Source: Halichondria panicea (Eukaryota > Porifera > Demospongiae > Suberitida > Halichondriidae). From it: a stretch of DNA of 64,000 nt. Shown piece after piece: positions 1 to 64,000 of the stretch; positions within the stretch are counted from its first letter, which is position 1; every line of letters begins with the position of its first letter. A program made the position numbers and the translations under genes. The notes under the pieces are model-generated. The model was not told the DNA's origin. It was given only the letters and a program-made list of their open reading frames with translations, and did no database searches. The DNA is taken from positions 1,063,001 to 1,127,000 of the forward strand of contig NC_087379.1 of the NCBI RefSeq assembly GCF_963675165.1, read 5' to 3'.

Positions 1-577
1 AGATGAGCTTGTCGACTTGAGCAGCACACACCTTGTTTAGATTCTTGTCGTCATATCCCCCCATTAGGTACACTGTGTTGTTGTAGACAATTCCTCTTTG
101 GTCACGACAAGCATACGGTAGTCTGCCTGTTTCGCTCCACTGGGAGGTGCTGATGTTGTAGATCTCAACATTATCAGTGCAGTCACGAGAGCCCAACACA
201 CCTCCTGCTACGACTAGATGTGTTGGGAGACTAACGACTGCTGGCCACATCCTCGCTGTGGGCATGGGTGGGATCGTCTGTTTCCATGTCTTTCTTTTGT
301 TAAACACATGTACCACGTTGGATGTAGAGAAGGGTAAATCCAGACCACCAACTGCTACCAGTTCACCTTTGACCTCCCCTAGACCAAAATATCGTACAGG
401 AAGTCTGGGCAGAGTTGACCAGACGTCTTGTGGCGGATCGTAACAGTAGACACAGTGCTTGTCATCATCGTCATAACAGAATCCTGCACCATAGTAGACC
501 TTGCCATTGATGGTTACCGCTAGTCCCTCAGACATCTTCACTGGAGCCTCAGAGCACTGACTGTAGGACAACTGAAC
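1..577 (-). CDS. Kelch-repeat exon of kinase-Kelch gene A (3' end beyond window)
   Basis: Open minus-strand frame through the window edge, so the C-terminal blades are missing. It encodes Kelch blades marked by Gly-Gly doublets and by aromatic strands such as CYDPPQDVWSTLP and VEIYNISTSQWSET. The exon begins after a pyrimidine-rich acceptor (CCCTACAG, then GTTCAG) in phase 0. That phase matches the donor closing the kinase exon at 4042, so I read the two as one gene with an intron of about 3.5 kb filled by transposons. A separate start at the MxHKLLTLC-like stretch just upstream is possible but would use intron sequence. The Kelch family forms beta-propellers that bind protein partners. The loops after each GG differ from those of the paralogues. 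Confidence 0.75.
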
Positions 578-928
578 CTGTAGGGACTGGAGAATACAGA
601 GAGTCAATAACTTGTGTGTTGCATGATTGTGTAGCTTGTAATTAAGAGCATTTGGAATGTATTACCATAGCAACAAAAAATATTATCAGTAATCGATCCT
701 GTGGGACACAAATTATTCTAATTTGAGGGTTATTTATATAATAGTGATTATCATACTGCAACATAATATATTCACAGATTATACGGTAGCCGATTGATTC
801 TTATTGCCGAGGCATCGCAAACAGAATTTTCAGAATACCTTGGTGGAACGTTAATATACACAACAACTTCCATTCTAAACCTAGGCACTGCATAATGTAC
901 TTGGCGATCAATTGGAACATTAAACAGT

Positions 929-1601
929 TACCGTAAAAAGACCTCGATTTACAGCGACCCTCTAAAATATGCGACACCCAATTATTATTTTTTTAATGTC
1001 GTATTCTGTGTAAAGGTAAATGTAGCCACTCCCTAGCAGTGGCGGATCTAGGATTCTTGAAAGGGGGGTTCCAGGGCTCTGAGCGGGTCAAGGACTGTTA
1101 TTTTACCTAGTTCATCACTTCTTTGAAACAGTGAGCATGCGCATTAACACACGGAATTTTTTCCTAAAAAAAGGTCATGACTTTTCATAAGCAATCTGCA
1201 TGCACTACGCTGGAGAGTTTTTAGCTTTCATAGTCACTGAAACTGCACAGACAAAGCTTCGCAGGACTAACAAGGACTAAAGGTAAGTGAGAAGTGCATG
1301 TGAAAGCTAGTAAGAAAGGAACAACTTGCTAACTAGTTGCTTGAGCCTCCCACTCATTTCTTTCCCAAAGGGGGGTTCAATTGAACCCAAAGAACCCCCT
1401 CTGGATCCACCACTGCCTAGCATCGATTGTAGCCCACTGGAAAATCAGTGTTTTTAAGCGGCCTGAAATCAAGGCAAGTAGACTCTGTAAAGTTACCTCC
1501 AATTCCCTCTAAATATGCGACACCAGGACTTCAATATAAATGTTCAACCTCTGGCTTCGTAATTATTAAAAAGTGTCGCTTTAAATCGAGGTCTTACGGT
1601 A
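929..1601. mobile_element. Inverted-repeat element with a second element nested in it
   Basis: The ends TACCGTAAAAAGACCTCGAT and its complement (TCGAGGTCTTACGGTA) face each other, and both have a neighbouring ATGCGACACC motif. No coding frame is seen inside. It lies in the large intron of gene A. The interior is split by a second element at 1037-1415, so the outer copy is the older one. Confidence 0.7.
1037..1415. mobile_element. Nested MITE with CAGTGGCGGATC-type ends
   Basis: It begins CAGTGGCGGATCTAGGA and ends with the near-complement TCTGGATCCACCACTG. The 5-bp flank CCTAG is repeated on both sides (1032-1036 and 1416-1420). Short purine-rich ends (AAGGGGGGTTC, complement GAACCCCCT) extend the inverted repeat. 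It is non-coding. CAGTGGCGGAT-type ends are common in hAT-like MITEs of animals, but the short flank repeat leaves the superfamily open. Confidence 0.7.
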
Positions 1602-1760
1602 CTTACTTCTATTAGAGTGGTGATACAATAAGAGATATGACAGTCATGTTTAGGTGCAGTGGCGTACGAAGCAATTTCTCAATGGGGGGGGGGGGGGGGG
1701 GCTGTAGTTTTTTTAGTGTAAGGCTATTTACATAGTATAGCTTGGATAAGTCATCTCTAC

Positions 1761-2486
1761 CCGATTATACGCCGCAGACGCATTTATGCGTCATGTCGGT
1801 ATGACGCCATAGACGCATTTTTGCGTCAACCGCAGTAATCCGGCTTCTCTCTGCTCTAAAGAAACCATGTACCAGGGAGCGGCTGCTGCTATTTTAACGC
1901 TACTACTACGTCCAGTTACTGTTCAGGTAAGTATATATGTAGTCAAAACTTTGTACTGTGCAGAAAATATTTTGGCAATACACGCTTGAATATGTAGCTA
2001 GTTTACAAATTAAATATTAATTATTGGCATGAACAAACACTATCAAAAAATTATATAGAGCTACTAGCATGGCTAAGAGGCCACACTAGATCAGTGAGGA
2101 GGTGCTGCATGAAATTGTAGGCTACCCACTAGCTCTGGGACCTGCACAGATTGACATAGAAGACCCAGTAGCCAGAGTACAGCAAGGTAACAGAGATGTG
2201 CCAGTCATGGAGGGCAGTGATGATGAGTTTTCTGATTGAGAACAGTTTGGAGAGGAGCTTGAAGGTAAATGCAACAAATAAAATGGCTTCACTCAATGTA
2301 TAGAATAAAAACAAGAACATCAAATACCCGGTACAGTACAACAATAATTACAACATTAAATTATCAAAAATGTAGATCTGGATAGGACATCGACACTGCA
2401 TGAGCTGACCACTGTTGTGAAAGTCCTACCACCAACGTCAACCTTCCTGTACATGGCATTGTCAGTGCGCGTGTATGTGTGTAAGT

Positions 2487-2565
<79 letters not shown>

Positions 2566-2742
2566 ACGTGTGTGTGTGCGTGTATGTGTGTAAGTGGATT
2601 TGTGTGTGTGTGTGTGTGTGTGTGTGCGTGCGTACGTGTGCGTACATATGTGTGTGTGTGTGTGTGTTTGCGTACGTATGTGTGTGTCTGTTTGCGTGCG
2701 TGTGTGTGTGTGTGTGTGTGTTTGAGTGTGTGTGTGTGTGTT

Positions 2743-2786
<44 letters not shown>

Positions 2787-3961
2787 GGAGTGTTTGTGTA
2801 TGCTTGTATGTGTGCGTGTGTCTAACCGTGTATTCTACTCTTGACAGAGGCGACTCCAAGGTACTCCAAAAGGGACCCAGTGGCAGTGCATAGTGTGACA
2901 GCAAAGTATCAGCAGTAGCCACAGACATTAGATACTTTTTATATCTATTGTTAGTTACGCAAAGAATTATAATCGTTACTGATGGTCCAAAAAATGTTTT
3001 TCAAGGCTCGAAGAACAAAAGGCGAGGCTATTATTTTACTATTCAAGGGCTATATATAATTACATAATAGGTTATACACACGAGTTCTAAACATAATGTT
3101 GGGGTAGTCAACAAACATAATATGTACCCTGGCTCACCTCGCTGCTACTGCCACTGTTCCTCTGTTCACTGTACATACGTGGCCCCACCTCTGATTATTG
3201 GATCCAGCCACACCTACACGTAGTGTACGTATGTACACAAAGAAGGCTAATCAATGCTGCTTAGCACTACCAATTCTAGATACAACTACTATCTACTATG
3301 TACAGTCAGTACCAGACCATAGAGCTTCTAGCGATTCTACAAACGCATGCAACAAGTACTGTAGCAACTACAACCGGTTGTATTTTTAATATTAATTTTA
3401 TGGGCCTGATTTTAAATAAATTGAAGTCTATAATAGGTGATGCAGGTCCTAAAGTAGACTCTAAACATTCAGTAGAGTCAACATACAGTTTAGGAAGCTT
3501 GTACTCACCTTTTTACCACTGCCACTGTTTCTCTTTACACATAGCTGCCTCAGGTTATAAGCCACACCCAGTACCTTGTGTAGCTGCACAGAAAAAGGCT
3601 AAGCAACGCTTCTCAGCACTACAAACTCTACAGCTACGTCCTATATACTTACTACAATAAGTAGTAGGCTGTATGCTTCTAGTGTATCTAAAAAGCCATG
3701 TAACAAAGCAGTATTATACGTAACTACTACTTACCTTGACAGAAGCAGATCACAGCCAAACCTTCGAGATAGTAAGCGATTCGGGCATCATCCTGTAGAT
3801 CTTTGACTGGTCTTTCTTCCTAGTCTAACTTGCACAATCAAAAGTCGAAGCGCTTTCAAGTTATGAACAGTTTTCTAAGAACTGATTAATTTGTGCATTT
3901 TTTAAAAATCAATATGGCTGCGGGGGTGTTTCCGCAACGTGACGTCATGGCGTATAATCGG
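1761..3961. mobile_element. 2.2-kb TIR element with 4-bp CTAC flanks and a transposase N-terminal remnant
   Basis: The termini CCGATTATACGCC and GGCGTATAATCGG are perfect 13-bp inverted repeats flanked on both sides by CTAC. Subterminal GACGCATTTATGCGTC and GACGCATTTTTGCGTC palindromes follow the left end. A decayed start at 2069 reads MAKRPH, a stop, then ISEEVLHEIV and later an acidic EGSDDEFSD run. This resembles the acidic N-terminus in the TTAA-flanked element at 53656 (MTKRPLYTGDEVL). No transposase core is seen. The middle is largely TG repeat (2483-2815). Confidence 0.65.
2483..2815. repeat. TG/CA microsatellite, interrupted
   Basis: About 330 bp of TG dinucleotides broken by TGCGTACG and TAAGTGGATT interruptions that recur (for example at about 2481 and 2591), suggesting internal duplication. 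Open frames here are low-complexity artefacts. Confidence 0.9.
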
Positions 3962-4041
3962 CTACTTAGAAATATGGGGGGGGGGGGGGCTCGATCCAGC
4001 CACTGCACTTAGCTATAGTGGTACAGTGTTGATGAGCTCAC

Positions 4042-5567
4042 CTGTGGTTTGCTGGTCAGGTAGTCCCTGGTTTTGGTGAGTTGGTTGTTTAATCTCTGAA
4101 TGGTGGTTTCCTTCTTCTGAAGGGAAGTGTCCTTGGAGGCAAGCATCGAATCTTTGTCAGCAATAGTTAAATCTTTGACAGAAATAGTGGAATCTTTGTC
4201 TGCTAAACGAGCTTGCTCTTGTTCCACTTGTGCAGTGAGATTGGTGACATCTGTTTCCAGTTGAGCTATTTTCGTAGCTTTAGATACAAGCTCGTTGTGA
4301 GTGTTGGCAATTTGTTGCTCCACCTCTTCAGTGAGTTGCTTACATCGAGTTTCTAACCTAGCAATGGTAGTATCTTTAGAATTCACCAGTGCATCTTTTG
4401 TGGCAGCCAATGATTCTTTGAGCTCCAATTCAACTCTGAGATTCTCTATCTCCACAACTAGTTGATCAGTTTCCACAGAGTGCACCAACTGCATACGCTC
4501 GACAGTGTTTTCACTTACTTCCTCTTGTCGTCTTTTCTCCTCCGCCAGTGCCTCGTTCTCTCCTGCTTTCTCCTGGATTGCCGAGTCCTTCCTCACAACC
4601 TCCTCCTCAAGCTCCCTCTTCTCTGTCAGTAGGGCACTCACTCGCTGGAGCATCTCCACTCTGTTCTCAAAGGAGGGAGGGTGTTCAAGTACCACACCCA
4701 CCATCCGACCCACTATCTCCGCTGCTCTAGGCCTTCGCTGAGGGTTGTTGCTGAGACAGCGCATGATGAGGTCCATCAGAGGGTGGTCTGGGGAAATCTT
4801 TCGAAGAAACTCTTCACGTCGTTCAGCTTCCGTCACTGGTATCAGTCTGTCAGGATTAGCAGGATCGATTCGTGTCTGGCCGATACTTGGTAGTGGCCAC
4901 TCTGCTGTGAAGGTGTGAATCATCATGATTCCAAAGGAGAACACATCCACACTGGTGTCATAGTGGGGGTTGGCAACCATCACTTCGGGGGGCATGTACG
5001 CTGGGGTGCCAGGGGTCTCCGTCATTCGACTTACTTGAAGGGGGGTCAGGTTCAATATTCGAGCAACCCCCAGATCGGATATTTTGGCCGTCATGTTGGT
5101 GGACAAGAGGACATTGTTGGCTGAGAGGTCTCTGTGCACAATGATTGGTGTTTGGCCATGGAGGTAGACCAGGCCCAGTGAGACGTCATGGAGGATGGAG
5201 AAGTTAATCTCATCGGGGAGAATACCGTAGCGCTCGAGACAGCTAGTCAAGTTGGTGGGGAGGAACTCCATGACTAGGATGGGGAACTGAGAGCCTTCCT
5301 CAAAACAGACTCCCAGAAACTGGACAATGTTGGGGTGCCTAGTTTGACTGAGCAGGTGACACTCCTCCAGATACCTTCGTGCTGCATGCCCGATTCCAGT
5401 CTCGTAGAGAACTCGGTAAAGCTTCTTGCCGGCACATTTCAGTCCTCGATACTCTAGCTCCATGACAACAGCGTTGGAACCTCGTCCAAACTCATTCTCA
5501 GTGATGTGAATTTGTCTTAGAGTGAACTGCTCAAAAGCTTGTGGATTTACAGCCATTGTCTTCGTTA
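4042..5567 (-). CDS. TKL-type protein kinase plus coiled coil, gene A
   Basis: The start at 5556 (MAVNPQAFEQFTLRQ) is 11 bp after a 3' splice site (TTTATTCCCACAG, then TAACGAAGACAATG), so a non-coding first exon lies upstream. The kinase domain spans about residues 15-290: glycine loop GRGSNAVV, lysine in CAGKKLY, catalytic loop VHRDLSANN, metal-binding SDLG (Leu in place of the usual Phe of DFG) and GTPAYMPPE. All residues expected for activity are present. About residues 300-500 are charged coiled coil ending in 7-residue units of the type KDSTISV, KDLTIAD. The exon closes at LTSKPQ with donor CAG, then GTGAGC, in phase 0, joining the Kelch exon at 577. Frames read on the opposite strand are shadows. 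Gene A carries GRGSN where its paralogues have GxGSY. Confidence 0.85.
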
Positions 5568-5697
5568 CTGTGGGAATAAATCATAAAAATAGGAAATCCA
5601 GCTAGAGGTATATAAAGTCAGCTTTGAATTATTGCATGCATGGAATGTTACTAGCTGCCTTACAGGACCATATGTAGTCACAGTCTTATATTCTTAC

Positions 5698-5822
5698 CTG
5701 TAAAGAAAGCTGAGCTTGATATATCTATTGGTAAAGTTGAGCAACCAAAAGCAGAGCAAGCTAGCAAAAGGAGGTGTGGCTCGTACAGATTGCACATTAT
5801 TTAGAATACCACAAATCAAGGG
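5698..5822. promoter_or_regulatory. Divergent intergenic region between kinase gene A and CWF19L1 copy 1
   Basis: The kinase 5' UTR exon ends at about 5698 (donor ACAG, then GTAAGA on the minus strand) and the first CWF19L1 codon is at 5823, so the two genes are head to head within roughly 125 bp. The block around ATTATTTAGAATACCA just before the CWF19L1 start is kept at all array copies (about 18060, 26060, 35285) and also at 46730, where no CWF19L1 gene follows. A shared bidirectional promoter is inferred. No TATA box was identified. Confidence 0.5.
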
Positions 5823-6867
5823 ATGAAAATGTAAGGAGTTAGCTAGCTCTAGTGCAAGTGTACTCACCTAGATCTCCTTCTCCCCCTCACTCAGTCTGGT
5901 GTGTGGAGATGTGGAGGGTCACTTCAAGCAACTGTTTAGCAGAGTCCAGAGCATCCTCTCCAAGAACAAAGACTTTGAGGTAGCTACATACAATGGATGC
6001 ACACACTCACTGCAGTGCCAGTGCATTTATTGTCCCTTTATGTAGCTGCTGTTGTGTGTTGGATCTTTCTTTAGCTCTGACTGCCAGGAGGAGTGGAGCA
6101 AGTATCGGGAGGGGGTGGAAACAGGTAATTAAACGATATTAAATCACCTTCCTCTGACATTTATTACACCCCCATGCACAGTGCCTCTACCGACGTTCAT
6201 CCTTGGCCCGTGTTGGACTGAGCATGGCCAGTTCTATGGAGACTTGTCACGTGATGGAGGAGAGCTTTGCCCCAATGTCACATGTCTAGGTACAGTGTAT
6301 GCATGTTGTTAACCACTCTATCAGTACACACACGAGTCACACTCCATTACAGGTCAGCGTGGAGTGTACAGTGCGTCCAGTGGTCTGAGGGTGGCCTATC
6401 TCAGTGGGAGCTACCAGGGGAGGACCTATCAGCATCAAGACAAGGGAGATAATCTATTGGTCAGTTCTCTTCCCAATCACCTGGAGAAGTTGTTGAACTA
6501 GTTTTTGTTTCTCCCTCTAGCGACCATATTTCACTGACTCTGATGTGTCCTGGCTGGAGGGTCAGTGCAGTGGAGAGGGCTATCGTGGAGTGGACATTCT
6601 CCTCACCTCTGATTGGCCCAGGGCAGTGGACAAGTTCACAGTGGCTCCTGTGAGACCTAGCTCCCAGTTATTGTAGGATGGACCAGTACCTTAATAATAC
6701 CTTATGCTCATGCAGGACGGACTGGACCTGAGTGCAGTGGGGGCAAAGCCTCTGAGTAAACTGGCCATGTGTCTCAAGCCACGCTACCATTTTGCAGCTC
6801 TACACCAAACCTTCTATGAGAGAATACCGTACAGGTACAGTACGTCCATCCCTGTATGTTTAGACTT

Positions 6868-7075
6868 AACGTACTATGGTATTTTCAAACATTTTTTTTG
6901 GAAACGAGCGATGATTTCTTTTTTTCGGAACTTGAAAGGCTTTTTTGTTTTGTTTGAAAATTAATGTGATTCAAAATAACTCTGTCGCTGAGTTTTGGGT
7001 GAGATCCAGAGGGGGGATTTTTGCTGTTTTCGATCCAACCCTACTATTAGCACTACATAATTACGATTTAACGTA
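6868..7075. repeat. Interspersed repeat in CWF19L1 intron 7
   Basis: A block including GTTTTGGGTGAGATCCAGAG and TTTCGATCCAACCCTACTAT interrupts the intron between CWF19L1 exons 7 and 8. The same block is in copy 3 (about 27185-27365) and, inverted, at about 12765-12870. Copies 2 and 4 lack it. It is non-coding, and no clean ends were resolved. Confidence 0.55.
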
Positions 7076-9039
7076 TTGAAAGGCGTTTTTCTAAATATCA
7101 GAAAATGAATGTGCATGATTTGACCAACGCAACTAAAGTTTTGACCCTTTAAAATATAATTATACATACATGTACATCCTCATCTTTAAATCCCTACACA
7201 GTAATACCTCCACAACTTTTGATGCTAACTGTATTGTGCTTCATTTCATGCAGGAATCATAAAATCCTCCAAGGCAAGCCACATCATGTGACACGATTCT
7301 TAGCTTTGGCTCGAGTGGGAAATCCAGACAAGAAGAAAAGAGTGAGTTGAAATCATTCTAGTCCCATTAGTATATGTTATTAATGATGACATCATCTTCA
7401 TACCTGCAGTACCTGTATGCATTCTCTGTCACACCCATGAGCTCCATGGACGAGAAAGAGCTGACTCAGCAACCACCCACTGCAACCAACTGTCCCTACA
7501 CAAATCTTTGGTAAGGAAAATTTCGTATTATCTCATAATGTCTAGCTATCGTTGAAGGAGCAATAGTTATACTTGTAGATTGTCCAATTTTCCAAACAAA
7601 AACTTGCGTTATGTAGCACTCTGAGAGTCCTATCTCTAGATATCACCATTTGTGTTATAGTTCAATCCACCATGTTTGCTGAGGTCAAAGTTTATTGTGT
7701 ACCTACTCCCACACACTGTGCAGAGGGAGTCTCAAGAGGAGGCTGGGCCTAACTTCTTCTTTGATCAGAGGCTCTTGATTCAGCTCATCGCAAACAGAAG
7801 AGACAACAGGACGGAGGACCCCCTGCAAAGAGACGACCCCCTCCCCGGCCCAGGGGGCCGTGCTGGTTCTGTCTGGGGGGCAAGGAGGTGGAGAAACATC
7901 TCGTGGTCTCCATCGGAGATCATGTGAGATAGAGTGTGTTGTACTTGCTAATACTGCACATACAAAATACAATGTAGCTCACAAATAGCAGACCACTAAC
8001 AGTTTGTATTGTACCCTATATAGACGTACCTGGCTTTATCCAAGGGTGGGATGGTACCAGAGCATGTGCTGGTCCTACCCATCGGTCACTATGCAGCCTC
8101 CACTGACGCACCACCAGTGAGTTCATGTGCTGTGTGTACCACTGCTGTGTGTGTATAGTCATTGTTTGTATTGTGGAGAGTATGTTTCCATGCTCTGTGT
8201 GTACTATTTAGCAGTCTGTAGTGGTCAGCCTGTAAACAGGCCACCCTCTATAATACAGCCAGGTTCATGGGCCCCAAAGTCTCCATAGCATGTGTTTGGA
8301 CCTGTGTTAGCAGACCACCTCTTTAGTACAGCCACTGTTGGTCTGCCCACTGTGTAAGCAGAGATCACTATACCATATATCATGCATGTACACTGTGTGA
8401 CCTGTGCTCTATTACTGTAGGAGGTTTTGGAGGAGCTTGGAAAGTTCAAGAGTGCTCTGAGGAAGTACTTCAACAGCAAAGATCAGTCGTGTGTCATTTT
8501 CGAGAGAAACTACAAATGACAGCGTCTTCAACTACAGGTCAGTACCGTCAAGGCCGTATTATCATGTGATGTGATTGATACTGTATGGTTGGTGTGTTGA
8601 GATTAGGCTACAAGGTTTTGAGGGCAAACAGAGGAATGTGATTTCTCTTTTCAATGGTTCAGAGACTCTTTCAGCTGCCATAACTTGAATTCTGTGTATT
8701 CAATTTCAACGGTTTTATGATTTTACAAGAGGCCATCTAGCAAAGATCGTGATTTTATAGGTCTTATTTGTGAAACCATTAGCATTCGCAAACTTACATA
8801 ATTATGTGGAAACATTGTATAAATACGGTACATGTTAGTGTGTGTATGGTAGATGTGTTGACTGATAGTTGTGTATGGTTAGTGTGTGATGGTAATGGTG
8901 GTCACTGTAGGTTATTCCAGTGACCAAGATTCCATCTGATGCTCTGAGACAAGCCTTCATAGATTATGGGTGGAGTATGGGGGTGTGGCTTGAGACTGTG
9001 CCCAGGGAAACACCACCCTCAGAGGTAACACACTCACAT

Positions 9040-10700
9040 CATAGCTGTACCATGTTCTACGTACCATTCTCTAAGCCTTTTAGTGATCAATACTTGATTT
9101 TGCTACACACACACACACACACACACACCTCTCCTCCCACACCACATGCACACACACACACACACACTGATACTTATTTATTTTGACTAATGCCTAATGC
9201 TAACTCTAAGAACATAATGCTATCTACTCCCAATAGAAGACCAACATGTACACACACACTGACACCGGAATATTTAGCTAATAGTATATGAACCAGCTAC
9301 CAGAGTCATGGTCATGCAACCTGTAATTAATTAATGAGCCTTTCCCACCCATAGGCCGATTTAATACCCAAATGTAGATAACGAACAGCCTGACCCTACC
9401 CCAACACATTATGCATAATATATACACTAGAACCAAGCTATGGTACATACTATAGGTCAAGTTATAGGAACCAAAAAAGCTGTTGTGATTTCACCCACCC
9501 ACACACACAGACAACTAGAACTCTGTGGTAAAAAAAAATAATGGTACATGTACATAACCCTCAGTAGTAACACCTTGAGGGAGCCTTAAATTAAAGCTCA
9601 CATGATCCAAGCATTCCATATAGAAACAAATGGATAAAATGGAGTGTAACCAAAAAAAGTCATCTGAAGCCATCCAGTAAGTAAAGCAATATTTGGCCTT
9701 TATGATATTACCGTATAGCGCGAAATTTTCGAGGCACTTATATTTCGTGGATTGGCCTCTAAAAGCCATTTCGTTGCACAATGTTCGCGGAATGACTGCT
9801 TACCGGAAGCCACGCCTTTAAATCTTGCACGTTATAGCAGGTAAAGAACGATTTTCGTGGACTTAATTTTCGTGTAGGATTGCTAACCCACGAAATCCAC
9901 GAAAATTAAGCCCCTCGAAAATTTCGCGCTATACGGTATTATGCTGCACTTGTATGAATACATAAAACTAATTATATAGCACATGTCAAAATCCTTAATT
10001 CTGTATGCCCAAGAAACCAGCAGCAACTTAGCTCACGTGAATCATCGTAATGACAACGTATAGACCACCCCCACTAACAAGTTTACCCATAACTACTGCT
10101 AGAATAGGAAATAATGTAGTAATGAATGTTACATGATAATTATAGTAATGCCATTTGTTGGCATTATAGCAAATCCGGACTCCATAGGGAGTGGTTCCGC
10201 CTATTCTGTAGTCGACCACGGGTCGGGAAATTAAAGGAACCGAAACCCGTGGCCTGACGAGGATCAGATTAGGTTCTCCCCTGATGACCGGTGCATTCAA
10301 TAAACCGAGAGCAGAAGGCATAAGCCTACTAACCTCGCACTACAATAGATACTATAGCTCTTCCTGTGTTCACATAATAATTATGTACTATTGGGTAGTT
10401 TAGGGTCATTCGCAACACCCACGTGCATTTTATAAACAGTCACCATGTGACTTAACCTTAGCACAGCAAGCTAAGCTACCTATTTTATACCTACACAGCA
10501 CTTTAAATTAAAACCTGTTATACCAGAACAATAATTATATAGATAGACTATAAGATCGGATTACGCGGGACCTGTTACAAGTGAGTGTTTCTCTCTTTTC
10601 TACTCTTAGGCTGAGTCAGTAATTATGTGTCGGAAAGCCCGATCCCACCTCCTATACTTCTGTATATACCATTCTCAAACACACACACACACACACCTCT
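9040..10700. other. Non-coding spacer inserted within CWF19L1 copy 1
   Basis: Compared with the other copies, this stretch separates exon 13 (ends 9024) from the exon-14 remnant (about 10730). It contains a CA tract (about 9104-9165), a MITE (9709-9938) and an AT-rich remainder with short shadow frames. I see no gene in it. Confidence 0.6.
9709..9938. mobile_element. MITE with TACCGTATAGCGCGAAATTT ends
   Basis: A 230-bp near-palindrome. Left end TACCGTATAGCGCG and right end CGCGCTATACGGTA are perfect complements, extending inward as AAATTTTCGAGG / CCTCGAAAATTT. The same element recurs at 48999-49237, with a relative at 23410-23743. It has no coding capacity. Confidence 0.8.
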
Positions 10701-11018
10701 CCCACACATACACATACACACACATACACTGGTGCCCATACTTCCTGGCAGAGTTTGAGGGGGGAAATGTGTTCATAAGACCATTTTCTCACCAACTCAC
10801 GCAGACAAACAACCAGATCACTGAATATAGGTTATAGTATGTTTCTACTACTGTGAGCTCATGAGGTAAACAGCACTCTCAAGTGAGTAGGTAAGAACAT
10901 ATCCATGAGTCTCGTCACACCGACAATGCACACCTCTAACCTTTCTATTGCATACTCAGCAAATGTCTCTTCCACAAATCTGTCATCCTACCTATCGAGT
11001 GAGCACACAAACTGTTCT

Positions 11019-11357
11019 AACCACCAGCCAAAATATCTACTCCACCAATACCAACGGCAGTACCAACAACAATACTGGTAAGTTAATAGTCTCTATCTCT
11101 TCTCCTGCTTCTTAAAGCTGCTCGTATTAATACAGTATCTAGTACAATGTATCAGCAGCTACTATACGTGTGTATAGCGTGCTCAACTAACCCCCCCCCC
11201 ACACACACACACAGTGGCATATGAGAGCAGGACTCCCTCTGCTGCCACTGTTGCCCACAGCCTGCTCCCACCTTCCTCAGCGACGCCCTCACAGTCCTCT
11301 GACAGTACAAAGGTCAAGAAGTACGAGAGCATGAAGGTGGAGGACATTGAGAACTAA
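11019..11357 (+). pseudogene. 3' exons of the membrane-protein gene, fused to CWF19L1 copy 1
   Basis: Nearly identical to 48468-48840. It holds the last part of the cytoplasmic-tail exon (donor AATACTG, then GTAAGT, at 11077) and the terminal exon 11215-11357 encoding VAYESRTPSAAT and ending KVEDIEN. At 11019 the sequence switches inside a CWF19L1 exon (AACTGTTCT, then AACCACCAG), so a recombination joined the CWF19L1 3' part to this tail. No promoter or extracellular part is present here. Confidence 0.75.
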
Positions 11358-11842
11358 ATCACTGACACTTGCAAAAAAACAAACATTAGTAGTGTACTCT
11401 ATTTATTCTTGTATGAAAGAGCAATGTTGTTTTGTCGTAGCGATTATCTTTAGAATCCGATAGTCTAATTTAATGTATAATAATAATATTAAACATTCAA
11501 TAATAATTATTTGTGTGTAAATTAATGTCTCAAGTTGTGATTGTATAATAATGCGTACTGTGTGCAAGATTCATAAGCAGTTCGACTGGTACATGCATGC
11601 ACACTATTTATATACAGCTAGCTATAATTATACGTGTTTTTCAACGTACACATGTATATACTCAACTCTTATTAAATTAATCCTATAATTATTATTAATG
11701 GATGATAATAATTAATTATAAGAAACTTTTTTAAAACATTAATTTGCTATTAAAAAAAAATTGTAAAAATAAAACTACTAAGTGATTGTGAAGGAGAGAT
11801 TGAGTGAGGTCGGTCCGAATTAAGTGATTCAGCAAAAGTGTT

Positions 11843-12591
11843 CTATTTGAATGTGAGAGCTCCTACTAGGGCAACTCCTAAGCTGATTGCAGCCACTGTA
11901 CATGTGAGCCAGCGAGTAGGGTGGCGGTTCTCAGCTCTCTGGTTTTCAGTTCTCTCTTTGGCTTTCTCAGAGGCATCAATACTCACTGCTCCCTTGATGG
12001 CACCCTGGATGTGGAGAAATAAAAGTCAACAAAAAATATAAAACATGCAGTGAAATACAGTAGTCAAATACTTAATCTACACATGCATACAACAATCTCT
12101 TACCCAACCGCCATGCTCGAGAATCCACTGAGTGAAGTCGTGAAGAAATGTCGTCTGCCATCCAACGATACTGTCTATCAAGGGAGTCTTGTTCTCTTCA
12201 TACAATCGTTTCGCTAGTACGCTCGTGAAGAACAGCAGCACTGCAATCTTGCCCCACTTGATGTCGTCTACCATGAGCCTGGAACAAGAGTTTTGATATT
12301 CAGCATAGAGTTGTTGGTGAGATATGTCCAGCGTCTTCACTCTGCCCTCAATTTCTTGTTGATGCTTCAGTTTCAGGTCTTTACAGCAAGTTTCCAGCAT
12401 TGAAATCGCATCTTTAAAGCCTTTATTCTTCGCAAGGAGATCCCTCATAAGCTTGTCGTGGCTGTAGATGCATTTCAGTTGTATTCTGTCTTCTTTATGC
12501 TGAAAGCTTTCAGCATAAAATCCACGAGGTGATGGCTGATGGCACTGCTTTGGGTTTTGATTTGGTGAAGGTCATCTCTTGAATGGGCCAT
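11843..12591 (-). CDS. Bcl-2 family apoptosis regulator with C-terminal membrane anchor
   Basis: Exon 1 is 12591-12104 and exon 2 is 12004-11843. Exon 1 starts MAHSRDDLHQ and has a BH4-like HLVDFMLKAF, a BH1-like segment (DIKWGKIAVLLFF) and a BH2-like segment (WILEHGGW) ending exactly at a GTAAGA donor. Exon 2 (acceptor CATCCAG) encodes a charged linker and a hydrophobic anchor (VAAISLGVALVGALTF), as in anchored Bcl-2 proteins of outer mitochondrial or ER membranes. The family controls mitochondrial apoptosis by binding other Bcl-2 members; sponges are known to have such proteins. Oddity: the BH4 part and the rest are in different frames. The switch falls at a perfect 26-bp palindrome (12494-12519), so an indel, an assembly error or an unseen small intron must be considered. 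A safe downstream start is 12446 (MRDLLAKNKG). Confidence 0.8.
12494..12519. repeat. Perfect 26-bp palindrome in the Bcl-2 reading frame
   Basis: TTTATGCTGAAAGCTTTCAGCATAAA has the core CTGAAAGCTTTCAG and reads the same on both strands. It sits at the point where the Bcl-2 frame shifts by one. Confidence 0.85.
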
Positions 12592-13775
12592 AGTTGAAGG
12601 AGACTGGAGTGGAGGAGCGAGTTAGATTGGAGCGGAAGTTGGTTGGTCGGGATAACATCGATACACACTAATACAAAGAGCCCTCCTTATATAGTACACC
12701 CATAACCAAAGAATTTGTGGTTTTCTCAACGTCCGGTGTTATAATTGAAATATGAATATCATTAAATATCATTAGCACGGTAGTGCTAATAGGGTTGGGT
12801 CGAAAACAGCAAAAAGGCCCCCTCTGGATCTCACCCAAGAAGCAAGACAAAGTTATTTTGAGTTTATATATCTGTTGCCCATATCATTTGTGACATTTGT
12901 GTGAAATATGAACTGAATTGAACATTGTATGAAAAAGTTATAAGAACAGCAAAACTAAAAAAACAACCACTTTTTGTTCATCTTCTCCTCACGTTCATCA
13001 GTCAGATAATCTAGAGAACTGGAGGTCCACAGGACAAAGTAATGGCACCGTACTGTTCTCAATCGCCTTGGGTAGTGCAGTAACTAATCTGTTTTCCTCG
13101 AAGTTAAATTTGCTAGGGTGGAAGCTACGCCCTCTTTAACAGGTGCAGAGTTGAGGTCGCCATTGTTTACCTACTGAGCATGCTCAGACATAGCAGAAAG
13201 CATGGCCACACCCCTCTTATCTTAGCAACCACTTGAGGTCTATAGCAACAGTAGTGTTTTGCACTGTCGATTCTTACCGCTCCAGTTAATGCTCGAAAAT
13301 TATGTTGAAGCTCTTCATTGCATTCTGAGCCTGCTCTGTCTGGGCTTGTAATAATAAATTATTGCATGCATAAGACCAAAAAACTTATGAAAATTATCAT
13401 AACAGACACAAACTGCAACAGTGCAAATAAAAATTCAGTACAGTTGCTAGCTCTTTTTTATCGGCATAGTAAAGGTAGATTGCCACCTACTGAAGATATT
13501 TGATCTAGCTAGCACCATAGATAAATCTATGCTAGTACCTGTGAAGAAAAATTGTAGGTACAAACAAGTGTAAAAAAAATTTTTGAAAAAAATAATGGTG
13601 AGAAGTAGGGTTGCATGTTGGATGAGCCGCTGGCAAAAGGATGTGAACAAGATGGGTAACCCTAAAAGGAACGCCCATTAGAATAGACACAAAACGTCAT
13701 TACTTAAAATATTGTACGTGGTTTCTCAAGACCACTTTAATATTAACGCATGCATGCAGTGAAAAAAGTTTACAA
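12592..13775. other. AT-rich non-coding region
   Basis: Upstream of the Bcl-2 gene and presumably containing its promoter. It includes an inverted fragment of the repeat seen at 6868-7075 (about 12765-12870) and, at about 13560-13640, a partial direct copy of the arm of the foldback at 13776 (ACAAACAAGTG, GAAGTAGGGTTG). No gene is seen. Confidence 0.5.
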
Positions 13776-14313
13776 ACAAGTGCAAAAAACATTTTGTGAA
13801 AAAATGGGAAGAGTAGGGTTGGAAGAGCATGTGCACTGAAGTAACAAAAAGTTCGAAAACAAGATTGTGGGTTGGTATAGTCTTGCATGCTCCAACTAGT
13901 TGGGGGTGGGGCACGATCTTTAACAGTTGGGTCCAGCACTACTTCGAGTTTTGGGTGGGCAGGGCTCATCTGTAGAGTCTCAAATTTATTACACCATGTG
14001 TTTCGGTGCTGTAACAGAAAGAAACGTTAATTTGAAAAAGCCTCATTCAAATGTGTCATTAGCTATGTAGAAACACATGCAAGTTGATGGTCAAATAGGT
14101 GATCAAGCGTCTCAAATAAAGAAAGAGGTGTAATGAGAAGTAGTGCTGGACCCAACTGTTAAAGATCGTGCCCCACCCCCAACTAGTTGGAGCATGCAAG
14201 ACTACGTACTATACCAACCCACAATCTTGTTTTCGAACTTTTTGTTACTTCAGTGCACATGCTCTTCCAACCCTACTCTTCCCATTTTTTCACAAAATGT
14301 TTTTTGCACTTGT
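13776..14313. repeat. Foldback element with arms of about 170 bp
   Basis: The left arm (about 13776-13945) and right arm (about 14137-14313) are almost perfect complements; for example GGGTCCAGCACTACTTC on the left answers GAAGTAGTGCTGGACCC on the right. The spacer is about 190 bp. The mirrored frames found in the two arms are artefacts of this symmetry. Confidence 0.85.
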
Positions 14314-14872
14314 ACCACTAAGGAATGTGCTTGAAATTGCAGCTCTGCACGTGCAGGCTCTATGCGCATGCGCCTTATTGCATGCAAAATAAAATTGACA
14401 AACACAAAATTAATTATTACTGCAAGATTCCTTTAAACCGAACCAAAAATGATAAATATGCTTTCATACAAAATGTTATTGTCCCTAACAGTTTGTGGTG
14501 ACTCTTTTCTGACCAGTGCTCTCATGTATCTCCTGTGAGGGTGGGGTATTGTAATCATGGTGACTTTATTAATCACTTACTCACTGTACTTGGTATCGTC
14601 TAGCCTCCTTCACTGGCCTCACTCTCACACATTTACTCACTCACTTGTACTTCTTGTACTTGGCATTGGCTGTCTTTCTTTCCTCTCCTCCTTGTACTTC
14701 GCAACATAGGTTTACTGTATCAAGCACTGCCAGAACAATGCTTGAACTTGTGAGTAGACCAACCTACCCCCCTCAACTTCAATTGTAAACAAAAGATAAA
14801 CAAAAGTTCCTATCAAAATAATGGCACAATATAAGACTAGCTGGTTACATTATCGACTCACAGAATGTTGAG

Positions 14873-17259
14873 GTTCTCCTCCATAATTCTCCGTAGCACA
14901 GTCTCTTCGTCGTTCTTTACTTCCTCCCTTGAGTCCATCTCTGACCCTCCTTCAACAACCCCTGCCAGCTCCTTAGCCTTACCACAATATCTGGGGACAT
15001 AAATAACTACATGTCTACAGAGGATTTTATATGCTACTTAAATACAGCCACTGTTAACACCTCATTCACACACTGTGGGTATGTGTTTACTTGCCGTTGA
15101 TATAAAATGTGTATCAATCAATCTGAAGTCTTCTAGCTGTATGGGCTTAAAAAGAGGCCTGATTCTGAAAAAGCACCACTTATAAAATATAGATAGCCAA
15201 CGCTTTTTCCTAAAAACAGAAATGGACAATGTGGACCGGAAACTAATTGCTGATTTATACACACCGTATGGTAGCACAGCAACAGCTACTAAATGCATCT
15301 TTGAGGTTCCTAACTTCAATAATGGCCTCTGTTTTGATATACCTTGCCAACTATCCTGACCTTGGCATTCTGAGAGAGCTGCAGTGATGGCTGTATTGTA
15401 CGAGTGCCACCAGCCGAGGTACTGGACCAGAGAGATGACGCTGATGGCCACACCCACAACCACTCGGATGTCCAACTGGGGGGGTCACTCGATGACGGTC
15501 GTAGTGATAGTAGTGACGGTACACTTGCTCTGTGGGGGGGCAGTAACTTATTGTGTGAGTGTGTGTGGTTGGCGTACGATGCGAATGATGCTATTATAGC
15601 AACTATTTACTTCCTAAGAATGCATCTCTCTATTTATTTACTGATTCACTCCGTATCCTAGGTGATTTCCAGTGATTACGAGCCATATTTTACTTCCCCC
15701 AGGGAAGTATGGAATATGGCTCATATTTTTACTTCCTACAAGCACTATTCAACTTTTGAATCATCTTGACAATTTGTACACAGTAAAATAGCAATATAGC
15801 ACGCACAAAGTTTTTGTAGACTAGATGTATGTTGTGCTATTGTCATATTGACCTGAGCTAGCTAGCAGTCTAAGCTCATGAGGCTTGAAACACTGCAGTT
15901 AAATCCTTGCTCTGTGTTTCTAGTCAAGGCTGTGGCGCAGAGGTACTGTACTAGGTAGAGGAGTACAGTGCATGCAGTGTTGGTAGACTTGTGCAATGCA
16001 AATTGAAAACGGCAGCTGCTGATATTGGTGGGCGGGTCTGGTCAAAGTTTATGGCTTCCAGTAGAACCTAGCTGCTTGGAGAAGTAGCTAGCTCTCATAC
16101 TTGACAGCTATAACTGTTCTAACTGCATATTCTGAGGCACAAAAGTGACTGTGAGAGCAAGCTTGACTGTCTCTACTGATGTTCAAATGACTGTTTTGCT
16201 GTTTTATCAGTAAATAAATCAGTTGTTGACTGGTTGCCTAGTAATTATGGTTTATAAACGCCCTCGGCATTGGTTGGTTATAAGCCATAATTACTAGTCA
16301 ACCAGTCAATAACTATAACATAACAACTCCATTAGTATAACTATCCAATTAACAGGCAAACAGAGAACTGCCATTAAAGTAAAGTTATCACCAATTGCAG
16401 GGGAAGTGTCTCTAGTTACTAGTAGGTAGTGAGTAATAACTACCCCCTAGCCCTGTACCTACCAGGGTTCTCAAGCATGTAGTCATAGTTTGCTCTCTCC
16501 TCCTCATCCTTCAGTATCTCGTAGGTCGTGCTGATGAGCTAGAACCTCTCCCTAGCGGAGCCCTCAGCCTGGAGGGGGGAGTGAGGTATTAGGGGCACAC
16601 AAAGAAATGGAGAGTATAGTATTCATTTCATGAGGGGAGGAGGTACATACAATGTGTCTACACTGTGCAATTCACTTTACTATCATTAGATAAAGTTGCA
16701 AAGCATTTTGTGATGGTTTAGGACTAGCTGTATATCTACTGAGACTATTTAACCAACTCTCCCTCTTCTGTGACCTTGTTCTTGTCAGGATGGTACTCCA
16801 GTGTCAGGTGTCGATAGGCTCTCCTCATCTCAGCCTGTAACCAAGCAACAGTGTGTGAGCACAGTCAATAGCTCCACATGTACTTACAGCTGTGACATCT
16901 TTGTCCACTTGAAGAACTGCATGTAGGGAACGAGAATAATTATCAGCTAGTCAGGTGTTGGCCTGGATAATAGGTAGAAACGGCTCATACAGATAATTAT
17001 ACTGATACACCTGTTTCTACAAATCACAGCATCTCTAGTCAGCTCTAAAATGATTTACATGCATTGAACTAGCTGCATGGCCAGATCTAATAATCCACAA
17101 CTCCAACCCCACACACTCTGTCAATAGTGAGTGTAGGGACTGACCGTCATAGCAGCTCTCTCTGCCACAGTAGAGTCCCTCCAGGAGACCAGCAGCACTG
17201 GAGAACAACGCTGACAGAGCTAGAGCACAGGACACCAGGAGAACAGTTAGTGTCTTCAT
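14873..17259 (-). pseudogene. DNAJC25: DNAJC25-like J-domain membrane protein gene (damaged)
   Basis: Exon 1 starts at 17259 (MKTLTVLLVSCALALSALFS, a signal peptide) and runs to 17145, encoding LLEGLYCGRESCYD. Exon 2 (16916-16888) gives VLQVDKDVTA. Exon 3 (from 16834) gives AEMRRAYRHLTLEYHPDKNK with the HPD motif that activates Hsp70. Exon 4 (about 16565-16468) reads TYEILKDEEERANYDYML but has TAG at 16539-16541. Exon 5 (about 15475-15365) reads VDIRVVVGVAISVISLVQYL (membrane segment) then GWWHSYN, with a probable 1-nt shift after NTAI. Exon 6 (about 14993-14873) is acidic/basic (KAKELAGVV, EETVLRRIMEENLNI). A possible further exon is near 14640-14710 (KYKEERKER). Order and motifs match DNAJC25, an ER-type J protein. 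The lesions suggest a pseudogene or sequence errors. Confidence 0.75.
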
Positions 17260-17261
17260 CA

Positions 17262-17335
17262 GGAGAACTGTCCATGAGCTTGGAGGCCGGAGGGTCGTTT
17301 ATGCTGACATTGCAATAGTCTATAAGGGGGAGCTA
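17262..17335 (-). promoter_or_regulatory. Upstream region of the DNAJC25-like gene, recurring through the array
   Basis: The block GTCGTTTATGCTGACATTGC then AATAGTCTATAAGGGGGAG lies immediately before the DNAJC25 start. Near-copies without the gene body are at about 22014-22075, 31912-31975, 42324-42390 and 60026-60100. I infer a promoter fragment retained after the gene body was lost in other modules. Confidence 0.45.
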
Positions 17336-17417
17336 GGGGCTGGTTGCACTATTAATTTTCACTCAAAAATCAACATTAACTTTTAGCCATACAAAATATT
17401 ATTATCCACAACAATAA

Positions 17418-18003
17418 TCAAGAAATAGTTGTTGCACTTTTAATTTTGATACTAATTTTATGCACGGTAGATTGTGTTTCTCTTTCTTTGTTCCATCCCC
17501 CAATCATAAGGCACTCTGTTGGAGACAGTGACACAGAGGCAGCGTCTGCTATAGGAGATGGTAGATCACCAACGTAGAGCCAGGAGTCCATCGAGGACGA
17601 GTAGGAGTAGATCCTTTGAGTGACTTCACCTTCACTATCCTCTCCACCAACAGCAAAGAGGGTGTCGAATATCGTTACAGGGGAGGAACAGTAAGACGGT
17701 GTGTTGGATATTGTATTCCAGACAGAGTCGGCTTTGTTGGCACTCCCATCATCCTGTCGGTCTGCTGAGATGAGCTTGTCGACTTGAGCACCACACACCT
17801 TGTTTAGAAAATTGCCGTCACTTCCCCCCATTAGGTACACTGTGTTGTTGTAGACAATTCCTCTTTGGTCATAACAAGCATACGGTAGTCTGTCTGTCTC
17901 GCTCCACTGGGAGGTGCTGATGTTGTAGATCTCAACGTTATCAGTGAAGTCGCCATCGTCCAACACACCTCCTGCTACAATCAGATGTGTTGAGAGACTA
18001 ACC
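17418..18003 (-). pseudogene. Kelch-exon fragment B, lacking its N-terminal blades and kinase
   Basis: Minus-strand frame homologous to the C-terminal two thirds of the other Kelch exons, from LSTHLIVAGGVLDDGDFTDN to the end. At 18003 the homology stops abruptly and runs into the sequence that normally lies upstream of a kinase gene (AACGAGAAGGTCA, AAGCAAAAGGGGGCGTGG). A single deletion thus removed the first blades, the intron and the whole kinase exon. The frame remains open, and a chance start is available at 18026, but there is no kinase. Confidence 0.8.
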
Positions 18004-18086
18004 CAGAACGAGAAGGTCACAAGCAAAAGGGGGCGTGGCTACTTACAAGGTTTTGTGCATTATTTAGAATACCAACCAAGTCAAGG

Positions 18087-21000
18087 ATGAAAATGTAAGG
18101 AGCTAGCTAGGTCTAGTGCAAGTGTACTCACCTAGATCTCCTTCTCCCCCTCACTCAGTCTGGTGTGTGGAGATGTGGAGGGTCACACTCACTGCAGTGC
18201 CAGTGCATTTATTGTAGCTGCTGTTGTGTGTTGGATCTTTCTTTAGCTCTGACTGCCAGGAGGAGTGGAGCAAGTATCGGGAGGGGGTGGAAACAGGTAA
18301 TTAAACGATATTAAATCACCTTCCTCTGACATTTATTACACCCCCATGCACAGTGCCTCTACCGACGTTCATCCTTGGCCCGTGTTGGACTGAGCATGGC
18401 CAGTTCTATGGAGACTTGTCACGTGATGGAGGAGAGCTTTGCCCCAATGTCACATGTCTAGGTACAGTGTATGCATGTTGTTAACCACTCTATCAGTACA
18501 CACATGAGTCACACTCCATTACAGGTCAGCGTGGAGTGTACAGTGCGTCCAGTGGTCTGAGGGTGGCCTATCTCAGTGGGAGCTACCAGGGGAGGACCTA
18601 TCAGCATCAAGACAAGGGAGATAATCTATTGGTCAGTTCTCTTCCCAATCACCTGGAGAAGTTGTTGAACTAGTTTTTGTTTCTCCCTCTAGCGACCATA
18701 TTTCACTGACTCTGATGTGTCCTGGCTGGAGGGTCAGTGCAGTGGAGAGGGCTACCGTGGAGTGGACATTCTCCTCACCTCTGATTGGCCCGGGGCAGTG
18801 GACAAGTTCACAGTGGCTCCTGTGAGACCTAGCTCCCAGTTATTGTAGGATGGACCAGTACCTTAATAATACCTTATGCTCATGCAGGACGGACTGGACC
18901 TGAGTGCAGTGGGGGCAAAGCCTCTGAGTAAACTGGCCATGTGTCTCAAGCCACGCTACCATTTTGCAGCTCTACACCAAACCTTCTATGAGAGAATACC
19001 GTACAGGTACAGTACGTCCATCCCTGTATATTTAGAGTCTGCTAATAACAGGCTGAAAATAAGTATACACTTACGATTTAACATAATTATAATCTGAAAG
19101 GCATCTTTCTAAACATTCAGAAAATCAGAAAATGAATGTAATTGACCAACGGAGCTAAAGTTTTGACCGTTCAAAAATACTTCATCAAAAATACTTCATT
19201 ATAATTATACGTACATGTTACATGTCCTCATCTTTAAATCCCTACACAGTAATACCTCCACAACTTTTGATGCTAACTGTATTGTGCTTCATTTCATGCA
19301 GGAATCACAAAATCCTCCAAGGCAAGCCACATCATGTGACACGATTCTTGGCTTTGGCTCAAGTGGGAAATCCAGACAAGAAGAAAAGAGTGAGTTAAAA
19401 TCATTCTAGTCCCATTAGTATTACATGTTATTAATGATGACATCATCTTCATACCTGCAGTACCTGTATGCATTCTCTGTCACACCCATGAGCTCCATGG
19501 ACGAGAAAGAGCTGACTCAGCAACCACCCACTACCACCAACTGTCCCTACACTGAACTAGTCAAATCTTTGGTAAGGAAAACTATTATCCTATAATGTCT
19601 AGCTATCGTTGAAGGGCCAATATACCAATTTTCCAAACAAGACTTCCGTTATGTAGCACTCTGAGAGTCCTATCTCTAGATATCACCATTTGTGTTGTAG
19701 TTTAAATCCACCATGTTTGCAGAGGTTAAAGTTTATTGTGTACCTACCCCACACACTGTGCAGAGGGAGTCTCAAGAGGAGGCTGGGCCTAACTTCTTCT
19801 TTGATCAGAGGGCTCTTGATTCAGCTCATAGCAAACAGAAGAGACAGCAGGACGGAGGACCCCCTGCAAAGAGACGACCTCCTCCCCAGCCCAGGGGGCC
19901 GTGCTGGTTCTATCTGGGGGGCAAGGAGGTGAAGAAACATCTCGTGGTCTTCATCGGAGATCATGTGAGATAGAGTGTGTTGTACTTGCTAATACTGCAC
20001 ATACAAGATACAATGTAGCTCACAAATAGCAGACCACTAACAGTTTGTATTGTATACCCTATATAGACGTACCTGGCTTTATCCAAGGGTGGGATGGTAC
20101 CAGAGCATGTGCTGGTCCTACCCATCGGTCACTATGCAGCCTCCACTGACGCACCACCAGTGAAGTGAGTTCATGTGCTGTGTGTACCACTGCTGTGTGT
20201 GTATAGTCATTGTTTGTATTGTGGAGAGTATGTTTCCATGCTCTGTGTGTACTATTTAGCAGTCTGTAGTGGTCAGCCTGTAAGCAGGCCACCCTCTATA
20301 ATACAGCCAGGTTAATGGGCCCCAAAGTCTCCATAGCATGTGTTTGGACCTGTGTTAGCAGACCACCTCTTTAGTACAGCCACTGTTGGTCTGCCCACTG
20401 TGTAAGCAGAGATCACTATACCATATATCATGCATGTACACTGTATGACCTGTGCTCTATTACTGTAGGAGGTTTTGGAGGAGCTTGGAAAGTTTAAGAG
20501 TGCTCTGAGGAAGTATTTCAACAGCAAAGATCAGTCGTGTGTCATCTTCGAGAGAAACTACAAATCACAGCATCTTCAACTACAGGTCAGTACCGTCAAG
20601 GCCGTATTATCATGTGATGTGATTGATACTGTATGGTTGGTGTGTTGAGATTAGGCTACAAGGTTTTGAGGGCAAACAGAGGAATGTGATTTCTCTTTTT
20701 ATGGTTCAGGGACTCTCTCTTTCAGCTGCCATAACTTGAATTCTGTTTCAACGGTTTTATGATTTACAAAGAGGCCATCTAGCAAAGATCGTGATGTCAT
20801 ACAATAATTTTATAGGTCTTTGCAATCTTATTTGTGAAGCCATTAGCATTCGCAAACTTACATAATTATGTGGAAACATTGTATAAATACGGTACATGTT
20901 AGTGTGTGTATGGTAGATGTGTTGACTGATAGTTGTGTATGGTTAGTGTGTGATGGTAATGGTGGTCACTGTAGGTTATTCCAGTGACCAAGATTCCATC

Positions 21001-21834
21001 TGATGCTCTGAGACAAGCCTTCATAGATTATGGGCGGAGTATGGGGGTGTGGCTTGAGACTGTGCCCAGGGAAACACCACCCTCAGAGGTAACACACACA
21101 CATCATAGTTGTACCATGTTCTACGTACCATTCTCTAAGCCTTTTATAGCCTCGATTCCAGGCCAATTAAAATACGGCCTGGTACCGATTGCATGGTGAT
21201 AGTGCGCATGCGTTAGTTTATTTACCAGAATCCCCTTTTTTCTTTCTCTCATCTATTTTGTATCTATGTACATCAGCTTAGTATTGCGTACACTGGTGTC
21301 CCATACTTCCTGGCAGAGTTTGATGATGGGGGAAATGTGTTCACAAGACCATTTTCTTACCAACTCACGCAGACAAACAACCAGATCACTGAATATAGGT
21401 TATAGTATGTTTCTACTACTGTGAGCTCATGAGGTAAACAGCACTCTCAAGTGAGTAGGTAAGAACATATTCGTGAGTCTCGTCACACCGACAATGCACA
21501 CCTCTAACCTTTCTATTGCATACTCAGCAAATGTCTCTTCCACAAATCTGTCATCATACCTATCGAGTGAACACACAAACTGTTCTAGTTCCTGGAACAA
21601 TACGTACGGACGTCTCTCTCCAATTTGGAAGGTAACTAAAAACCAATTAATGACATGTTGAATGCTTTTATTGGTTGCAATATCGGCTGCAGGGAGGTGT
21701 TGGCTGCTCCTCTCGTTCTGAATCTGCCCAATTGGATCAACTGGAAGTCGTGTCTGGCAACAAAGGACAAGGAGACGAAAGCTGCTCTAGAAATGAGGAA
21801 GAACTTTGAACCATGTTATTTTGATTTCACATAA
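18087..21834 (+). pseudogene. CWF19L1: CWF19L1-like gene, copy 2 (broken)
   Basis: Exons: 18087-18094, 18159-18186 (truncated), 18218-18296, 18354-18461, 18525-18631, 18693-18821, 18888-19006, 19302-19389, 19461-19571, 19701-19964, 20067-20159, 20469-20585, 20975-21088, about 21275-21395, about 21526-21631 and 21693-21834. A deletion of about 80 bp removes most of exon 2 with its donor (GGTCAC joins ACACTCACTG). A second small deletion removes pyrimidines before exon 3. The Cys of PCWFC, a probable metal ligand, is Tyr here. Exon 15 lacks 2 nt before LQFGR relative to copy 3. The middle exons are otherwise open. The last exon ends NFEPCYFDFT, like the animal C-terminus. Confidence 0.8.
21147..21290. 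mobile_element. Half foldback element at a CWF19L1 intron-exon junction
   Basis: It begins TAGCCTCGATTCCAGGCC and a hairpin (CCAGGCC..CGGCCTGG), matching one arm of the element at 30155-30713. It is cut at AGTATTGCGT, where the CWF19L1 exon (ATTGCGTACACTGG) follows. The element therefore supplies the sequence before this exon, including a CATCAG that could serve as acceptor. Confidence 0.6.
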
Positions 21835-22229
21835 CTGACAACGATGATTAATTTCTTTATTTTCACTTTTACTTTTGTATAATTGACGTTTTGTGTATTA
21901 GCTAGTTGTCCAATAATAATTATGGTTGGCCATATATATTATATAGTTATAGGAGTGCAGATCAGTATCAGTGGGCAATTATTTTCCTTGTCCCAATGTT
22001 GTATTAGAATGCTGTCCATGAGCTGGAGGAGGGTAGTTATGCTGACATTGCAATAGTCAATAAGGGGGAGGGGCTGGTTGCATGCTATACACACATTATA
22101 TACCTCTACTTATACTGTAACCTCTACTAGTAATTAGTACCATGCAAGCTAGTATAACATGTTTCACTCTAGAAAACAATTATCATGAAAATTTGGGTTA
22201 TTTATAATTTTATAATTATACCAAAACAA

Positions 22230-23138
22230 TTAAGAAATAGTTGTTGCAGTTCTAATTTTATACACAGTAGATTGTTTTCCATTGTTAAATCCCCCAATCA
22301 CTAGGCACTCTGTTGGAGACAGTGACACAGTGGCAGTGTGTGCTATAGGAGATGGTAGATCACTAACGTAGAGCCAGGAGTCCATCGAGGATGAGTAGGC
22401 GTAGATCCTTTGAGTGGCTTCACGTTCACTATCCACTCCACCAACAGCAAAGAGGGTGTCGGATATCGTTACAGGGGAGGGAAAGTAAGACGGTGTGTTG
22501 GATATTGTATTCCAGATAGAGTCGGCTTTGTTGGCACTCCCATCATCCTGTCGGTCTGCTGAGATGAGCTTGTCGACTTGAGCAGCACACACCTTGTTTA
22601 GATGATTGTTGTCAAATCCCCCCATTAGGTACACTGTGTTGTTGTAGACAATTCCTCTTTGGTTGTGACAAGCATACGGTAGTCTGTCTGTCTCGCTCCA
22701 CTGGGAGGTGCTGATGTTGTAGATCTCAACATTATCAGTGTAGGGACCATAGTCCAACACACCTCCTGCTACGACCAGATGTGTTGGGAGACTAACGACT
22801 GCTGGTGAATCCCTCGCTGTGGGCATGGGTGGGATCGTCAGTTTCCAGTTCCTTCCTTTGTTAAACACATGTACCACGTTGGATCTAGAGCGAGATGAAT
22901 CCATACCGCCAACTGCTACCAGTTCACCTTTGACCTGCCCTAGACCAAAATAGTATACAGGAAGTCTGGGCAGAGTTGACCAGACGTCTTGTGGCGGATC
23001 GTAACAGCGGACACAGCACTCGTCATCATCGTAATCACAGATTCCTCCACCATAGTAGACCTTGCCATTGATGGTTACCGCTCGCCCAACATTCATCTTC
23101 ATTGGAGCCTCAGAGCACTGACTGTAGGACAACTGAAC
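22230..23138 (-). CDS. Kelch exon of kinase-Kelch gene C
   Basis: The exon starts with GTTCAG after CCCTACAG (phase 0) and encodes about 300 residues with six GG-marked Kelch blades: YYGGG, VAVGG, VVAGG, YLMGG, FAVGG and VIGG. It ends KIRTATTIS. The predicted protein joins LTSKPQ of the kinase exon (24210) to VQLSYSQC. The intron is about 1.07 kb and holds a MITE. Variable stretches follow the GG pairs: ICDYDDDECC, MDSSRSRS, VLDYGPYT and FDNNH. An in-frame start at 23183 upstream of the acceptor would make a separate secreted-like protein; I consider it less likely because it lies in the intron. Six-bladed Kelch propellers usually bind proteins. Confidence 0.85.
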   Translation of the reverse strand, partial: VQLSYSQCSEAPMKMNVGRAVTINGKVYYGGGICDYDDDECCVRCYDPPQDVWSTLPRLPVYYFGLGQVKGELVAVGGMDSSRSRSNVVHVFNKGRNWKLTIPPMPTARDSPAVVSLPTHLVVAGGVLDYGPYTDNVEIYNISTSQWSETDRLPYACHNQRGIVYNNTVYLMGGFDNNHLNKVCAAQVDKLISADRQDDGSANKADSIWNTISNTPSYFPSPVTISDTLFAVGGVDSEREATQRIYAYSSSMDSWLYVSDLPSPIAHTATVSLSPTECLVIGGFNNGKQSTVYKIRTATTIS

Positions 23139-23409
23139 CTGTAGGGACTGGAGAATACAGAGAGTCAATAACTTGTGTTCCATGTAATGAATGATTGTCT
23201 ATTAAATAAGGGAATTTGGAATAACCCTAATCACATGTTAATGCCAGACGATAAGGTTACAAGGTTACCATAGCAACAAAACCAGTATCGATCCTGTGGG
23301 ACACAAACTATTCTAATTTGACTCTTATATTGGAGTGATTATAGTATACTGTAACAGAATATATCACAATTGGGTACACGGCTAATTAACTATAGAATTA
23401 ATTGTACAC

Positions 23410-23743
23410 ACCGTATAGCGGGTATATTTCGAGGGTATAAATTTTCGCGGTTTTCGCGGATTGAGCCTCTACCGCGAAAATTTATACCCACGAAAATTTA
23501 TATCTTTTATTGAATAGTAGGCGTGTTCAGTATTATTGACCACACCTATCAACAATGAGAGGTGCCTCACCATTATAGGCTAGGCCTGGATTCGAGGCTA
23601 ACGGTGTGGAGGGTACAGCTGCATGTTGATGTGCGCATGCGCCAAAAGGCTGGAACTCAGATCACGAAAATAAAATCCGTGAAATCCTTTGTAATGGTCC
23701 ATCCGCGAAAATTTATACCCTCGAAATATACCCGCTATACGGT
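23410..23743. mobile_element. MITE with ACCGTATAGCGGGTATATTT ends
   Basis: Left end ACCGTATAGCGGGTATATTT and right end AAATATACCCGCTATACGGT are perfect complements. Inner CGCGAAAATTTATACC repeats are mirrored. It lies in the intron of gene C, is non-coding, and is related in its outermost bases to the elements at 9709 and 48999. Confidence 0.8.
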
Positions 23744-24209
23744 AGTCATAATTATTGGTGATTAGAATACTGTTATATAACAAATTATATTCACTATAGA
23801 GTTAATTGCACACATAGACATACATGTACGGATAGCTTCGAGGCTGAGATTGTACACATAGATTACAAGCCACACTATAATACACAACAACTGTCATTCT
23901 AATTATCGAGGCATCGCAAAAAAATGATTTGGAGTACAATAACAGTAAGCTTTAGACTTGGCACTAGCTTCTATTAGGGTGGCAATAGGAGATATGCCTG
24001 TGGCTCACTACAATGGGAACAGTAAGTAAGTGACGTACTAACTAAAGGTAGAATCAATTGAATACATAGCCTGGATTACACGCTGCATTACAACACAGTT
24101 GTTCATGCATGGCCATCAACTCATTATAAGCTTTAGACTTGGTACTTCTATTGGGGTAGCGATACAATAAGAGATATGAGGGTATCATATTTTAGATGTG
24201 TGCGCTCAC

Positions 24210-25745
24210 CTGTGGTTTGCTGGTCAGGTAGTCTCTAGTTTTGGTGAGCTGATCGTTTAAACTCTGAATGGTGGCCTCTTTCTTTTGAAGGGAAGTGTCC
24301 TTGGAGACAAGCATTGAATCTTTGTGAGCAATTGTTGAATCTTTGACAGCAATAGTCAAATCTTTGTGGGTGATAATAGAGTTTTTTTCTGCTTGCTCTT
24401 GTTCCACTTGTGCAATGAGATTGGTGACATCTGTTTCCAGTTGAGCTATTTTTGTAGCTTTAGATACAAGCTCGTTGTGAGTGTAGTTGACGTTGGCAAT
24501 TTGTTGCTCCACCTCTTCAGTGAGTTGCTTACATTGAGTTTCTACCTCAGTAATTCTAGCATCTTTCATGTTAACAATTGTCTCATTATCTTCGAGTTGA
24601 CCTTTAAGATTTTCGTTTTCCAATTTCAACTGATCAGTTTCCACGGAGTGCACCAACTGCATACGATCGACAGTGTTTTCACTTTCTTCATCTTGTCGTC
24701 TTTTCTCCTCCGCCAGTGCCTCGTTCTCTCCTGCTTTCTCCTGGATTGCCGAGTCCTTCCTCACAACCTCCTCCTCAAGCTCCCTCTTCTCTGTCAGTAG
24801 GGCACTCACTCGCTGGAGCATCTCCACTCTGTTCTCAAAGGAGGGAGGGTGTTCAAGTACCACACCCACCATCCAACCCATTATCTCCACTGCTCTAGGC
24901 CTTCGCTGAGGGTTGTTGCTGAGACAGCGCATGATGAGGTCCATCAGAGGGTGGTCTGGGGTAATCTTTCGAAGAAAATGTTCACGTCGTTCAGCTTCCG
25001 TCACTGGTATCAGTCTGTCAGGATTAGCAGGATCGATTCTGTTGGGGCCGATCTTTGGTAGTGGCCACTCTGCTGTGAAGGTGTGAATCATCATGACCCC
25101 AAAGGAGAACACATCCACACTGGTGTCGTAGTGGGGGTCGGCAACCATCACTTCGGGGGGCATGTACGCTGGGGTGCCAGGGGTCTCAGTCATTCGACTC
25201 GCTTGAAGGGGGGTGAGGTTCAATATTCGAGCAACCCCCAGATCAGATATCTTGGCCGTCATGTTGGTGGACAAGAGGACATTGTTGGCTGAGAGGTCTC
25301 TGTGCACAATGATTGGTGTTTGGCCATGGAGGTAGACCAGGCCCAGTGAGACGTCATGGAGGATGGAGAAGTTGATCTCATCGGGGAGAATACCGTAGCG
25401 CTCGAGACAGCTGGTCAAGTTGGTGGGGAGGAACTCCATGACTAGGATGGGGAACTGAGAGCCTTCCTCAAAACAGACTCCCAGAAACTGGACAATGTTG
25501 GGGTGTCTAGTTTGACTGAGCAGGTGACACTCCTCCAGATACCTTCGTGCTGCATGCCCGATTCCAGTATCGTAGAGAACTCGGTAAAGCTTCTTGCCGG
25601 CACATTTCAGTCCTCGATACTCTAGCTCCATGACAACAGCGTAGGAACCTCGTCCAAGCTTATTCTCAGTGATGCGAACTTGTCTCAGAGTGAACTGCTC
25701 GAAAGCTTGTGGATTTACAGCCATTGTCTTCGTTACTGTGTGAAT
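24210..25745 (-). CDS. TKL-type protein kinase plus coiled coil, gene C
   Basis: The start chosen is 25734 (MAVNPQAFEQ), 11 bp after the TTCTATTCACACAG acceptor; the frame is open upstream to 25793 but that stretch is intron. Kinase motifs: GRGSYAVV, CAGKKLY, VHRDLSANN, SDLG and GTPAYMPPE. The coiled coil follows from about residue 300 and ends in heptad units (KDLTIAV, KDSTIAH, KDSMLVS, KDTSLQK), one unit more than gene E. The donor CCACAG, then GTGAGC, joins the Kelch exon at 23138. The 5' UTR exon donor is near 25914. Relative to gene A the middle of the coiled coil differs (LENENLKGQLEDNETI), consistent with exchange or local divergence. Confidence 0.85.
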
Positions 25746-28367
25746 AGAAAAGCACGCAATATTAAAAATGCAATCCAGCTGGATATATAACAAAAAAGAA
25801 TCCTTTCACTATGTACGTCTAGATATATTAATAATTATTGCCAAGACTTGAAAAACAAAGCCATACAGAGAGTGAGGCTCAGGTTTACAGGACAGCTATT
25901 CAGTTGATCTTACCTGTACTGTATAGAAAGCTTGGTAGAGGTTAAGTTACAGAGAGATAGAGAACTGTAGCGGCAAACACAACGAAAAAGTCAAGAACGA
26001 GATACCCCCCCCTTCTTTGTGCAAGCAAAAGGGGGCGTGGCTACTTGCAAGGTTTTGTGCATTATTTAGAATACCAACCAAGTCAAGGATGAAAATGTAA
26101 GGAGCTAGCTAGGTCTAGTGCAAGTGTACTCACCTAGATCTCCTTCTCCCCCTCACTCAGTCTGGTGTGTGGAGATGTGGAGGGTCACTTTAAGCAACTG
26201 TTTAGCAGAGTCCAGAGCATCCTCTCCAAGAACAAAGACTTTGAGGTAGCTACATACAATGGATGCACACACTCACTGCAGTGCCAGTGCATTTATTGTC
26301 CCTTTATGTAGCTGCTGTTGTGTGTTGGATCTTTCTTTAGCTCAGACTGCCAGGAGGAGTGGAGCAAGTATCGGGAGGGGGTGGAAACAGGTAATTAAAC
26401 GATATTAAATCACCTTCCTCTGACATTTATTACACCCCCATGCACAGTGCCTCTACCGACGTTCATCCTTGGCCCGTGTTGGACTGAGCATGGCCAGTTC
26501 TATGGAGACTTGTCACGTGATGGAGGAGAGCTTTGCCCCAATGTCACATGTCTAGGTACAGTGTATGCATGTTGTTAACCACTCTATCAGTACACACATG
26601 AGTCACACTCCATTACAGGTCAGCGTGGAGTGTACAGTGCGTCCAGTGGTCTGAGGGTGGCCTATCTCAGTGGGAGCTACCAGGGGAGGACCTATCAGCA
26701 TCAAGACAAGGGAGATAATCTATTGGTCAGTTCTCTTCTCAATCACCTGGAGAAGTTGTTGAACTAGTTTTTGTTTCTCCCTCTAGCGACCATATTTCAC
26801 TGACTCTGATGTGTCCTGGCTGGAGGGTGAGTGCAGTGGAGAGGGCTACCGTGGAGTGGACATTCTCCTCACCTCTGATTGGCCCGGGGCAGTGGACAAG
26901 TTCACAGTGGCTCCTGTGAGACCTAGCTCCCAGTTATTGTAGGATGGACCAGTACCTTAATAATACCTTATGCTCATGCAGGACGGACTGGACCTGAGTG
27001 CAGTGGGGGCAAAGCCTCTGAGTAAACTGGCCATGTGTCTCAAGCCACGCTACCATTTTGCAGCTCTACACCAAACCTTCTATGAGAGAATACCGTACAG
27101 GTACAGTACGACCATCCCTGTATTTTGAAGTATTAGAGTCTGCTCTTTAAATTGAGTTCTGATGTTCTAGAAGCCTGTTTAGATGGTATTCTAAAAACTT
27201 TTTTTTTTGAAACGAGCGATGATTTCTTTTTTTCGGAAAAAGGCCTTAACTTGAAAGGCTTTTTTGGGATTCAAAATAACTCTGTCCCTGAGTTTTGGGT
27301 GAGATCCAGATATGAGTGAGGGGGGATTTTTGCTGTTTTCGATCCAATCCTACTATTAGCACTACATAATTACGATTTAACGTATTGAAAGGCGTTTTTC
27401 TAAATATCAGAAAATGAATGTGCATGATTTGACCAACACAACTAAAGTTTTGACCCTTTAAAATATAACTAGGGCATACGTATACATAATAATACTGGCT
27501 CTTCGGTCCCTGTCCTGTTGTCTGTTTCTTTCTCTCTGCTCTGCAGAGAGACCTGCACGGCGGTTTGCACTACGAGATCGGGTGTTCATATCTAGTATCT
27601 CTTGCTCTAGAAGCTGTAGTCTCTTTCTTCGGGCCTGCATGCTATACGATGGCCACGAGAGCTGTACTGTGCATGCTAACGCTAACGATGGCCACGCCTC
27701 TTTGTCTGCATGCATGCCCCCCGGGGGAACCCAACCCACATCCGTTGCAGACATATATACAAATATACAAATATATCCACATGGGCCAGAATCAGGTAGT
27801 ACGATTATTCGCCTCGCTTCCCGCTCGGCAATTATACGTACATCCTCATCTTTAAATCCCTACACAGTCAACTTTTGATGCTAACTGTATTGTGCTTCAT
27901 TTCATGCAGGAATCACAAAATCCTCCAAGGCAAGCCACATCATGTGACACGATTCTTGGCTTTGGCTCAAGTGGGAAATCCAGACAAGAAGAAAAGAGTG
28001 AGTTGAAATCATTCTAGTTATTAATGATGTCATCATCTTCATACCTGCAGTATCTGTATGCATTCTCTGTCACACCCATGAGCTCCATGGACGAGAAAGA
28101 GCTGACTCAGCAACCACCCACTGCCACCAACTGTCCCTACACTGAACTAGTCAAATCTTTGGTAAGGAAAACTTATGTCTATAGCCATCGTTGAAGGGCC
28201 AATATACATGTACATTGCAGTGTAGTAGTAACAGTTAAAAGGTTGAAGGCCGGTAATTTGAGACAAGAAGCCACACCTTCTCATTGTGACATCATAATTA
28301 GCTGCGGCCTAGCTACAAGCTTATTAGCTCTGAACAAGTCTATATAATAATTATTTGCACTCTCAAA

Positions 28368-28373
<6 letters not shown>

Positions 28374-28419
<46 letters not shown>
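28374..28419. repeat. CA microsatellite
   Basis: About 22 uninterrupted CA units in the intron before exon 10 of CWF19L1 copy 3, within sequence (about 28210-28630) that the other copies lack. Confidence 0.9.
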
Positions 28420-28422
<3 letters not shown>

Positions 28423-30154
28423 TTGTATAATAATGCCGTACACAGAATTTCGTTCAAAATAAAACATGTTACAGATTCAAGAGTATTATCATTCAGAAAC
28501 GTCCAAAAACTTCTTTCATTCTGATTACAACTTTCTCCTTGTCAATAATTATTGGTTATTTAGAACACCTATCCAACTCAGGAAGCTCTGAAGTTGAGGG
28601 GGCCGCTGGCCCCCTCTGTTCCTACTCCACTGCATTGTCCAATTTTCCAAGCAAAAACTTCCGTTATGTAGCACTCTGAGAGTCCTATCTCTAGATATCA
28701 CCATTATTTTGTGTTGTAGTTCAAATCTACCATGTTTGCAGAGGTCAAAGTTTATTGTGTACATACTCCCACACACTGTGCAGAGGGAGTCTCAAGAGGA
28801 GGCTGGGCCTAACTTCTTCTTTGACCAGAGGGCTCTTGATTCCGCTCATCGCAAACAGAAGAGACAACAGGACGGAGGACCCCCTGCAAAGAGACGACCC
28901 CCTCCCCAGCCCAGGGGGCCGTGCTGGTTCTGTCTGGGGGGCAAGGAGGTGGAGAAACATCTCGTGGTCTCCATCGGAGATCATGTGAGATAGAGTGTGT
29001 TGTACTTGCTAATACTGCACATACAAAATACAATGTAGCTCACAAATAGCAGACCACTAACAGTTTGTATTGTATACCCTATATAGACGTACCTGGCTTT
29101 ATCCAAGGGTGGGATGGTACCAGAGCATGTGCTGGTCCTACCCATCGGTCACTATGCAGCCTCCACTGACGCACCACCAGTGAGTTCATGTGCTGTGTGT
29201 ACCACTGCTGTGTGTGTATAGTCATTGTTTGTATTGTGGAGAGTATGTTTCCATGCTCTGTGTGTACTATTTAGCAGTCTGTAGTGGTCAGCCTGTAAGC
29301 AGGCCACCCTCTATAATACAGCCAGATTCATGGGCCCCAAAGTCTCCATAGCATGTGTTTAGACCTGTGTTAGCAGACCATCTCTTTAGTACAGCCACTG
29401 TTGGTCTGCCCACTGTGTAAGCAGAGATCACTATACCATATATCATGCATGTACACTGTATGACCTGTGCTCTATTACTGTAGGAGGTTTTGGAGGAGCT
29501 TGGAAAGTTTAAGAGTGCTCTGAGGAAGTACTTCAACAGCAAAGATCAGTCGTGTGTCATCTTCGAGAGAAACTACAAATCACAGCATCTTCAACTACAG
29601 GTCAGTACCGTCAAGGCCGTATTATCATGTGATGTGATTGATACTGTATGGTTGGTGTATTGAGATTAGGCTACAAGGTTTTGAGGGCAAACAGTGATTT
29701 CTCTTTTTAATCATTCAATGGTTCAGGGACTCTTTCAGCTGCCATAACTTAAATTCTGTGTATTCAATTTCATTATTTTAGAAAGAGGCCATCTAGCAAA
29801 GATCGTGATGTCATACAATATAGGTTTTTGCAATCTTATTTGTGAAGCCATTAGCATTCGCAAACTTACATAATTATGTGGAAACATTGTATAAATACGG
29901 TACATGTTAGTGTGTGTATGGTAGATGTGTTGACTGATATTTGTGTATGGTTAGTGTGTGATGGTAATGGTGGTCACTGTAGGTTATTCCAGTGACCAAG
30001 ATTCCATCTGATGCTCTGAGACAAGCCTTCATAGATTAAGGGTGGAGTATGGGGGTGTGGCTTGAGACTGTGCCCAGGGAAACACCACCCTCAGAGGTAA
30101 CACACACACATCATAGCTGTACCATGTTCTACGTACCATTCTCTAAGCCTTTTA

Positions 30155-30713
30155 TAGCCTCGATTCCAGGCCGATTAAAATACGGCCTGGTACCTATTGC
30201 ATGGTGATAGTGCGCATGCGTTAGTTTATTCTCCAGAATCCTTTCTCTCATCTATTTTCTATCTATGTACATCAGCTTAGTATTGCGTTGTTTCAGAAGG
30301 CTTTCACACTAGTCTAAAGTCAGAAGAGGCTCTCATCTACCTCTATGACGGTTGTATGGTCAGGATGTCTTACCTTGGATCTGTATAGTCTATGGGAAGT
30401 GTATGGTGCCTCTTGACTTCTACTTGCGAACACAACCCGGCTATAGGACCATCCTAGATATAGTAGATGAGAGCCTCTTCTGTCTTAAAACTAGTGTTCA
30501 AGCCTTCTAGACCAACGCAATAGATGACATAAGCCACAGCTTCACAGAACTCAGTCATGGAGATAAAGTATTACGGAACATTATTATTCTTAGTAAATGG
30601 TATAATTTACGTTCGTAGTACGATTACCCATATTCTGAGTAATTTGAAGGGCATGCACACTATCACCCATGCAATACCAGGCCATATTTTAATGCGGCCT
30701 GGAATCGATGCTA
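30155..30713. mobile_element. Foldback element, TAGCCTCGATTCCAGGCCG family
   Basis: The two arms of about 280 bp are diverged complements: TAGCCTCGATTCCAGGCCG at the left, CGGCCTGGAATCGATGCTA at the right. Each starts with a small hairpin (CCAGGCC-loop-GGCCTGG). Inner arm sequence (GAAGAGGCTCTCATCTAC, mirrored as GTAGATGAGAGCCTCTTC) also occurs at the broken end of the reverse-transcriptase gene near 62640. It has no open frame of its own. Confidence 0.7.
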
Positions 30714-30788
30714 ATAAGCGTATAGAATAGTGGCTATAAGCCTTTTAGTTATCAATACTTCTCTTTACCAGAATCTATTAGTTTTGCT

Positions 30789-31124
30789 ACACACACACCG
30801 TCCCTGAGGGCCTCCCACCCACCCACACACATACCGTCCCTGAGGGCCTCCCACCCACTCACACACACACACACACCGTCCCTGAGGGCCTCCCACCCAC
30901 CCACACACACACACACACCCACTCTGAGGGCCTCCCACACACACACACACACCCTCTCTGAGGGCCTCCCACTCACCCCCCCCACACACACACACACACA
31001 CAGATTGCGTACACTGGTGTACCACACACACACACACACACCACACACACCCTCTCTGAGGGCCTCCCACTCACCCCCCCCACACACACACACACACAGA
31101 TTGCGTACACTGTTGTCCCACACA

Positions 31125-31171
<47 letters not shown>
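30789..31171. repeat. CA-rich minisatellite with CCCTGAGGGCCTCCCAC units
   Basis: Units of CA repeat plus a GC-rich core (GTCCCTGAGGGCCTCCCACC or CTCTCTGAGGGCCTCCCAC) occur about six times. ATTGCGTACACTG, the start of a CWF19L1 exon, is also duplicated inside it (about 31003 and 31099). A shorter form is at about 39090-39220. Confidence 0.85.
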
Positions 31172-31172
<1 letters not shown>

Positions 31173-32128
31173 TTGCGTACACTGGTGTCCCATAAATCCT
31201 GGCAGAGTTTGATGATGGGGAAATGTGTTCACAAGACCATTTTCTCACCAACTCACACAGACAAACAAACCAGACCACTGAATATAGGTTATAGTATGTT
31301 TCTACTACTGTGAGCTCATGAGGTAAACAGCACTCTCAAGTGAGTAGGTAAGAACATATCCGTGAGTCTCGTCACACCGACAATGCACACCTCTAACCTT
31401 TCTATTGCATACTCAGCAAATGTCTCTTCCACAAATCTGTCATCATACCTATCGAGTGAACACACAAACTGTTCTAGTTCCTGGAACAATACGTACGGAC
31501 GTTTCTCTCTCCAATTTGGAAGGTAATTAAAAACCAATTAATGACATGTTGAATGCTTTTATTGGTTGCAATATCGTCTGCAGGGAGGTGTTGGCTGCTC
31601 CTCTCGTTCTGAATCTGCCCAATCGGATCAACTGGAAGTCGTGTCTGGCAACAAAGAACGAGGAGACGAAAGCTGCTCTAGAAATGAGAAAGAACTTTGA
31701 ACCATATTATTTTGATTTCACATGCAACTGACAACGATGATTAATTTCTTTATTTTCACTTTTACTTTTGTATAATAATTATTGACGTTTTGTGTATTAG
31801 CTAGTTGTCCAATAATAATTATGGTTGGCCATATATATTATATAGTTATAGGAGTGCAGATCAATATCAGTGGGCAATTATTTTCCTTGTCCCAATGTTG
31901 TTATTAGAATGCTGTCCATGAGCTGGAGGAGGGTAGTTATGCTGACATTGCAATAGTCAATAAGGGGGAGGGGCTGGTTACATGCTATACACACATTATA
32001 TACCTCTACTTATACTGTAACCTCTACTAGTAATTAGTACCATGCAAGCTAGTATAACATGTTCACTCTAGAAAACAATTATCATGAAAATTTGGGTTAT
32101 TTATAATTTTATAATTATACCAAAACAA

Positions 32129-33037
32129 TTAAGAAATAGTTATTGCAGTTCTAATTTTATATACAGTTGATTGTCTTCTTTTGTTCCATCCCCCAATCAT
32201 AAGGCACTGTGTTGGAAACAGTGACACAGTGGCAGCTCCTGCTATAGGAGATGGTAGATCACCAACGTAGAGCCAGGAGTCCATCGAGGATGAGTAGGCG
32301 TAGATCCTTTGAGTGGCTTCACGTTCACTAACCACTCCACCAACAGCAAAGAGGGTGTCGGATATCGTTACAGGGGAGGGACAGTAGGACGGTGTATTGG
32401 ATATTGTATTCCAGATAGAGTCGGCTTTGTTGGCACTCCCATCATTCTGTCGGTCTGTTGAGATGAGCTTGTCGACTTGAGCAGCACACACCTTGTTTAG
32501 ATTCTTGCCGTCACTTCCCCCCATTAGGTACACTGTGTTGTTGTAGACAATTCCTCTTTGGTCACGACAAGCATACGGTAGTCTGTCTGTCTCGCTCCAC
32601 TGGGAGGTGCTGATGTTGTAGATCTCAACAATATCAGTGAAGTCACCATAGTCCATATCACCTCCTGCTACGACCAGATGTGTTGGGAGACTAACGACTG
32701 CTGGTGAATCCCTCGCTGTGGGCATCGGTGGGATCGTCCGTTTCCAGTTCCGTCCTTCGTTAAACACATGTACCACATTGGATGCAGTGTCGGGTGAATC
32801 TATACCGCCAACTGCTAACAGTTCACCTTTGACCTCTCCTAGACCAAAATAGCGTACAGGAAGTCTGGGCAGAGTTGACCAGACGTCTTGTGGCGGATCG
32901 TAACAGTGGACACAGTACATGTCATCAATACCACCACAGCCTCCTCCACCATAGTAGACCTTGCCATTGATGGTTACCGCTTGCCCCAAAGACATCTTCA
33001 CTGGAGCCTCAGAGCACTGACTGTAGGACAACTGAAC
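32129..33037 (-). CDS. Kelch exon of kinase-Kelch gene D
   Basis: Same structure as the Kelch exon of gene C: phase-0 acceptor CCCTACAG, six blades, C-terminus KIRTAITIS. The intron to the kinase exon is only about 290 bp, the shortest in the array, which makes the joint kinase-Kelch reading most convincing here. Variable loops: GCGGIDDMYC, IDSPDTAS, DMDYGDFT and SDGKN. The frame is open upstream to 33160, but that includes intron. The conserved strands (CYDPPQDVWSTLPRLPV, VEIYNISTSQWSETDRLP) are unchanged from the other copies. Confidence 0.85.
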   Translation of the reverse strand, partial: VQLSYSQCSEAPVKMSLGQAVTINGKVYYGGGGCGGIDDMYCVHCYDPPQDVWSTLPRLPVRYFGLGEVKGELLAVGGIDSPDTASNVVHVFNEGRNWKRTIPPMPTARDSPAVVSLPTHLVVAGGDMDYGDFTDIVEIYNISTSQWSETDRLPYACRDQRGIVYNNTVYLMGGSDGKNLNKVCAAQVDKLISTDRQNDGSANKADSIWNTISNTPSYCPSPVTISDTLFAVGGVVSEREATQRIYAYSSSMDSWLYVGDLPSPIAGAATVSLFPTQCLMIGGWNKRRQSTVYKIRTAITIS

Positions 33038-33328
33038 CTGTAGGGACTGGAGAATACAGAGAGTCAATAACTTGTGTGTTGTGTGATAATTAATTGAGGT
33101 GATAAATATTTTAGCCTTATTATACACAAGACATTTGTAGCGGCTAGTAATTAAAGGCATGTAACGTCACTAGCATTAACATCAGGCATCACAAAAAAGA
33201 CTTGGCGCTCAATGGAACAGTAAGTTTTGGACATAGTGGTTCTATTAGGGTAGCGATACAATAAGAGATATGAGGGTATCATAATTTTTAAATGTGTGCA
33301 CTTAGTGGTACAGTGTTGATGAGCTCAC

Positions 33329-34887
33329 CTGTGGTTTGCTGGTCAGGTAGTCTCTGGCTTTGGTGAGTTGGTTGTTTAAACTCTGAATGGTATCTTCTTT
33401 CTTCTGAAGGGAAGTGTCCTTGGAGGCAAGCATTGAATCTTTGTGAGCGATGGTCAAGCTATTGTGGGTGATAATAGAGCTTTTGTCTGCTAGCTCCTGT
33501 TCCACTTGTGCAGTGAGATTGGTGACATCTGTTTCCAGTTGAGCTATTTTCGTAGCTTTAGATACAAGCTCGTTGTGAGTGTAGTTGACATTGGCAATTT
33601 GTTGCTCCACCTCTTCAGTGAGTTGCTTACATCGAGTTTCTAACCTAGCAATGGTAGTATCTTTAGAATTCACCAGTGCATCTTTTGTGGCAGCCAATGA
33701 TTCTTTGAGCTCCAATTCAACTCTGAGATCCTCTATCTCCACACTATGTTCAGTTACTACTTTGTCATTTTTGATTTTGAGCTGATTAATTTCCACAGAG
33801 TGCACCAACTTCATACGCTCGACAGTGTTTTCACCTTCTTCCTCTTGTCGTCTTTTCTCCTCCGCCAGTGCCTCGTTCTCTCCTGATTTCTCCTGGATTG
33901 CCGAGTCCTTCCTCACAACCTCCTCCTCAAGCTCCCTCTTCTCTGTCACTAGGGCACTCACTCGCTGGAGCATCTCCACTCTGTTCTCAAAGGAGGGAGG
34001 GTGTTCAAGTACCACACCCACCATCCGACCCACTATCTCCGCTGCTCTAGGCCTTCGCTGAGGGTTGTTGCTGAGACAGCGCATGATGAGGTCCATCAGA
34101 GGGTGGTTTGGGGAAATCTTTCGAAGAAAATGTTCACGTCGTTCAGCTTCCGTTACTGGTATCAGTCTGTCAGGATTAGCAGGATCGATTCGTGTCTGGC
34201 CAATCTTTGGTAGTGGCCACTCTGATGTGAAGGTGTGAATCATCATGATCCCAAAGGAGAACACATCCACACTGGTGTCGTAGTGGGGGTCGGCAATCAT
34301 CACTTCGGGGGGCATGTACGCTGGGGTGCCAGGGGTCTCTGTCATTCGACTTACTTGAAGAGGGGTCAGGTTCAATATTCGAGCAACCCCTAGATCGGAT
34401 ATCTTGGCCGTCATGTTGGTGGACAAGAGGACATTGTTGGCTGAGAGGTCTCTGTGCACAATGACTGGTGTTTGGCCATGGAGGTAGACCAGGCCCAGTG
34501 AGATGTCATGGAGGATGGAGAAGTTGATCTCATCGGGGAGAATACCGTAGCGCTCGAGACAGTTGGTCAAGTTGGTGGGGAGGAACTCCATGACTAGGAT
34601 GGGGAACTGAGAGCCTTCCTCAAAACAGACTCCCAGAAACTGGACAATGTTGGGGTGCCTAGTTTGACTGAGCAGGTGACACTCCTCCAGATACCTTCGT
34701 GCTGCATGCCCGATTCCAGTCTCGTAGAGAACTCGGTAAAGCTTCTTGCCGGCACATTTCAGTCCTCGATACTCTAGCTCCATGACAACAGCGTAGGAAC
34801 CATGTCCAAACTCAGTCTCAGTGATGCGAACTTGTCTCAGAGTGAACTGCTCGAAAGCTTGTGGATTTACAGCCATTGTCTTCGTTA
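33329..34887 (-). CDS. TKL-type protein kinase plus coiled coil, gene D
   Basis: The start is at 34876, after a TTCTATTCCCACAG acceptor. Kinase motifs are intact: GHGSYAVV (His for the Arg of genes A and C), CAGKKLY, VHRDLSANN, SDLG and GTPAYMPPE. The coiled coil is longest near residues 350-380 (MKLVHSVEINQLKIKNDK) and repeats LVHSVE-type units. It closes with LTSKPQ and donor GTGAGC. The 5' UTR exon donor is near 35130, about 180 bp from the divergent CWF19L1 copy 4. Nothing in the frame suggests decay. Confidence 0.85.
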
Positions 34888-35311
34888 CTGTGGGAATAGA
34901 AAAGCATGCAATATTAAATAGGTAATCCAGCTGGATATAGAAGCCAATTAAGATTAAGTTACAAAAAAAGTAAGATACATTGCCAAGTATATTAAAAAGG
35001 TAATAGATCTAGAATCTATAGAAAAACAAAGCCTTTAGATAGTATATCTATAGTACAGTACTCTGGCTCAGGCTTACAGGAGCACATTCAGTTATGGTAT
35101 GTATATAAAAGCTATTCAGTTGATCTCACCTGTACTGTATAGAAAGCTTGATAGAGGTGAAGTTATGGAGCTAGAGAGCTAGCTGTAGTGGCCAACAGAA
35201 CGAGAAGGTCAAGAACGAGGAAAGATGCTTTTTTGTTTACTTGTGCAAAGCAAAAGGGGGTGTGGCTTGTACAAGGATTTGTGCATTATTTAGAATACCA
35301 TCAAGTCAAGG

Positions 35312-38300
35312 ATGAAAATGTAAGGAGCTAGCTAGCTCTAGTGCAAGTGTACTCACCTAGATCTCCTTCTCCCCCTCACTCAGTCTGGTGTGTGGAGATG
35401 TGGAGGGTCACTTCAAGCAACTGTTTAGCAGAGTCCAGAGCATCCTCTCCAAGAACAAAGACTTTGAGGTAGCTACATACAATGGATGCACACACTCACT
35501 ACAGTGCCAGTGCATTTATTGTCCCTTTATGTAGCTGCTGTTGTGTGTTGGATCTTTCTTTAGCTCTGACTGCCAGGAGGAGTGGAGCAAGTATCGGGAG
35601 GGGGTGGAAACAGGTAATTAAACGATATTAAATACCTTCCTCTGACATTTATTACACCCCCATGTACAGTGCCTCTACCGACGTTCATCCTTGGCCCGTG
35701 TTGGACTGAGCATGGCCAGTTCTAAGGAAACTTGTCACGTGATGGAGGAGAGCTTTGCCCCAATGTCACATGTCTAGGTACAGTGTATGCATGTTGTTAA
35801 CCACTCTATCAGTACACACATGAGTCACACTCCATTACAGGTCAGCGTGGAGTGTACAGTGCGTCCAGTGGTCTGAGGGTGGCCTATCTCAGTGGGAGCT
35901 ACCAGGGGAGGACCTATCAGCATCAAGACAAGGGAGATAATCTATTGGTCAGTTCTCTTCCCAATCACGTGGAGAAGTTGTTGAACTAGTTTTTGTTTCT
36001 CCCTCTAGCGACTATATTTCACTGACTCTGATGTGTCCTGGCTGGAGGGTCAGTGCAGTGGAGAGGGCTACCGTGGAGTGGACATTCTCCTCACCTCTGA
36101 TTGGCCCGGGGCAGTGGACAAGTTCACAGTGGCTCCTGTGAGACCTAGCTCCCAGTTATTGTAGGATGGACCAGTACCTTAATAATACCTTATGCTCATG
36201 CAGGACAAACTGGACCTGAGTGCAGTGGGGGCAAAGCCTATGAGTAAACTGGCCATGTGTCTCAAGCCACGCTACCATTTTGCAGCTCCACACCAAACCT
36301 TCTATGAGAGAATACCGTACAGGCACAGTACGTCCATCCCTGTATTATTAGAGTACTTGAGTTTGCTCCTTAAATAGAGTTCTGTTGTCCAATTTCTTGA
36401 AGTCCGTTCAGAGGGTATGTTCAGTTTTCCAATGTGATTTGACCAGCGATAGAATAAGAGATATGAGACTATCATAATTATTTTAGATGTGTGCTGTAAT
36501 TACACGTACATCTTACATGTCCTCATCTTTAAATCCCTACACAGTAATACCACCACAACTTTTGATGCTAACTGTATTGTGCTTCATTTCATGCAGGAAT
36601 CATAAAATCCTCCAAGGCAAGCCACATCATGTGACACGATTCTTAGCTTTGGCTCAAGTGGGAAATCCAGACAAGAAGAAAAGAGTGAGTTGAAATCATT
36701 CTAGTCCCATTAGTATTACATGTTATTAATGATGACATCATCTTCATACCTGCAGTACCTGTATGCATTCTCTGTCACACCCATGAGCTCCATGGACGAG
36801 AAAGAGCTGACTCAGCAACCACCCACTGCCACCAACTGTCCCTAAACTGAACTAGTCAAATCTTTGGTAAAGAAAACTTTATAATGTCTAGCTATCGTTG
36901 AAGGGCCAATATACATGTACATTTGTAGATTGTCCAATTTTCCAAACAAAAACTTGCGTTATGTAGCACTCTGAGAGTCCTATCTTTAGTTTGTGTTGTA
37001 GTTCAAATCCACCATGTTTGCTGAGGTCAAAGTTTATTGTGTACCTACTCCCACACACACTGTGCAGAGGGAGTCTCAAGAGGAGGCTGGGCCTAACTTC
37101 TTCTTTGACCAGAGAGCTCTTGATTCCGCTCATCGCAAACAGAAGAGACAACAGGACAGAGGACCCCCTGCAAAGAGACGACCCCCTCCCCAGCCCAGGG
37201 GGCCGTGCTGGTTCTGTCTGGGGGGCAAGGAGGTGGAGAAACATCTCGTGGTCTCCATCGGAGATCATGTGAGATAGAGTGTGTTGTACTTGCTAATACT
37301 GCACATACAAAATACAATGTAGCTCACAAATAGCAGACCACTAACAGTTTGTATTGTATACCCTATATAGACGTACCTGGCTTTATCCAAGGGTGGGATG
37401 GTACCAGAGCATGTGCTGGTCCTACCCATCGGTCACTATGCAGCCTCCACTGACGCACCACCAGTGAGTTCATGTGCTGTGTGTACCACTGCTGTGTGTG
37501 TATAGTCATTGTTTGTATTGTGGAGAGTATGTTTCCATGCTCTGTGTGTACTATTTAGCGGTCTGTAGTGGTCAGCCTGTAAGCAGGTCACCCTCTATAA
37601 TACAGCCAGGTTAATGGGCCCCAAGTCTCCATAGCATGTGTTTGGACCTGTGTTAGCAGACCACCTCTTTAGTACAGCCACTGTTGGTCTGCCCACTGTG
37701 TAAGCAGAGATCACTATACCATATATCATGCATGTACACTGTATGACCTGTGCTCTATTACTGTAGGAGGTTTTGGAGGAGCTTGGAAAGTTTAAGAGTG
37801 CTCTGAGGAAGTACTTCAACAGCAAAGATCAGTCGTGTGTCATCTTCGAGAGAAACTACAAATTACAGCGTCTTCAACTACAGGTCAGTACCGTCAAGGC
37901 CGTATTATCATGTGATGTGATTGATACTGTATGGTTGGTGTGTTGAGATTAGGCTACAAGGTTTTGAGGGCAAACAGAGGAATGTGATTTCTCTTTTTAA
38001 TCATTCAATGGTTCAGGGACTCTTTCAGCTGCCATAACTTGAATTCTGTGTATTCAATTTCAACGGTTTTATGATTTTAGAAAGAGGCCATCTAGCAAAG
38101 ATCGTGATGTCATACAATATAGGTCTTTGCAATCTTATTTGTGAAGCCATTAGCATTCGAAAACTTACATAATTATGTCGAAACATTGTATAAATACGGT
38201 ACATGTTAGTGTGTGTATGGTAGATGTGTTGACTGATAGTTGTGTATGGTTAGTGTGTAATGGTAATGGTGGTCACTGTAGGTTATTCCAGTGACCAAGA

Positions 38301-39250
38301 TTCCATCTGATGCTCTGAGACAAGCCTTCATAGATTATGGGTGGAGTATGGGGGTGTGGCTTGAGACTGTGCCCAGGGAAACACCACCCTCAGAGGTAAC
38401 ACACACACATCATAGCTGTACCATGTTTTCTACGTACCATTCTCTAAGCCTTTTATAACCTCGATTCCAGGCCGATTAAAATACGGCCTGGTACCTATTG
38501 CATGGTGATAGTGCGCATGCGTTAGTTTATTCTCCAGAATCCTTTCTCTCATCTATTTTCTATCTATGTACATCAGCTTAGTATTGCGTTGTTTCAGAAG
38601 GCTTTCACACTAGTCTAAAGTCAGAAGAGGCTCTCATCTACCTCTATGACGGTTGTATGGTCAGGATGTCTTACATTGGATCTGTACAGACTATGGGAAG
38701 TGTATGGTGCCTCTTGACTTCTACTTGCGAAGACAACCCGGCTATAGGACCATCCTAGATATAGTAAATGAGAGCCTCTTCTGTCTTAAAATTAGTGTTC
38801 AAGCCTTCTAGACCAACGCAATAGATGACATAAGCCACAGCTTCACAGAACTCAGTCATGGAGATAAAGTATTACGGAACATTATTCTTAGTAAACGGTA
38901 TAATTTACGTTCGTAGTACGATTACCCATATTCTGAGTAATTTGAAGGGCATGCACACTATCACCCATGCAATACCAGGCCATATTTTAATGCGGCCTGT
39001 AATCGATGCTAATAAGCATATAGAATAGTGGCTATAAGCCTTTTAGTTATCAATACTTCTCTTTACCAGAATCTATTAGTTTTGCTACACACACACCGTC
39101 CCTGAGGGCCTCCCACCCACCCACACACACACACACACCCTCTCTGAGGGCCTCCCACCCACCCACCCACACACACACACAGATTGCGTACACTGGTGTC
39201 CCACACATGCGTACACTGGTGTCCCATACTTCCTGGCAGAGTTTGATGAT
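35312..39250 (+). pseudogene. CWF19L1: CWF19L1-like gene, copy 4 (broken)
   Basis: Exons: 35312-35319, 35384-35468, 35535-35613, 35670-35777, 35841-35947, 36009-36137, 36204-36322, 36597-36684, 36756-36866, 37002-37268, 37371-37463, 37767-37883, 38282-38395 and a last remnant at about 39180-39250. Stops: TAA at 35723 in exon 4 (GQF, then stop where the others read FYGD) and TAA at 36843 in exon 9. The exon 7 donor is GC instead of GT (AG, then GCACAG). Exon 10 is in frame from its GTTGTAG acceptor thanks to one extra CA unit. The 3' end is replaced by a repeat at about 39250. Confidence 0.8.
38455..39011. mobile_element. Second copy of the foldback element of 30155
   Basis: Nearly identical in sequence and in position (after CWF19L1 exon 13) to 30155-30713, so it was duplicated with the module rather than inserted twice. 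The left end reads TAACCTCGATTCCAGGCCG here. Confidence 0.7.
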
Positions 39251-40397
39251 GGATGTGTGCGTGCGTGCGTGCGTGGACTGCTACAGCTGCTCAAGGATGA
39301 ATCAAGTGCAAGTAAGAGTTTCTATAGGCTTCTAGTACGGTGGCCCTGAGTGCTACTCCTAGTTGATAGTTCATACTTGATAGTTCAAATGCGTAGTTGG
39401 CAGTTGGCAGTTCGTAACTTTTAAACTTTGCAACAATAATTAGCCTGCTTTAAATTATGATACTGGTGGCACCAATAGATATCTATAGCTGGCCTAAGAC
39501 GGCAATATCATATTATATGTACACATCTAGGTAGGGAGGTAATATCAAGTCTAATCCCCATGCACCTATATTCCCAGATCCCATGCAGTGGGGAGGGGGG
39601 GGGGACAATATAGAAACAGGTTTTGCATGGCACTTTTATAAAACTTAGATTCTATTGAGGCCATTTAAAGTTGTGGTTAAAAGATTAGAGGCAGTGCAAA
39701 GATCTATATAATTATACAACATTTGCTAACTGGCGTAGAAGATGTATAGTCTTTGCTGGCCTCAGACAGCACTAACGTGTGTCCAGTCCACTATACAATG
39801 TACATTAAGTAGGGCTTGCCCCAAGGCTTAGAGAAACAGGTTTTGTAGAAACAGGTTTTGTAGAATAATTCCTGGCATTAGTTTGTTGCGAAGTTTAAAG
39901 GTCACGAACTCCCAACTCCCAACTACCAACTACCAACTGCCAACTACCAACTAAGAGTAGCACTCAGGGCCACCGTATTCTAGTCATGTTTACTTGGATT
40001 TTAATTCGTGGATTTGCAAAATAATGCTTCGTTCTCGAGTTATACCTAGTTTTGCTTACTTGGAATGCCATTGTAGCCTTTTCAGAAGAGCACGTAGCCA
40101 AACTTGTTTACCGAGTGTTGCTACTCTACTTAGTAGTTAGCTCTGCACTAGAAGGCTAGTTATTGGTAGCTGCAAGAGTGAGAAGAGAGCTGCAAGGCTC
40201 TGCTGATGCAGCCATTAATTTTAGACTTGAACTTTTGGCATCGATCGTTTTTAACAACAGTCATGGTCGATCATTACCCACTCTTGAGTTTGCTAATGCA
40301 AAAATGCTCATCATAAATTATGATCTGAGTGTATAAAAGCGCTTTATGTATGTAGCTTTGGCATATCCACCGAGGCATCAGCACCTGCGGTGCTTTC
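39250..40397. mobile_element. Interspersed repeat separating CWF19L1 copies 4 and 5
   Basis: Shares its sequence, inverted, with about 57385-57850: GCTGCTCAAGGAT at one end and GGCATCAGCACCTGCGGTGC at the other. It is interrupted by a 643-bp inverted-repeat element (39335-39977). Its right end abuts the exon 10 acceptor of CWF19L1 copy 5, so it marks a deletion or recombination boundary. The end contains an AGCACC..GGTGCT hairpin. No open frame of note. Confidence 0.55.
39335..39977. mobile_element. TIR element nested in the repeat
   Basis: Left end TACGGTGGCCCTGAGTGCTA and right end TAGCACTCAGGGCCACCGTA are perfect 20-bp inverted repeats. TTCTAG flanks both sides, and the copy of the host repeat at about 57793 lacks the insertion. 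An internal GTTGGCAGTT / CAACTGCCAACTACC region extends the symmetry. Confidence 0.85.
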
Positions 40398-40411
40398 ATT
40401 TTGTGTTGTAG

Positions 40412-42113
40412 TTCAAATCCATATGTTTGCAGAGGTCAAAGTTTATTGTGTACCTACCCCACACACTGTGCAGAGGGAGTCTCAAGAGGAGGCTGGGCCT
40501 AACTTCTTCTTTGACCAGAGGGCTCTTGATTCTGCTCATCGCAAACAGAAGAGACAACAGGACGGAGGACCCCCTGAAAAGAGACGACCCCCTCCCCAGC
40601 CCAGGGGGCCGTGCTGGTTCTGTCTGGGGGGGCAAGGAGGTGGAGAAACATCTCGTGGTCTCCATCGGAGATCATGTGAGATAGAATGTGTTGTACTTGC
40701 TAATACTGCACATACAAAATACAATGTAGCTCACAAATAGCAGACCACTAACAGTTTGTATTGTATACCCTATATAGACGTACCTGGCTTTATCCAAGGG
40801 TGGGATGGTACCAGAGCATGTGCTGGTCCTACCCATCGGTCACTATGCAGCCTCCACTGACGCACCACCAGTGAGTTCATGTGCTGTGTGTACCACTGCT
40901 GTGTGTGTATAGTCATTGTTTGTATTGTGGAGAGTATGTTTCCATGCTCTGTGTGTACTATTTAGCAGTCTGTAGTGGTCAGCCTGTAAGCAGGCCACCC
41001 TCTATAATACAGCCAGGTTAATGGGCCCCAAAGTCTCCATAGCATGTGTTTGGACCTGTGTTAGCAGACCACCTCTTTAGTACAGCCACTGTTGGTCTGC
41101 CCACTGTGTAAGCAGAGATCACTATACCATATATCATGCATGTACACTGTATGACCTGTGTTCTATTACTGTAGGAGGTTTTGGAGGAGCTTGGGAAGTT
41201 TAAGAGTGCTCTGAGGAAGTACTTCAACAGCAAAGATTAGTCGTGTGTCATCTTCGAGAGAAACTACAAATCACAGCATCTTCAACTACAGGTCAGTACC
41301 GTCAAGGCCGTATTATCATGTGATGTGATTGATACTGTATGGTTGGTGTGTTGAGATTAGGCTACAAGGTTTTGAGGGCAAACAGAGGAATGTGATTTCT
41401 CTTTTTATGGTTCAGGGACTCTTTCAGCTGCCGTAACTTGAATTCTATTTCAACGGTTTTATGATTTTACAAAGAGGCCATCTAGCAAAGATCGTGATGT
41501 CATACAATAATTTTATAGGTCTTTGAAATCGTATTTGTGAAGCCATTAGCATTCGCAAACTTACATTATTATTATGTGGAAATATTGTATAAATACGGTA
41601 CATGTTAGTGTGTGTATGGTAGATGTGTTGACTGATAGTTGTGTATGGTTAGTGTGTGATGGTAATGGTGGTCACTGTAGGTTATTCCAGTGACCAAGAT
41701 TCCATCTGATGCTCTGAGACAAGCCTTCATAGATTATGGGTGGAGTATGGGGGTGTGGCTTGAGACTGTGCCCAGGGAAACACCACCCTCAGAGGTAACA
41801 CACACACATCATAGCTGTACCATGTTCTACGTACCATTCTCTAAGCCTTTTAGTGATCGAAACTTCTCTTTACCATAATGTATTGCTACACACACACTCC
41901 TCCCATCACCCACACACACACACACACACACGCAGCTTGATGACATGTTGAATGCTTTTATTGGTTGCAATATCAGCTGCAGGGAGGTGTTGGCTGCTTC
42001 TCTCGTTCTGAATCTGCCCAATCGGATCAACTGGAAGTTGTGTCTGGCAACAAAGGACGAGGAGACGAAAGCTGCTCTAGAAATGACATTTGATTTCACG
42101 CTGACACTGATTC
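40412..42113 (+). pseudogene. CWF19L1: CWF19L1-like gene, copy 5 (5'-truncated fragment)
   Basis: Begins at exon 10 (40412-40675), followed by exons 40778-40870, 41175-41291, 41681-41794 and a final exon from 41983. Lesions: 1-nt loss before ATG-like TTTGCAGAGG, an extra G in GGGGGGG at about 40627, TAG at 41238, deletion of exons 14-15, and a deletion inside the last exon (EM, then TFDFT). Clearly non-functional. Confidence 0.85.
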
Positions 42114-42527
42114 ATTTTCACTTTCACTTCTGTATAATTGACGTTTTGTGTGTTTGTTGTCCCTATATATGCATGATAGTATTATACGAGCAATAATAAT
42201 TATAGTTGAGCCAAAATACCTGCCACTATTATACACTTATAGCGAGCGAAGGTCAATTTTCAATATCACTGAAGACTGAAGACTGTCCCAAAATATTAAT
42301 GTTGTATTAGAATGCAATGGGGTCCATGAGCTGGAAGAGGGTCGTTTATGCTGACATTGTAATGTCTATGATTAAGGGGAGGGGCTGGTTATACATGCAT
42401 GCTGCACACACAAAACCTCTACTTAACCTCTATCATGTACCATGTAAGTATAATATTATTATATGCAACATGTTTTCAAGAAAACGATTATTATGAACAT
42501 TTGAGGAATATTTATGCCAAAACATTC

Positions 42528-43437
42528 TCAAGAAATAGTTATTGCAGTTCTAATTTTATACACAGTTGATTGTCTTCCATTGTTCCATCCTCCAATTGTA
42601 AGGCACTCTGTTGGAGACAGCGACACAGTGGCAGCGTGTGCTATAGGAGATGGTAGGTCACCAACGTAGAGCCAGGAGTCCATCGAGGATGAGTAGGCGT
42701 AGATCCTTTGAGTGACTTCACTATCCACTCCACTAACAGCAAAGAGGGTGTCGGATATCGTTACAGGGGAGGGCCGGTAAGACGGTGTATTGGATATTGT
42801 ATTCCAGACAGAGTCGGCTTTGTTGGCACTCCCATCATCCTGTCGGTCTGTTGAGATGAGCTTGTTGACTTGAGCAGCAAACACCTTGTTTAGATTGTTG
42901 CCGTCAAATCCTCCCATTAGGTACACTGTGTTGTTGCAGACAATTTCTCTTTGGCCACAACAAGCATACGGTAGTCTGTCTGTCTCGCTCCACTGGGAGG
43001 TGCTGATGTTGTAGATCTCAACATTATCAGTGTAGATACGAGGGCCCAACCCACCTCCTGCTACGATCAGATGTGTTGGGAGACTAACGACTGCTGGCCA
43101 CTTCCTCGCTGTGGGCATGGGTGGGATCGTCTGTTTCCAGTTCCTTCCTTTGTTAAACACATGTACCACGTTGGATCTAGAGTAGGAGGAATCTATACCG
43201 CCAACTGCTACCAGTTCACCTTTGATCTCTCCTAGACCAAAATAGCGTACAGGAAGTCTGGGCAGAGTTGACCAAACGTCTTGTGGCGGATCGTAACAGT
43301 GGACACAGTACTCGTCATCGTCATCACAGTGTCCTCTACCATAGTAGACCTTGCCATTGATGGTGACCGCTTGCCCACTAGACATCTTCACTGGAGTCTC
43401 AGAGCACTGACTGTAGGACAACTGAACCTGTAGGGAC
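42528..43437 (-). CDS. Kelch exon of kinase-Kelch gene E
   Basis: Open frame with six blades and the phase-0 CCCTACAG acceptor. Variable loops: HCDDDDEYC, IDSSYSRS, GLGPRIYT and FDGNN. The first blade has YYGRG in place of YYGGG, and a short deletion removes residues in the fifth blade (VSGVDSEVTQ for VGGVDSEREATQ), so this propeller has lost one GG. Several Cys changes (YACCGQREIVC) also set it apart. It joins the kinase exon at 44906 across an intron of about 1.5 kb holding a transposon. Confidence 0.85.
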
Positions 43438-43733
43438 TGGAGAATACAGAGAGTCAATAACTTGTGTTGCATGTGATTAGGGGCATATTTGGCTATCTAA
43501 TAACAGGGAATCAATGTAAGGTTCACTCAGACAAGAGGGCTACTAGTTCAAGGTTACTATAGCAACAAATAATATATTATAAGCATCCTGTGGGCTCGAC
43601 ACAAATATCGTATAGAGGGTTATTTTCATATGGTGGAAATGTTTGTACTTTTCATATTAGTAGAGCTCATATGAAAATTAATACTGTAAAATTTTTCTGG
43701 CACAATAATTATGTTCAACATCACTATCCTGAG

Positions 43734-44511
43734 TAGCCTTGATTCCAGGCCGCGAAGAGAAAGGCGGCCTGGTATACTTTGTATGCGCATGCGCGAAATA
43801 ATTGACAACAATTTCACCATACAAAATTTTATTGTACAAAACGGACAAAGTTACGACAATGTAACCACAATGGCAGCTTTTAATCAAAGTAGAATAATTA
43901 TGCTGCAGCAGTGTTACTTCTTCTAGCTCTGTTTATCAAAGAGACAGTTCAAGAAGGCCTCCCAGACAGCTAGAGCTTGCCAGCTAGGAAGAGTGGTTGA
44001 CTCTTTACTACATCAGTAGTAGATCTTGAGTGAATATTAAACTTCCTGAGTGTCGAGTTAAAGCTTATTAGAAGCTTTCAGGAGTAATCATTAGCTTCTT
44101 TATCTTCAGCAATGACTTCCTGTCGAACATAAAGGCAAGATTTAGTAGCAGAAGACTTGCCTGGTCCATATTACCACAGCCTCATCAGGGGACCCACAGG
44201 AACACATCATGCCTTTCATAACATCTGTAAGCCTTACAGTGTAGGGTGTCGTTAAGTAGAGACTGACTTGGCTTGATACAATAAAGGGCGTAAGAACTCA
44301 GTCATCTTTGCACAATACTTCTATGTAACGGACTGTAACTTCAGAATACAAATAGTATACGGTTTATTTTACTGACAGTATCCACAATTACACGGATTAC
44401 CCCCTTTTTTGAGGTAATGTACGCGCATGCGCATACAAGGTATACCAGGCTGCCATGCGCATACAAGGTATACCAGGCTGCCTTTCTCTTCGCGGCCTGG
44501 AATCGAGGCTA
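43734..44511. mobile_element. TIR element with 9-bp target duplication, TAGCCTxGATTCCAGGCCGC ends
   Basis: The ends TAGCCTTGATTCCAGGCCGC and GCGGCCTGGAATCGAGGCTA face each other. The flank TATCCTGAG is exactly repeated on both sides. CGCATGCGC motifs lie just inside both ends, and the right-end subterminal unit (GCGCATACAAGGTATACCAG) is tandemly duplicated. It lies in the intron of gene E and has no open frame. A 9-bp duplication is typical of Mutator-like elements. Confidence 0.75.
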
Positions 44512-44905
44512 TATCCTGAGCTGTACGAATAAGAAAATTTTAAATAGGCATATGAACCAATGAAAATTACCCACTATAAGGTATATATTTTTTGTTACTA
44601 TGGTAACCTTGAACCACAAAAATAGACCTACTATTGGCACTTATATTTGGAGTGGTGATTAGCATACAATACGATGGCTATGTACACTACGAGTAATTGT
44701 ACATGACCATTTATTACAAGCCACACTATACACAACAACTTGAATTTTAATTACCGAGGCATCGCAAAAAAGAAAATACTTCGTCCTGTATTGGAACAGT
44801 AAGCTTTGGACTTGGTACTTCTATTAGGGTGGTGATATAATAAGAGATATGAGGGTATCATATTTTAGATGTGTGCACTTAGTGGTACAGTGTTGATGAG
44901 CTCAC

Positions 44906-46452
44906 CTGTGGTTTGCTGGTCAGGTAGTCTCTGGTTTTGGTCAGTTGGTTGTTTAAACTCTGAATGGTAGTTTTATTTTTTTGAAGGTAAGTGTCCTTGG
45001 AGGCAAGCATCGAATCTTTGTCAGCAATAGTCAAATCTTTGTGGGTGATAATAGAGTTTTTTTCTGCTAAATGAGCTAGCTCTTGTTCCACTTGTGCAGT
45101 GAGATTGGTGACATCTGTTTCCAGTTGAGCTATTTTCGTAGCTTTAGATACAAGCTCGTTGTGAGTGTAGTTGACGTTGGCAATTTGTTGCTCCACCTCT
45201 TCAGTGAGTTGCTTACATCGAGTTTCTACCTCAGTAATCCTAGCATCTTTGGAGAGAATAAATGCATCTTTTGTGGCAGCCAATGATTCTTTGAGCTCCA
45301 ATTCAACTCTGAGATCCTCTACCTCTACACTATGTTCAGTTACTAGTTGATCAGTTTCCACAGAGTGCACCAACTGCATACGCTCGACAGTGTTTTCACT
45401 TTCTTCCTCTTGTCGTCTTTTATCCTCCGCCAGTGCCTCGTTCTCTCCTGCTTTCTCCTGGATTGCCGAGTCCTTCCTTACAACCTCTTCCTCAAGCTCC
45501 CTCTTCTCTGTCAGTAGGGCACTCACTCGCTGGAGCATCTCCACTCTGTTCTCAAAGGAGGGAGGGTGTTCAAGTACCACACCCACCATCCGACCCACTA
45601 TCTCCGCTGCTCTAGGCCTTTGCTGAGGGTTGTTGCTGAGACAGCGCATGATGAGGTCCATCAGAGGGTGGTCTGAGGGAATCTTTCGAAGAAACTCTTC
45701 ACGTCGTTCAGCTTCCGTCACTGGTATCAAACCATTGGGATTAGCAGGATCGATTCGTGTCTGGCCGATACTTGGTAGTGGCCACTCTGCTGTGAAGGTG
45801 TGAATCATCATGATCCCAAAGGAGAACACATCCACACTGGTGTCATAGTGGGGGTTGGCAACCATCACTTCGGGGGGCATGTACGCTGGGGTACCAGGGG
45901 TCTCCGTCATTCGACTCACTTGAAGGGGGGTCAAGTTCAATATTCGAGCAACCCCCAGATCGGATATCTTGGCCGTCATGTTGGTGGACAAGAGGACATT
46001 GTTGGCTGAGAGGTCTCTGTGCACAATGACTGGTGTTTGACCATGGAGGTAGACCAGGCCCAGTGAAACGTCATGGAGGATGGAGAAGTTGATCTCATCG
46101 GGGAGAATACCGTAGCGCTCGAGACAGCTGGTCAAGTTGGTGGGGAGAAACTCCATGACTAGGATGGGGAACTGAGAGCCTTCTTCAAAACAGACTCCCA
46201 GAAACTGAACAATGTTGGGGTGCCTAGTTTGACTGAGCAGGCGACACTCCTCCAGATACCTTCGTGCTGCATGCCCGATTCCAGCTTCATACAGAGCTCT
46301 GTGAAGCTTCTTGCCGGCACATTTCAGTCCTCGATACTCTAGCTCCATGACAACAGCGTAGGAACCATGTCCAAACTCATTCTTAGTGATGCGAATTTGT
46401 TTCAGAGTGAACTGCTCGAAAGCTTGTGGATTTACAGCCATTGTCTTCGTTA
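44906..46452 (-). CDS. TKL-type protein kinase plus coiled coil, gene E
   Basis: The start at 46441 follows a TTCTATTCCCACAG acceptor. Motifs: GHGSYAVV, CAGKKLH, VHRDLSANN, SDLG and GTPAYMPPE. The coiled coil is slightly shorter than in gene D. Its heptad tail reads KDLTIAD, KDSMLAS, then KDTYLQK. The donor CCACAG, then GTGAGC, at 44905 joins the Kelch exon at 43437. Upstream (46.5-46.75 kb) the UTR exon and conserved divergent-promoter block are present, but no CWF19L1 gene follows; this is the right-hand end of the array. Confidence 0.85.
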
Positions 46453-46960
46453 CTGTGGGAATAGAAAAGCATGCAATATTAAATTAATAGGCAATCTAAA
46501 ACAAGTCAATTAGAATCCTTTTTTCTTTTTTGCATGCATGGAATGTAAAGCATTGTTAGCTGCCTTACAGGACCATAATCTTATGCAGTTTTACAGTATT
46601 CTTACCTGTAAAGAAAGCTTGATCTTTTGTGCAAGTGATCTTTGTGCATGTACATGAAGATGAGCAGCCAAAAGTTCATGGTACGACTTTTTTGCAGCAA
46701 AAGGAGGTGTGGCTCGTACAGCTTGCGCATTATTTAGAATACAACACATCACTATCGCCTCTCCAGGCCTCGCTCCAGGCCTCGCTCCAGTCGCTAGGCC
46801 GGCTGCACTGTACTAGATCTGAAAATAGAAAATCAAGCTCAACTCTCTTCAGCTGGTATGCTTAGACTAGAGCATTCAGTACTAAAGTTACTACTGATGA
46901 GTGATTGTATAATGTGTTTGAAGCGATTGCATGGAACAGTATTCTGTTATATTTGATTGG

Positions 46961-47060
46961 TGAGTAGAGCAACCAACTAATCTCAACTGTCCCCTCCTCC
47001 CCACACGTACACAAAACAAGGTGTCCGTACGTAACCATCAACCGCCCACCTTCCCCCTGC
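46961..47060 (+). repeat. Diverged copy of an intron-exon junction of the membrane-protein gene
   Basis: GAGTAGAGCAACC..CTCAACTGTCCCCTCCTCCCC..ACGTACACA and CCCACCTTCCCCC recur at about 48085-48195, where they form the acceptor and start of the tail exon. It points to an internal duplication in this gene. Confidence 0.6.
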
Positions 47061-48840
47061 CACCCTGGAGAGTATGTGTTATCCTACAGAGTTAGTTATC
47101 CGGACACAGCCAATTTTGGAGTATTGTCCTCTCAGAGTATCAGTGTACAACGTAGACAACTTGGCCTGGTGGTCAACCAGCAACCCCTACTCTGTAACAC
47201 CACCTTTATTCTCTACCCCTATCCCAGTGTGAGCCTTGTGGACATGAGCAGTGGCAGTGTTGTCGAGGAGAGAGGATGGAGGAACAACAATTGGACTGTC
47301 GTTGCTAGTATCAGAACAGATGCCGATCGTGGCAAAGAAGTCGGGAGATATGAAGAAACTTACGCTGTTTTCAGAGACATTGAGATAAAATCTGCTGGCG
47401 ATTACGTGCTTTTGTTTGAAGCGTATGCCGAACCTGCAGAAGCTGATCTAAGGTCGTCAACTGTGTACTCTGACCTCTTCACTATTACCCAGCGTCAAAT
47501 CACAAAGTTAGATATCACTTATGATGTAGATTTCAACACGACCATTGGAGATCAAAGAGATGCATTCATTACTGCATTCCTGGTCAAATTCCGATCTTCC
47601 TATCCTCAAGTTGAGATTATTAATGTGACCCTCACAGAAGGTAGCATCATTGTTGGTGTCACAGTAACAGCAGTTCATTTTCAACGGTACAACATTGACC
47701 CCATTCAACGTGACTCAAGACCCAGCGTTCCCAGTGGTGATCCCAACACTACCACCGAGCATCCTTGAAGAGCACTTTGTACTCATACTAGCCATTGTGA
47801 TACCTGGTGTGGTGCTCATTGTGTCATTCTTATTTATGCTGGTCGTCTGTTGCTGTGTGTGTCATCACAAGAAGAACAGGAAATCACTTAAACTTGAGGT
47901 GAGTACATGTATATAATTAAGAATGTGGCCTTGACTGGTATGCTTACATTGGAATTGTTGCCATAATTGTAGCTGATGCGTAAGTGAAAATAATAAGTGA
48001 CTATAGTGGAACAGTAATTATGCTGTGTGCTAATTACATGTACGTATACAATGTCCACTATCGTAATATTATTCCTTATGCTGAGTAGAGCAACCATCTC
48101 AACTGTCCCCTCCTCCCCACACGTACACAGAACAAGGTGTCCTCACATGATTCAGAGGAAAAATATGTATCCAACAACTGCCCACCTTCCCCCGGCTCTG
48201 TCACTGACTACTATCTCCTCCCAGACAGAACTGGAAGAGATGTCGACACCCAATCCTTCGAATCCCACGAGCTCAACTCTCTGGCCTCTACTCCAGTTAG
48301 TCAGAGGAAGACAAACGTCCTAGTCTCTGAGAGTGTGGATGTCAAAGTCAGAGCAAAATCTATCAAGACTCTGGACGTGTTCTTTGCCAATCCCAGTGCC
48401 GAGGAGGCACTAAAGGATGAGAAGTTGGAGACACTAGATACCAATTTTGATGAAGTGGTTCATTTACCAACCACCAGCCAAAATATATACTCCACCAATA
48501 CCAACGGCAGTACCAACAACAATACTGGTAAGTTAATTTTTCGTAAATCTCTCCTTTGATTGGCCGAATGCATGTACCTCTACAGTACCTTTGAAAGCTG
48601 CTCGTATTAATAGTGCAATGTAGCTACTACGTGTATATATCCCATCCTCTTACTGTAAGCGTGCTGAACTAACCCCCCCCCACACACACACACACAGTGG
48701 CATATGAGAGCAGGACTCCATCTGCTGCCACTGTTGCCCACAGCCTGCTCCCACCCCCCTCAGCCACGCCCTCACAGTCCTCTGAGAGTACAAAGGTCAA
48801 GAAGTACGAGAGCATGAAGGTGGAGGACATTGAGAACTAA
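47030..48840 (+). CDS. Putative single-pass membrane protein with serine-rich cytoplasmic tail
   Basis: A long exon (about 47030-47898) encodes an extracellular region of about 230 residues (VSYPDTANFG, FRDIEIKSAGDYVLLFEA, resembling beta-sandwich repeats), then VVIPTLPP, a membrane span (FVLILAIVIPGVVLIVSFLF), a CCCVCHHKK stop-transfer and donor CTTGAG, then GTGAGT. Two frames must be joined near 47675 (a run of T in CATTTTCAACGG), so a 1-nt error or lesion exists there. Exon 48131-48527 gives a Ser/Thr/acidic tail (DYYLLPD and NIYSTNT hold possible phospho-Tyr sites). Exon 48698-48840 ends KVEDIEN. The true first exon and signal peptide were not found; 47076 is only the first in-frame Met. 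I do not recognise a named family. Its 3' exons are duplicated at 11019-11357. Confidence 0.6.
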
Positions 48841-48998
48841 ATCACTGACACTTGCAAAAAAAACATTAGTAGTGTACTCTATTTATTCTTGTATGAAAAA
48901 AGCAATGTTTTTTTGTCGTAGCGATTATCTTAGAATCTGATAATCTAATAATTATTTTTGTGTAAAATTTATTTAGCTGCATGTATAATTATGTGTAC

Positions 48999-49237
48999 TA
49001 CCGTATAGCGCGAAATTTTCGAGGCACTTATATTTCGTGGATTGGCCTCTAAAAACCATTTCGTTGCACAATGTTCGCGGAATAGCTGCTTACCGGAAGC
49101 CACGCCTTTAAATCTTTGCATGATAGCAGGTAATTCTAATTAAAGAACACTTTTTGTGGACTTAATTTTCGTGTAGAATTCTAACCCACGAAATCCGCGA
49201 AAATTAAGCCCCTCGAAAATTTCGCGCTATACGGTAT
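48999..49237. mobile_element. MITE, same family as 9709-9938
   Basis: TACCGTATAGCGCGAAATTT at the left, complement at the right. Very close to the 9709 copy throughout (CACTTATATTTCGTGGATTG shared). It lies between the convergent membrane-protein gene and the Bcl-2 fragment and is absent from the duplicate block at 11.4-11.8 kb, so it arrived after that duplication. Confidence 0.8.
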
Positions 49238-49518
49238 GTGCAAGATTCCTAATCAGTTCGACTGATACTATAATTATAATAATTATATAAATTATACAGC
49301 TAGCTATTATACGTGTTTTTCAACACTTTCAAGTCAATTCAACGTACTCTAATCCAACCTTTTATTATCATAATTATTAATAATAATAATTAATGGTGAT
49401 TATAACAAACTTTTTTGAAAACAATTGCAAGAAAATTGTAAAAATAAAACTACTAAGTGATTGTGAAGGAGAGATTGAGTGAGGTTGGTCCGAATTAAGT
49501 GAGTTCAGCAAAAGTGTT

Positions 49519-49822
49519 CTATTTGAATGTACTAGGGCAACTCCTAAGCTGATTGCAGCCACTGTGAGCCAGCCAGTAGGGCGGCGGTTCTCAGCTGTCT
49601 GGTTTTCAGTTCTCTCTTTGGCTTTCTCAGAGGCATCAATACTCACTGCTCCCTTGATGGCACCCTGGATGTGGAGAAATAAAAGTCAACAAAAATAAAA
49701 AACATGCAGTGAAATACAGTAGTCAAATACTTAATCTACACATGCATACAACAATCTCTTACCCAACCGCCATGCTCGAGAATCCACTGAGTGAAGACGT
49801 GAAGAAATGTCGTCTGCCATCC
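49519..49822 (-). pseudogene. Truncated copy of the Bcl-2-like gene
   Basis: Matches exon 2 (GAIKGAVSIDASEKAKERTE, anchor VAAISLGVALV) and only the BH2 end of exon 1 (QTTFLHVFTQWILEHGGW) of the gene at 11843-12591. A small deletion in the anchor changes the frame. Homology stops at 49822, where a Harbinger-related exon begins. BH4 and BH1 are missing, so it cannot encode a Bcl-2 fold. Confidence 0.8.
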
Positions 49823-50271
49823 CTACAATCATTTTGTGCAGATGGAAGTCAGATTCAGCCAGATTCACCAGGGCACTCCGGCCAAAAAACTCCTGAGAAT
49901 GAAACAAGTATAACGTTAATAATCGTCACATTAAATAAACAAACTATTGTTTTTGGTTATTATTTAACACACATGCACACATTCATTAAACAGCTGAGCC
50001 ACCCAAAAAAAGGGCAAAAAAAGAAAGCAAGTCGGAGAAGATGATGGAAAAAACAGTGAACTTATTTCTTAAATATCATAAGGACTCGGAAGAGAAGAAT
50101 GATAAAAGAGAAGAAGAAAGGTGGACAAAAGAAATGGAATTGGATGAGAAACGAAGAAAGGCAGACCAGGAGCATGAATACAGAATGATGCAATTAGTCA
50201 TGCAGCAGCGAGACCCACCACCACAAAACTACCCGTCATTGTACAACTTTGTCAACGACACTACATTTTAG
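49822..50271 (+). CDS. C-terminal part of a Harbinger-associated accessory (Myb/SANT-like) protein
   Basis: Two exons are read: about 49822-49910 (CADGSQIQPDSPGHSGQKTP, ENET) and 50004-50271, joined by an A-GTATAA donor and an ATTAAACAG acceptor to give TEPPKKRAKKESKSEKMMEK, followed by a charged helix (KYHKDSEEKNDKREEERW) and the end NFVNDTTF. Basic-plus-helical C-termini of this type belong to the second protein of PIF/Harbinger transposons, which assists the transposase on DNA; the adjoining transposase supports that. The DNA-binding N-terminus is absent: the sequence begins at the Bcl-2 breakpoint. Confidence 0.5.
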
Positions 50272-50418
50272 CTAGCAAGTTTAACAACCTATACCAACAT
50301 AACTCATTATAGTCGACAAGAAACCATAGTATTACACAATCATATTCATACAGCAGTCAGTCATTGATTAATTACTGTACATTTAATAAATAATTATTTT
50401 AAGTTTGCCATGGTAACT

Positions 50419-51321
50419 CTATTGCTGAGAAAAGTATATCATTAAAGCTTTTTGTACATCTTTGCCACTATTAGCTACTGTTGAAGACGAAGGTAAGCTG
50501 GGGCTGTTTAGAGTAGAGTCCGTTTCATCTTGTATCCAATCATCATGGAATGTCTCATGGCAGTCTTCGCATATGTTATGGAGAACACAACAAGCAGCAA
50601 TTAAGCAAGGCACGTCCCTAATTAAAACATCATTTCTCTTCAGGAGACACCGCCATCGACCTTTTAGCCTTCCATATGCATGTTCAACAATAACACGGGC
50701 TTTGCTTAGCCTGTAGTTAAAGAGTTTCTGCTCAGCTGTCAATGAGCCATGATCAATGAAAGCCTTTAGCAACCATGGAAGGAGAGGGTACGCAGGATCA
50801 CCAAGCACCAACAGTGGAACAGCTTGGCCACAGATAGTCTGCTTCCAATCAGGAAACAGTGTACCGCCTTGACCTTTCATATACAAACTTGAGTTTACAA
50901 ACACTCTGGCGTCATGCACTCTTCCCGGCCATCCTATGTAAATGTTTGTGAACTTCCCAGCATTGTCTACCGTGCCTTGCAAAATGACAGAGTGCCATCC
51001 TTTTCGATTGTAATAATCGGCCGGACAATATTCAGGTGACACAATTGGAATGTGTGTACCATCAACCACACCTGCACATTGCGGAAACCCAAAATCATTC
51101 TCGAATCCATCAACAACTGTTCTTAGATCGTGACCTGTTGGAATACGAACACACCTAGGCATCAAAACATCAACAATAGCTGCACAAACTTCCTTGACAA
51201 CAATACAAACAGTTGCCTTAGACACTCCAAACAGATGTCCAATGGTGCGATAGTCAGAGTTGGTGGCCAGATACCACAGTGTGATAGCAACCCTCTTCTC
51301 AACAGGCACAGCTTTCCTCAT
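50419..51321 (-). CDS. PIF/Harbinger transposase (HARBI1-like DDE nuclease)
   Basis: A 300-residue frame starting MRKAVPVEKRVAITLWYLAT, with an HTH (YRTIGHLFGVSKATVCIVVK) and the DDE nuclease core: Asp in GVVDGTHIPI, Asp in WPGRVHDARVF, LGDPAYPLLPWLLK, and Glu in ARVIVEHAYGRLKGRWRCL. The C-terminus is Ser-rich. The family cuts and pastes DNA at TAA/TTA-type sites with the help of a Myb-like partner, here encoded convergently on the other strand. The usual N-terminal extension is in the next frame (see 51332-51685). The catalytic residues look intact. Confidence 0.9.
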   Translation of the reverse strand: MRKAVPVEKRVAITLWYLATNSDYRTIGHLFGVSKATVCIVVKEVCAAIVDVLMPRCVRIPTGHDLRTVVDGFENDFGFPQCAGVVDGTHIPIVSPEYCPADYYNRKGWHSVILQGTVDNAGKFTNIYIGWPGRVHDARVFVNSSLYMKGQGGTLFPDWKQTICGQAVPLLVLGDPAYPLLPWLLKAFIDHGSLTAEQKLFNYRLSKARVIVEHAYGRLKGRWRCLLKRNDVLIRDVPCLIAACCVLHNICEDCHETFHDDWIQDETDSTLNSPSLPSSSTVANSGKDVQKALMIYFSQQ

Positions 51322-51331
51322 ATTTGTGTCC

Positions 51332-51685
51332 TCATATTTGTGTCTGAATAGACGTTCTTAGCTCAGTGCACAAGAAATTGAACGTTGACTGGGACATTCT
51401 GAAATTATCGAGCCAATCATCTCTGGAAAACGTCTTGCATACAATGAAGTCCCACCAGTAGGAACTTCTCTTCTTCGACCACAGCAACCTCTCAGATGTA
51501 CACAAACCTCCAGCAAGCATTAATGTAATAACAGCAAGCAACAAACGTTCTTGGGATCTTTTTCTAGCTAACTTCAGTCTTCTCTGTCTTGCCACACGCT
51601 TTCTCTTCAATACAGCAGCCTTTCTACGCCTTTGACTAGCGAAGTGCTGAAACAAGACTACTAGGCTACACAGCCAAAAATCCAC
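51332..51685 (-). pseudogene. N-terminal part of the Harbinger transposase, out of frame
   Basis: Reads YWWDFIVCKTFSRDDWLDNF, then RMSQSTFNFLCTELRTSIQ, the usual segment just before MRKAVxVEKRVA in HARBI1-like proteins. It ends at a TGA beside a tandem 14-bp repeat (ACACAAATATGAGG twice, 51317-51344) that probably broke the frame. The basic start (RRRKAAVLKRKRVARQRRLK) is plausible for a nuclear protein. Confidence 0.7.
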
Positions 51686-51689
51686 AGGT

Positions 51690-51885
51690 CCGTTTCAGGC
51701 CGTAGGTTAAAACGGGCCGTTACAGGCCCCTGAACGGACCCGTATCAGGACGTAGCCCACTCACTTCCTGTGTACAGCCCGTGAATACGGGCTGTACACA
51801 GGACGTGGGGCTACATCCTGTTTACAGCCTGTAAATATCAGGGTGTAGCACCCACGTCCTGTACACGGCACGTTAATTACTGAGC
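51690..51885. repeat. GC-rich palindromic segment beside the Harbinger transposase
   Basis: Contains CCTGTGTACAGCCCGTGAAT followed by ACGGGCTGTACACAGG, and GTCCGTTTCAGGCC answered by GGCCCCTGAACGGAC. Related motifs (CCTGTTTACAGCC, CCTGTACACGG) follow. It could be the subterminal repeat of the Harbinger element; no matching left end is found because that side is truncated. Confidence 0.55.
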
Positions 51886-51943
51886 ATGCGCATACTTTTG
51901 GAAGCAAGTCCAGCTGTCATACCCACACCATTAATGAGATAGA

Positions 51944-53585
51944 ATGAATATGGCAAACATTCCAAGTACATCTAAAGTAAGATAAGATATAGATAGAATA
52001 CAATAATTATTATTCATTGGCCAGGTATTTGCTGCTCCGTTCAAGACGTCAGACTTACCTACAGTCAAAACAAAAGAACGAAAGTAAGTATTATTGCATA
52101 ATGTTTATATTGCGACAAAATTATCCTTCTCAAATGCACACAATACATGTTTATACATCCGTAATGTAGGAAAACGTTGGTACTAATTTACTTTGGGGGT
52201 TCGGAACCTGTCAAAATCGAAGCCACCACAGTGGAGAGAGCTCTGTGTGAATTAAGCACAAGCATGCATGAGTTTTGACATAGCAAGCAAAGTCATTCAA
52301 GACAGAAAGAAGGTATAAACTATATGTGCACAATACAATCGACAACATGTTTGTTAAATACAGAGGGTTCTGGCTCCTACAACGAAACTGGTCAATGGCG
52401 GGGTTTACCATCTGGGCAATGCACCCTCCACAAATCACCCAAGCAAGCACTCACACAATCCTATTCTGACAGTAATTCCTAAAAATTAATGTATTTTTAA
52501 GTTTTACTAACACATAGGAAGTGCTGAAGGAATTAAAGGAAATTAAAGCTAAACTAAGACAAGTGCAAGAAGAGCAACAACACAGTAGGAAGGCCATTGA
52601 CACGTTAAAAACAATGATTGAGAAAAACTCTCACGTTTTTACCGTGGAAAGCACGTCGTGGGGTGTAAGTACATAGATAGCATTTTCAAAACTCGACATT
52701 ATAATCCAATAATTGCAGGTTTCTCTGAGTTCCAATTTGGCCAAACTCTTCCTAATGTCTGAAAGTAGAGAAATAGGAGAAGAAGCCATCAAGGTTATTA
52801 ATCAAGATATAATTTATTATACAAACCTAAATTATTACTAGGCACAAATGAGAGCATGTATGGACATGGATGATAGGGCAGACACGGAGGTACTGTCACT
52901 TACTCTAAAATGGTGCAAAAAAAGGTTGAGCGATATGCGTATCGACGAAAGGCGCAAGGTATGTTTTGTTAGCAAAATATTATGGCTGTCGCAAAAGCAT
53001 GGTTTTATATAGGTGCTAGGTCGCCAACCTTACAAAGGATTTCCCCTAAAGAAATGTAGCGACCTAGCTAAAGAGACTGTGAGAACTTTGAAGGCTCCCA
53101 TGGACTGAGAGATTGAGACAGCATACACCCATAATTTAGCCCTGCTAGTGAGTAAATTGACTTTAGGGGTTTTAAGAAACATCATATCATCTTTTTGCAC
53201 AGAGAAAGTATGCAAGAGAAAACCCTATTGAGGCGCAACAACCGGGAAAGCTGTACAAACTATTTAATAAATGGGTACAACATGTTTATGGGGCTTTTAG
53301 TGCCATATCTACTGATAAATGGGCACAGATACTCCTGAAGGAAAACGGACTAGTACTAACTGGTGTATGTGTACAGCAGTAATACGTGTATCTCCTTACA
53401 GTGCCAGAATCGCCTCTATCTCCTGCATTTCAGCGGAGCCAGTCTAGGAGCCAGTTTACATCTGGTGAGCCAAAACAAAGTTTACATGATAATTATTATT
53501 ATTAAAACATTTTTTATAGACTCTCAGGACTCAGACCGTACCACGCTGGCTAGTGACACCCAGTGACACCTCCCAAACAAACTGA
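51944..53585 (+). pseudogene. Eleven-exon gene of unknown function with two lesions
   Basis: Exons: 51944-51976, 52025-52083, 52170-52312, 52364-52471, 52518-52664, 52719-52793, 52842-52958, 53013-53147, 53203-53352, 53402-53464 and 53520-53585. All have GT/AG borders and the phases fit throughout (intron 2 phase 2, the rest phase 0), strong evidence for a real gene. The product would have about 330 residues: start MNMANIPSTSK, a segment LVLIYFGGSEPVKIEATTVE, a coiled coil (EVLKELKEIKAKLRQVQEEQ), then a helical region (LKWCKKRLSDMRIDERRK, KWVQHVYGAF) near the C-terminus. Lesions: one extra T at 52272-52275 and TGA at 53106. I do not recognise the family. Short introns of 40-90 bp resemble those of CWF19L1. 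Confidence 0.65.
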
Positions 53586-55029
53586 ACTTCCACATTAATT
53601 TATTAGCAGAAGTACGTATGCCCATAATTATAGCTTAAACTCTACGTGTACTTAACCGAATAGCCGCGGTTGACACTTTGAAGCGTCAATACGTGAATAA
53701 CTGGTAGCCGCGGTTGACGCTTTGAAGCGTCAACCGCACATTACTCTACTCTTAATTAATTTGTGGTGAGCTACAACCTTCCAGAGCTCCACAGCTTTGC
53801 AAGGCTTCTCTCGAAGGTCAACAGAAGCCGTACTGAGTCCGATCACCATAGGTTAGCAATCAAAAATTTGCTGAAATTTTCATGTGAAATTTGTATTTCA
53901 ATATCAATCTCAAAAGTGAACATACATTATAATAAATACAATTACAATTAATTCTATGGTACAACAATGACTAAGAGGCCTCTGTACACAGGGGATGAGG
54001 TACTCCTAGGTATCCTGGATAGTAGTCACAGTGAGTAGACCTTCTCAGACCCATACGATGGTGGTGGTTCCATGGCAGATAGCAGTGACGATAGTTTCAC
54101 AGACCTGCATGAGGAAGAAGGAGTATTACCAACCAAGCAGACCACCTCTAGAATCAATTGTTCTTACACACAGTAGAACATAACCTCCTCAGAGACAAAC
54201 ACCAGCCAACAAGCCAGCCATAAAGAAATTGAATTTTAAATGTACCTTTGTTTGGGGTGGTGCCTAAAAGATCAAAAGATTATCATGCAATCAATACACA
54301 CACTAAATTGAATAATAACATTCAGCCACATAATTATAATTGAATTGCTATAATAGACAGCAGACTAAAAATTAGGAATGTACAGGCACTAACTCACAAG
54401 CCAACAAACCTAAAAAAGTCTATTGAGAATGGCCATACACAAAGTACAGTACATCTCATACAAGGGTGCCAAATAATTATGAATCATGCAACCTTAGACA
54501 TAATTATGTATAGGCTCCCACAAGCAAACTTACATGCAATGGAACTCATAGGCACATATAAAGCAATTGTGATCCTACAACAAACTGGGAGTTCATAAAA
54601 AGATTCAACTTTGGACACAGAAGAATTACAATGCATATCACAGGCAAACACACAAGCCAACTAATCACACAAGCCAACTAATGACAAATTATGACCTAAT
54701 CCTAGCTGGGGAGCATAACACAACCAACAAGCCTATTATGTTGGGAAGAAAATGTCCTTACACAAGTAAACAGTACACTCATAAGCCCAACAGCCTTTGC
54801 TTTCCCCTGAAAAGGTCAGAACATTATTATGCAATCAACCTCTGTACAAGTCATGTACAGTGAGCCTAATAGTAGTGAGCCTAATTGATTAGTAGCCTAA
54901 TTGAATTGTAACCTTGGAAGCAAGCAGAAACTTCACACAAGCCTAGGCACAAGAATTAACTTTTGGCAGCACTGATAATGTAAATTGTTAGCAACATAAA
55001 GTATCATGCCACAGGCACACACAGGGGGC

Positions 55030-55050
55030 ACACACGCACGCACGGGCGGG

Positions 55051-55108
<58 letters not shown>

Positions 55109-55115
55109 CGCGGGC
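55030..55115. repeat. CA microsatellite in the piggyBac-like element
   Basis: CA units flanked by CACGCACGCACGGGCGGG and CGCACACACGCGGGCACC. Simple repeat; frames here are artefacts. Confidence 0.9.
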
Positions 55116-55339
55116 ACCAATAGTGAATACACATGCAGCTATTAACAGAATACATTGTGGATGAGACCAACAGATAGCTAAGCATAACACCTTTACATTG
55201 CAACACTGCTGAGCGTACATATTATAGGCTTCTGTATTTTAAACTCGGGCTTCAACACACTGCTGGTGCAAGTATACTTTACAAGCTACGTAGGTAAGCG
55301 TATAGTATTATCAGCTAAAAACATACGCACACAAAGCTT

Positions 55340-56190
55340 ACCTCTAAAGTAATCTCTCGCTCTGTCCTTGGCTGGTTGACTCTTCGACTGTTCAGATAGA
55401 ACTACAAGGTAGCTTGAAGAGAACTGTTACTGTTACTAAGGGGTGCATCTTTCTTTGCCACACTGAAACAAATAAATTGAATATCAAACAATGTACACTA
55501 CACACTAAAAACAGGCTCTAAACTAACTCAGCTTCTACACCAGTATACTTTACACACTCATAAGCTATCTAGGCAAGTGCATAAGCATATTAAATCAGCT
55601 CAGAGGCTTCTGAAGGCTTACACTAGCTACATAATCCTTGCTATATACGCACACAAAGCTTACCTCTGAAGTGATCCCTTGCTCTGGCCCTTGGCTGGTT
55701 GACTGTTTCGTTGGAAACCAGGAGATCCTGACACAGTAACTACTGTAGACTGCTTTAGTAAGAAGTTGAATAAAGAAAACTGTCACTGTTTCCAAGTTAT
55801 GCATCTTTCTTTGCTAGAGGCAAATGCTGAAAAAGAGAAAATAATTTGAATATCAAACGTTGTCGACTACACTCTAAAAACAGGCTCTAAACTCACAAAG
55901 CTACTCTTCCAGTATATTTCACACACTCAGAGGCTATCTAGGTAGGTGGACAAGCATATTAAATCAGCTCAAAAGGCTTCTAAAGGCTGAACTAGGAAAA
56001 TGATGATCGCTATACACACACAGAGCTTACTTGTGAAATGATCCTTCACTGGGGCCTTGGCTGGTATACTCCTCCGTTCAAAACTTAGAGATCCTGGCAG
56101 AGTAGCTATTCTAGACTAGTTTGCAACAAAGTTGCCTGCAGAAAACTACTACTGCTTCTTAGCTACGCATCTTTCTTTGCTAAGAGCTGA
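55340..56190. repeat. Three diverged tandem blocks of about 340 bp
   Basis: The string AAGCTTACCTCTAAAGTAAT then TGGTTGACTCTTCGACTG-like text, and GCATCTTTCTTTGC, recur in order at about 55338-55455, 55660-55815 and 56028-56175, each followed by GAATATCAAAC, CAGGCTCTAAACT and CACACTCA..GCTATCTAGG. This is internal amplification in the piggyBac-like element. Each block has a splice-donor-like CTTACCT on the minus strand. Confidence 0.65.
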
Positions 56191-56289
56191 TAATGAAAGT
56201 AATTTAAAATTAATTAGATTTTGGTTCCGCGGTGGGCGGTACTACGTATGAAATCATAACCGCGGCTATTCGGTTAAAATTATTGTTCA

Positions 56290-57175
56290 TACTTATGTTA
56301 TAGTTATAACACGGGCACGAGGGATGTATGGAATATATTGCACTGAAGCACGAGGGCGCCAGCCCCGAGGGCTGAGTGCAATATATGCCATGCAGCCCGA
56401 GTGCACGTGTTATAACTAGTTTATATCCCGAGGGCATAGCAACATAACACTGTCCTAGTAACACAATATAAACAGCACAAAAAAAGACAGAGACAACCTC
56501 TAGACACAGCTCCATCTCTTCTCTCTTCTAGACGCCAGTATCTGCAGCGTATAAGATTGGCATGACCGACGAATGGCTTGACACAAAATTGTTGGAGTTT
56601 CAACTGAAATCTGCAAAACAGCCCCACCCCACTTCTGGTGCTGCAAAACAGCGCCGCCCCACTTACTGCTGCAAAGAAACAGCCCCACCCCACTACTCAG
56701 TGAATACATGGTATTAGCTGCTGGTCTACGCTCGGCCTCATAACCAAGCCAAGAAAGCTCGCTTCTACACTGCTGCAAAACAGCTCATGCCCCCAGCAAA
56801 AAGAGCCACTTCTAGTGCTACGGTGAAGCAGAATTGACATGCATCACGATGTCGAGGACTAGGTCGATCTAGGAACACAGAATCTTCCACAAAATGAATC
56901 TTGGACAATTTTAAAACCTGCATGGTTGCAAGAAGAAACTCCAGCAGTGCTGAACATTCATTCCTGCATGGCTGGACATACTTTGATACTTGTTATTTCT
57001 CATGCATATTAATTTAATTTTAATTTAATTGTCTGTCTAATTGCCAGAGGGGCGTTTTGCGGTCAGTGCAATATGACTTTGCGGTCAGTGCAATATGACT
57101 TTCAGCAGTGCAATATGCTTTATATTGCACTTGGCAACAACGTAGCAACGGGATATAATACCATGATAATTATGC
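56290..57175. repeat. Interspersed repeat with TTATAACACG / TATATTGCAC motifs
   Basis: The left part has GTTATAACACGGGCACGAGG, CACGAGGGC and GTGCACGTGTTATAAC in partial inverted order, with AATATATTGCAC mirrored as GTGCAATATATGCC. The right part has AGTGCAATATGACTTTGCGG in tandem and TATTGCACTTGGCAACAACG. A short frame in the middle (MTDEWLDTKLLEFQLKSAKQ) is unassigned. Probably transposon-derived; ends not resolved. Confidence 0.4.
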
Positions 57176-57384
57176 CAAGGGCCTATAAGAAAATGCACTT
57201 TTTTAATTACACTTACTATTATTAGATGAAGAAAGGGTAAGCTGGCTGGATCCTTCAAACATAACCTCTATAATCTATGCTTCAATTCCATATATGTCTT
57301 GATCCTTTAAACTATGCGCTGTAGACTACCACCTTAGTCAAGTAGTGGGTCAATCACTAGTTATCAGTAATAATTCCAATGAAA

Positions 57385-57850
57385 GCACCGCGGGTGCTGA
57401 TGCCTCGGTGGAGGTGCCAAAGCTACATAACATAAAGCTACTAATAGCTAGCTTTTATACACACATTCATGATTGATTAATTAATTTTGCTGCATGCAAA
57501 ACTCAAAGAGTGGGTAATGATCGACGATGATCGTTGTTAAAACGATCGATACCAAAAGTTCCAGTCTAAAATTTAGAGCCTTGCAGCTCTCTTCTCATTC
57601 TTGCAGGTATCAATAGCTAGCGTTCTAGTGCAGAGTTAACTACTAAGTAGAGTAGCAACACTCGGTGAACAAGTTTTGCTACGGACTCTTCTGAAAAGGC
57701 AGCAATGGTAAGCAAAACTAGGCATAACTCGAGAACGAAGCTTTATTTTGCAAATCCACAAATACCAAGCCAAGAAAACATGACTAGCAGCCTATAAAAA
57801 CTCTTACTTGCACTTTATTGATCCTTGAGCAGCTCACACACAGACACACT
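57385..57850. mobile_element. Uninterrupted relative of the repeat at 39250-40397 (opposite orientation)
   Basis: GAAAGCACCGCGGGTGCTGA through to ATCCTTGAGCAGC matches the 39.3-40.4 kb repeat in inverse orientation. At about 57793 (GGCTGCTAGTCATG as complement) it lacks the 643-bp insertion found there, giving the empty site for that element. Confidence 0.6.
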
Positions 57851-58097
57851 ACCGTATACCTCACTTGCGCATGCGCACCGAAGCATAATAACTGAACACC
57901 ATGACATTTACTACAAAGTGAACATTGAGCTGTTATTGTTTAAATGAGTAAATAAATGAGTAAATAAATGAGTATAGATCTAGATATATATCTACTAGGT
58001 GAACACAAAACGTAAGTGATAGCTCAGAAACTTAGAACAATCTGTTTAACATATTGAGCATTTCCACTGTTCCGAGCATTTCCACTGTTCACGGATG

Positions 58098-58909
58098 TCA
58101 TGCATGTTGGTCAATCCTCACGCAATTAATGTGGAACCAACGTGGACAGTAATCACATCCCACCCAATTCTCCTCGTCTCCTGCCTGCTGGCACTGCTGA
58201 CAAATGTTTGTGTCGATCTTTTTGTTGATCTTTTTGTTCATGCGTCTGCGTTTCACCATAGGGGTGGTACTGTGTCTCCCCTTCATCCGTTTGCTGCGCT
58301 TCAATACAGGAGTATTGTCTTCAGTGCAAAGTGTAAGAGCACGCTTTAGTTGTTTTGTCACGGCTTCACCACTGCTCGCTGGATCTCTGTTCGTACCACT
58401 GTCTGATGGAGGGGTCTCTACAGCTACCACAGGAGGAGTTGTACTGCTGTTTGATGGAGGGATCTCTACCACGTGAGGAGTGTCTGATGATGGAGGGGTC
58501 TCTACCAAAGGAGGAGTTGTACTGCTGTTTGATGGAGGGGTCTCTACAACATGAGGAGTGTCTGATGATGGAGGGGTCTCTCTTTCCACACTGGTTTCCT
58601 TTGGAGGAGTCTGACTCTCCCCGCCCCAAAGGCCACTGGAGTCCTTGTCAACTTCCTCTAGCTGAACACACCTCTTCTCCATGCATGTATAGCTATAAAA
58701 AGGACACAAAATTGTATGATTATAATTATGTGCATGCTGCATATACTATCTATTAAAGGTATGCCCTGATAAATTATAATTTTAGCATGAATATATTGAT
58801 GAATGTTATAATTATTATAATTACGTACACCTGCTTCCAACTTTTCGAGAAAAGACTCGTCAAAGCTGGACTGGTAGATCTGCGAGCACTTCTTTTGCTT
58901 AGCATGCAT
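58098..58909 (-). CDS. PHD-finger protein with ETPPSxx repeats
   Basis: Exon 1 from 58909 (MHAKQKKCSQIYQSSFDESF, LEKLEA) has a possible donor near 58829. Exon 2 starts near 58694 (YTCMEKRCVQLEEVDKDSSG) and ends at 58098. The middle is a low-complexity tandem: ETPPSSDTPHVV and ETPPSNSSTTPP units, twice each. A basic stretch (KRSKRMKGRHSTTPMVKRRR) looks like a nuclear signal. The C-terminus is a PHD-type zinc finger: CQQC, CDYC, WFHINC. PHD fingers read histone tails, but a version with WxxCDxCxxWFH also occurs in proteins of transposons. The finger ends at a stop soon after the third Cys-pair region, so the last zinc ligands may lie in an unseen exon. Confidence 0.6.
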
Positions 58910-59069
58910 GGATGCTAGCTAGATGGCATCGTGGTCCTGTCAGTTGTTTTGTTTAGGAACCATTGGGGATTGACAGTGTTCAAAGGGAAGTTGGCAATTC
59001 TCTTCTGAAAGTCTTGCAAAGTGATTGAGATCTGTTTGTCACTAAGTGCAGCACAGAGCTCCCGTACAA

Positions 59070-59760
59070 TTACTTCACTACTCGACTACTTCACTATACC
59101 CAACTACTTCACTACCCAACTACTTCACTACCTCACTCACTGGCACTATCCAACTACTTCACTACCCAACTACTTCACTATACCTCACTCACTACTTCAC
59201 TACTTCACTACCCAACTACTTCACTACCCAACTACCCAACTACTTCACTACCCAACTACTTCACTACCCAACTACTTCACTACCTCACTCACTGGCACTA
59301 TCCAACTACTTCACTACCAACTACTTCACTATACCTCACTCACTACTTCACTACTTCACTACCCAACTACTTCACTACCCAACTACCCAACTACTTCACT
59401 ACCCAACTACCTAGCTACTGCACTACCCAACTACTTCACTACTTCACTACCCAACTACTTCACTACCCAACTACCCGACTACTTCACTACCCAACTACTT
59501 GACTACTTGACTATACCCAACTACTTGACTACCCAACTACCCAACTACTTGACTACCTAACTACTTGACTAACCCGACTACTTGACTACCCAACTACTTG
59601 ACTACCCAACTACTTGACTACCCAACTACCTAGCTACTGCACTAGATCTACTTCACTATACCTAACTACTCGACTACTTGACTACCCAACTACCTAGCTA
59701 TAGCTAGATCTACTCCACTACCCAACTATATAGCTACTCGACTATACCAACTGAACTACC
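59070..59760. repeat. Minisatellite of CTACTTCACTACCCAA units
   Basis: About 690 bp of 8-16-bp units (CTACTTCA, CTACCCAA, later CTACTTGA) with higher-order repeats of about 170 bp: the stretch with CTCACTCACTGGCACTATCC appears twice. Frames reading LLHYPTT are artefacts of it. Confidence 0.9.
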
Positions 59761-60025
59761 TGGCTACTAAGTCTTAAATGCTCAAACTACTCAGTTGGCT
59801 ATATACAATACATAGACACTCAGCATATATACATACATATATACGTGACTGCCCATCCTAGATATATACTTTTTTTTACATGTGACCATAACTATAGAGT
59901 CTACTCAGTTCTTTCCTCATTCACTGAAAATCGGCTGTCTTTGTTGACTACAACATTACTGGCTACCAATGGTAGTCAAAAGCTTGTCATTTAATTAATT
60001 AATTAACAATCGTTCCATATCTATG

Positions 60026-60100
60026 GAAGAGGGTCGTTTATGCTGACATTGCAATCAGATTTATAGCTGTATCAGACAGTCTTATAAGGGGGAGGGGCTA
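60026..60100. other. Isolated copy of the DNAJC25 upstream block
   Basis: Contains GAGGGTCGTTTATGCTGACA and TTGCAATC, then CTTATAAGGGGGAGGGGCTA, as before the DNAJC25 start at 17259. No J-domain gene lies next to it. Confidence 0.5.
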
Positions 60101-60120
60101 TTTACATACAGGGTGCCTTC

Positions 60121-60626
60121 TAGTCTCATGGATCAGCCCCCTCCTGAGAAGGGTCTGAGCACTCTTGTCTTGAGGTCATTTCACAGTGGAATGTGCCAGA
60201 CCAATGGAATGTAATCAATTCCTGACCTTACGCCCCCGCATATTTGTTAATTGTACAAAGCGTCAAGCGCAGGCATCTCTCTATCTCTGAAGAAGGTGCT
60301 TCAATCTATTACATGTATGTATTTTGCCTGTGGTGCTAACTCTGTGCCCAAGGACCCCTGCTTGGCTTGCTTATGCTTCGTATCTATGTATGAAGCGTTT
60401 ACCATGCGTAATGCATGCGTTAATGATTACTTTATTGCCTCCTATAATATCACCTGACTAGAATATGATTTTGAGCCGCTGGAATTCCAGCGTGTGCAAC
60501 AAAACTACATCAAGAGTGCTCAGACCCCTTCTCAGGAGTAGCTGGGCGGAGCCCGGCACCCGTTCCCAACGGGTGACGGTCGGGCTCCGCCCAACTATCT
60601 CAGGAGGGGGCTGATCCATGAGACTA
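60121..60626. mobile_element. TIR element with exact 9-bp duplication GGTGCCTTC
   Basis: Begins TAGTCTCATGGATCAGCCCC and ends with GGGGCTGATCCATGAGACTA. GGTGCCTTC is present at 60112-60120 and 60627-60635. The inner part has a second symmetry (GAGCACTCTTG / CAAGAGTGCTC) and a GC-rich hairpin (GGGCGGAGCCCG / CGGGCTCCGCCC). Non-coding. The 9-bp duplication fits Mutator-like elements. Confidence 0.85.
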
Positions 60627-60791
60627 GGTGCCTTCTTGGTATAACTATTCCTAGCCTCGATCCCAGGCCGCACTTCCCGCTAGGGAAGTGGGCCTGGTAT
60701 TATTTATTAACAAAACAAAAAAACAAACCAAGAAAAAACAACAAAAACATGTGACATAATTTTATAAAGTTCCTGGGTGAAAACACATGTT

Positions 60792-62640
60792 TCAGACCGA
60801 TAGCACCCGGCCTTCTTGAGTTGCTAGGTCAATAGTGCCAGTGTCTAAGGCCTTCCATAGTGTGGTGGTGGTGAATGACTTCCTAGAGCCTCTGATGCAC
60901 ATAATCTCTGATATTATGAGGGAGAAATTTAGCCTACACCTCATCCAATTCAGAGTTGTGCTGTATGTTTTGTCCTGTTTCTCTGCCAGCATTGAAGCTA
61001 GTTTCTTGTAGACAATATCTGCAGCCGGACCCATACCTCCAGCAGCAGAGAAAACCAAAGGCGTAAACGATCCATGTTCGACTTCTCTTACACGCTGTTC
61101 ATAAGCTCTCTTCTTCTCCATCTCGTTTCTTCTGTAGCTCTGGGCCATGGTGGAGCGGCGATAGGTAGGTGCGTACGGGTTGAAGACCCTGACATCAAAA
61201 AATGCACTCTGTCTATCGTTGCTCCAGAAGCTCTGGGCCACAACATCAAGGTGAGCCCCATCCTCGCGGTTGGTTGTCCTAAGTTGGAACTGCTCTTCCG
61301 TCACAGGCTGTAAGGTTGGTTCAATACCCACATCTGGACATACTTCGCTCATAAGATTTGCTGTGATGTTGCGTATTTCATTATGTCTTATTGTTGGAAA
61401 TCCTCCCCTAGAGCAGCTGAGTGCATGCTCTACTGTGAAGTGAAGTCCACAGACACAGTGAGAGGGTAGGTTCTGAGGACGCCAGCCGTACCTGAGGCAA
61501 AGAGCATCTCTGAAGGCTCCCTTGTGTAGCATGAAACCATGCTCTGCAATAGGCAGCGCTGTTATCCAGCTTGAGGTACCTTTCTCTGAGCATATTCCAA
61601 CCATTTTTTTCAAATTGTTTGGTAGTTCTTCATTTAGCTCACTTGCTGTCCTGGCTTCCATCTGTCGGCGGAATTTTTTGGCATTGTTCCTCAGTCTGGC
61701 TTGCTCTTGCTTCATTGTAGGTTCGTATATATCGGATTGGTCAAGTATCAGGCTGACTAGTGGTGCTGAGATTGACATGCTCATCGTGAACTGACCAGGG
61801 CTTGTTTCACACGGGTTTGCTATACCAAGTCCCCCATGGCGGGCTGGGAGTGCCATTATCTGTCTTTCCAGATCACCAAAGGCATTCTGTCCAGTCAATT
61901 TTGGCAAAAAGACTGTCCTTATTGTTTCTTCTAGTGGCTTAAGGAGGTTAGCAATGCCTGGGGTGGTTCGAGCCAAATATGTCCATTTACTAGCGAAACC
62001 ATGTGTGAAAGCAGCGAAAGCACTGTGAGGTTGGGTGGTGGCTATTGAAGAGAGGCTTTTCAGTTCTTCTACCCAGGTGTCAACCTTCTGTTGGACGTAA
62101 GTATCCAGGAAGGACTGCTTTCCGATTGCTGAGCCTAGGTATCTCTGGCCTCCCTCAGTTATACGGACTTCCGTGTTTCCAAACATTTCATTTGCTTTAA
62201 TTTGGCATCCATTTTTCACCACAAGCCACGTTTTGGATGCATTTGGATAATATCCATAGTCTGGGCCGATGTTATTAAGAGTATCCCACCATTTTCTTAG
62301 GCTGTGGAGGTCACCAGATGCTGAGGCATCATCTGCAAACCATACTTGTTTGGTGTGTTCCTTACTTAGCTTCTTGATAATAGGGTTGGTGGCTATGGCG
62401 TACATTGCCATTGCCAGTGGGTCTCCTTGGGTCGTGCCCTCTTGTGATAGTAATGTTTCTCCACCAATAAACAAATTAATATCTTCTCTGTAGGTATTGA
62501 TAAGGACTTTGGATAGTGGCGGGCAGAGTTTATGAATATTTCTGAGGGCAGTTTGTCTGTTGAGGGAGTTGAAAGGACTATGGCAAGTCTTTGACTTTGT
62601 GCTTCCAACTGCAACCATAGGACCATCGTAGAGAGCCTCT
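60792..62640 (-). pseudogene. Reverse-transcriptase retroelement protein, C-terminal two thirds
   Basis: The minus-strand frame opens inside inserted DNA (Met at 62681) and continues in the RT: FNSLNRQTALRNI, EGTTQGDPLAMAMYA, catalytic VWFADDASAS, GYYPNASKTWLV, then LPARHGGLGIANP. The C-terminal part has CVCGLHFTVEHALSC with RHNEIRN (Cys/His-rich) and then GAHLDVVAQ and FFDVRVFNP, spaced like a PD-(D/E)XK-type nuclease. It ends at 60792. This RT type is widespread in marine invertebrate genomes; I cannot name the clade. The core is well kept, but the frame is cut at FNSLNR by a half foldback element, with the N-terminal piece at 62891-63010. Confidence 0.8.
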
Positions 62641-62890
62641 TCTGGCTTTAGACAAGTGTGTAAGCCTTCTTGACAACACAATAGAGGGCCATAAAGCCAC
62701 AGGAGACAAGTATTTGTTAAAAATAATACGGAAAGAAACTAGTAACCAAACTAGTTTACGGTATAATTTTACAAAGGTTTACTAACGTGAACAAATTCCC
62801 CAGATTCTGGGGAATTCAGTTTGCGCATGTGCACTATCACCCATGCAATAGAGACCAGGCCGTATTTTAATCGGCCTGGTCTCGAGGCTA
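62600..62890. mobile_element. Half foldback element inside the reverse-transcriptase gene
   Basis: Its outer end (complement TAGCCTCGAGACCAGGCCGA) with a CCAGGCCG/CGGCCTGG hairpin and its inner end (AGAGAGCCTCTTCTGGCTTT) match one arm of the element at 30155-30713. The other arm is absent. It sits between AILMV and FNSLNR of the RT. The exact inner boundary was not resolved. Confidence 0.65.
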
Positions 62891-63010
62891 CCATAAGGAT
62901 GGCTTCAGTTTCTGAGTCTTCAAGGACCTGCCTCATCGCATGGACTGCTGCTTCACAGCCCGAGCGATGGCCAGAAATGAAAATGCAGAGAAGTGGGCCC
63001 GGTATCGACT
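62891..63010 (-). pseudogene. Upstream segment of the same reverse-transcriptase gene
   Basis: Reads GHRSGCEAAVHAMRQVLEDS then ETEAILMV, the RT segment expected directly before the DAxxAFNxLNR motif that resumes near 62580. Nothing recognisable as RT continues to the right of about 63010, so the gene is also 5'-truncated. Confidence 0.75.
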
Positions 63011-63019
63011 GCTTGCGCA

Positions 63020-63684
63020 TGCGCTAATATCCCCGGTATCTGGGGGCTTTGGATAACATCGTTTATGCTCAGTAAAACTATGACATCACAACGAAAGGAA
63101 GTGGATTGAAGGAAGTAGATAGAAAGTTCGATTGAAGGTTTCTAGCCCATCGGATAGCATTCTCTGATAGCTACCCTTAGCCTGCTATGTTAACAAAAGA
63201 CTCACAGCCTGCAACAGTGTGGATGACGATCGTCTGAAAGGAGTGACGGCTGATAAGAGCCTATATGGACAGGCCACGCCCATTAACACTAACTTTGGTG
63301 AAAGTCTACTATACTACTGCTACTGATTCTATCAGAAGAAAATAGCAGTACAACAAACCTACATAGCTCTGTTTCTAGCTAGCTAGCTATATAGCTCTGT
63401 GTATGACTTTTAGAATACTTTCTCTGATGTATCCAGTATTATAGAAATATTTACGGGTAAAAAATCCAATATTATAGTATTATAGAAATATTTACGGGAA
63501 AAAATCCAATAATTTGGCGCATGCGCAAGCAGTCGATAGCAGGCCTTCTTTCAAAGGCCGGTGAAGGAGGCTAAACTATTCCTTGCATTACATCATACTA
63601 TTACACTGTGTATTACATCATAATCATAGTAATGCACAGTGTATAGGCAAGGGCGTATGGCGCGCCGTGTGTTTCAATAACAAT
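63020..63684. other. Non-coding region
   Basis: Holds a tandem pair (TAGAAATATTTACGGG, then AAAAAATCCAATA, near 63440-63510) and an inverted pair around ATTACACTGTGTATTACATC / GTAATGCACAGTGTAT. I see no gene in it. Confidence 0.5.
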
Positions 63685-64000
63685 GTCTGCATATCGCCTT
63701 ATGCAGTGATCATGTCTGCACATGCAACCATTAGTCTCTGCACATGCAGTGATCATGTCTGCACATGCAACCATTAGTCTCTGCACATGCAGTGATCATG
63801 TCTGCACATGCAACCATTAGTCTCTGCACATGCAGTGATCATGTCTGCACATGCAACCATTAGTCTCTGCGTGTGCAGTGATCATGTCTGCACATGCAAC
63901 CATTAGTCTCTGCACATGCAGTGATCATGTCTGCACATGCAACCATTAGTCTCTGCACATGCAGTGATCATGTCTGCACATGCAACCATTAGTCTCTGCG
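63685..64000. repeat. 43-bp minisatellite, continues past window end
   Basis: About seven copies of a 43-bp unit made of two similar halves, TCTCTGCACATGCAGTGATC and ATGTCTGCACATGCAACCAT plus TAG. One unit has GCGTGTGCAG in place of GCACATGCAG. The unit itself is a diverged dimer of CTGCACATGCA. Confidence 0.9.

Follow-up and report, generated by a model that had tools for sequence, protein, structure and literature searches.

The genome of this siliceous sponge carries a large family of two-exon genes that join a kinase and coiled coil to a six-blade Kelch propeller, with positive selection concentrated on one face of the propeller. The sequence evidence leads us to favor, with some confidence, a large germline-encoded family of intracellular recognition kinases, probably immune in function. 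Among the paralogues the kinase and the propeller frame are kept nearly constant, while the face register is driven apart by positive selection. In the mechanism we propose, the Kelch face of each copy would bind a different, fast-changing protein or peptide. Ligand binding would gather the coiled-coil-linked kinases and lead to a common phosphorylation signal; the trigger would most likely be material from microbes, whether pathogens or symbionts, or from foreign cells, and the outcome may include inflammation-like signaling or cell death.

Gene organization and family size

The window, that is, the whole 64-kb stretch of DNA analyzed here, contains copies A, C, D, and E of the gene and an additional Kelch fragment, B (Table 1). 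Exon 1 encodes the kinase and coiled coil and exon 2 the propeller; consensus in-phase splice signals join the two predicted exons, and an acceptor-like site immediately 5' of the ATG leaves room for a putative leader exon. Copies A, C, D, and E had been singled out in an earlier sequence-only reading and do carry the gene, although the Kelch exon of copy A is incomplete in the window. Relative to copy C, the kinase exons of A, D, and E are 89–90% identical and the Kelch pieces of the other window copies 81–86% identical. Fragment B matches the Kelch exon L033, ~163 kb away, at 99.0% (98.97%) identity over 582 nt, and no accompanying kinase exon was found for it. In Pfam, kinase and Kelch were the sole domains to exceed the cut-off, and NACHT, NB-ARC, LRR, and BTB were found in neither exon.

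Table 1. Positions of the kinase-Kelch copies and other features in the window.
Feature	Position	Strand	Evidence or remark
Copy A, Kelch exon	1..577	-	cut by window start; whole exon is L032
Copy A, kinase + coiled-coil exon	4042..5556	-	Pfam Pkinase 2.2e-40; ATG to donor CAG/GTGAGC
Main exon of a Bcl-2 family gene lying between copies A and B	12077..12571	-	Pfam Bcl-2 3.1e-16
Bcl-2 gene, putative tail exon with membrane-anchor-like stretch	~11840-12000	-	spotted by eye
Copy B, 3' Kelch fragment	17418..18002	-	Kelch_1 1.3e-14
Copy C, Kelch exon	22230..23138	-	Kelch_1 3.5e-28; acceptor
Copy C, kinase + coiled-coil exon	24210..25724	-	Pkinase 3.5e-41; splice signals
Copy D, Kelch exon	32129..33037	-	Kelch_1 3.4e-26; acceptor
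Copy D, kinase + coiled-coil exon	33329..34876	-	Pkinase 5e-41; splice signals
Copy E, Kelch exon	42528..43427	-	Kelch_1 1.3e-22; acceptor
Copy E, kinase + coiled-coil exon	44906..46441	-	Pkinase 4.4e-41; splice signals
Conserved non-coding element of the tandem unit	29700..30150	-	genome matches
Conserved non-coding element, more copies	8650-9078, 20701-21142, 37990-38451, 41407-41848		

Genome-wide, there are at least 51 near-full Kelch exon matches (identity ≥74%) and at least 51 kinase matches (≥742 bits), in each case 50 on contig C3 and one on C16; these counts are lower bounds from scored lists, and some matches contain stops. A sister family has at least 126 Kelch exon matches. Whole sequences were read for 31 of the 51 near-full Kelch matches, the other 20 being left out, and the selection tests used 31 Kelch exons, namely 29 of L009–L038 together with L066 (whole) and L053 (partial); L010 was excluded for an internal stop, and L054, a duplicate of L053, was not used. 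For the sister family, nine exons (L069–L077) were compared and L078 was read in addition; the kinase is present in L069 and L078, the only two sister copies checked for it.

Internal stops are absent from 29 of the 30 Kelch exons L009–L038, the exception being L010 with an in-frame TAA; fragment B is a further exception to the intact copies. All 30 kinase exons retain the Lys, HRD, and DxG motifs (with DLG instead of DFG), and the kinase domain, its catalytic motifs being intact, is putatively active. Pseudogene drift is disfavored because of these open Kelch exons and retained kinase motifs.

Distribution of variation over the propeller

The loop strings quoted in the sequence-only reading are present in the translations, and the b-c loops of blades 1 to 3 vary as it described, but the extent it gave was too narrow: variation is concentrated in both the d-a and the b-c loops of all six blades (six GG anchors). 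Counted from the GG pair, positions with a mean beta above 1 are confined to -16 to -14 and -12 in the d-a loop and to +1 to +7 in the b-c loop. The 60-codon face holds 34 of the 48 sites called as positively selected, and whole-face strings are all different in the 30 complete Kelch exons compared. Independent checks on the face mask, which was drawn once this profile had been seen, come from the sister family and from the register of Keap1.

An AlphaFold model of the Kelch exon (five window rows) was poor, with a mean pLDDT of 49.6; Foldseek matched this low-confidence model to Keap1 at a TM of ~0.5. As the model was too weak for site mapping, sites were mapped by GG register against Keap1. 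Seven placeable of the eight Nrf2-peptide contacts of Keap1, as listed in excerpts of PMC12266349, lie at -16, -15, +1, +3, or +6, and 12 of the 14 placeable pocket residues fall inside the variable register. Val369 (-10) and Gly371 (-8), pocket residues that the same excerpts assign to the bottom side, are not part of the face register.

Selection and exchange among paralogues

By the NG86 method, dN/dS is 1.96 on the face and 0.52 in the rest of the propeller. Maximum likelihood (ML) on a coarse grid gives an omega of ~5 for the face, 0.7 for the rest of the propeller, 0.3 for the kinase, and 0.6 for the coiled coil, and beta is ~4 times alpha at the face. When the mask is carried over to nine exons of the sister family, dN/dS is 2.20 on the face and 0.64 elsewhere, and variable codons make up 27/52 of the face versus 10/225 of the rest (p = 2.7e-15). 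Variation is therefore not spread evenly over the propeller but is concentrated on one face register, and dN/dS at the loop sites is not below 1; since these were the two outcomes named beforehand as speaking against it, the proposal of a conserved kinase coupled to a variable putative binding face is supported, with nine exons of the sister family behaving alike.

Sites also pass outside the face. On a single tree these include 14 of 243 non-face sites and 6 of 54 turn sites at -9 to -6 and +15 to +19, which we take to be the opposite face from the strand order of a Kelch blade; with per-blade trees, 31 of the 243 non-face sites pass 0.9, mostly with low beta. Beyond the propeller, passing sites number 11 of 281 in the kinase and 7 of 224 in the coiled coil. 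Synonymous differences are themselves doubled at the face (pS 0.161 versus 0.080).

Tests indicate that stretches have been exchanged between paralogues (PHI p = 0.0005; GENECONV-like tracts among copies). The sharing of loop strings correlates at 0.09 for adjacent and 0.11 for far loops and, showing no decay over distance along the exon, gives no support for loops moving as blocks. Recombination inflates the per-site calls, as judged from three runs only, and some single-site calls may be false; recombination alone is nevertheless rejected as the source of the signal, given that neutral six-tree simulations with recombination yielded 15, 4, and 22 calls versus 48 observed and a face beta/alpha of 0.8–1.2 versus the ~4 observed. 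Neutral fast-site simulations on one tree gave 0/303 calls in each of three runs.

Kinase relatives, Death domain, and Bcl-2 genes

With regard to the TKL group, the best PDB matches of the kinase by sequence search were mixed: CTR1, TNNI3K, RIPK2, IRAK1, and TAK1 stand beside WNK and STE20-type kinases. The family resembles the IRAK/Pelle/RIPK Death-domain kinases in having RIPK2 and IRAK1 as sequence relatives and in the Death domain (Pfam, E = 6.5e-18) that sister copy L078 carries in an exon ahead of the kinase. Unlike those kinases, the window family yielded no Death domain, either by Pfam on its exons or by tblastn of the L078 N-terminus against the window, and none is placed in the window by the genome matches listed; no IRAK/Pelle/RIPK member is known to carry a Kelch sensor. 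A Death domain suspected by eye in L069 had no Pfam match of its own, and we call this region no more than Death-like, its 59% identical counterpart in L078 adjoining a true Death domain.

Eleven of the 17 Bcl-2 domain matches in the genome lie inside the array to which the window belongs. The Death-domain sister copy and these interleaved Bcl-2 genes suggest inflammation-like signaling or cell death, and they aid our inference of an immune or self/non-self role. We disfavor the separate idea that Bcl-2 belongs to the kinase gene as an N-terminal exon, because the Bcl-2 gene has a readable putative tail exon of its own.

Comparison with known systems and alternative roles

Like the HNWD NLRs of Podospora (het-d, het-e), as described in excerpts of PMC12222747, the sponge family has a propeller sensor whose frame is conserved, whereas a few codons of the predicted interaction face are hypervariable and under diversifying selection; shared too are recombination between units and the fusion of the propeller to a signaling module; its positively selected hypervariable sites likewise lie on one face, as assigned by register. 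The HNWD proteins are fungal and combine WD40 with NACHT and HET, whereas the sponge proteins are animal and combine Kelch with a kinase, and HNWD variation lies between repeats (homogenized by recombination, according to the same excerpts) and alleles, whereas that of the sponge family lies between paralogues. Hypervariable propeller sites serve self/non-self recognition in het-d/het-e (excerpts of PMC12222747), and this precedent, the selected face, and the tandem array would all suit an allorecognition role, in which the family tells self from other individuals' cells on touch or fusion and its copies read polymorphic partners. However, the proteins look intracellular, judging by the kinase and Kelch domains that alone exceed the Pfam cut-off. 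Allorecognition loci also usually need fewer paralogues, and we give this role a small chance.

A large family of intracellular sensors has already been described in a sponge, Dysidea avara, where 25 of the 126 NACHT+LRR genes have an N-terminal Death domain (excerpts of PMC12909245, in whose main text the word "kelch" has 0 occurrences), and the present family resembles such NLR expansions in size and apparent location. It differs from them in consisting of kinase and Kelch exons, with NACHT and LRR matches absent in Pfam. Microbial consortia live with sponges, and the host is a siliceous sponge, as judged by its silicatein-like gene; symbiont discrimination or tolerance instead of defense would fit this setting, but the present evidence cannot separate symbiont from pathogen ligands, and we consider such a specialization unlikely.

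The six-blade propeller with GG pairs (Kelch_1 up to 3.5e-28) is shared with Keap1 and other KLHL proteins. KLHL proteins are BTB-Kelch ubiquitin-ligase adaptors, whereas the sponge Kelch domain has a kinase as its partner and no BTB by Pfam. The Kelch faces could conceivably dock varied endogenous substrates, as Keap1 and KLHL3/12/20 dock peptides, and the Keap1-type matches by sequence and low-confidence fold, as well as the common contact register, agree with such substrate-adaptor diversification; endogenous docking predicts conserved faces, however, and the high face omega and the distinctness of all complete faces make it improbable. Loops lacking any binding function, whether under relaxed constraint or as mutational hot spots, would fit the raised synonymous differences at the face, but given the excess of beta over alpha, the absence of calls under the one-tree neutral simulations, and the nearly complete lack of internal stops, this is very improbable.

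A family of intracellular recognition kinases thus remains the reading we favor. No published kinase-Kelch family was found among the papers listed, as judged by titles and the beginnings of abstracts in a search whose scope left out most subscription journals and preprints. If the reading is true, an early-branching animal has a large, apparently undescribed class of such kinases, with recognition specificity readable from ~10 residues per blade; the hypervariable-propeller principle of fungal NLRs would reach animals with a kinase as its output, and sponge non-self recognition would be open to binding assays with natural loop variants. More tentatively, dozens to well over 100 kinase-Kelch genes might form an anticipatory repertoire and a main intracellular receptor class of the sponge, a kinase-based counterpart of NLRs. 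Selection would diversify the binding faces, as would segment conversion from gene to gene, for which B-like fragments would act as donors, and the Bcl-2 genes of the array would link the receptors to a Bcl-2-controlled death decision.

Other features of the window

Scanning the window for tRNAs and, at the gathering threshold, for Rfam families found nothing. Upstream regions were compared in search of a further coding exon there, and the shared stretch that was examined is, among the matches listed, the non-coding repeat of the tandem unit; no long open frame common to its copies was found. Of the 41 genome matches to this element, 40 lie on C3, nearly all within the array, and its copies are 74–99% identical, the query itself excluded.

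Architecture of the Kinase-Kelch Genes

Copies A, C, D, and E of a two-exon gene lie on the minus strand of the window, together with a Kelch fragment, B. Exon 1 (505-516 codons in the four window copies) specifies a protein kinase and, C-terminal to it, a long coiled coil; it ends at a consensus donor (CAG/GTGAGC). Exon 2, opened by the acceptor ACAG/GTTCAG in a phase matching exon 1, is predicted to encode a six-blade Kelch propeller. Intron lengths predicted from exon coordinates are 291-3,464 nt. An acceptor-like CACAG lies 11 bases upstream of the ATG in all four window copies, making a leader exon possible, but none was found in these copies. The kinase and Kelch families are the only Pfam families above cut-off in the exons.

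By sequence, the closest solved kinases are CTR1, WNK3, and TNNI3K, followed at lower rank by RIPK2, IRAK1, TAK1, and plant receptor kinases. Because these matches are mixed, "TKL-type" is used here for likeness, not formal placement. All 30 kinase exons fetched retain the catalytic Lys, HRD, and DxG (as DLG).

Location of Variation in the Propeller

Per-site synonymous (alpha) and non-synonymous (beta) rates were estimated with a custom-written, FUBAR-like codon analysis of 31 aligned Kelch exons (303 sites). At posterior >0.9, beta exceeded alpha at 48 sites and alpha exceeded beta at 24; the best-fitting global omega, on a coarse grid, was 1.4. Counted from the GG pair that anchors each blade, mean beta was above 1 only at -16, -15, -14, -12, and +1 to +7, which correspond to the d-a and b-c loops. 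A sequence-only reading had proposed variable b-c loops in blades 1-3, and the loop strings it quoted were recovered as stated from the translations. The b-c loops do vary, but the variation is not confined to them: it extends to the d-a loops and all six blades, and is not spread evenly over the propeller. The face mask of 60 codons (-16 to -14 and +1 to +7), drawn after the beta profile was known, contains 34 of the called sites, with 14 outside. At the presumed opposite-face turns (54 sites, 6 called), alpha averages 0.53 and beta 0.48. The blade 1 b-c loop (Kelch alignment columns 33-42) is acidic and variable in length, usually flanked by two cysteines.

An excerpt of PMC12266349 lists Ser363, Arg380, Asn382, Arg415, Arg483, Ser508, Ser555, and Ser602 as Keap1 contacts with the Nrf2 peptide; seven of these eight map to -16, -15, +1, +3, or +6 in the GG register, Ser602 lying beyond the last GG anchor and thus having no register position. 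Inhibitor lists in the same excerpt add Tyr334, Val369, Gly371, Tyr525, Gln530, Tyr572, and Phe577, five of which fall at +1 or +6, with Val369 (-10) and Gly371 (-8), there called bottom side, outside the register; an excerpt of PMC12455397 concurs on several of the residues named. Sponge sites at -16, -15, +1, +3, and +6 were called in 19 of 30 cases, versus 29 of 273 elsewhere. Together with the opposite-face turns, this correspondence indicates that variation spans the entire predicted ligand-face register of every blade and goes beyond the b-c loops of blades 1-3.

Strength of Selection and Controls

By the Nei-Gojobori method (465 pairs), face dN/dS was 1.96 compared with 0.52 in the other codons; the 25 closest pairs gave 2.10 and 0.51. 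A maximum-likelihood fit, with the tree fixed and a coarse grid, put omega at 5 for the face (2 delta lnL 118 versus omega 1), 0.7 for the rest of the propeller, 0.3 for the kinase, and 0.6 for the coiled coil. By both estimates the loop-site ratio lies above 1, and the proposed pairing of a conserved kinase with a variable face is supported, with sites assigned by register. Kelch frame, kinase, and coiled coil are conserved, and the putative ligand face is not.

Since the mask was drawn after the profile, its transfer to the sister family and neutral simulations matter as checks. In nine sister exons unused in drawing it, dN/dS was 2.20 at the face versus 0.64 in the rest, and variable codons numbered 27 of 52 versus 10 of 225 (p = 2.7e-15). 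Neutral simulation with fast loops produced no calls at the 303 sites in each of three runs. With a separate tree per blade, three neutral runs gave 15, 4, and 22 calls versus 48 observed (11, 4, and 16 versus 34 at the face), and a face beta/alpha of 0.8-1.2 versus approximately 4 observed. Against this, the face also shows twice the synonymous differences of other sites (pS 0.161 versus 0.080); trees built for each blade place calls at 37 of 60 face sites and at 31 of 243 others, most of the latter with low beta; and calls occur in the kinase (11 of 281 sites) and coiled coil (7 of 224).

Exchange Between Copies

The PHI test (p = 0.0005; 2,000 permutations) and a GENECONV-like test both point to exchange, with 6 of 435 pairs exceeding the global 5% threshold in the latter, 37 pairs at p < 0.01 (expectation 4.4), and longest significant tracts of 225 and 368 nt. 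Over 582 nt, fragment B shares 99.0% identity with the 3' portion of a Kelch exon approximately 163 kb away (L033). Copy C and another locus, L035, differ at 0.2% of bases in the kinase domain, 25% at the Kelch face, and 2.9% in the remaining Kelch exon; identity is 96.8% across their full first exons, and only 233 nt of intron can be aligned, at 72%. Such exon likeness with poor intron alignment suggests exon homogenization rather than recent duplication. Loop-string sharing correlates similarly for neighboring (0.09) and distant (0.11) loops, and incompatibility varies little with distance, both arguing against loops moving as blocks. No two of the 30 complete faces compared are the same. 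Where a gene had both exons (21 cases), kinase distance tracked the Kelch frame (r = 0.61) more closely than the face (r = 0.27).

Genomic Distribution

The array reaches far beyond the window. Near-full Kelch matches (identity ≥74%) number at least 51 in the genome, 50 on the window's contig (C3, 0.87-2.96 Mb) and one on C16, as do kinase matches (≥742 bits; 50 on C3, one on C16), several with stops. The sister family shares 31-35% Kelch-exon identity with copy C. At an identity of ≥82% to its member L069, it numbers at least 126 Kelch exon matches, on C1 (mostly 15.5-17.4 Mb), C6, C28, and C12, five with an in-frame stop; these counts, like those of the array family, are lower bounds because scoring was restricted to the best candidates. 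Several equal scores make recent or assembly duplicates likely among the sister matches. A kinase was sought in sister copies L069 and L078 and is present in both.

At C3:1004-1037 kb, equal-scoring kinase, Kelch, Bcl-2, and non-coding element matches recur at 22,047-base spacing; the block was either duplicated recently or is an assembly duplicate. A cluster of at least nine more kinase matches (37-41% identity) lies at C11:5.18-6.52 Mb.

Bcl-2, Death Domain, and Non-coding Element

Other features of the window (positions in the window)
Feature	Position	Strand	Remark
Bcl-2 family gene	12077-12571	-	Pfam E = 3.1e-16
Non-coding element, 451 bases	29700-30150		recurs with tandem unit
Non-coding element, other copies	8650-9078, 20701-21142, 37990-38451, 41407-41848
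DDE_Tnp_4-type transposase and below-cut-off reverse transcriptase match	50422-51357, 60795-62738	-	between copy E and next array copy (C3:1131471)

A readable candidate tail exon with a membrane-anchor-like stretch lies 3' of the Bcl-2 exon. Eleven of the 17 Bcl-2 domain matches in the genome (10 of the 15 over cut-off) lie inside the kinase-Kelch array (C3:0.86-1.63 Mb) in the orientation of the adjacent kinase genes. Among these 11, four matches contain an in-frame stop, and two equal-scoring pairs occur. The non-coding element has 40 of its 41 genome matches on C3, nearly all within the array. Sister copy L078 (C28:36001-40100) encodes a Death domain (E = 6.5e-18), then a Death-like stretch, kinase, and Kelch; its start is CARD-like by eye, with no Pfam match there. 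Death and Bcl-2 domains are animal-type families, and domain searches found neither in 14 control genomes. In a multi-exon silicatein-like gene on C2 (exon matches 58-79% identity), the catalytic Cys is replaced by Ser (GDCGASYAFS). Silicatein being a marker of siliceous sponges, this gene points to such a sponge, most likely a demosponge.

Possible Mechanism and Related Systems

In the simplest mechanism, a single signal output would serve many input specificities, with a ligand at the Kelch face clustering or releasing the coiled-coil-linked kinase. That the ligands may be microbial or foreign is our inference from the selection pattern, the presence of a Death domain in a sister copy, and the position of Bcl-2 genes within the array. 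The closest working analog is Podospora HNWD, whose WD40 repeats each have four hypervariable codon positions, located on a predicted interaction surface and subject to diversifying selection (PMC12222747, excerpt); the likeness lies in a hypervariable propeller face under selection, but the sponge genes have no NACHT match and carry Kelch instead of WD40, and are thus not members of that family. No description of a kinase-Kelch family with a hypervariable face was found among the titles and abstract openings listed, a set covering few subscription journals and preprints, and an earlier one elsewhere in the literature is possible. NLRs are a large sensor family described in sponges (PMC12909245, excerpt). 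In a partial text of PMC6208332, two sponges given microbial patterns show negative expression values for rows known by the label "Kelch motif containing gene."
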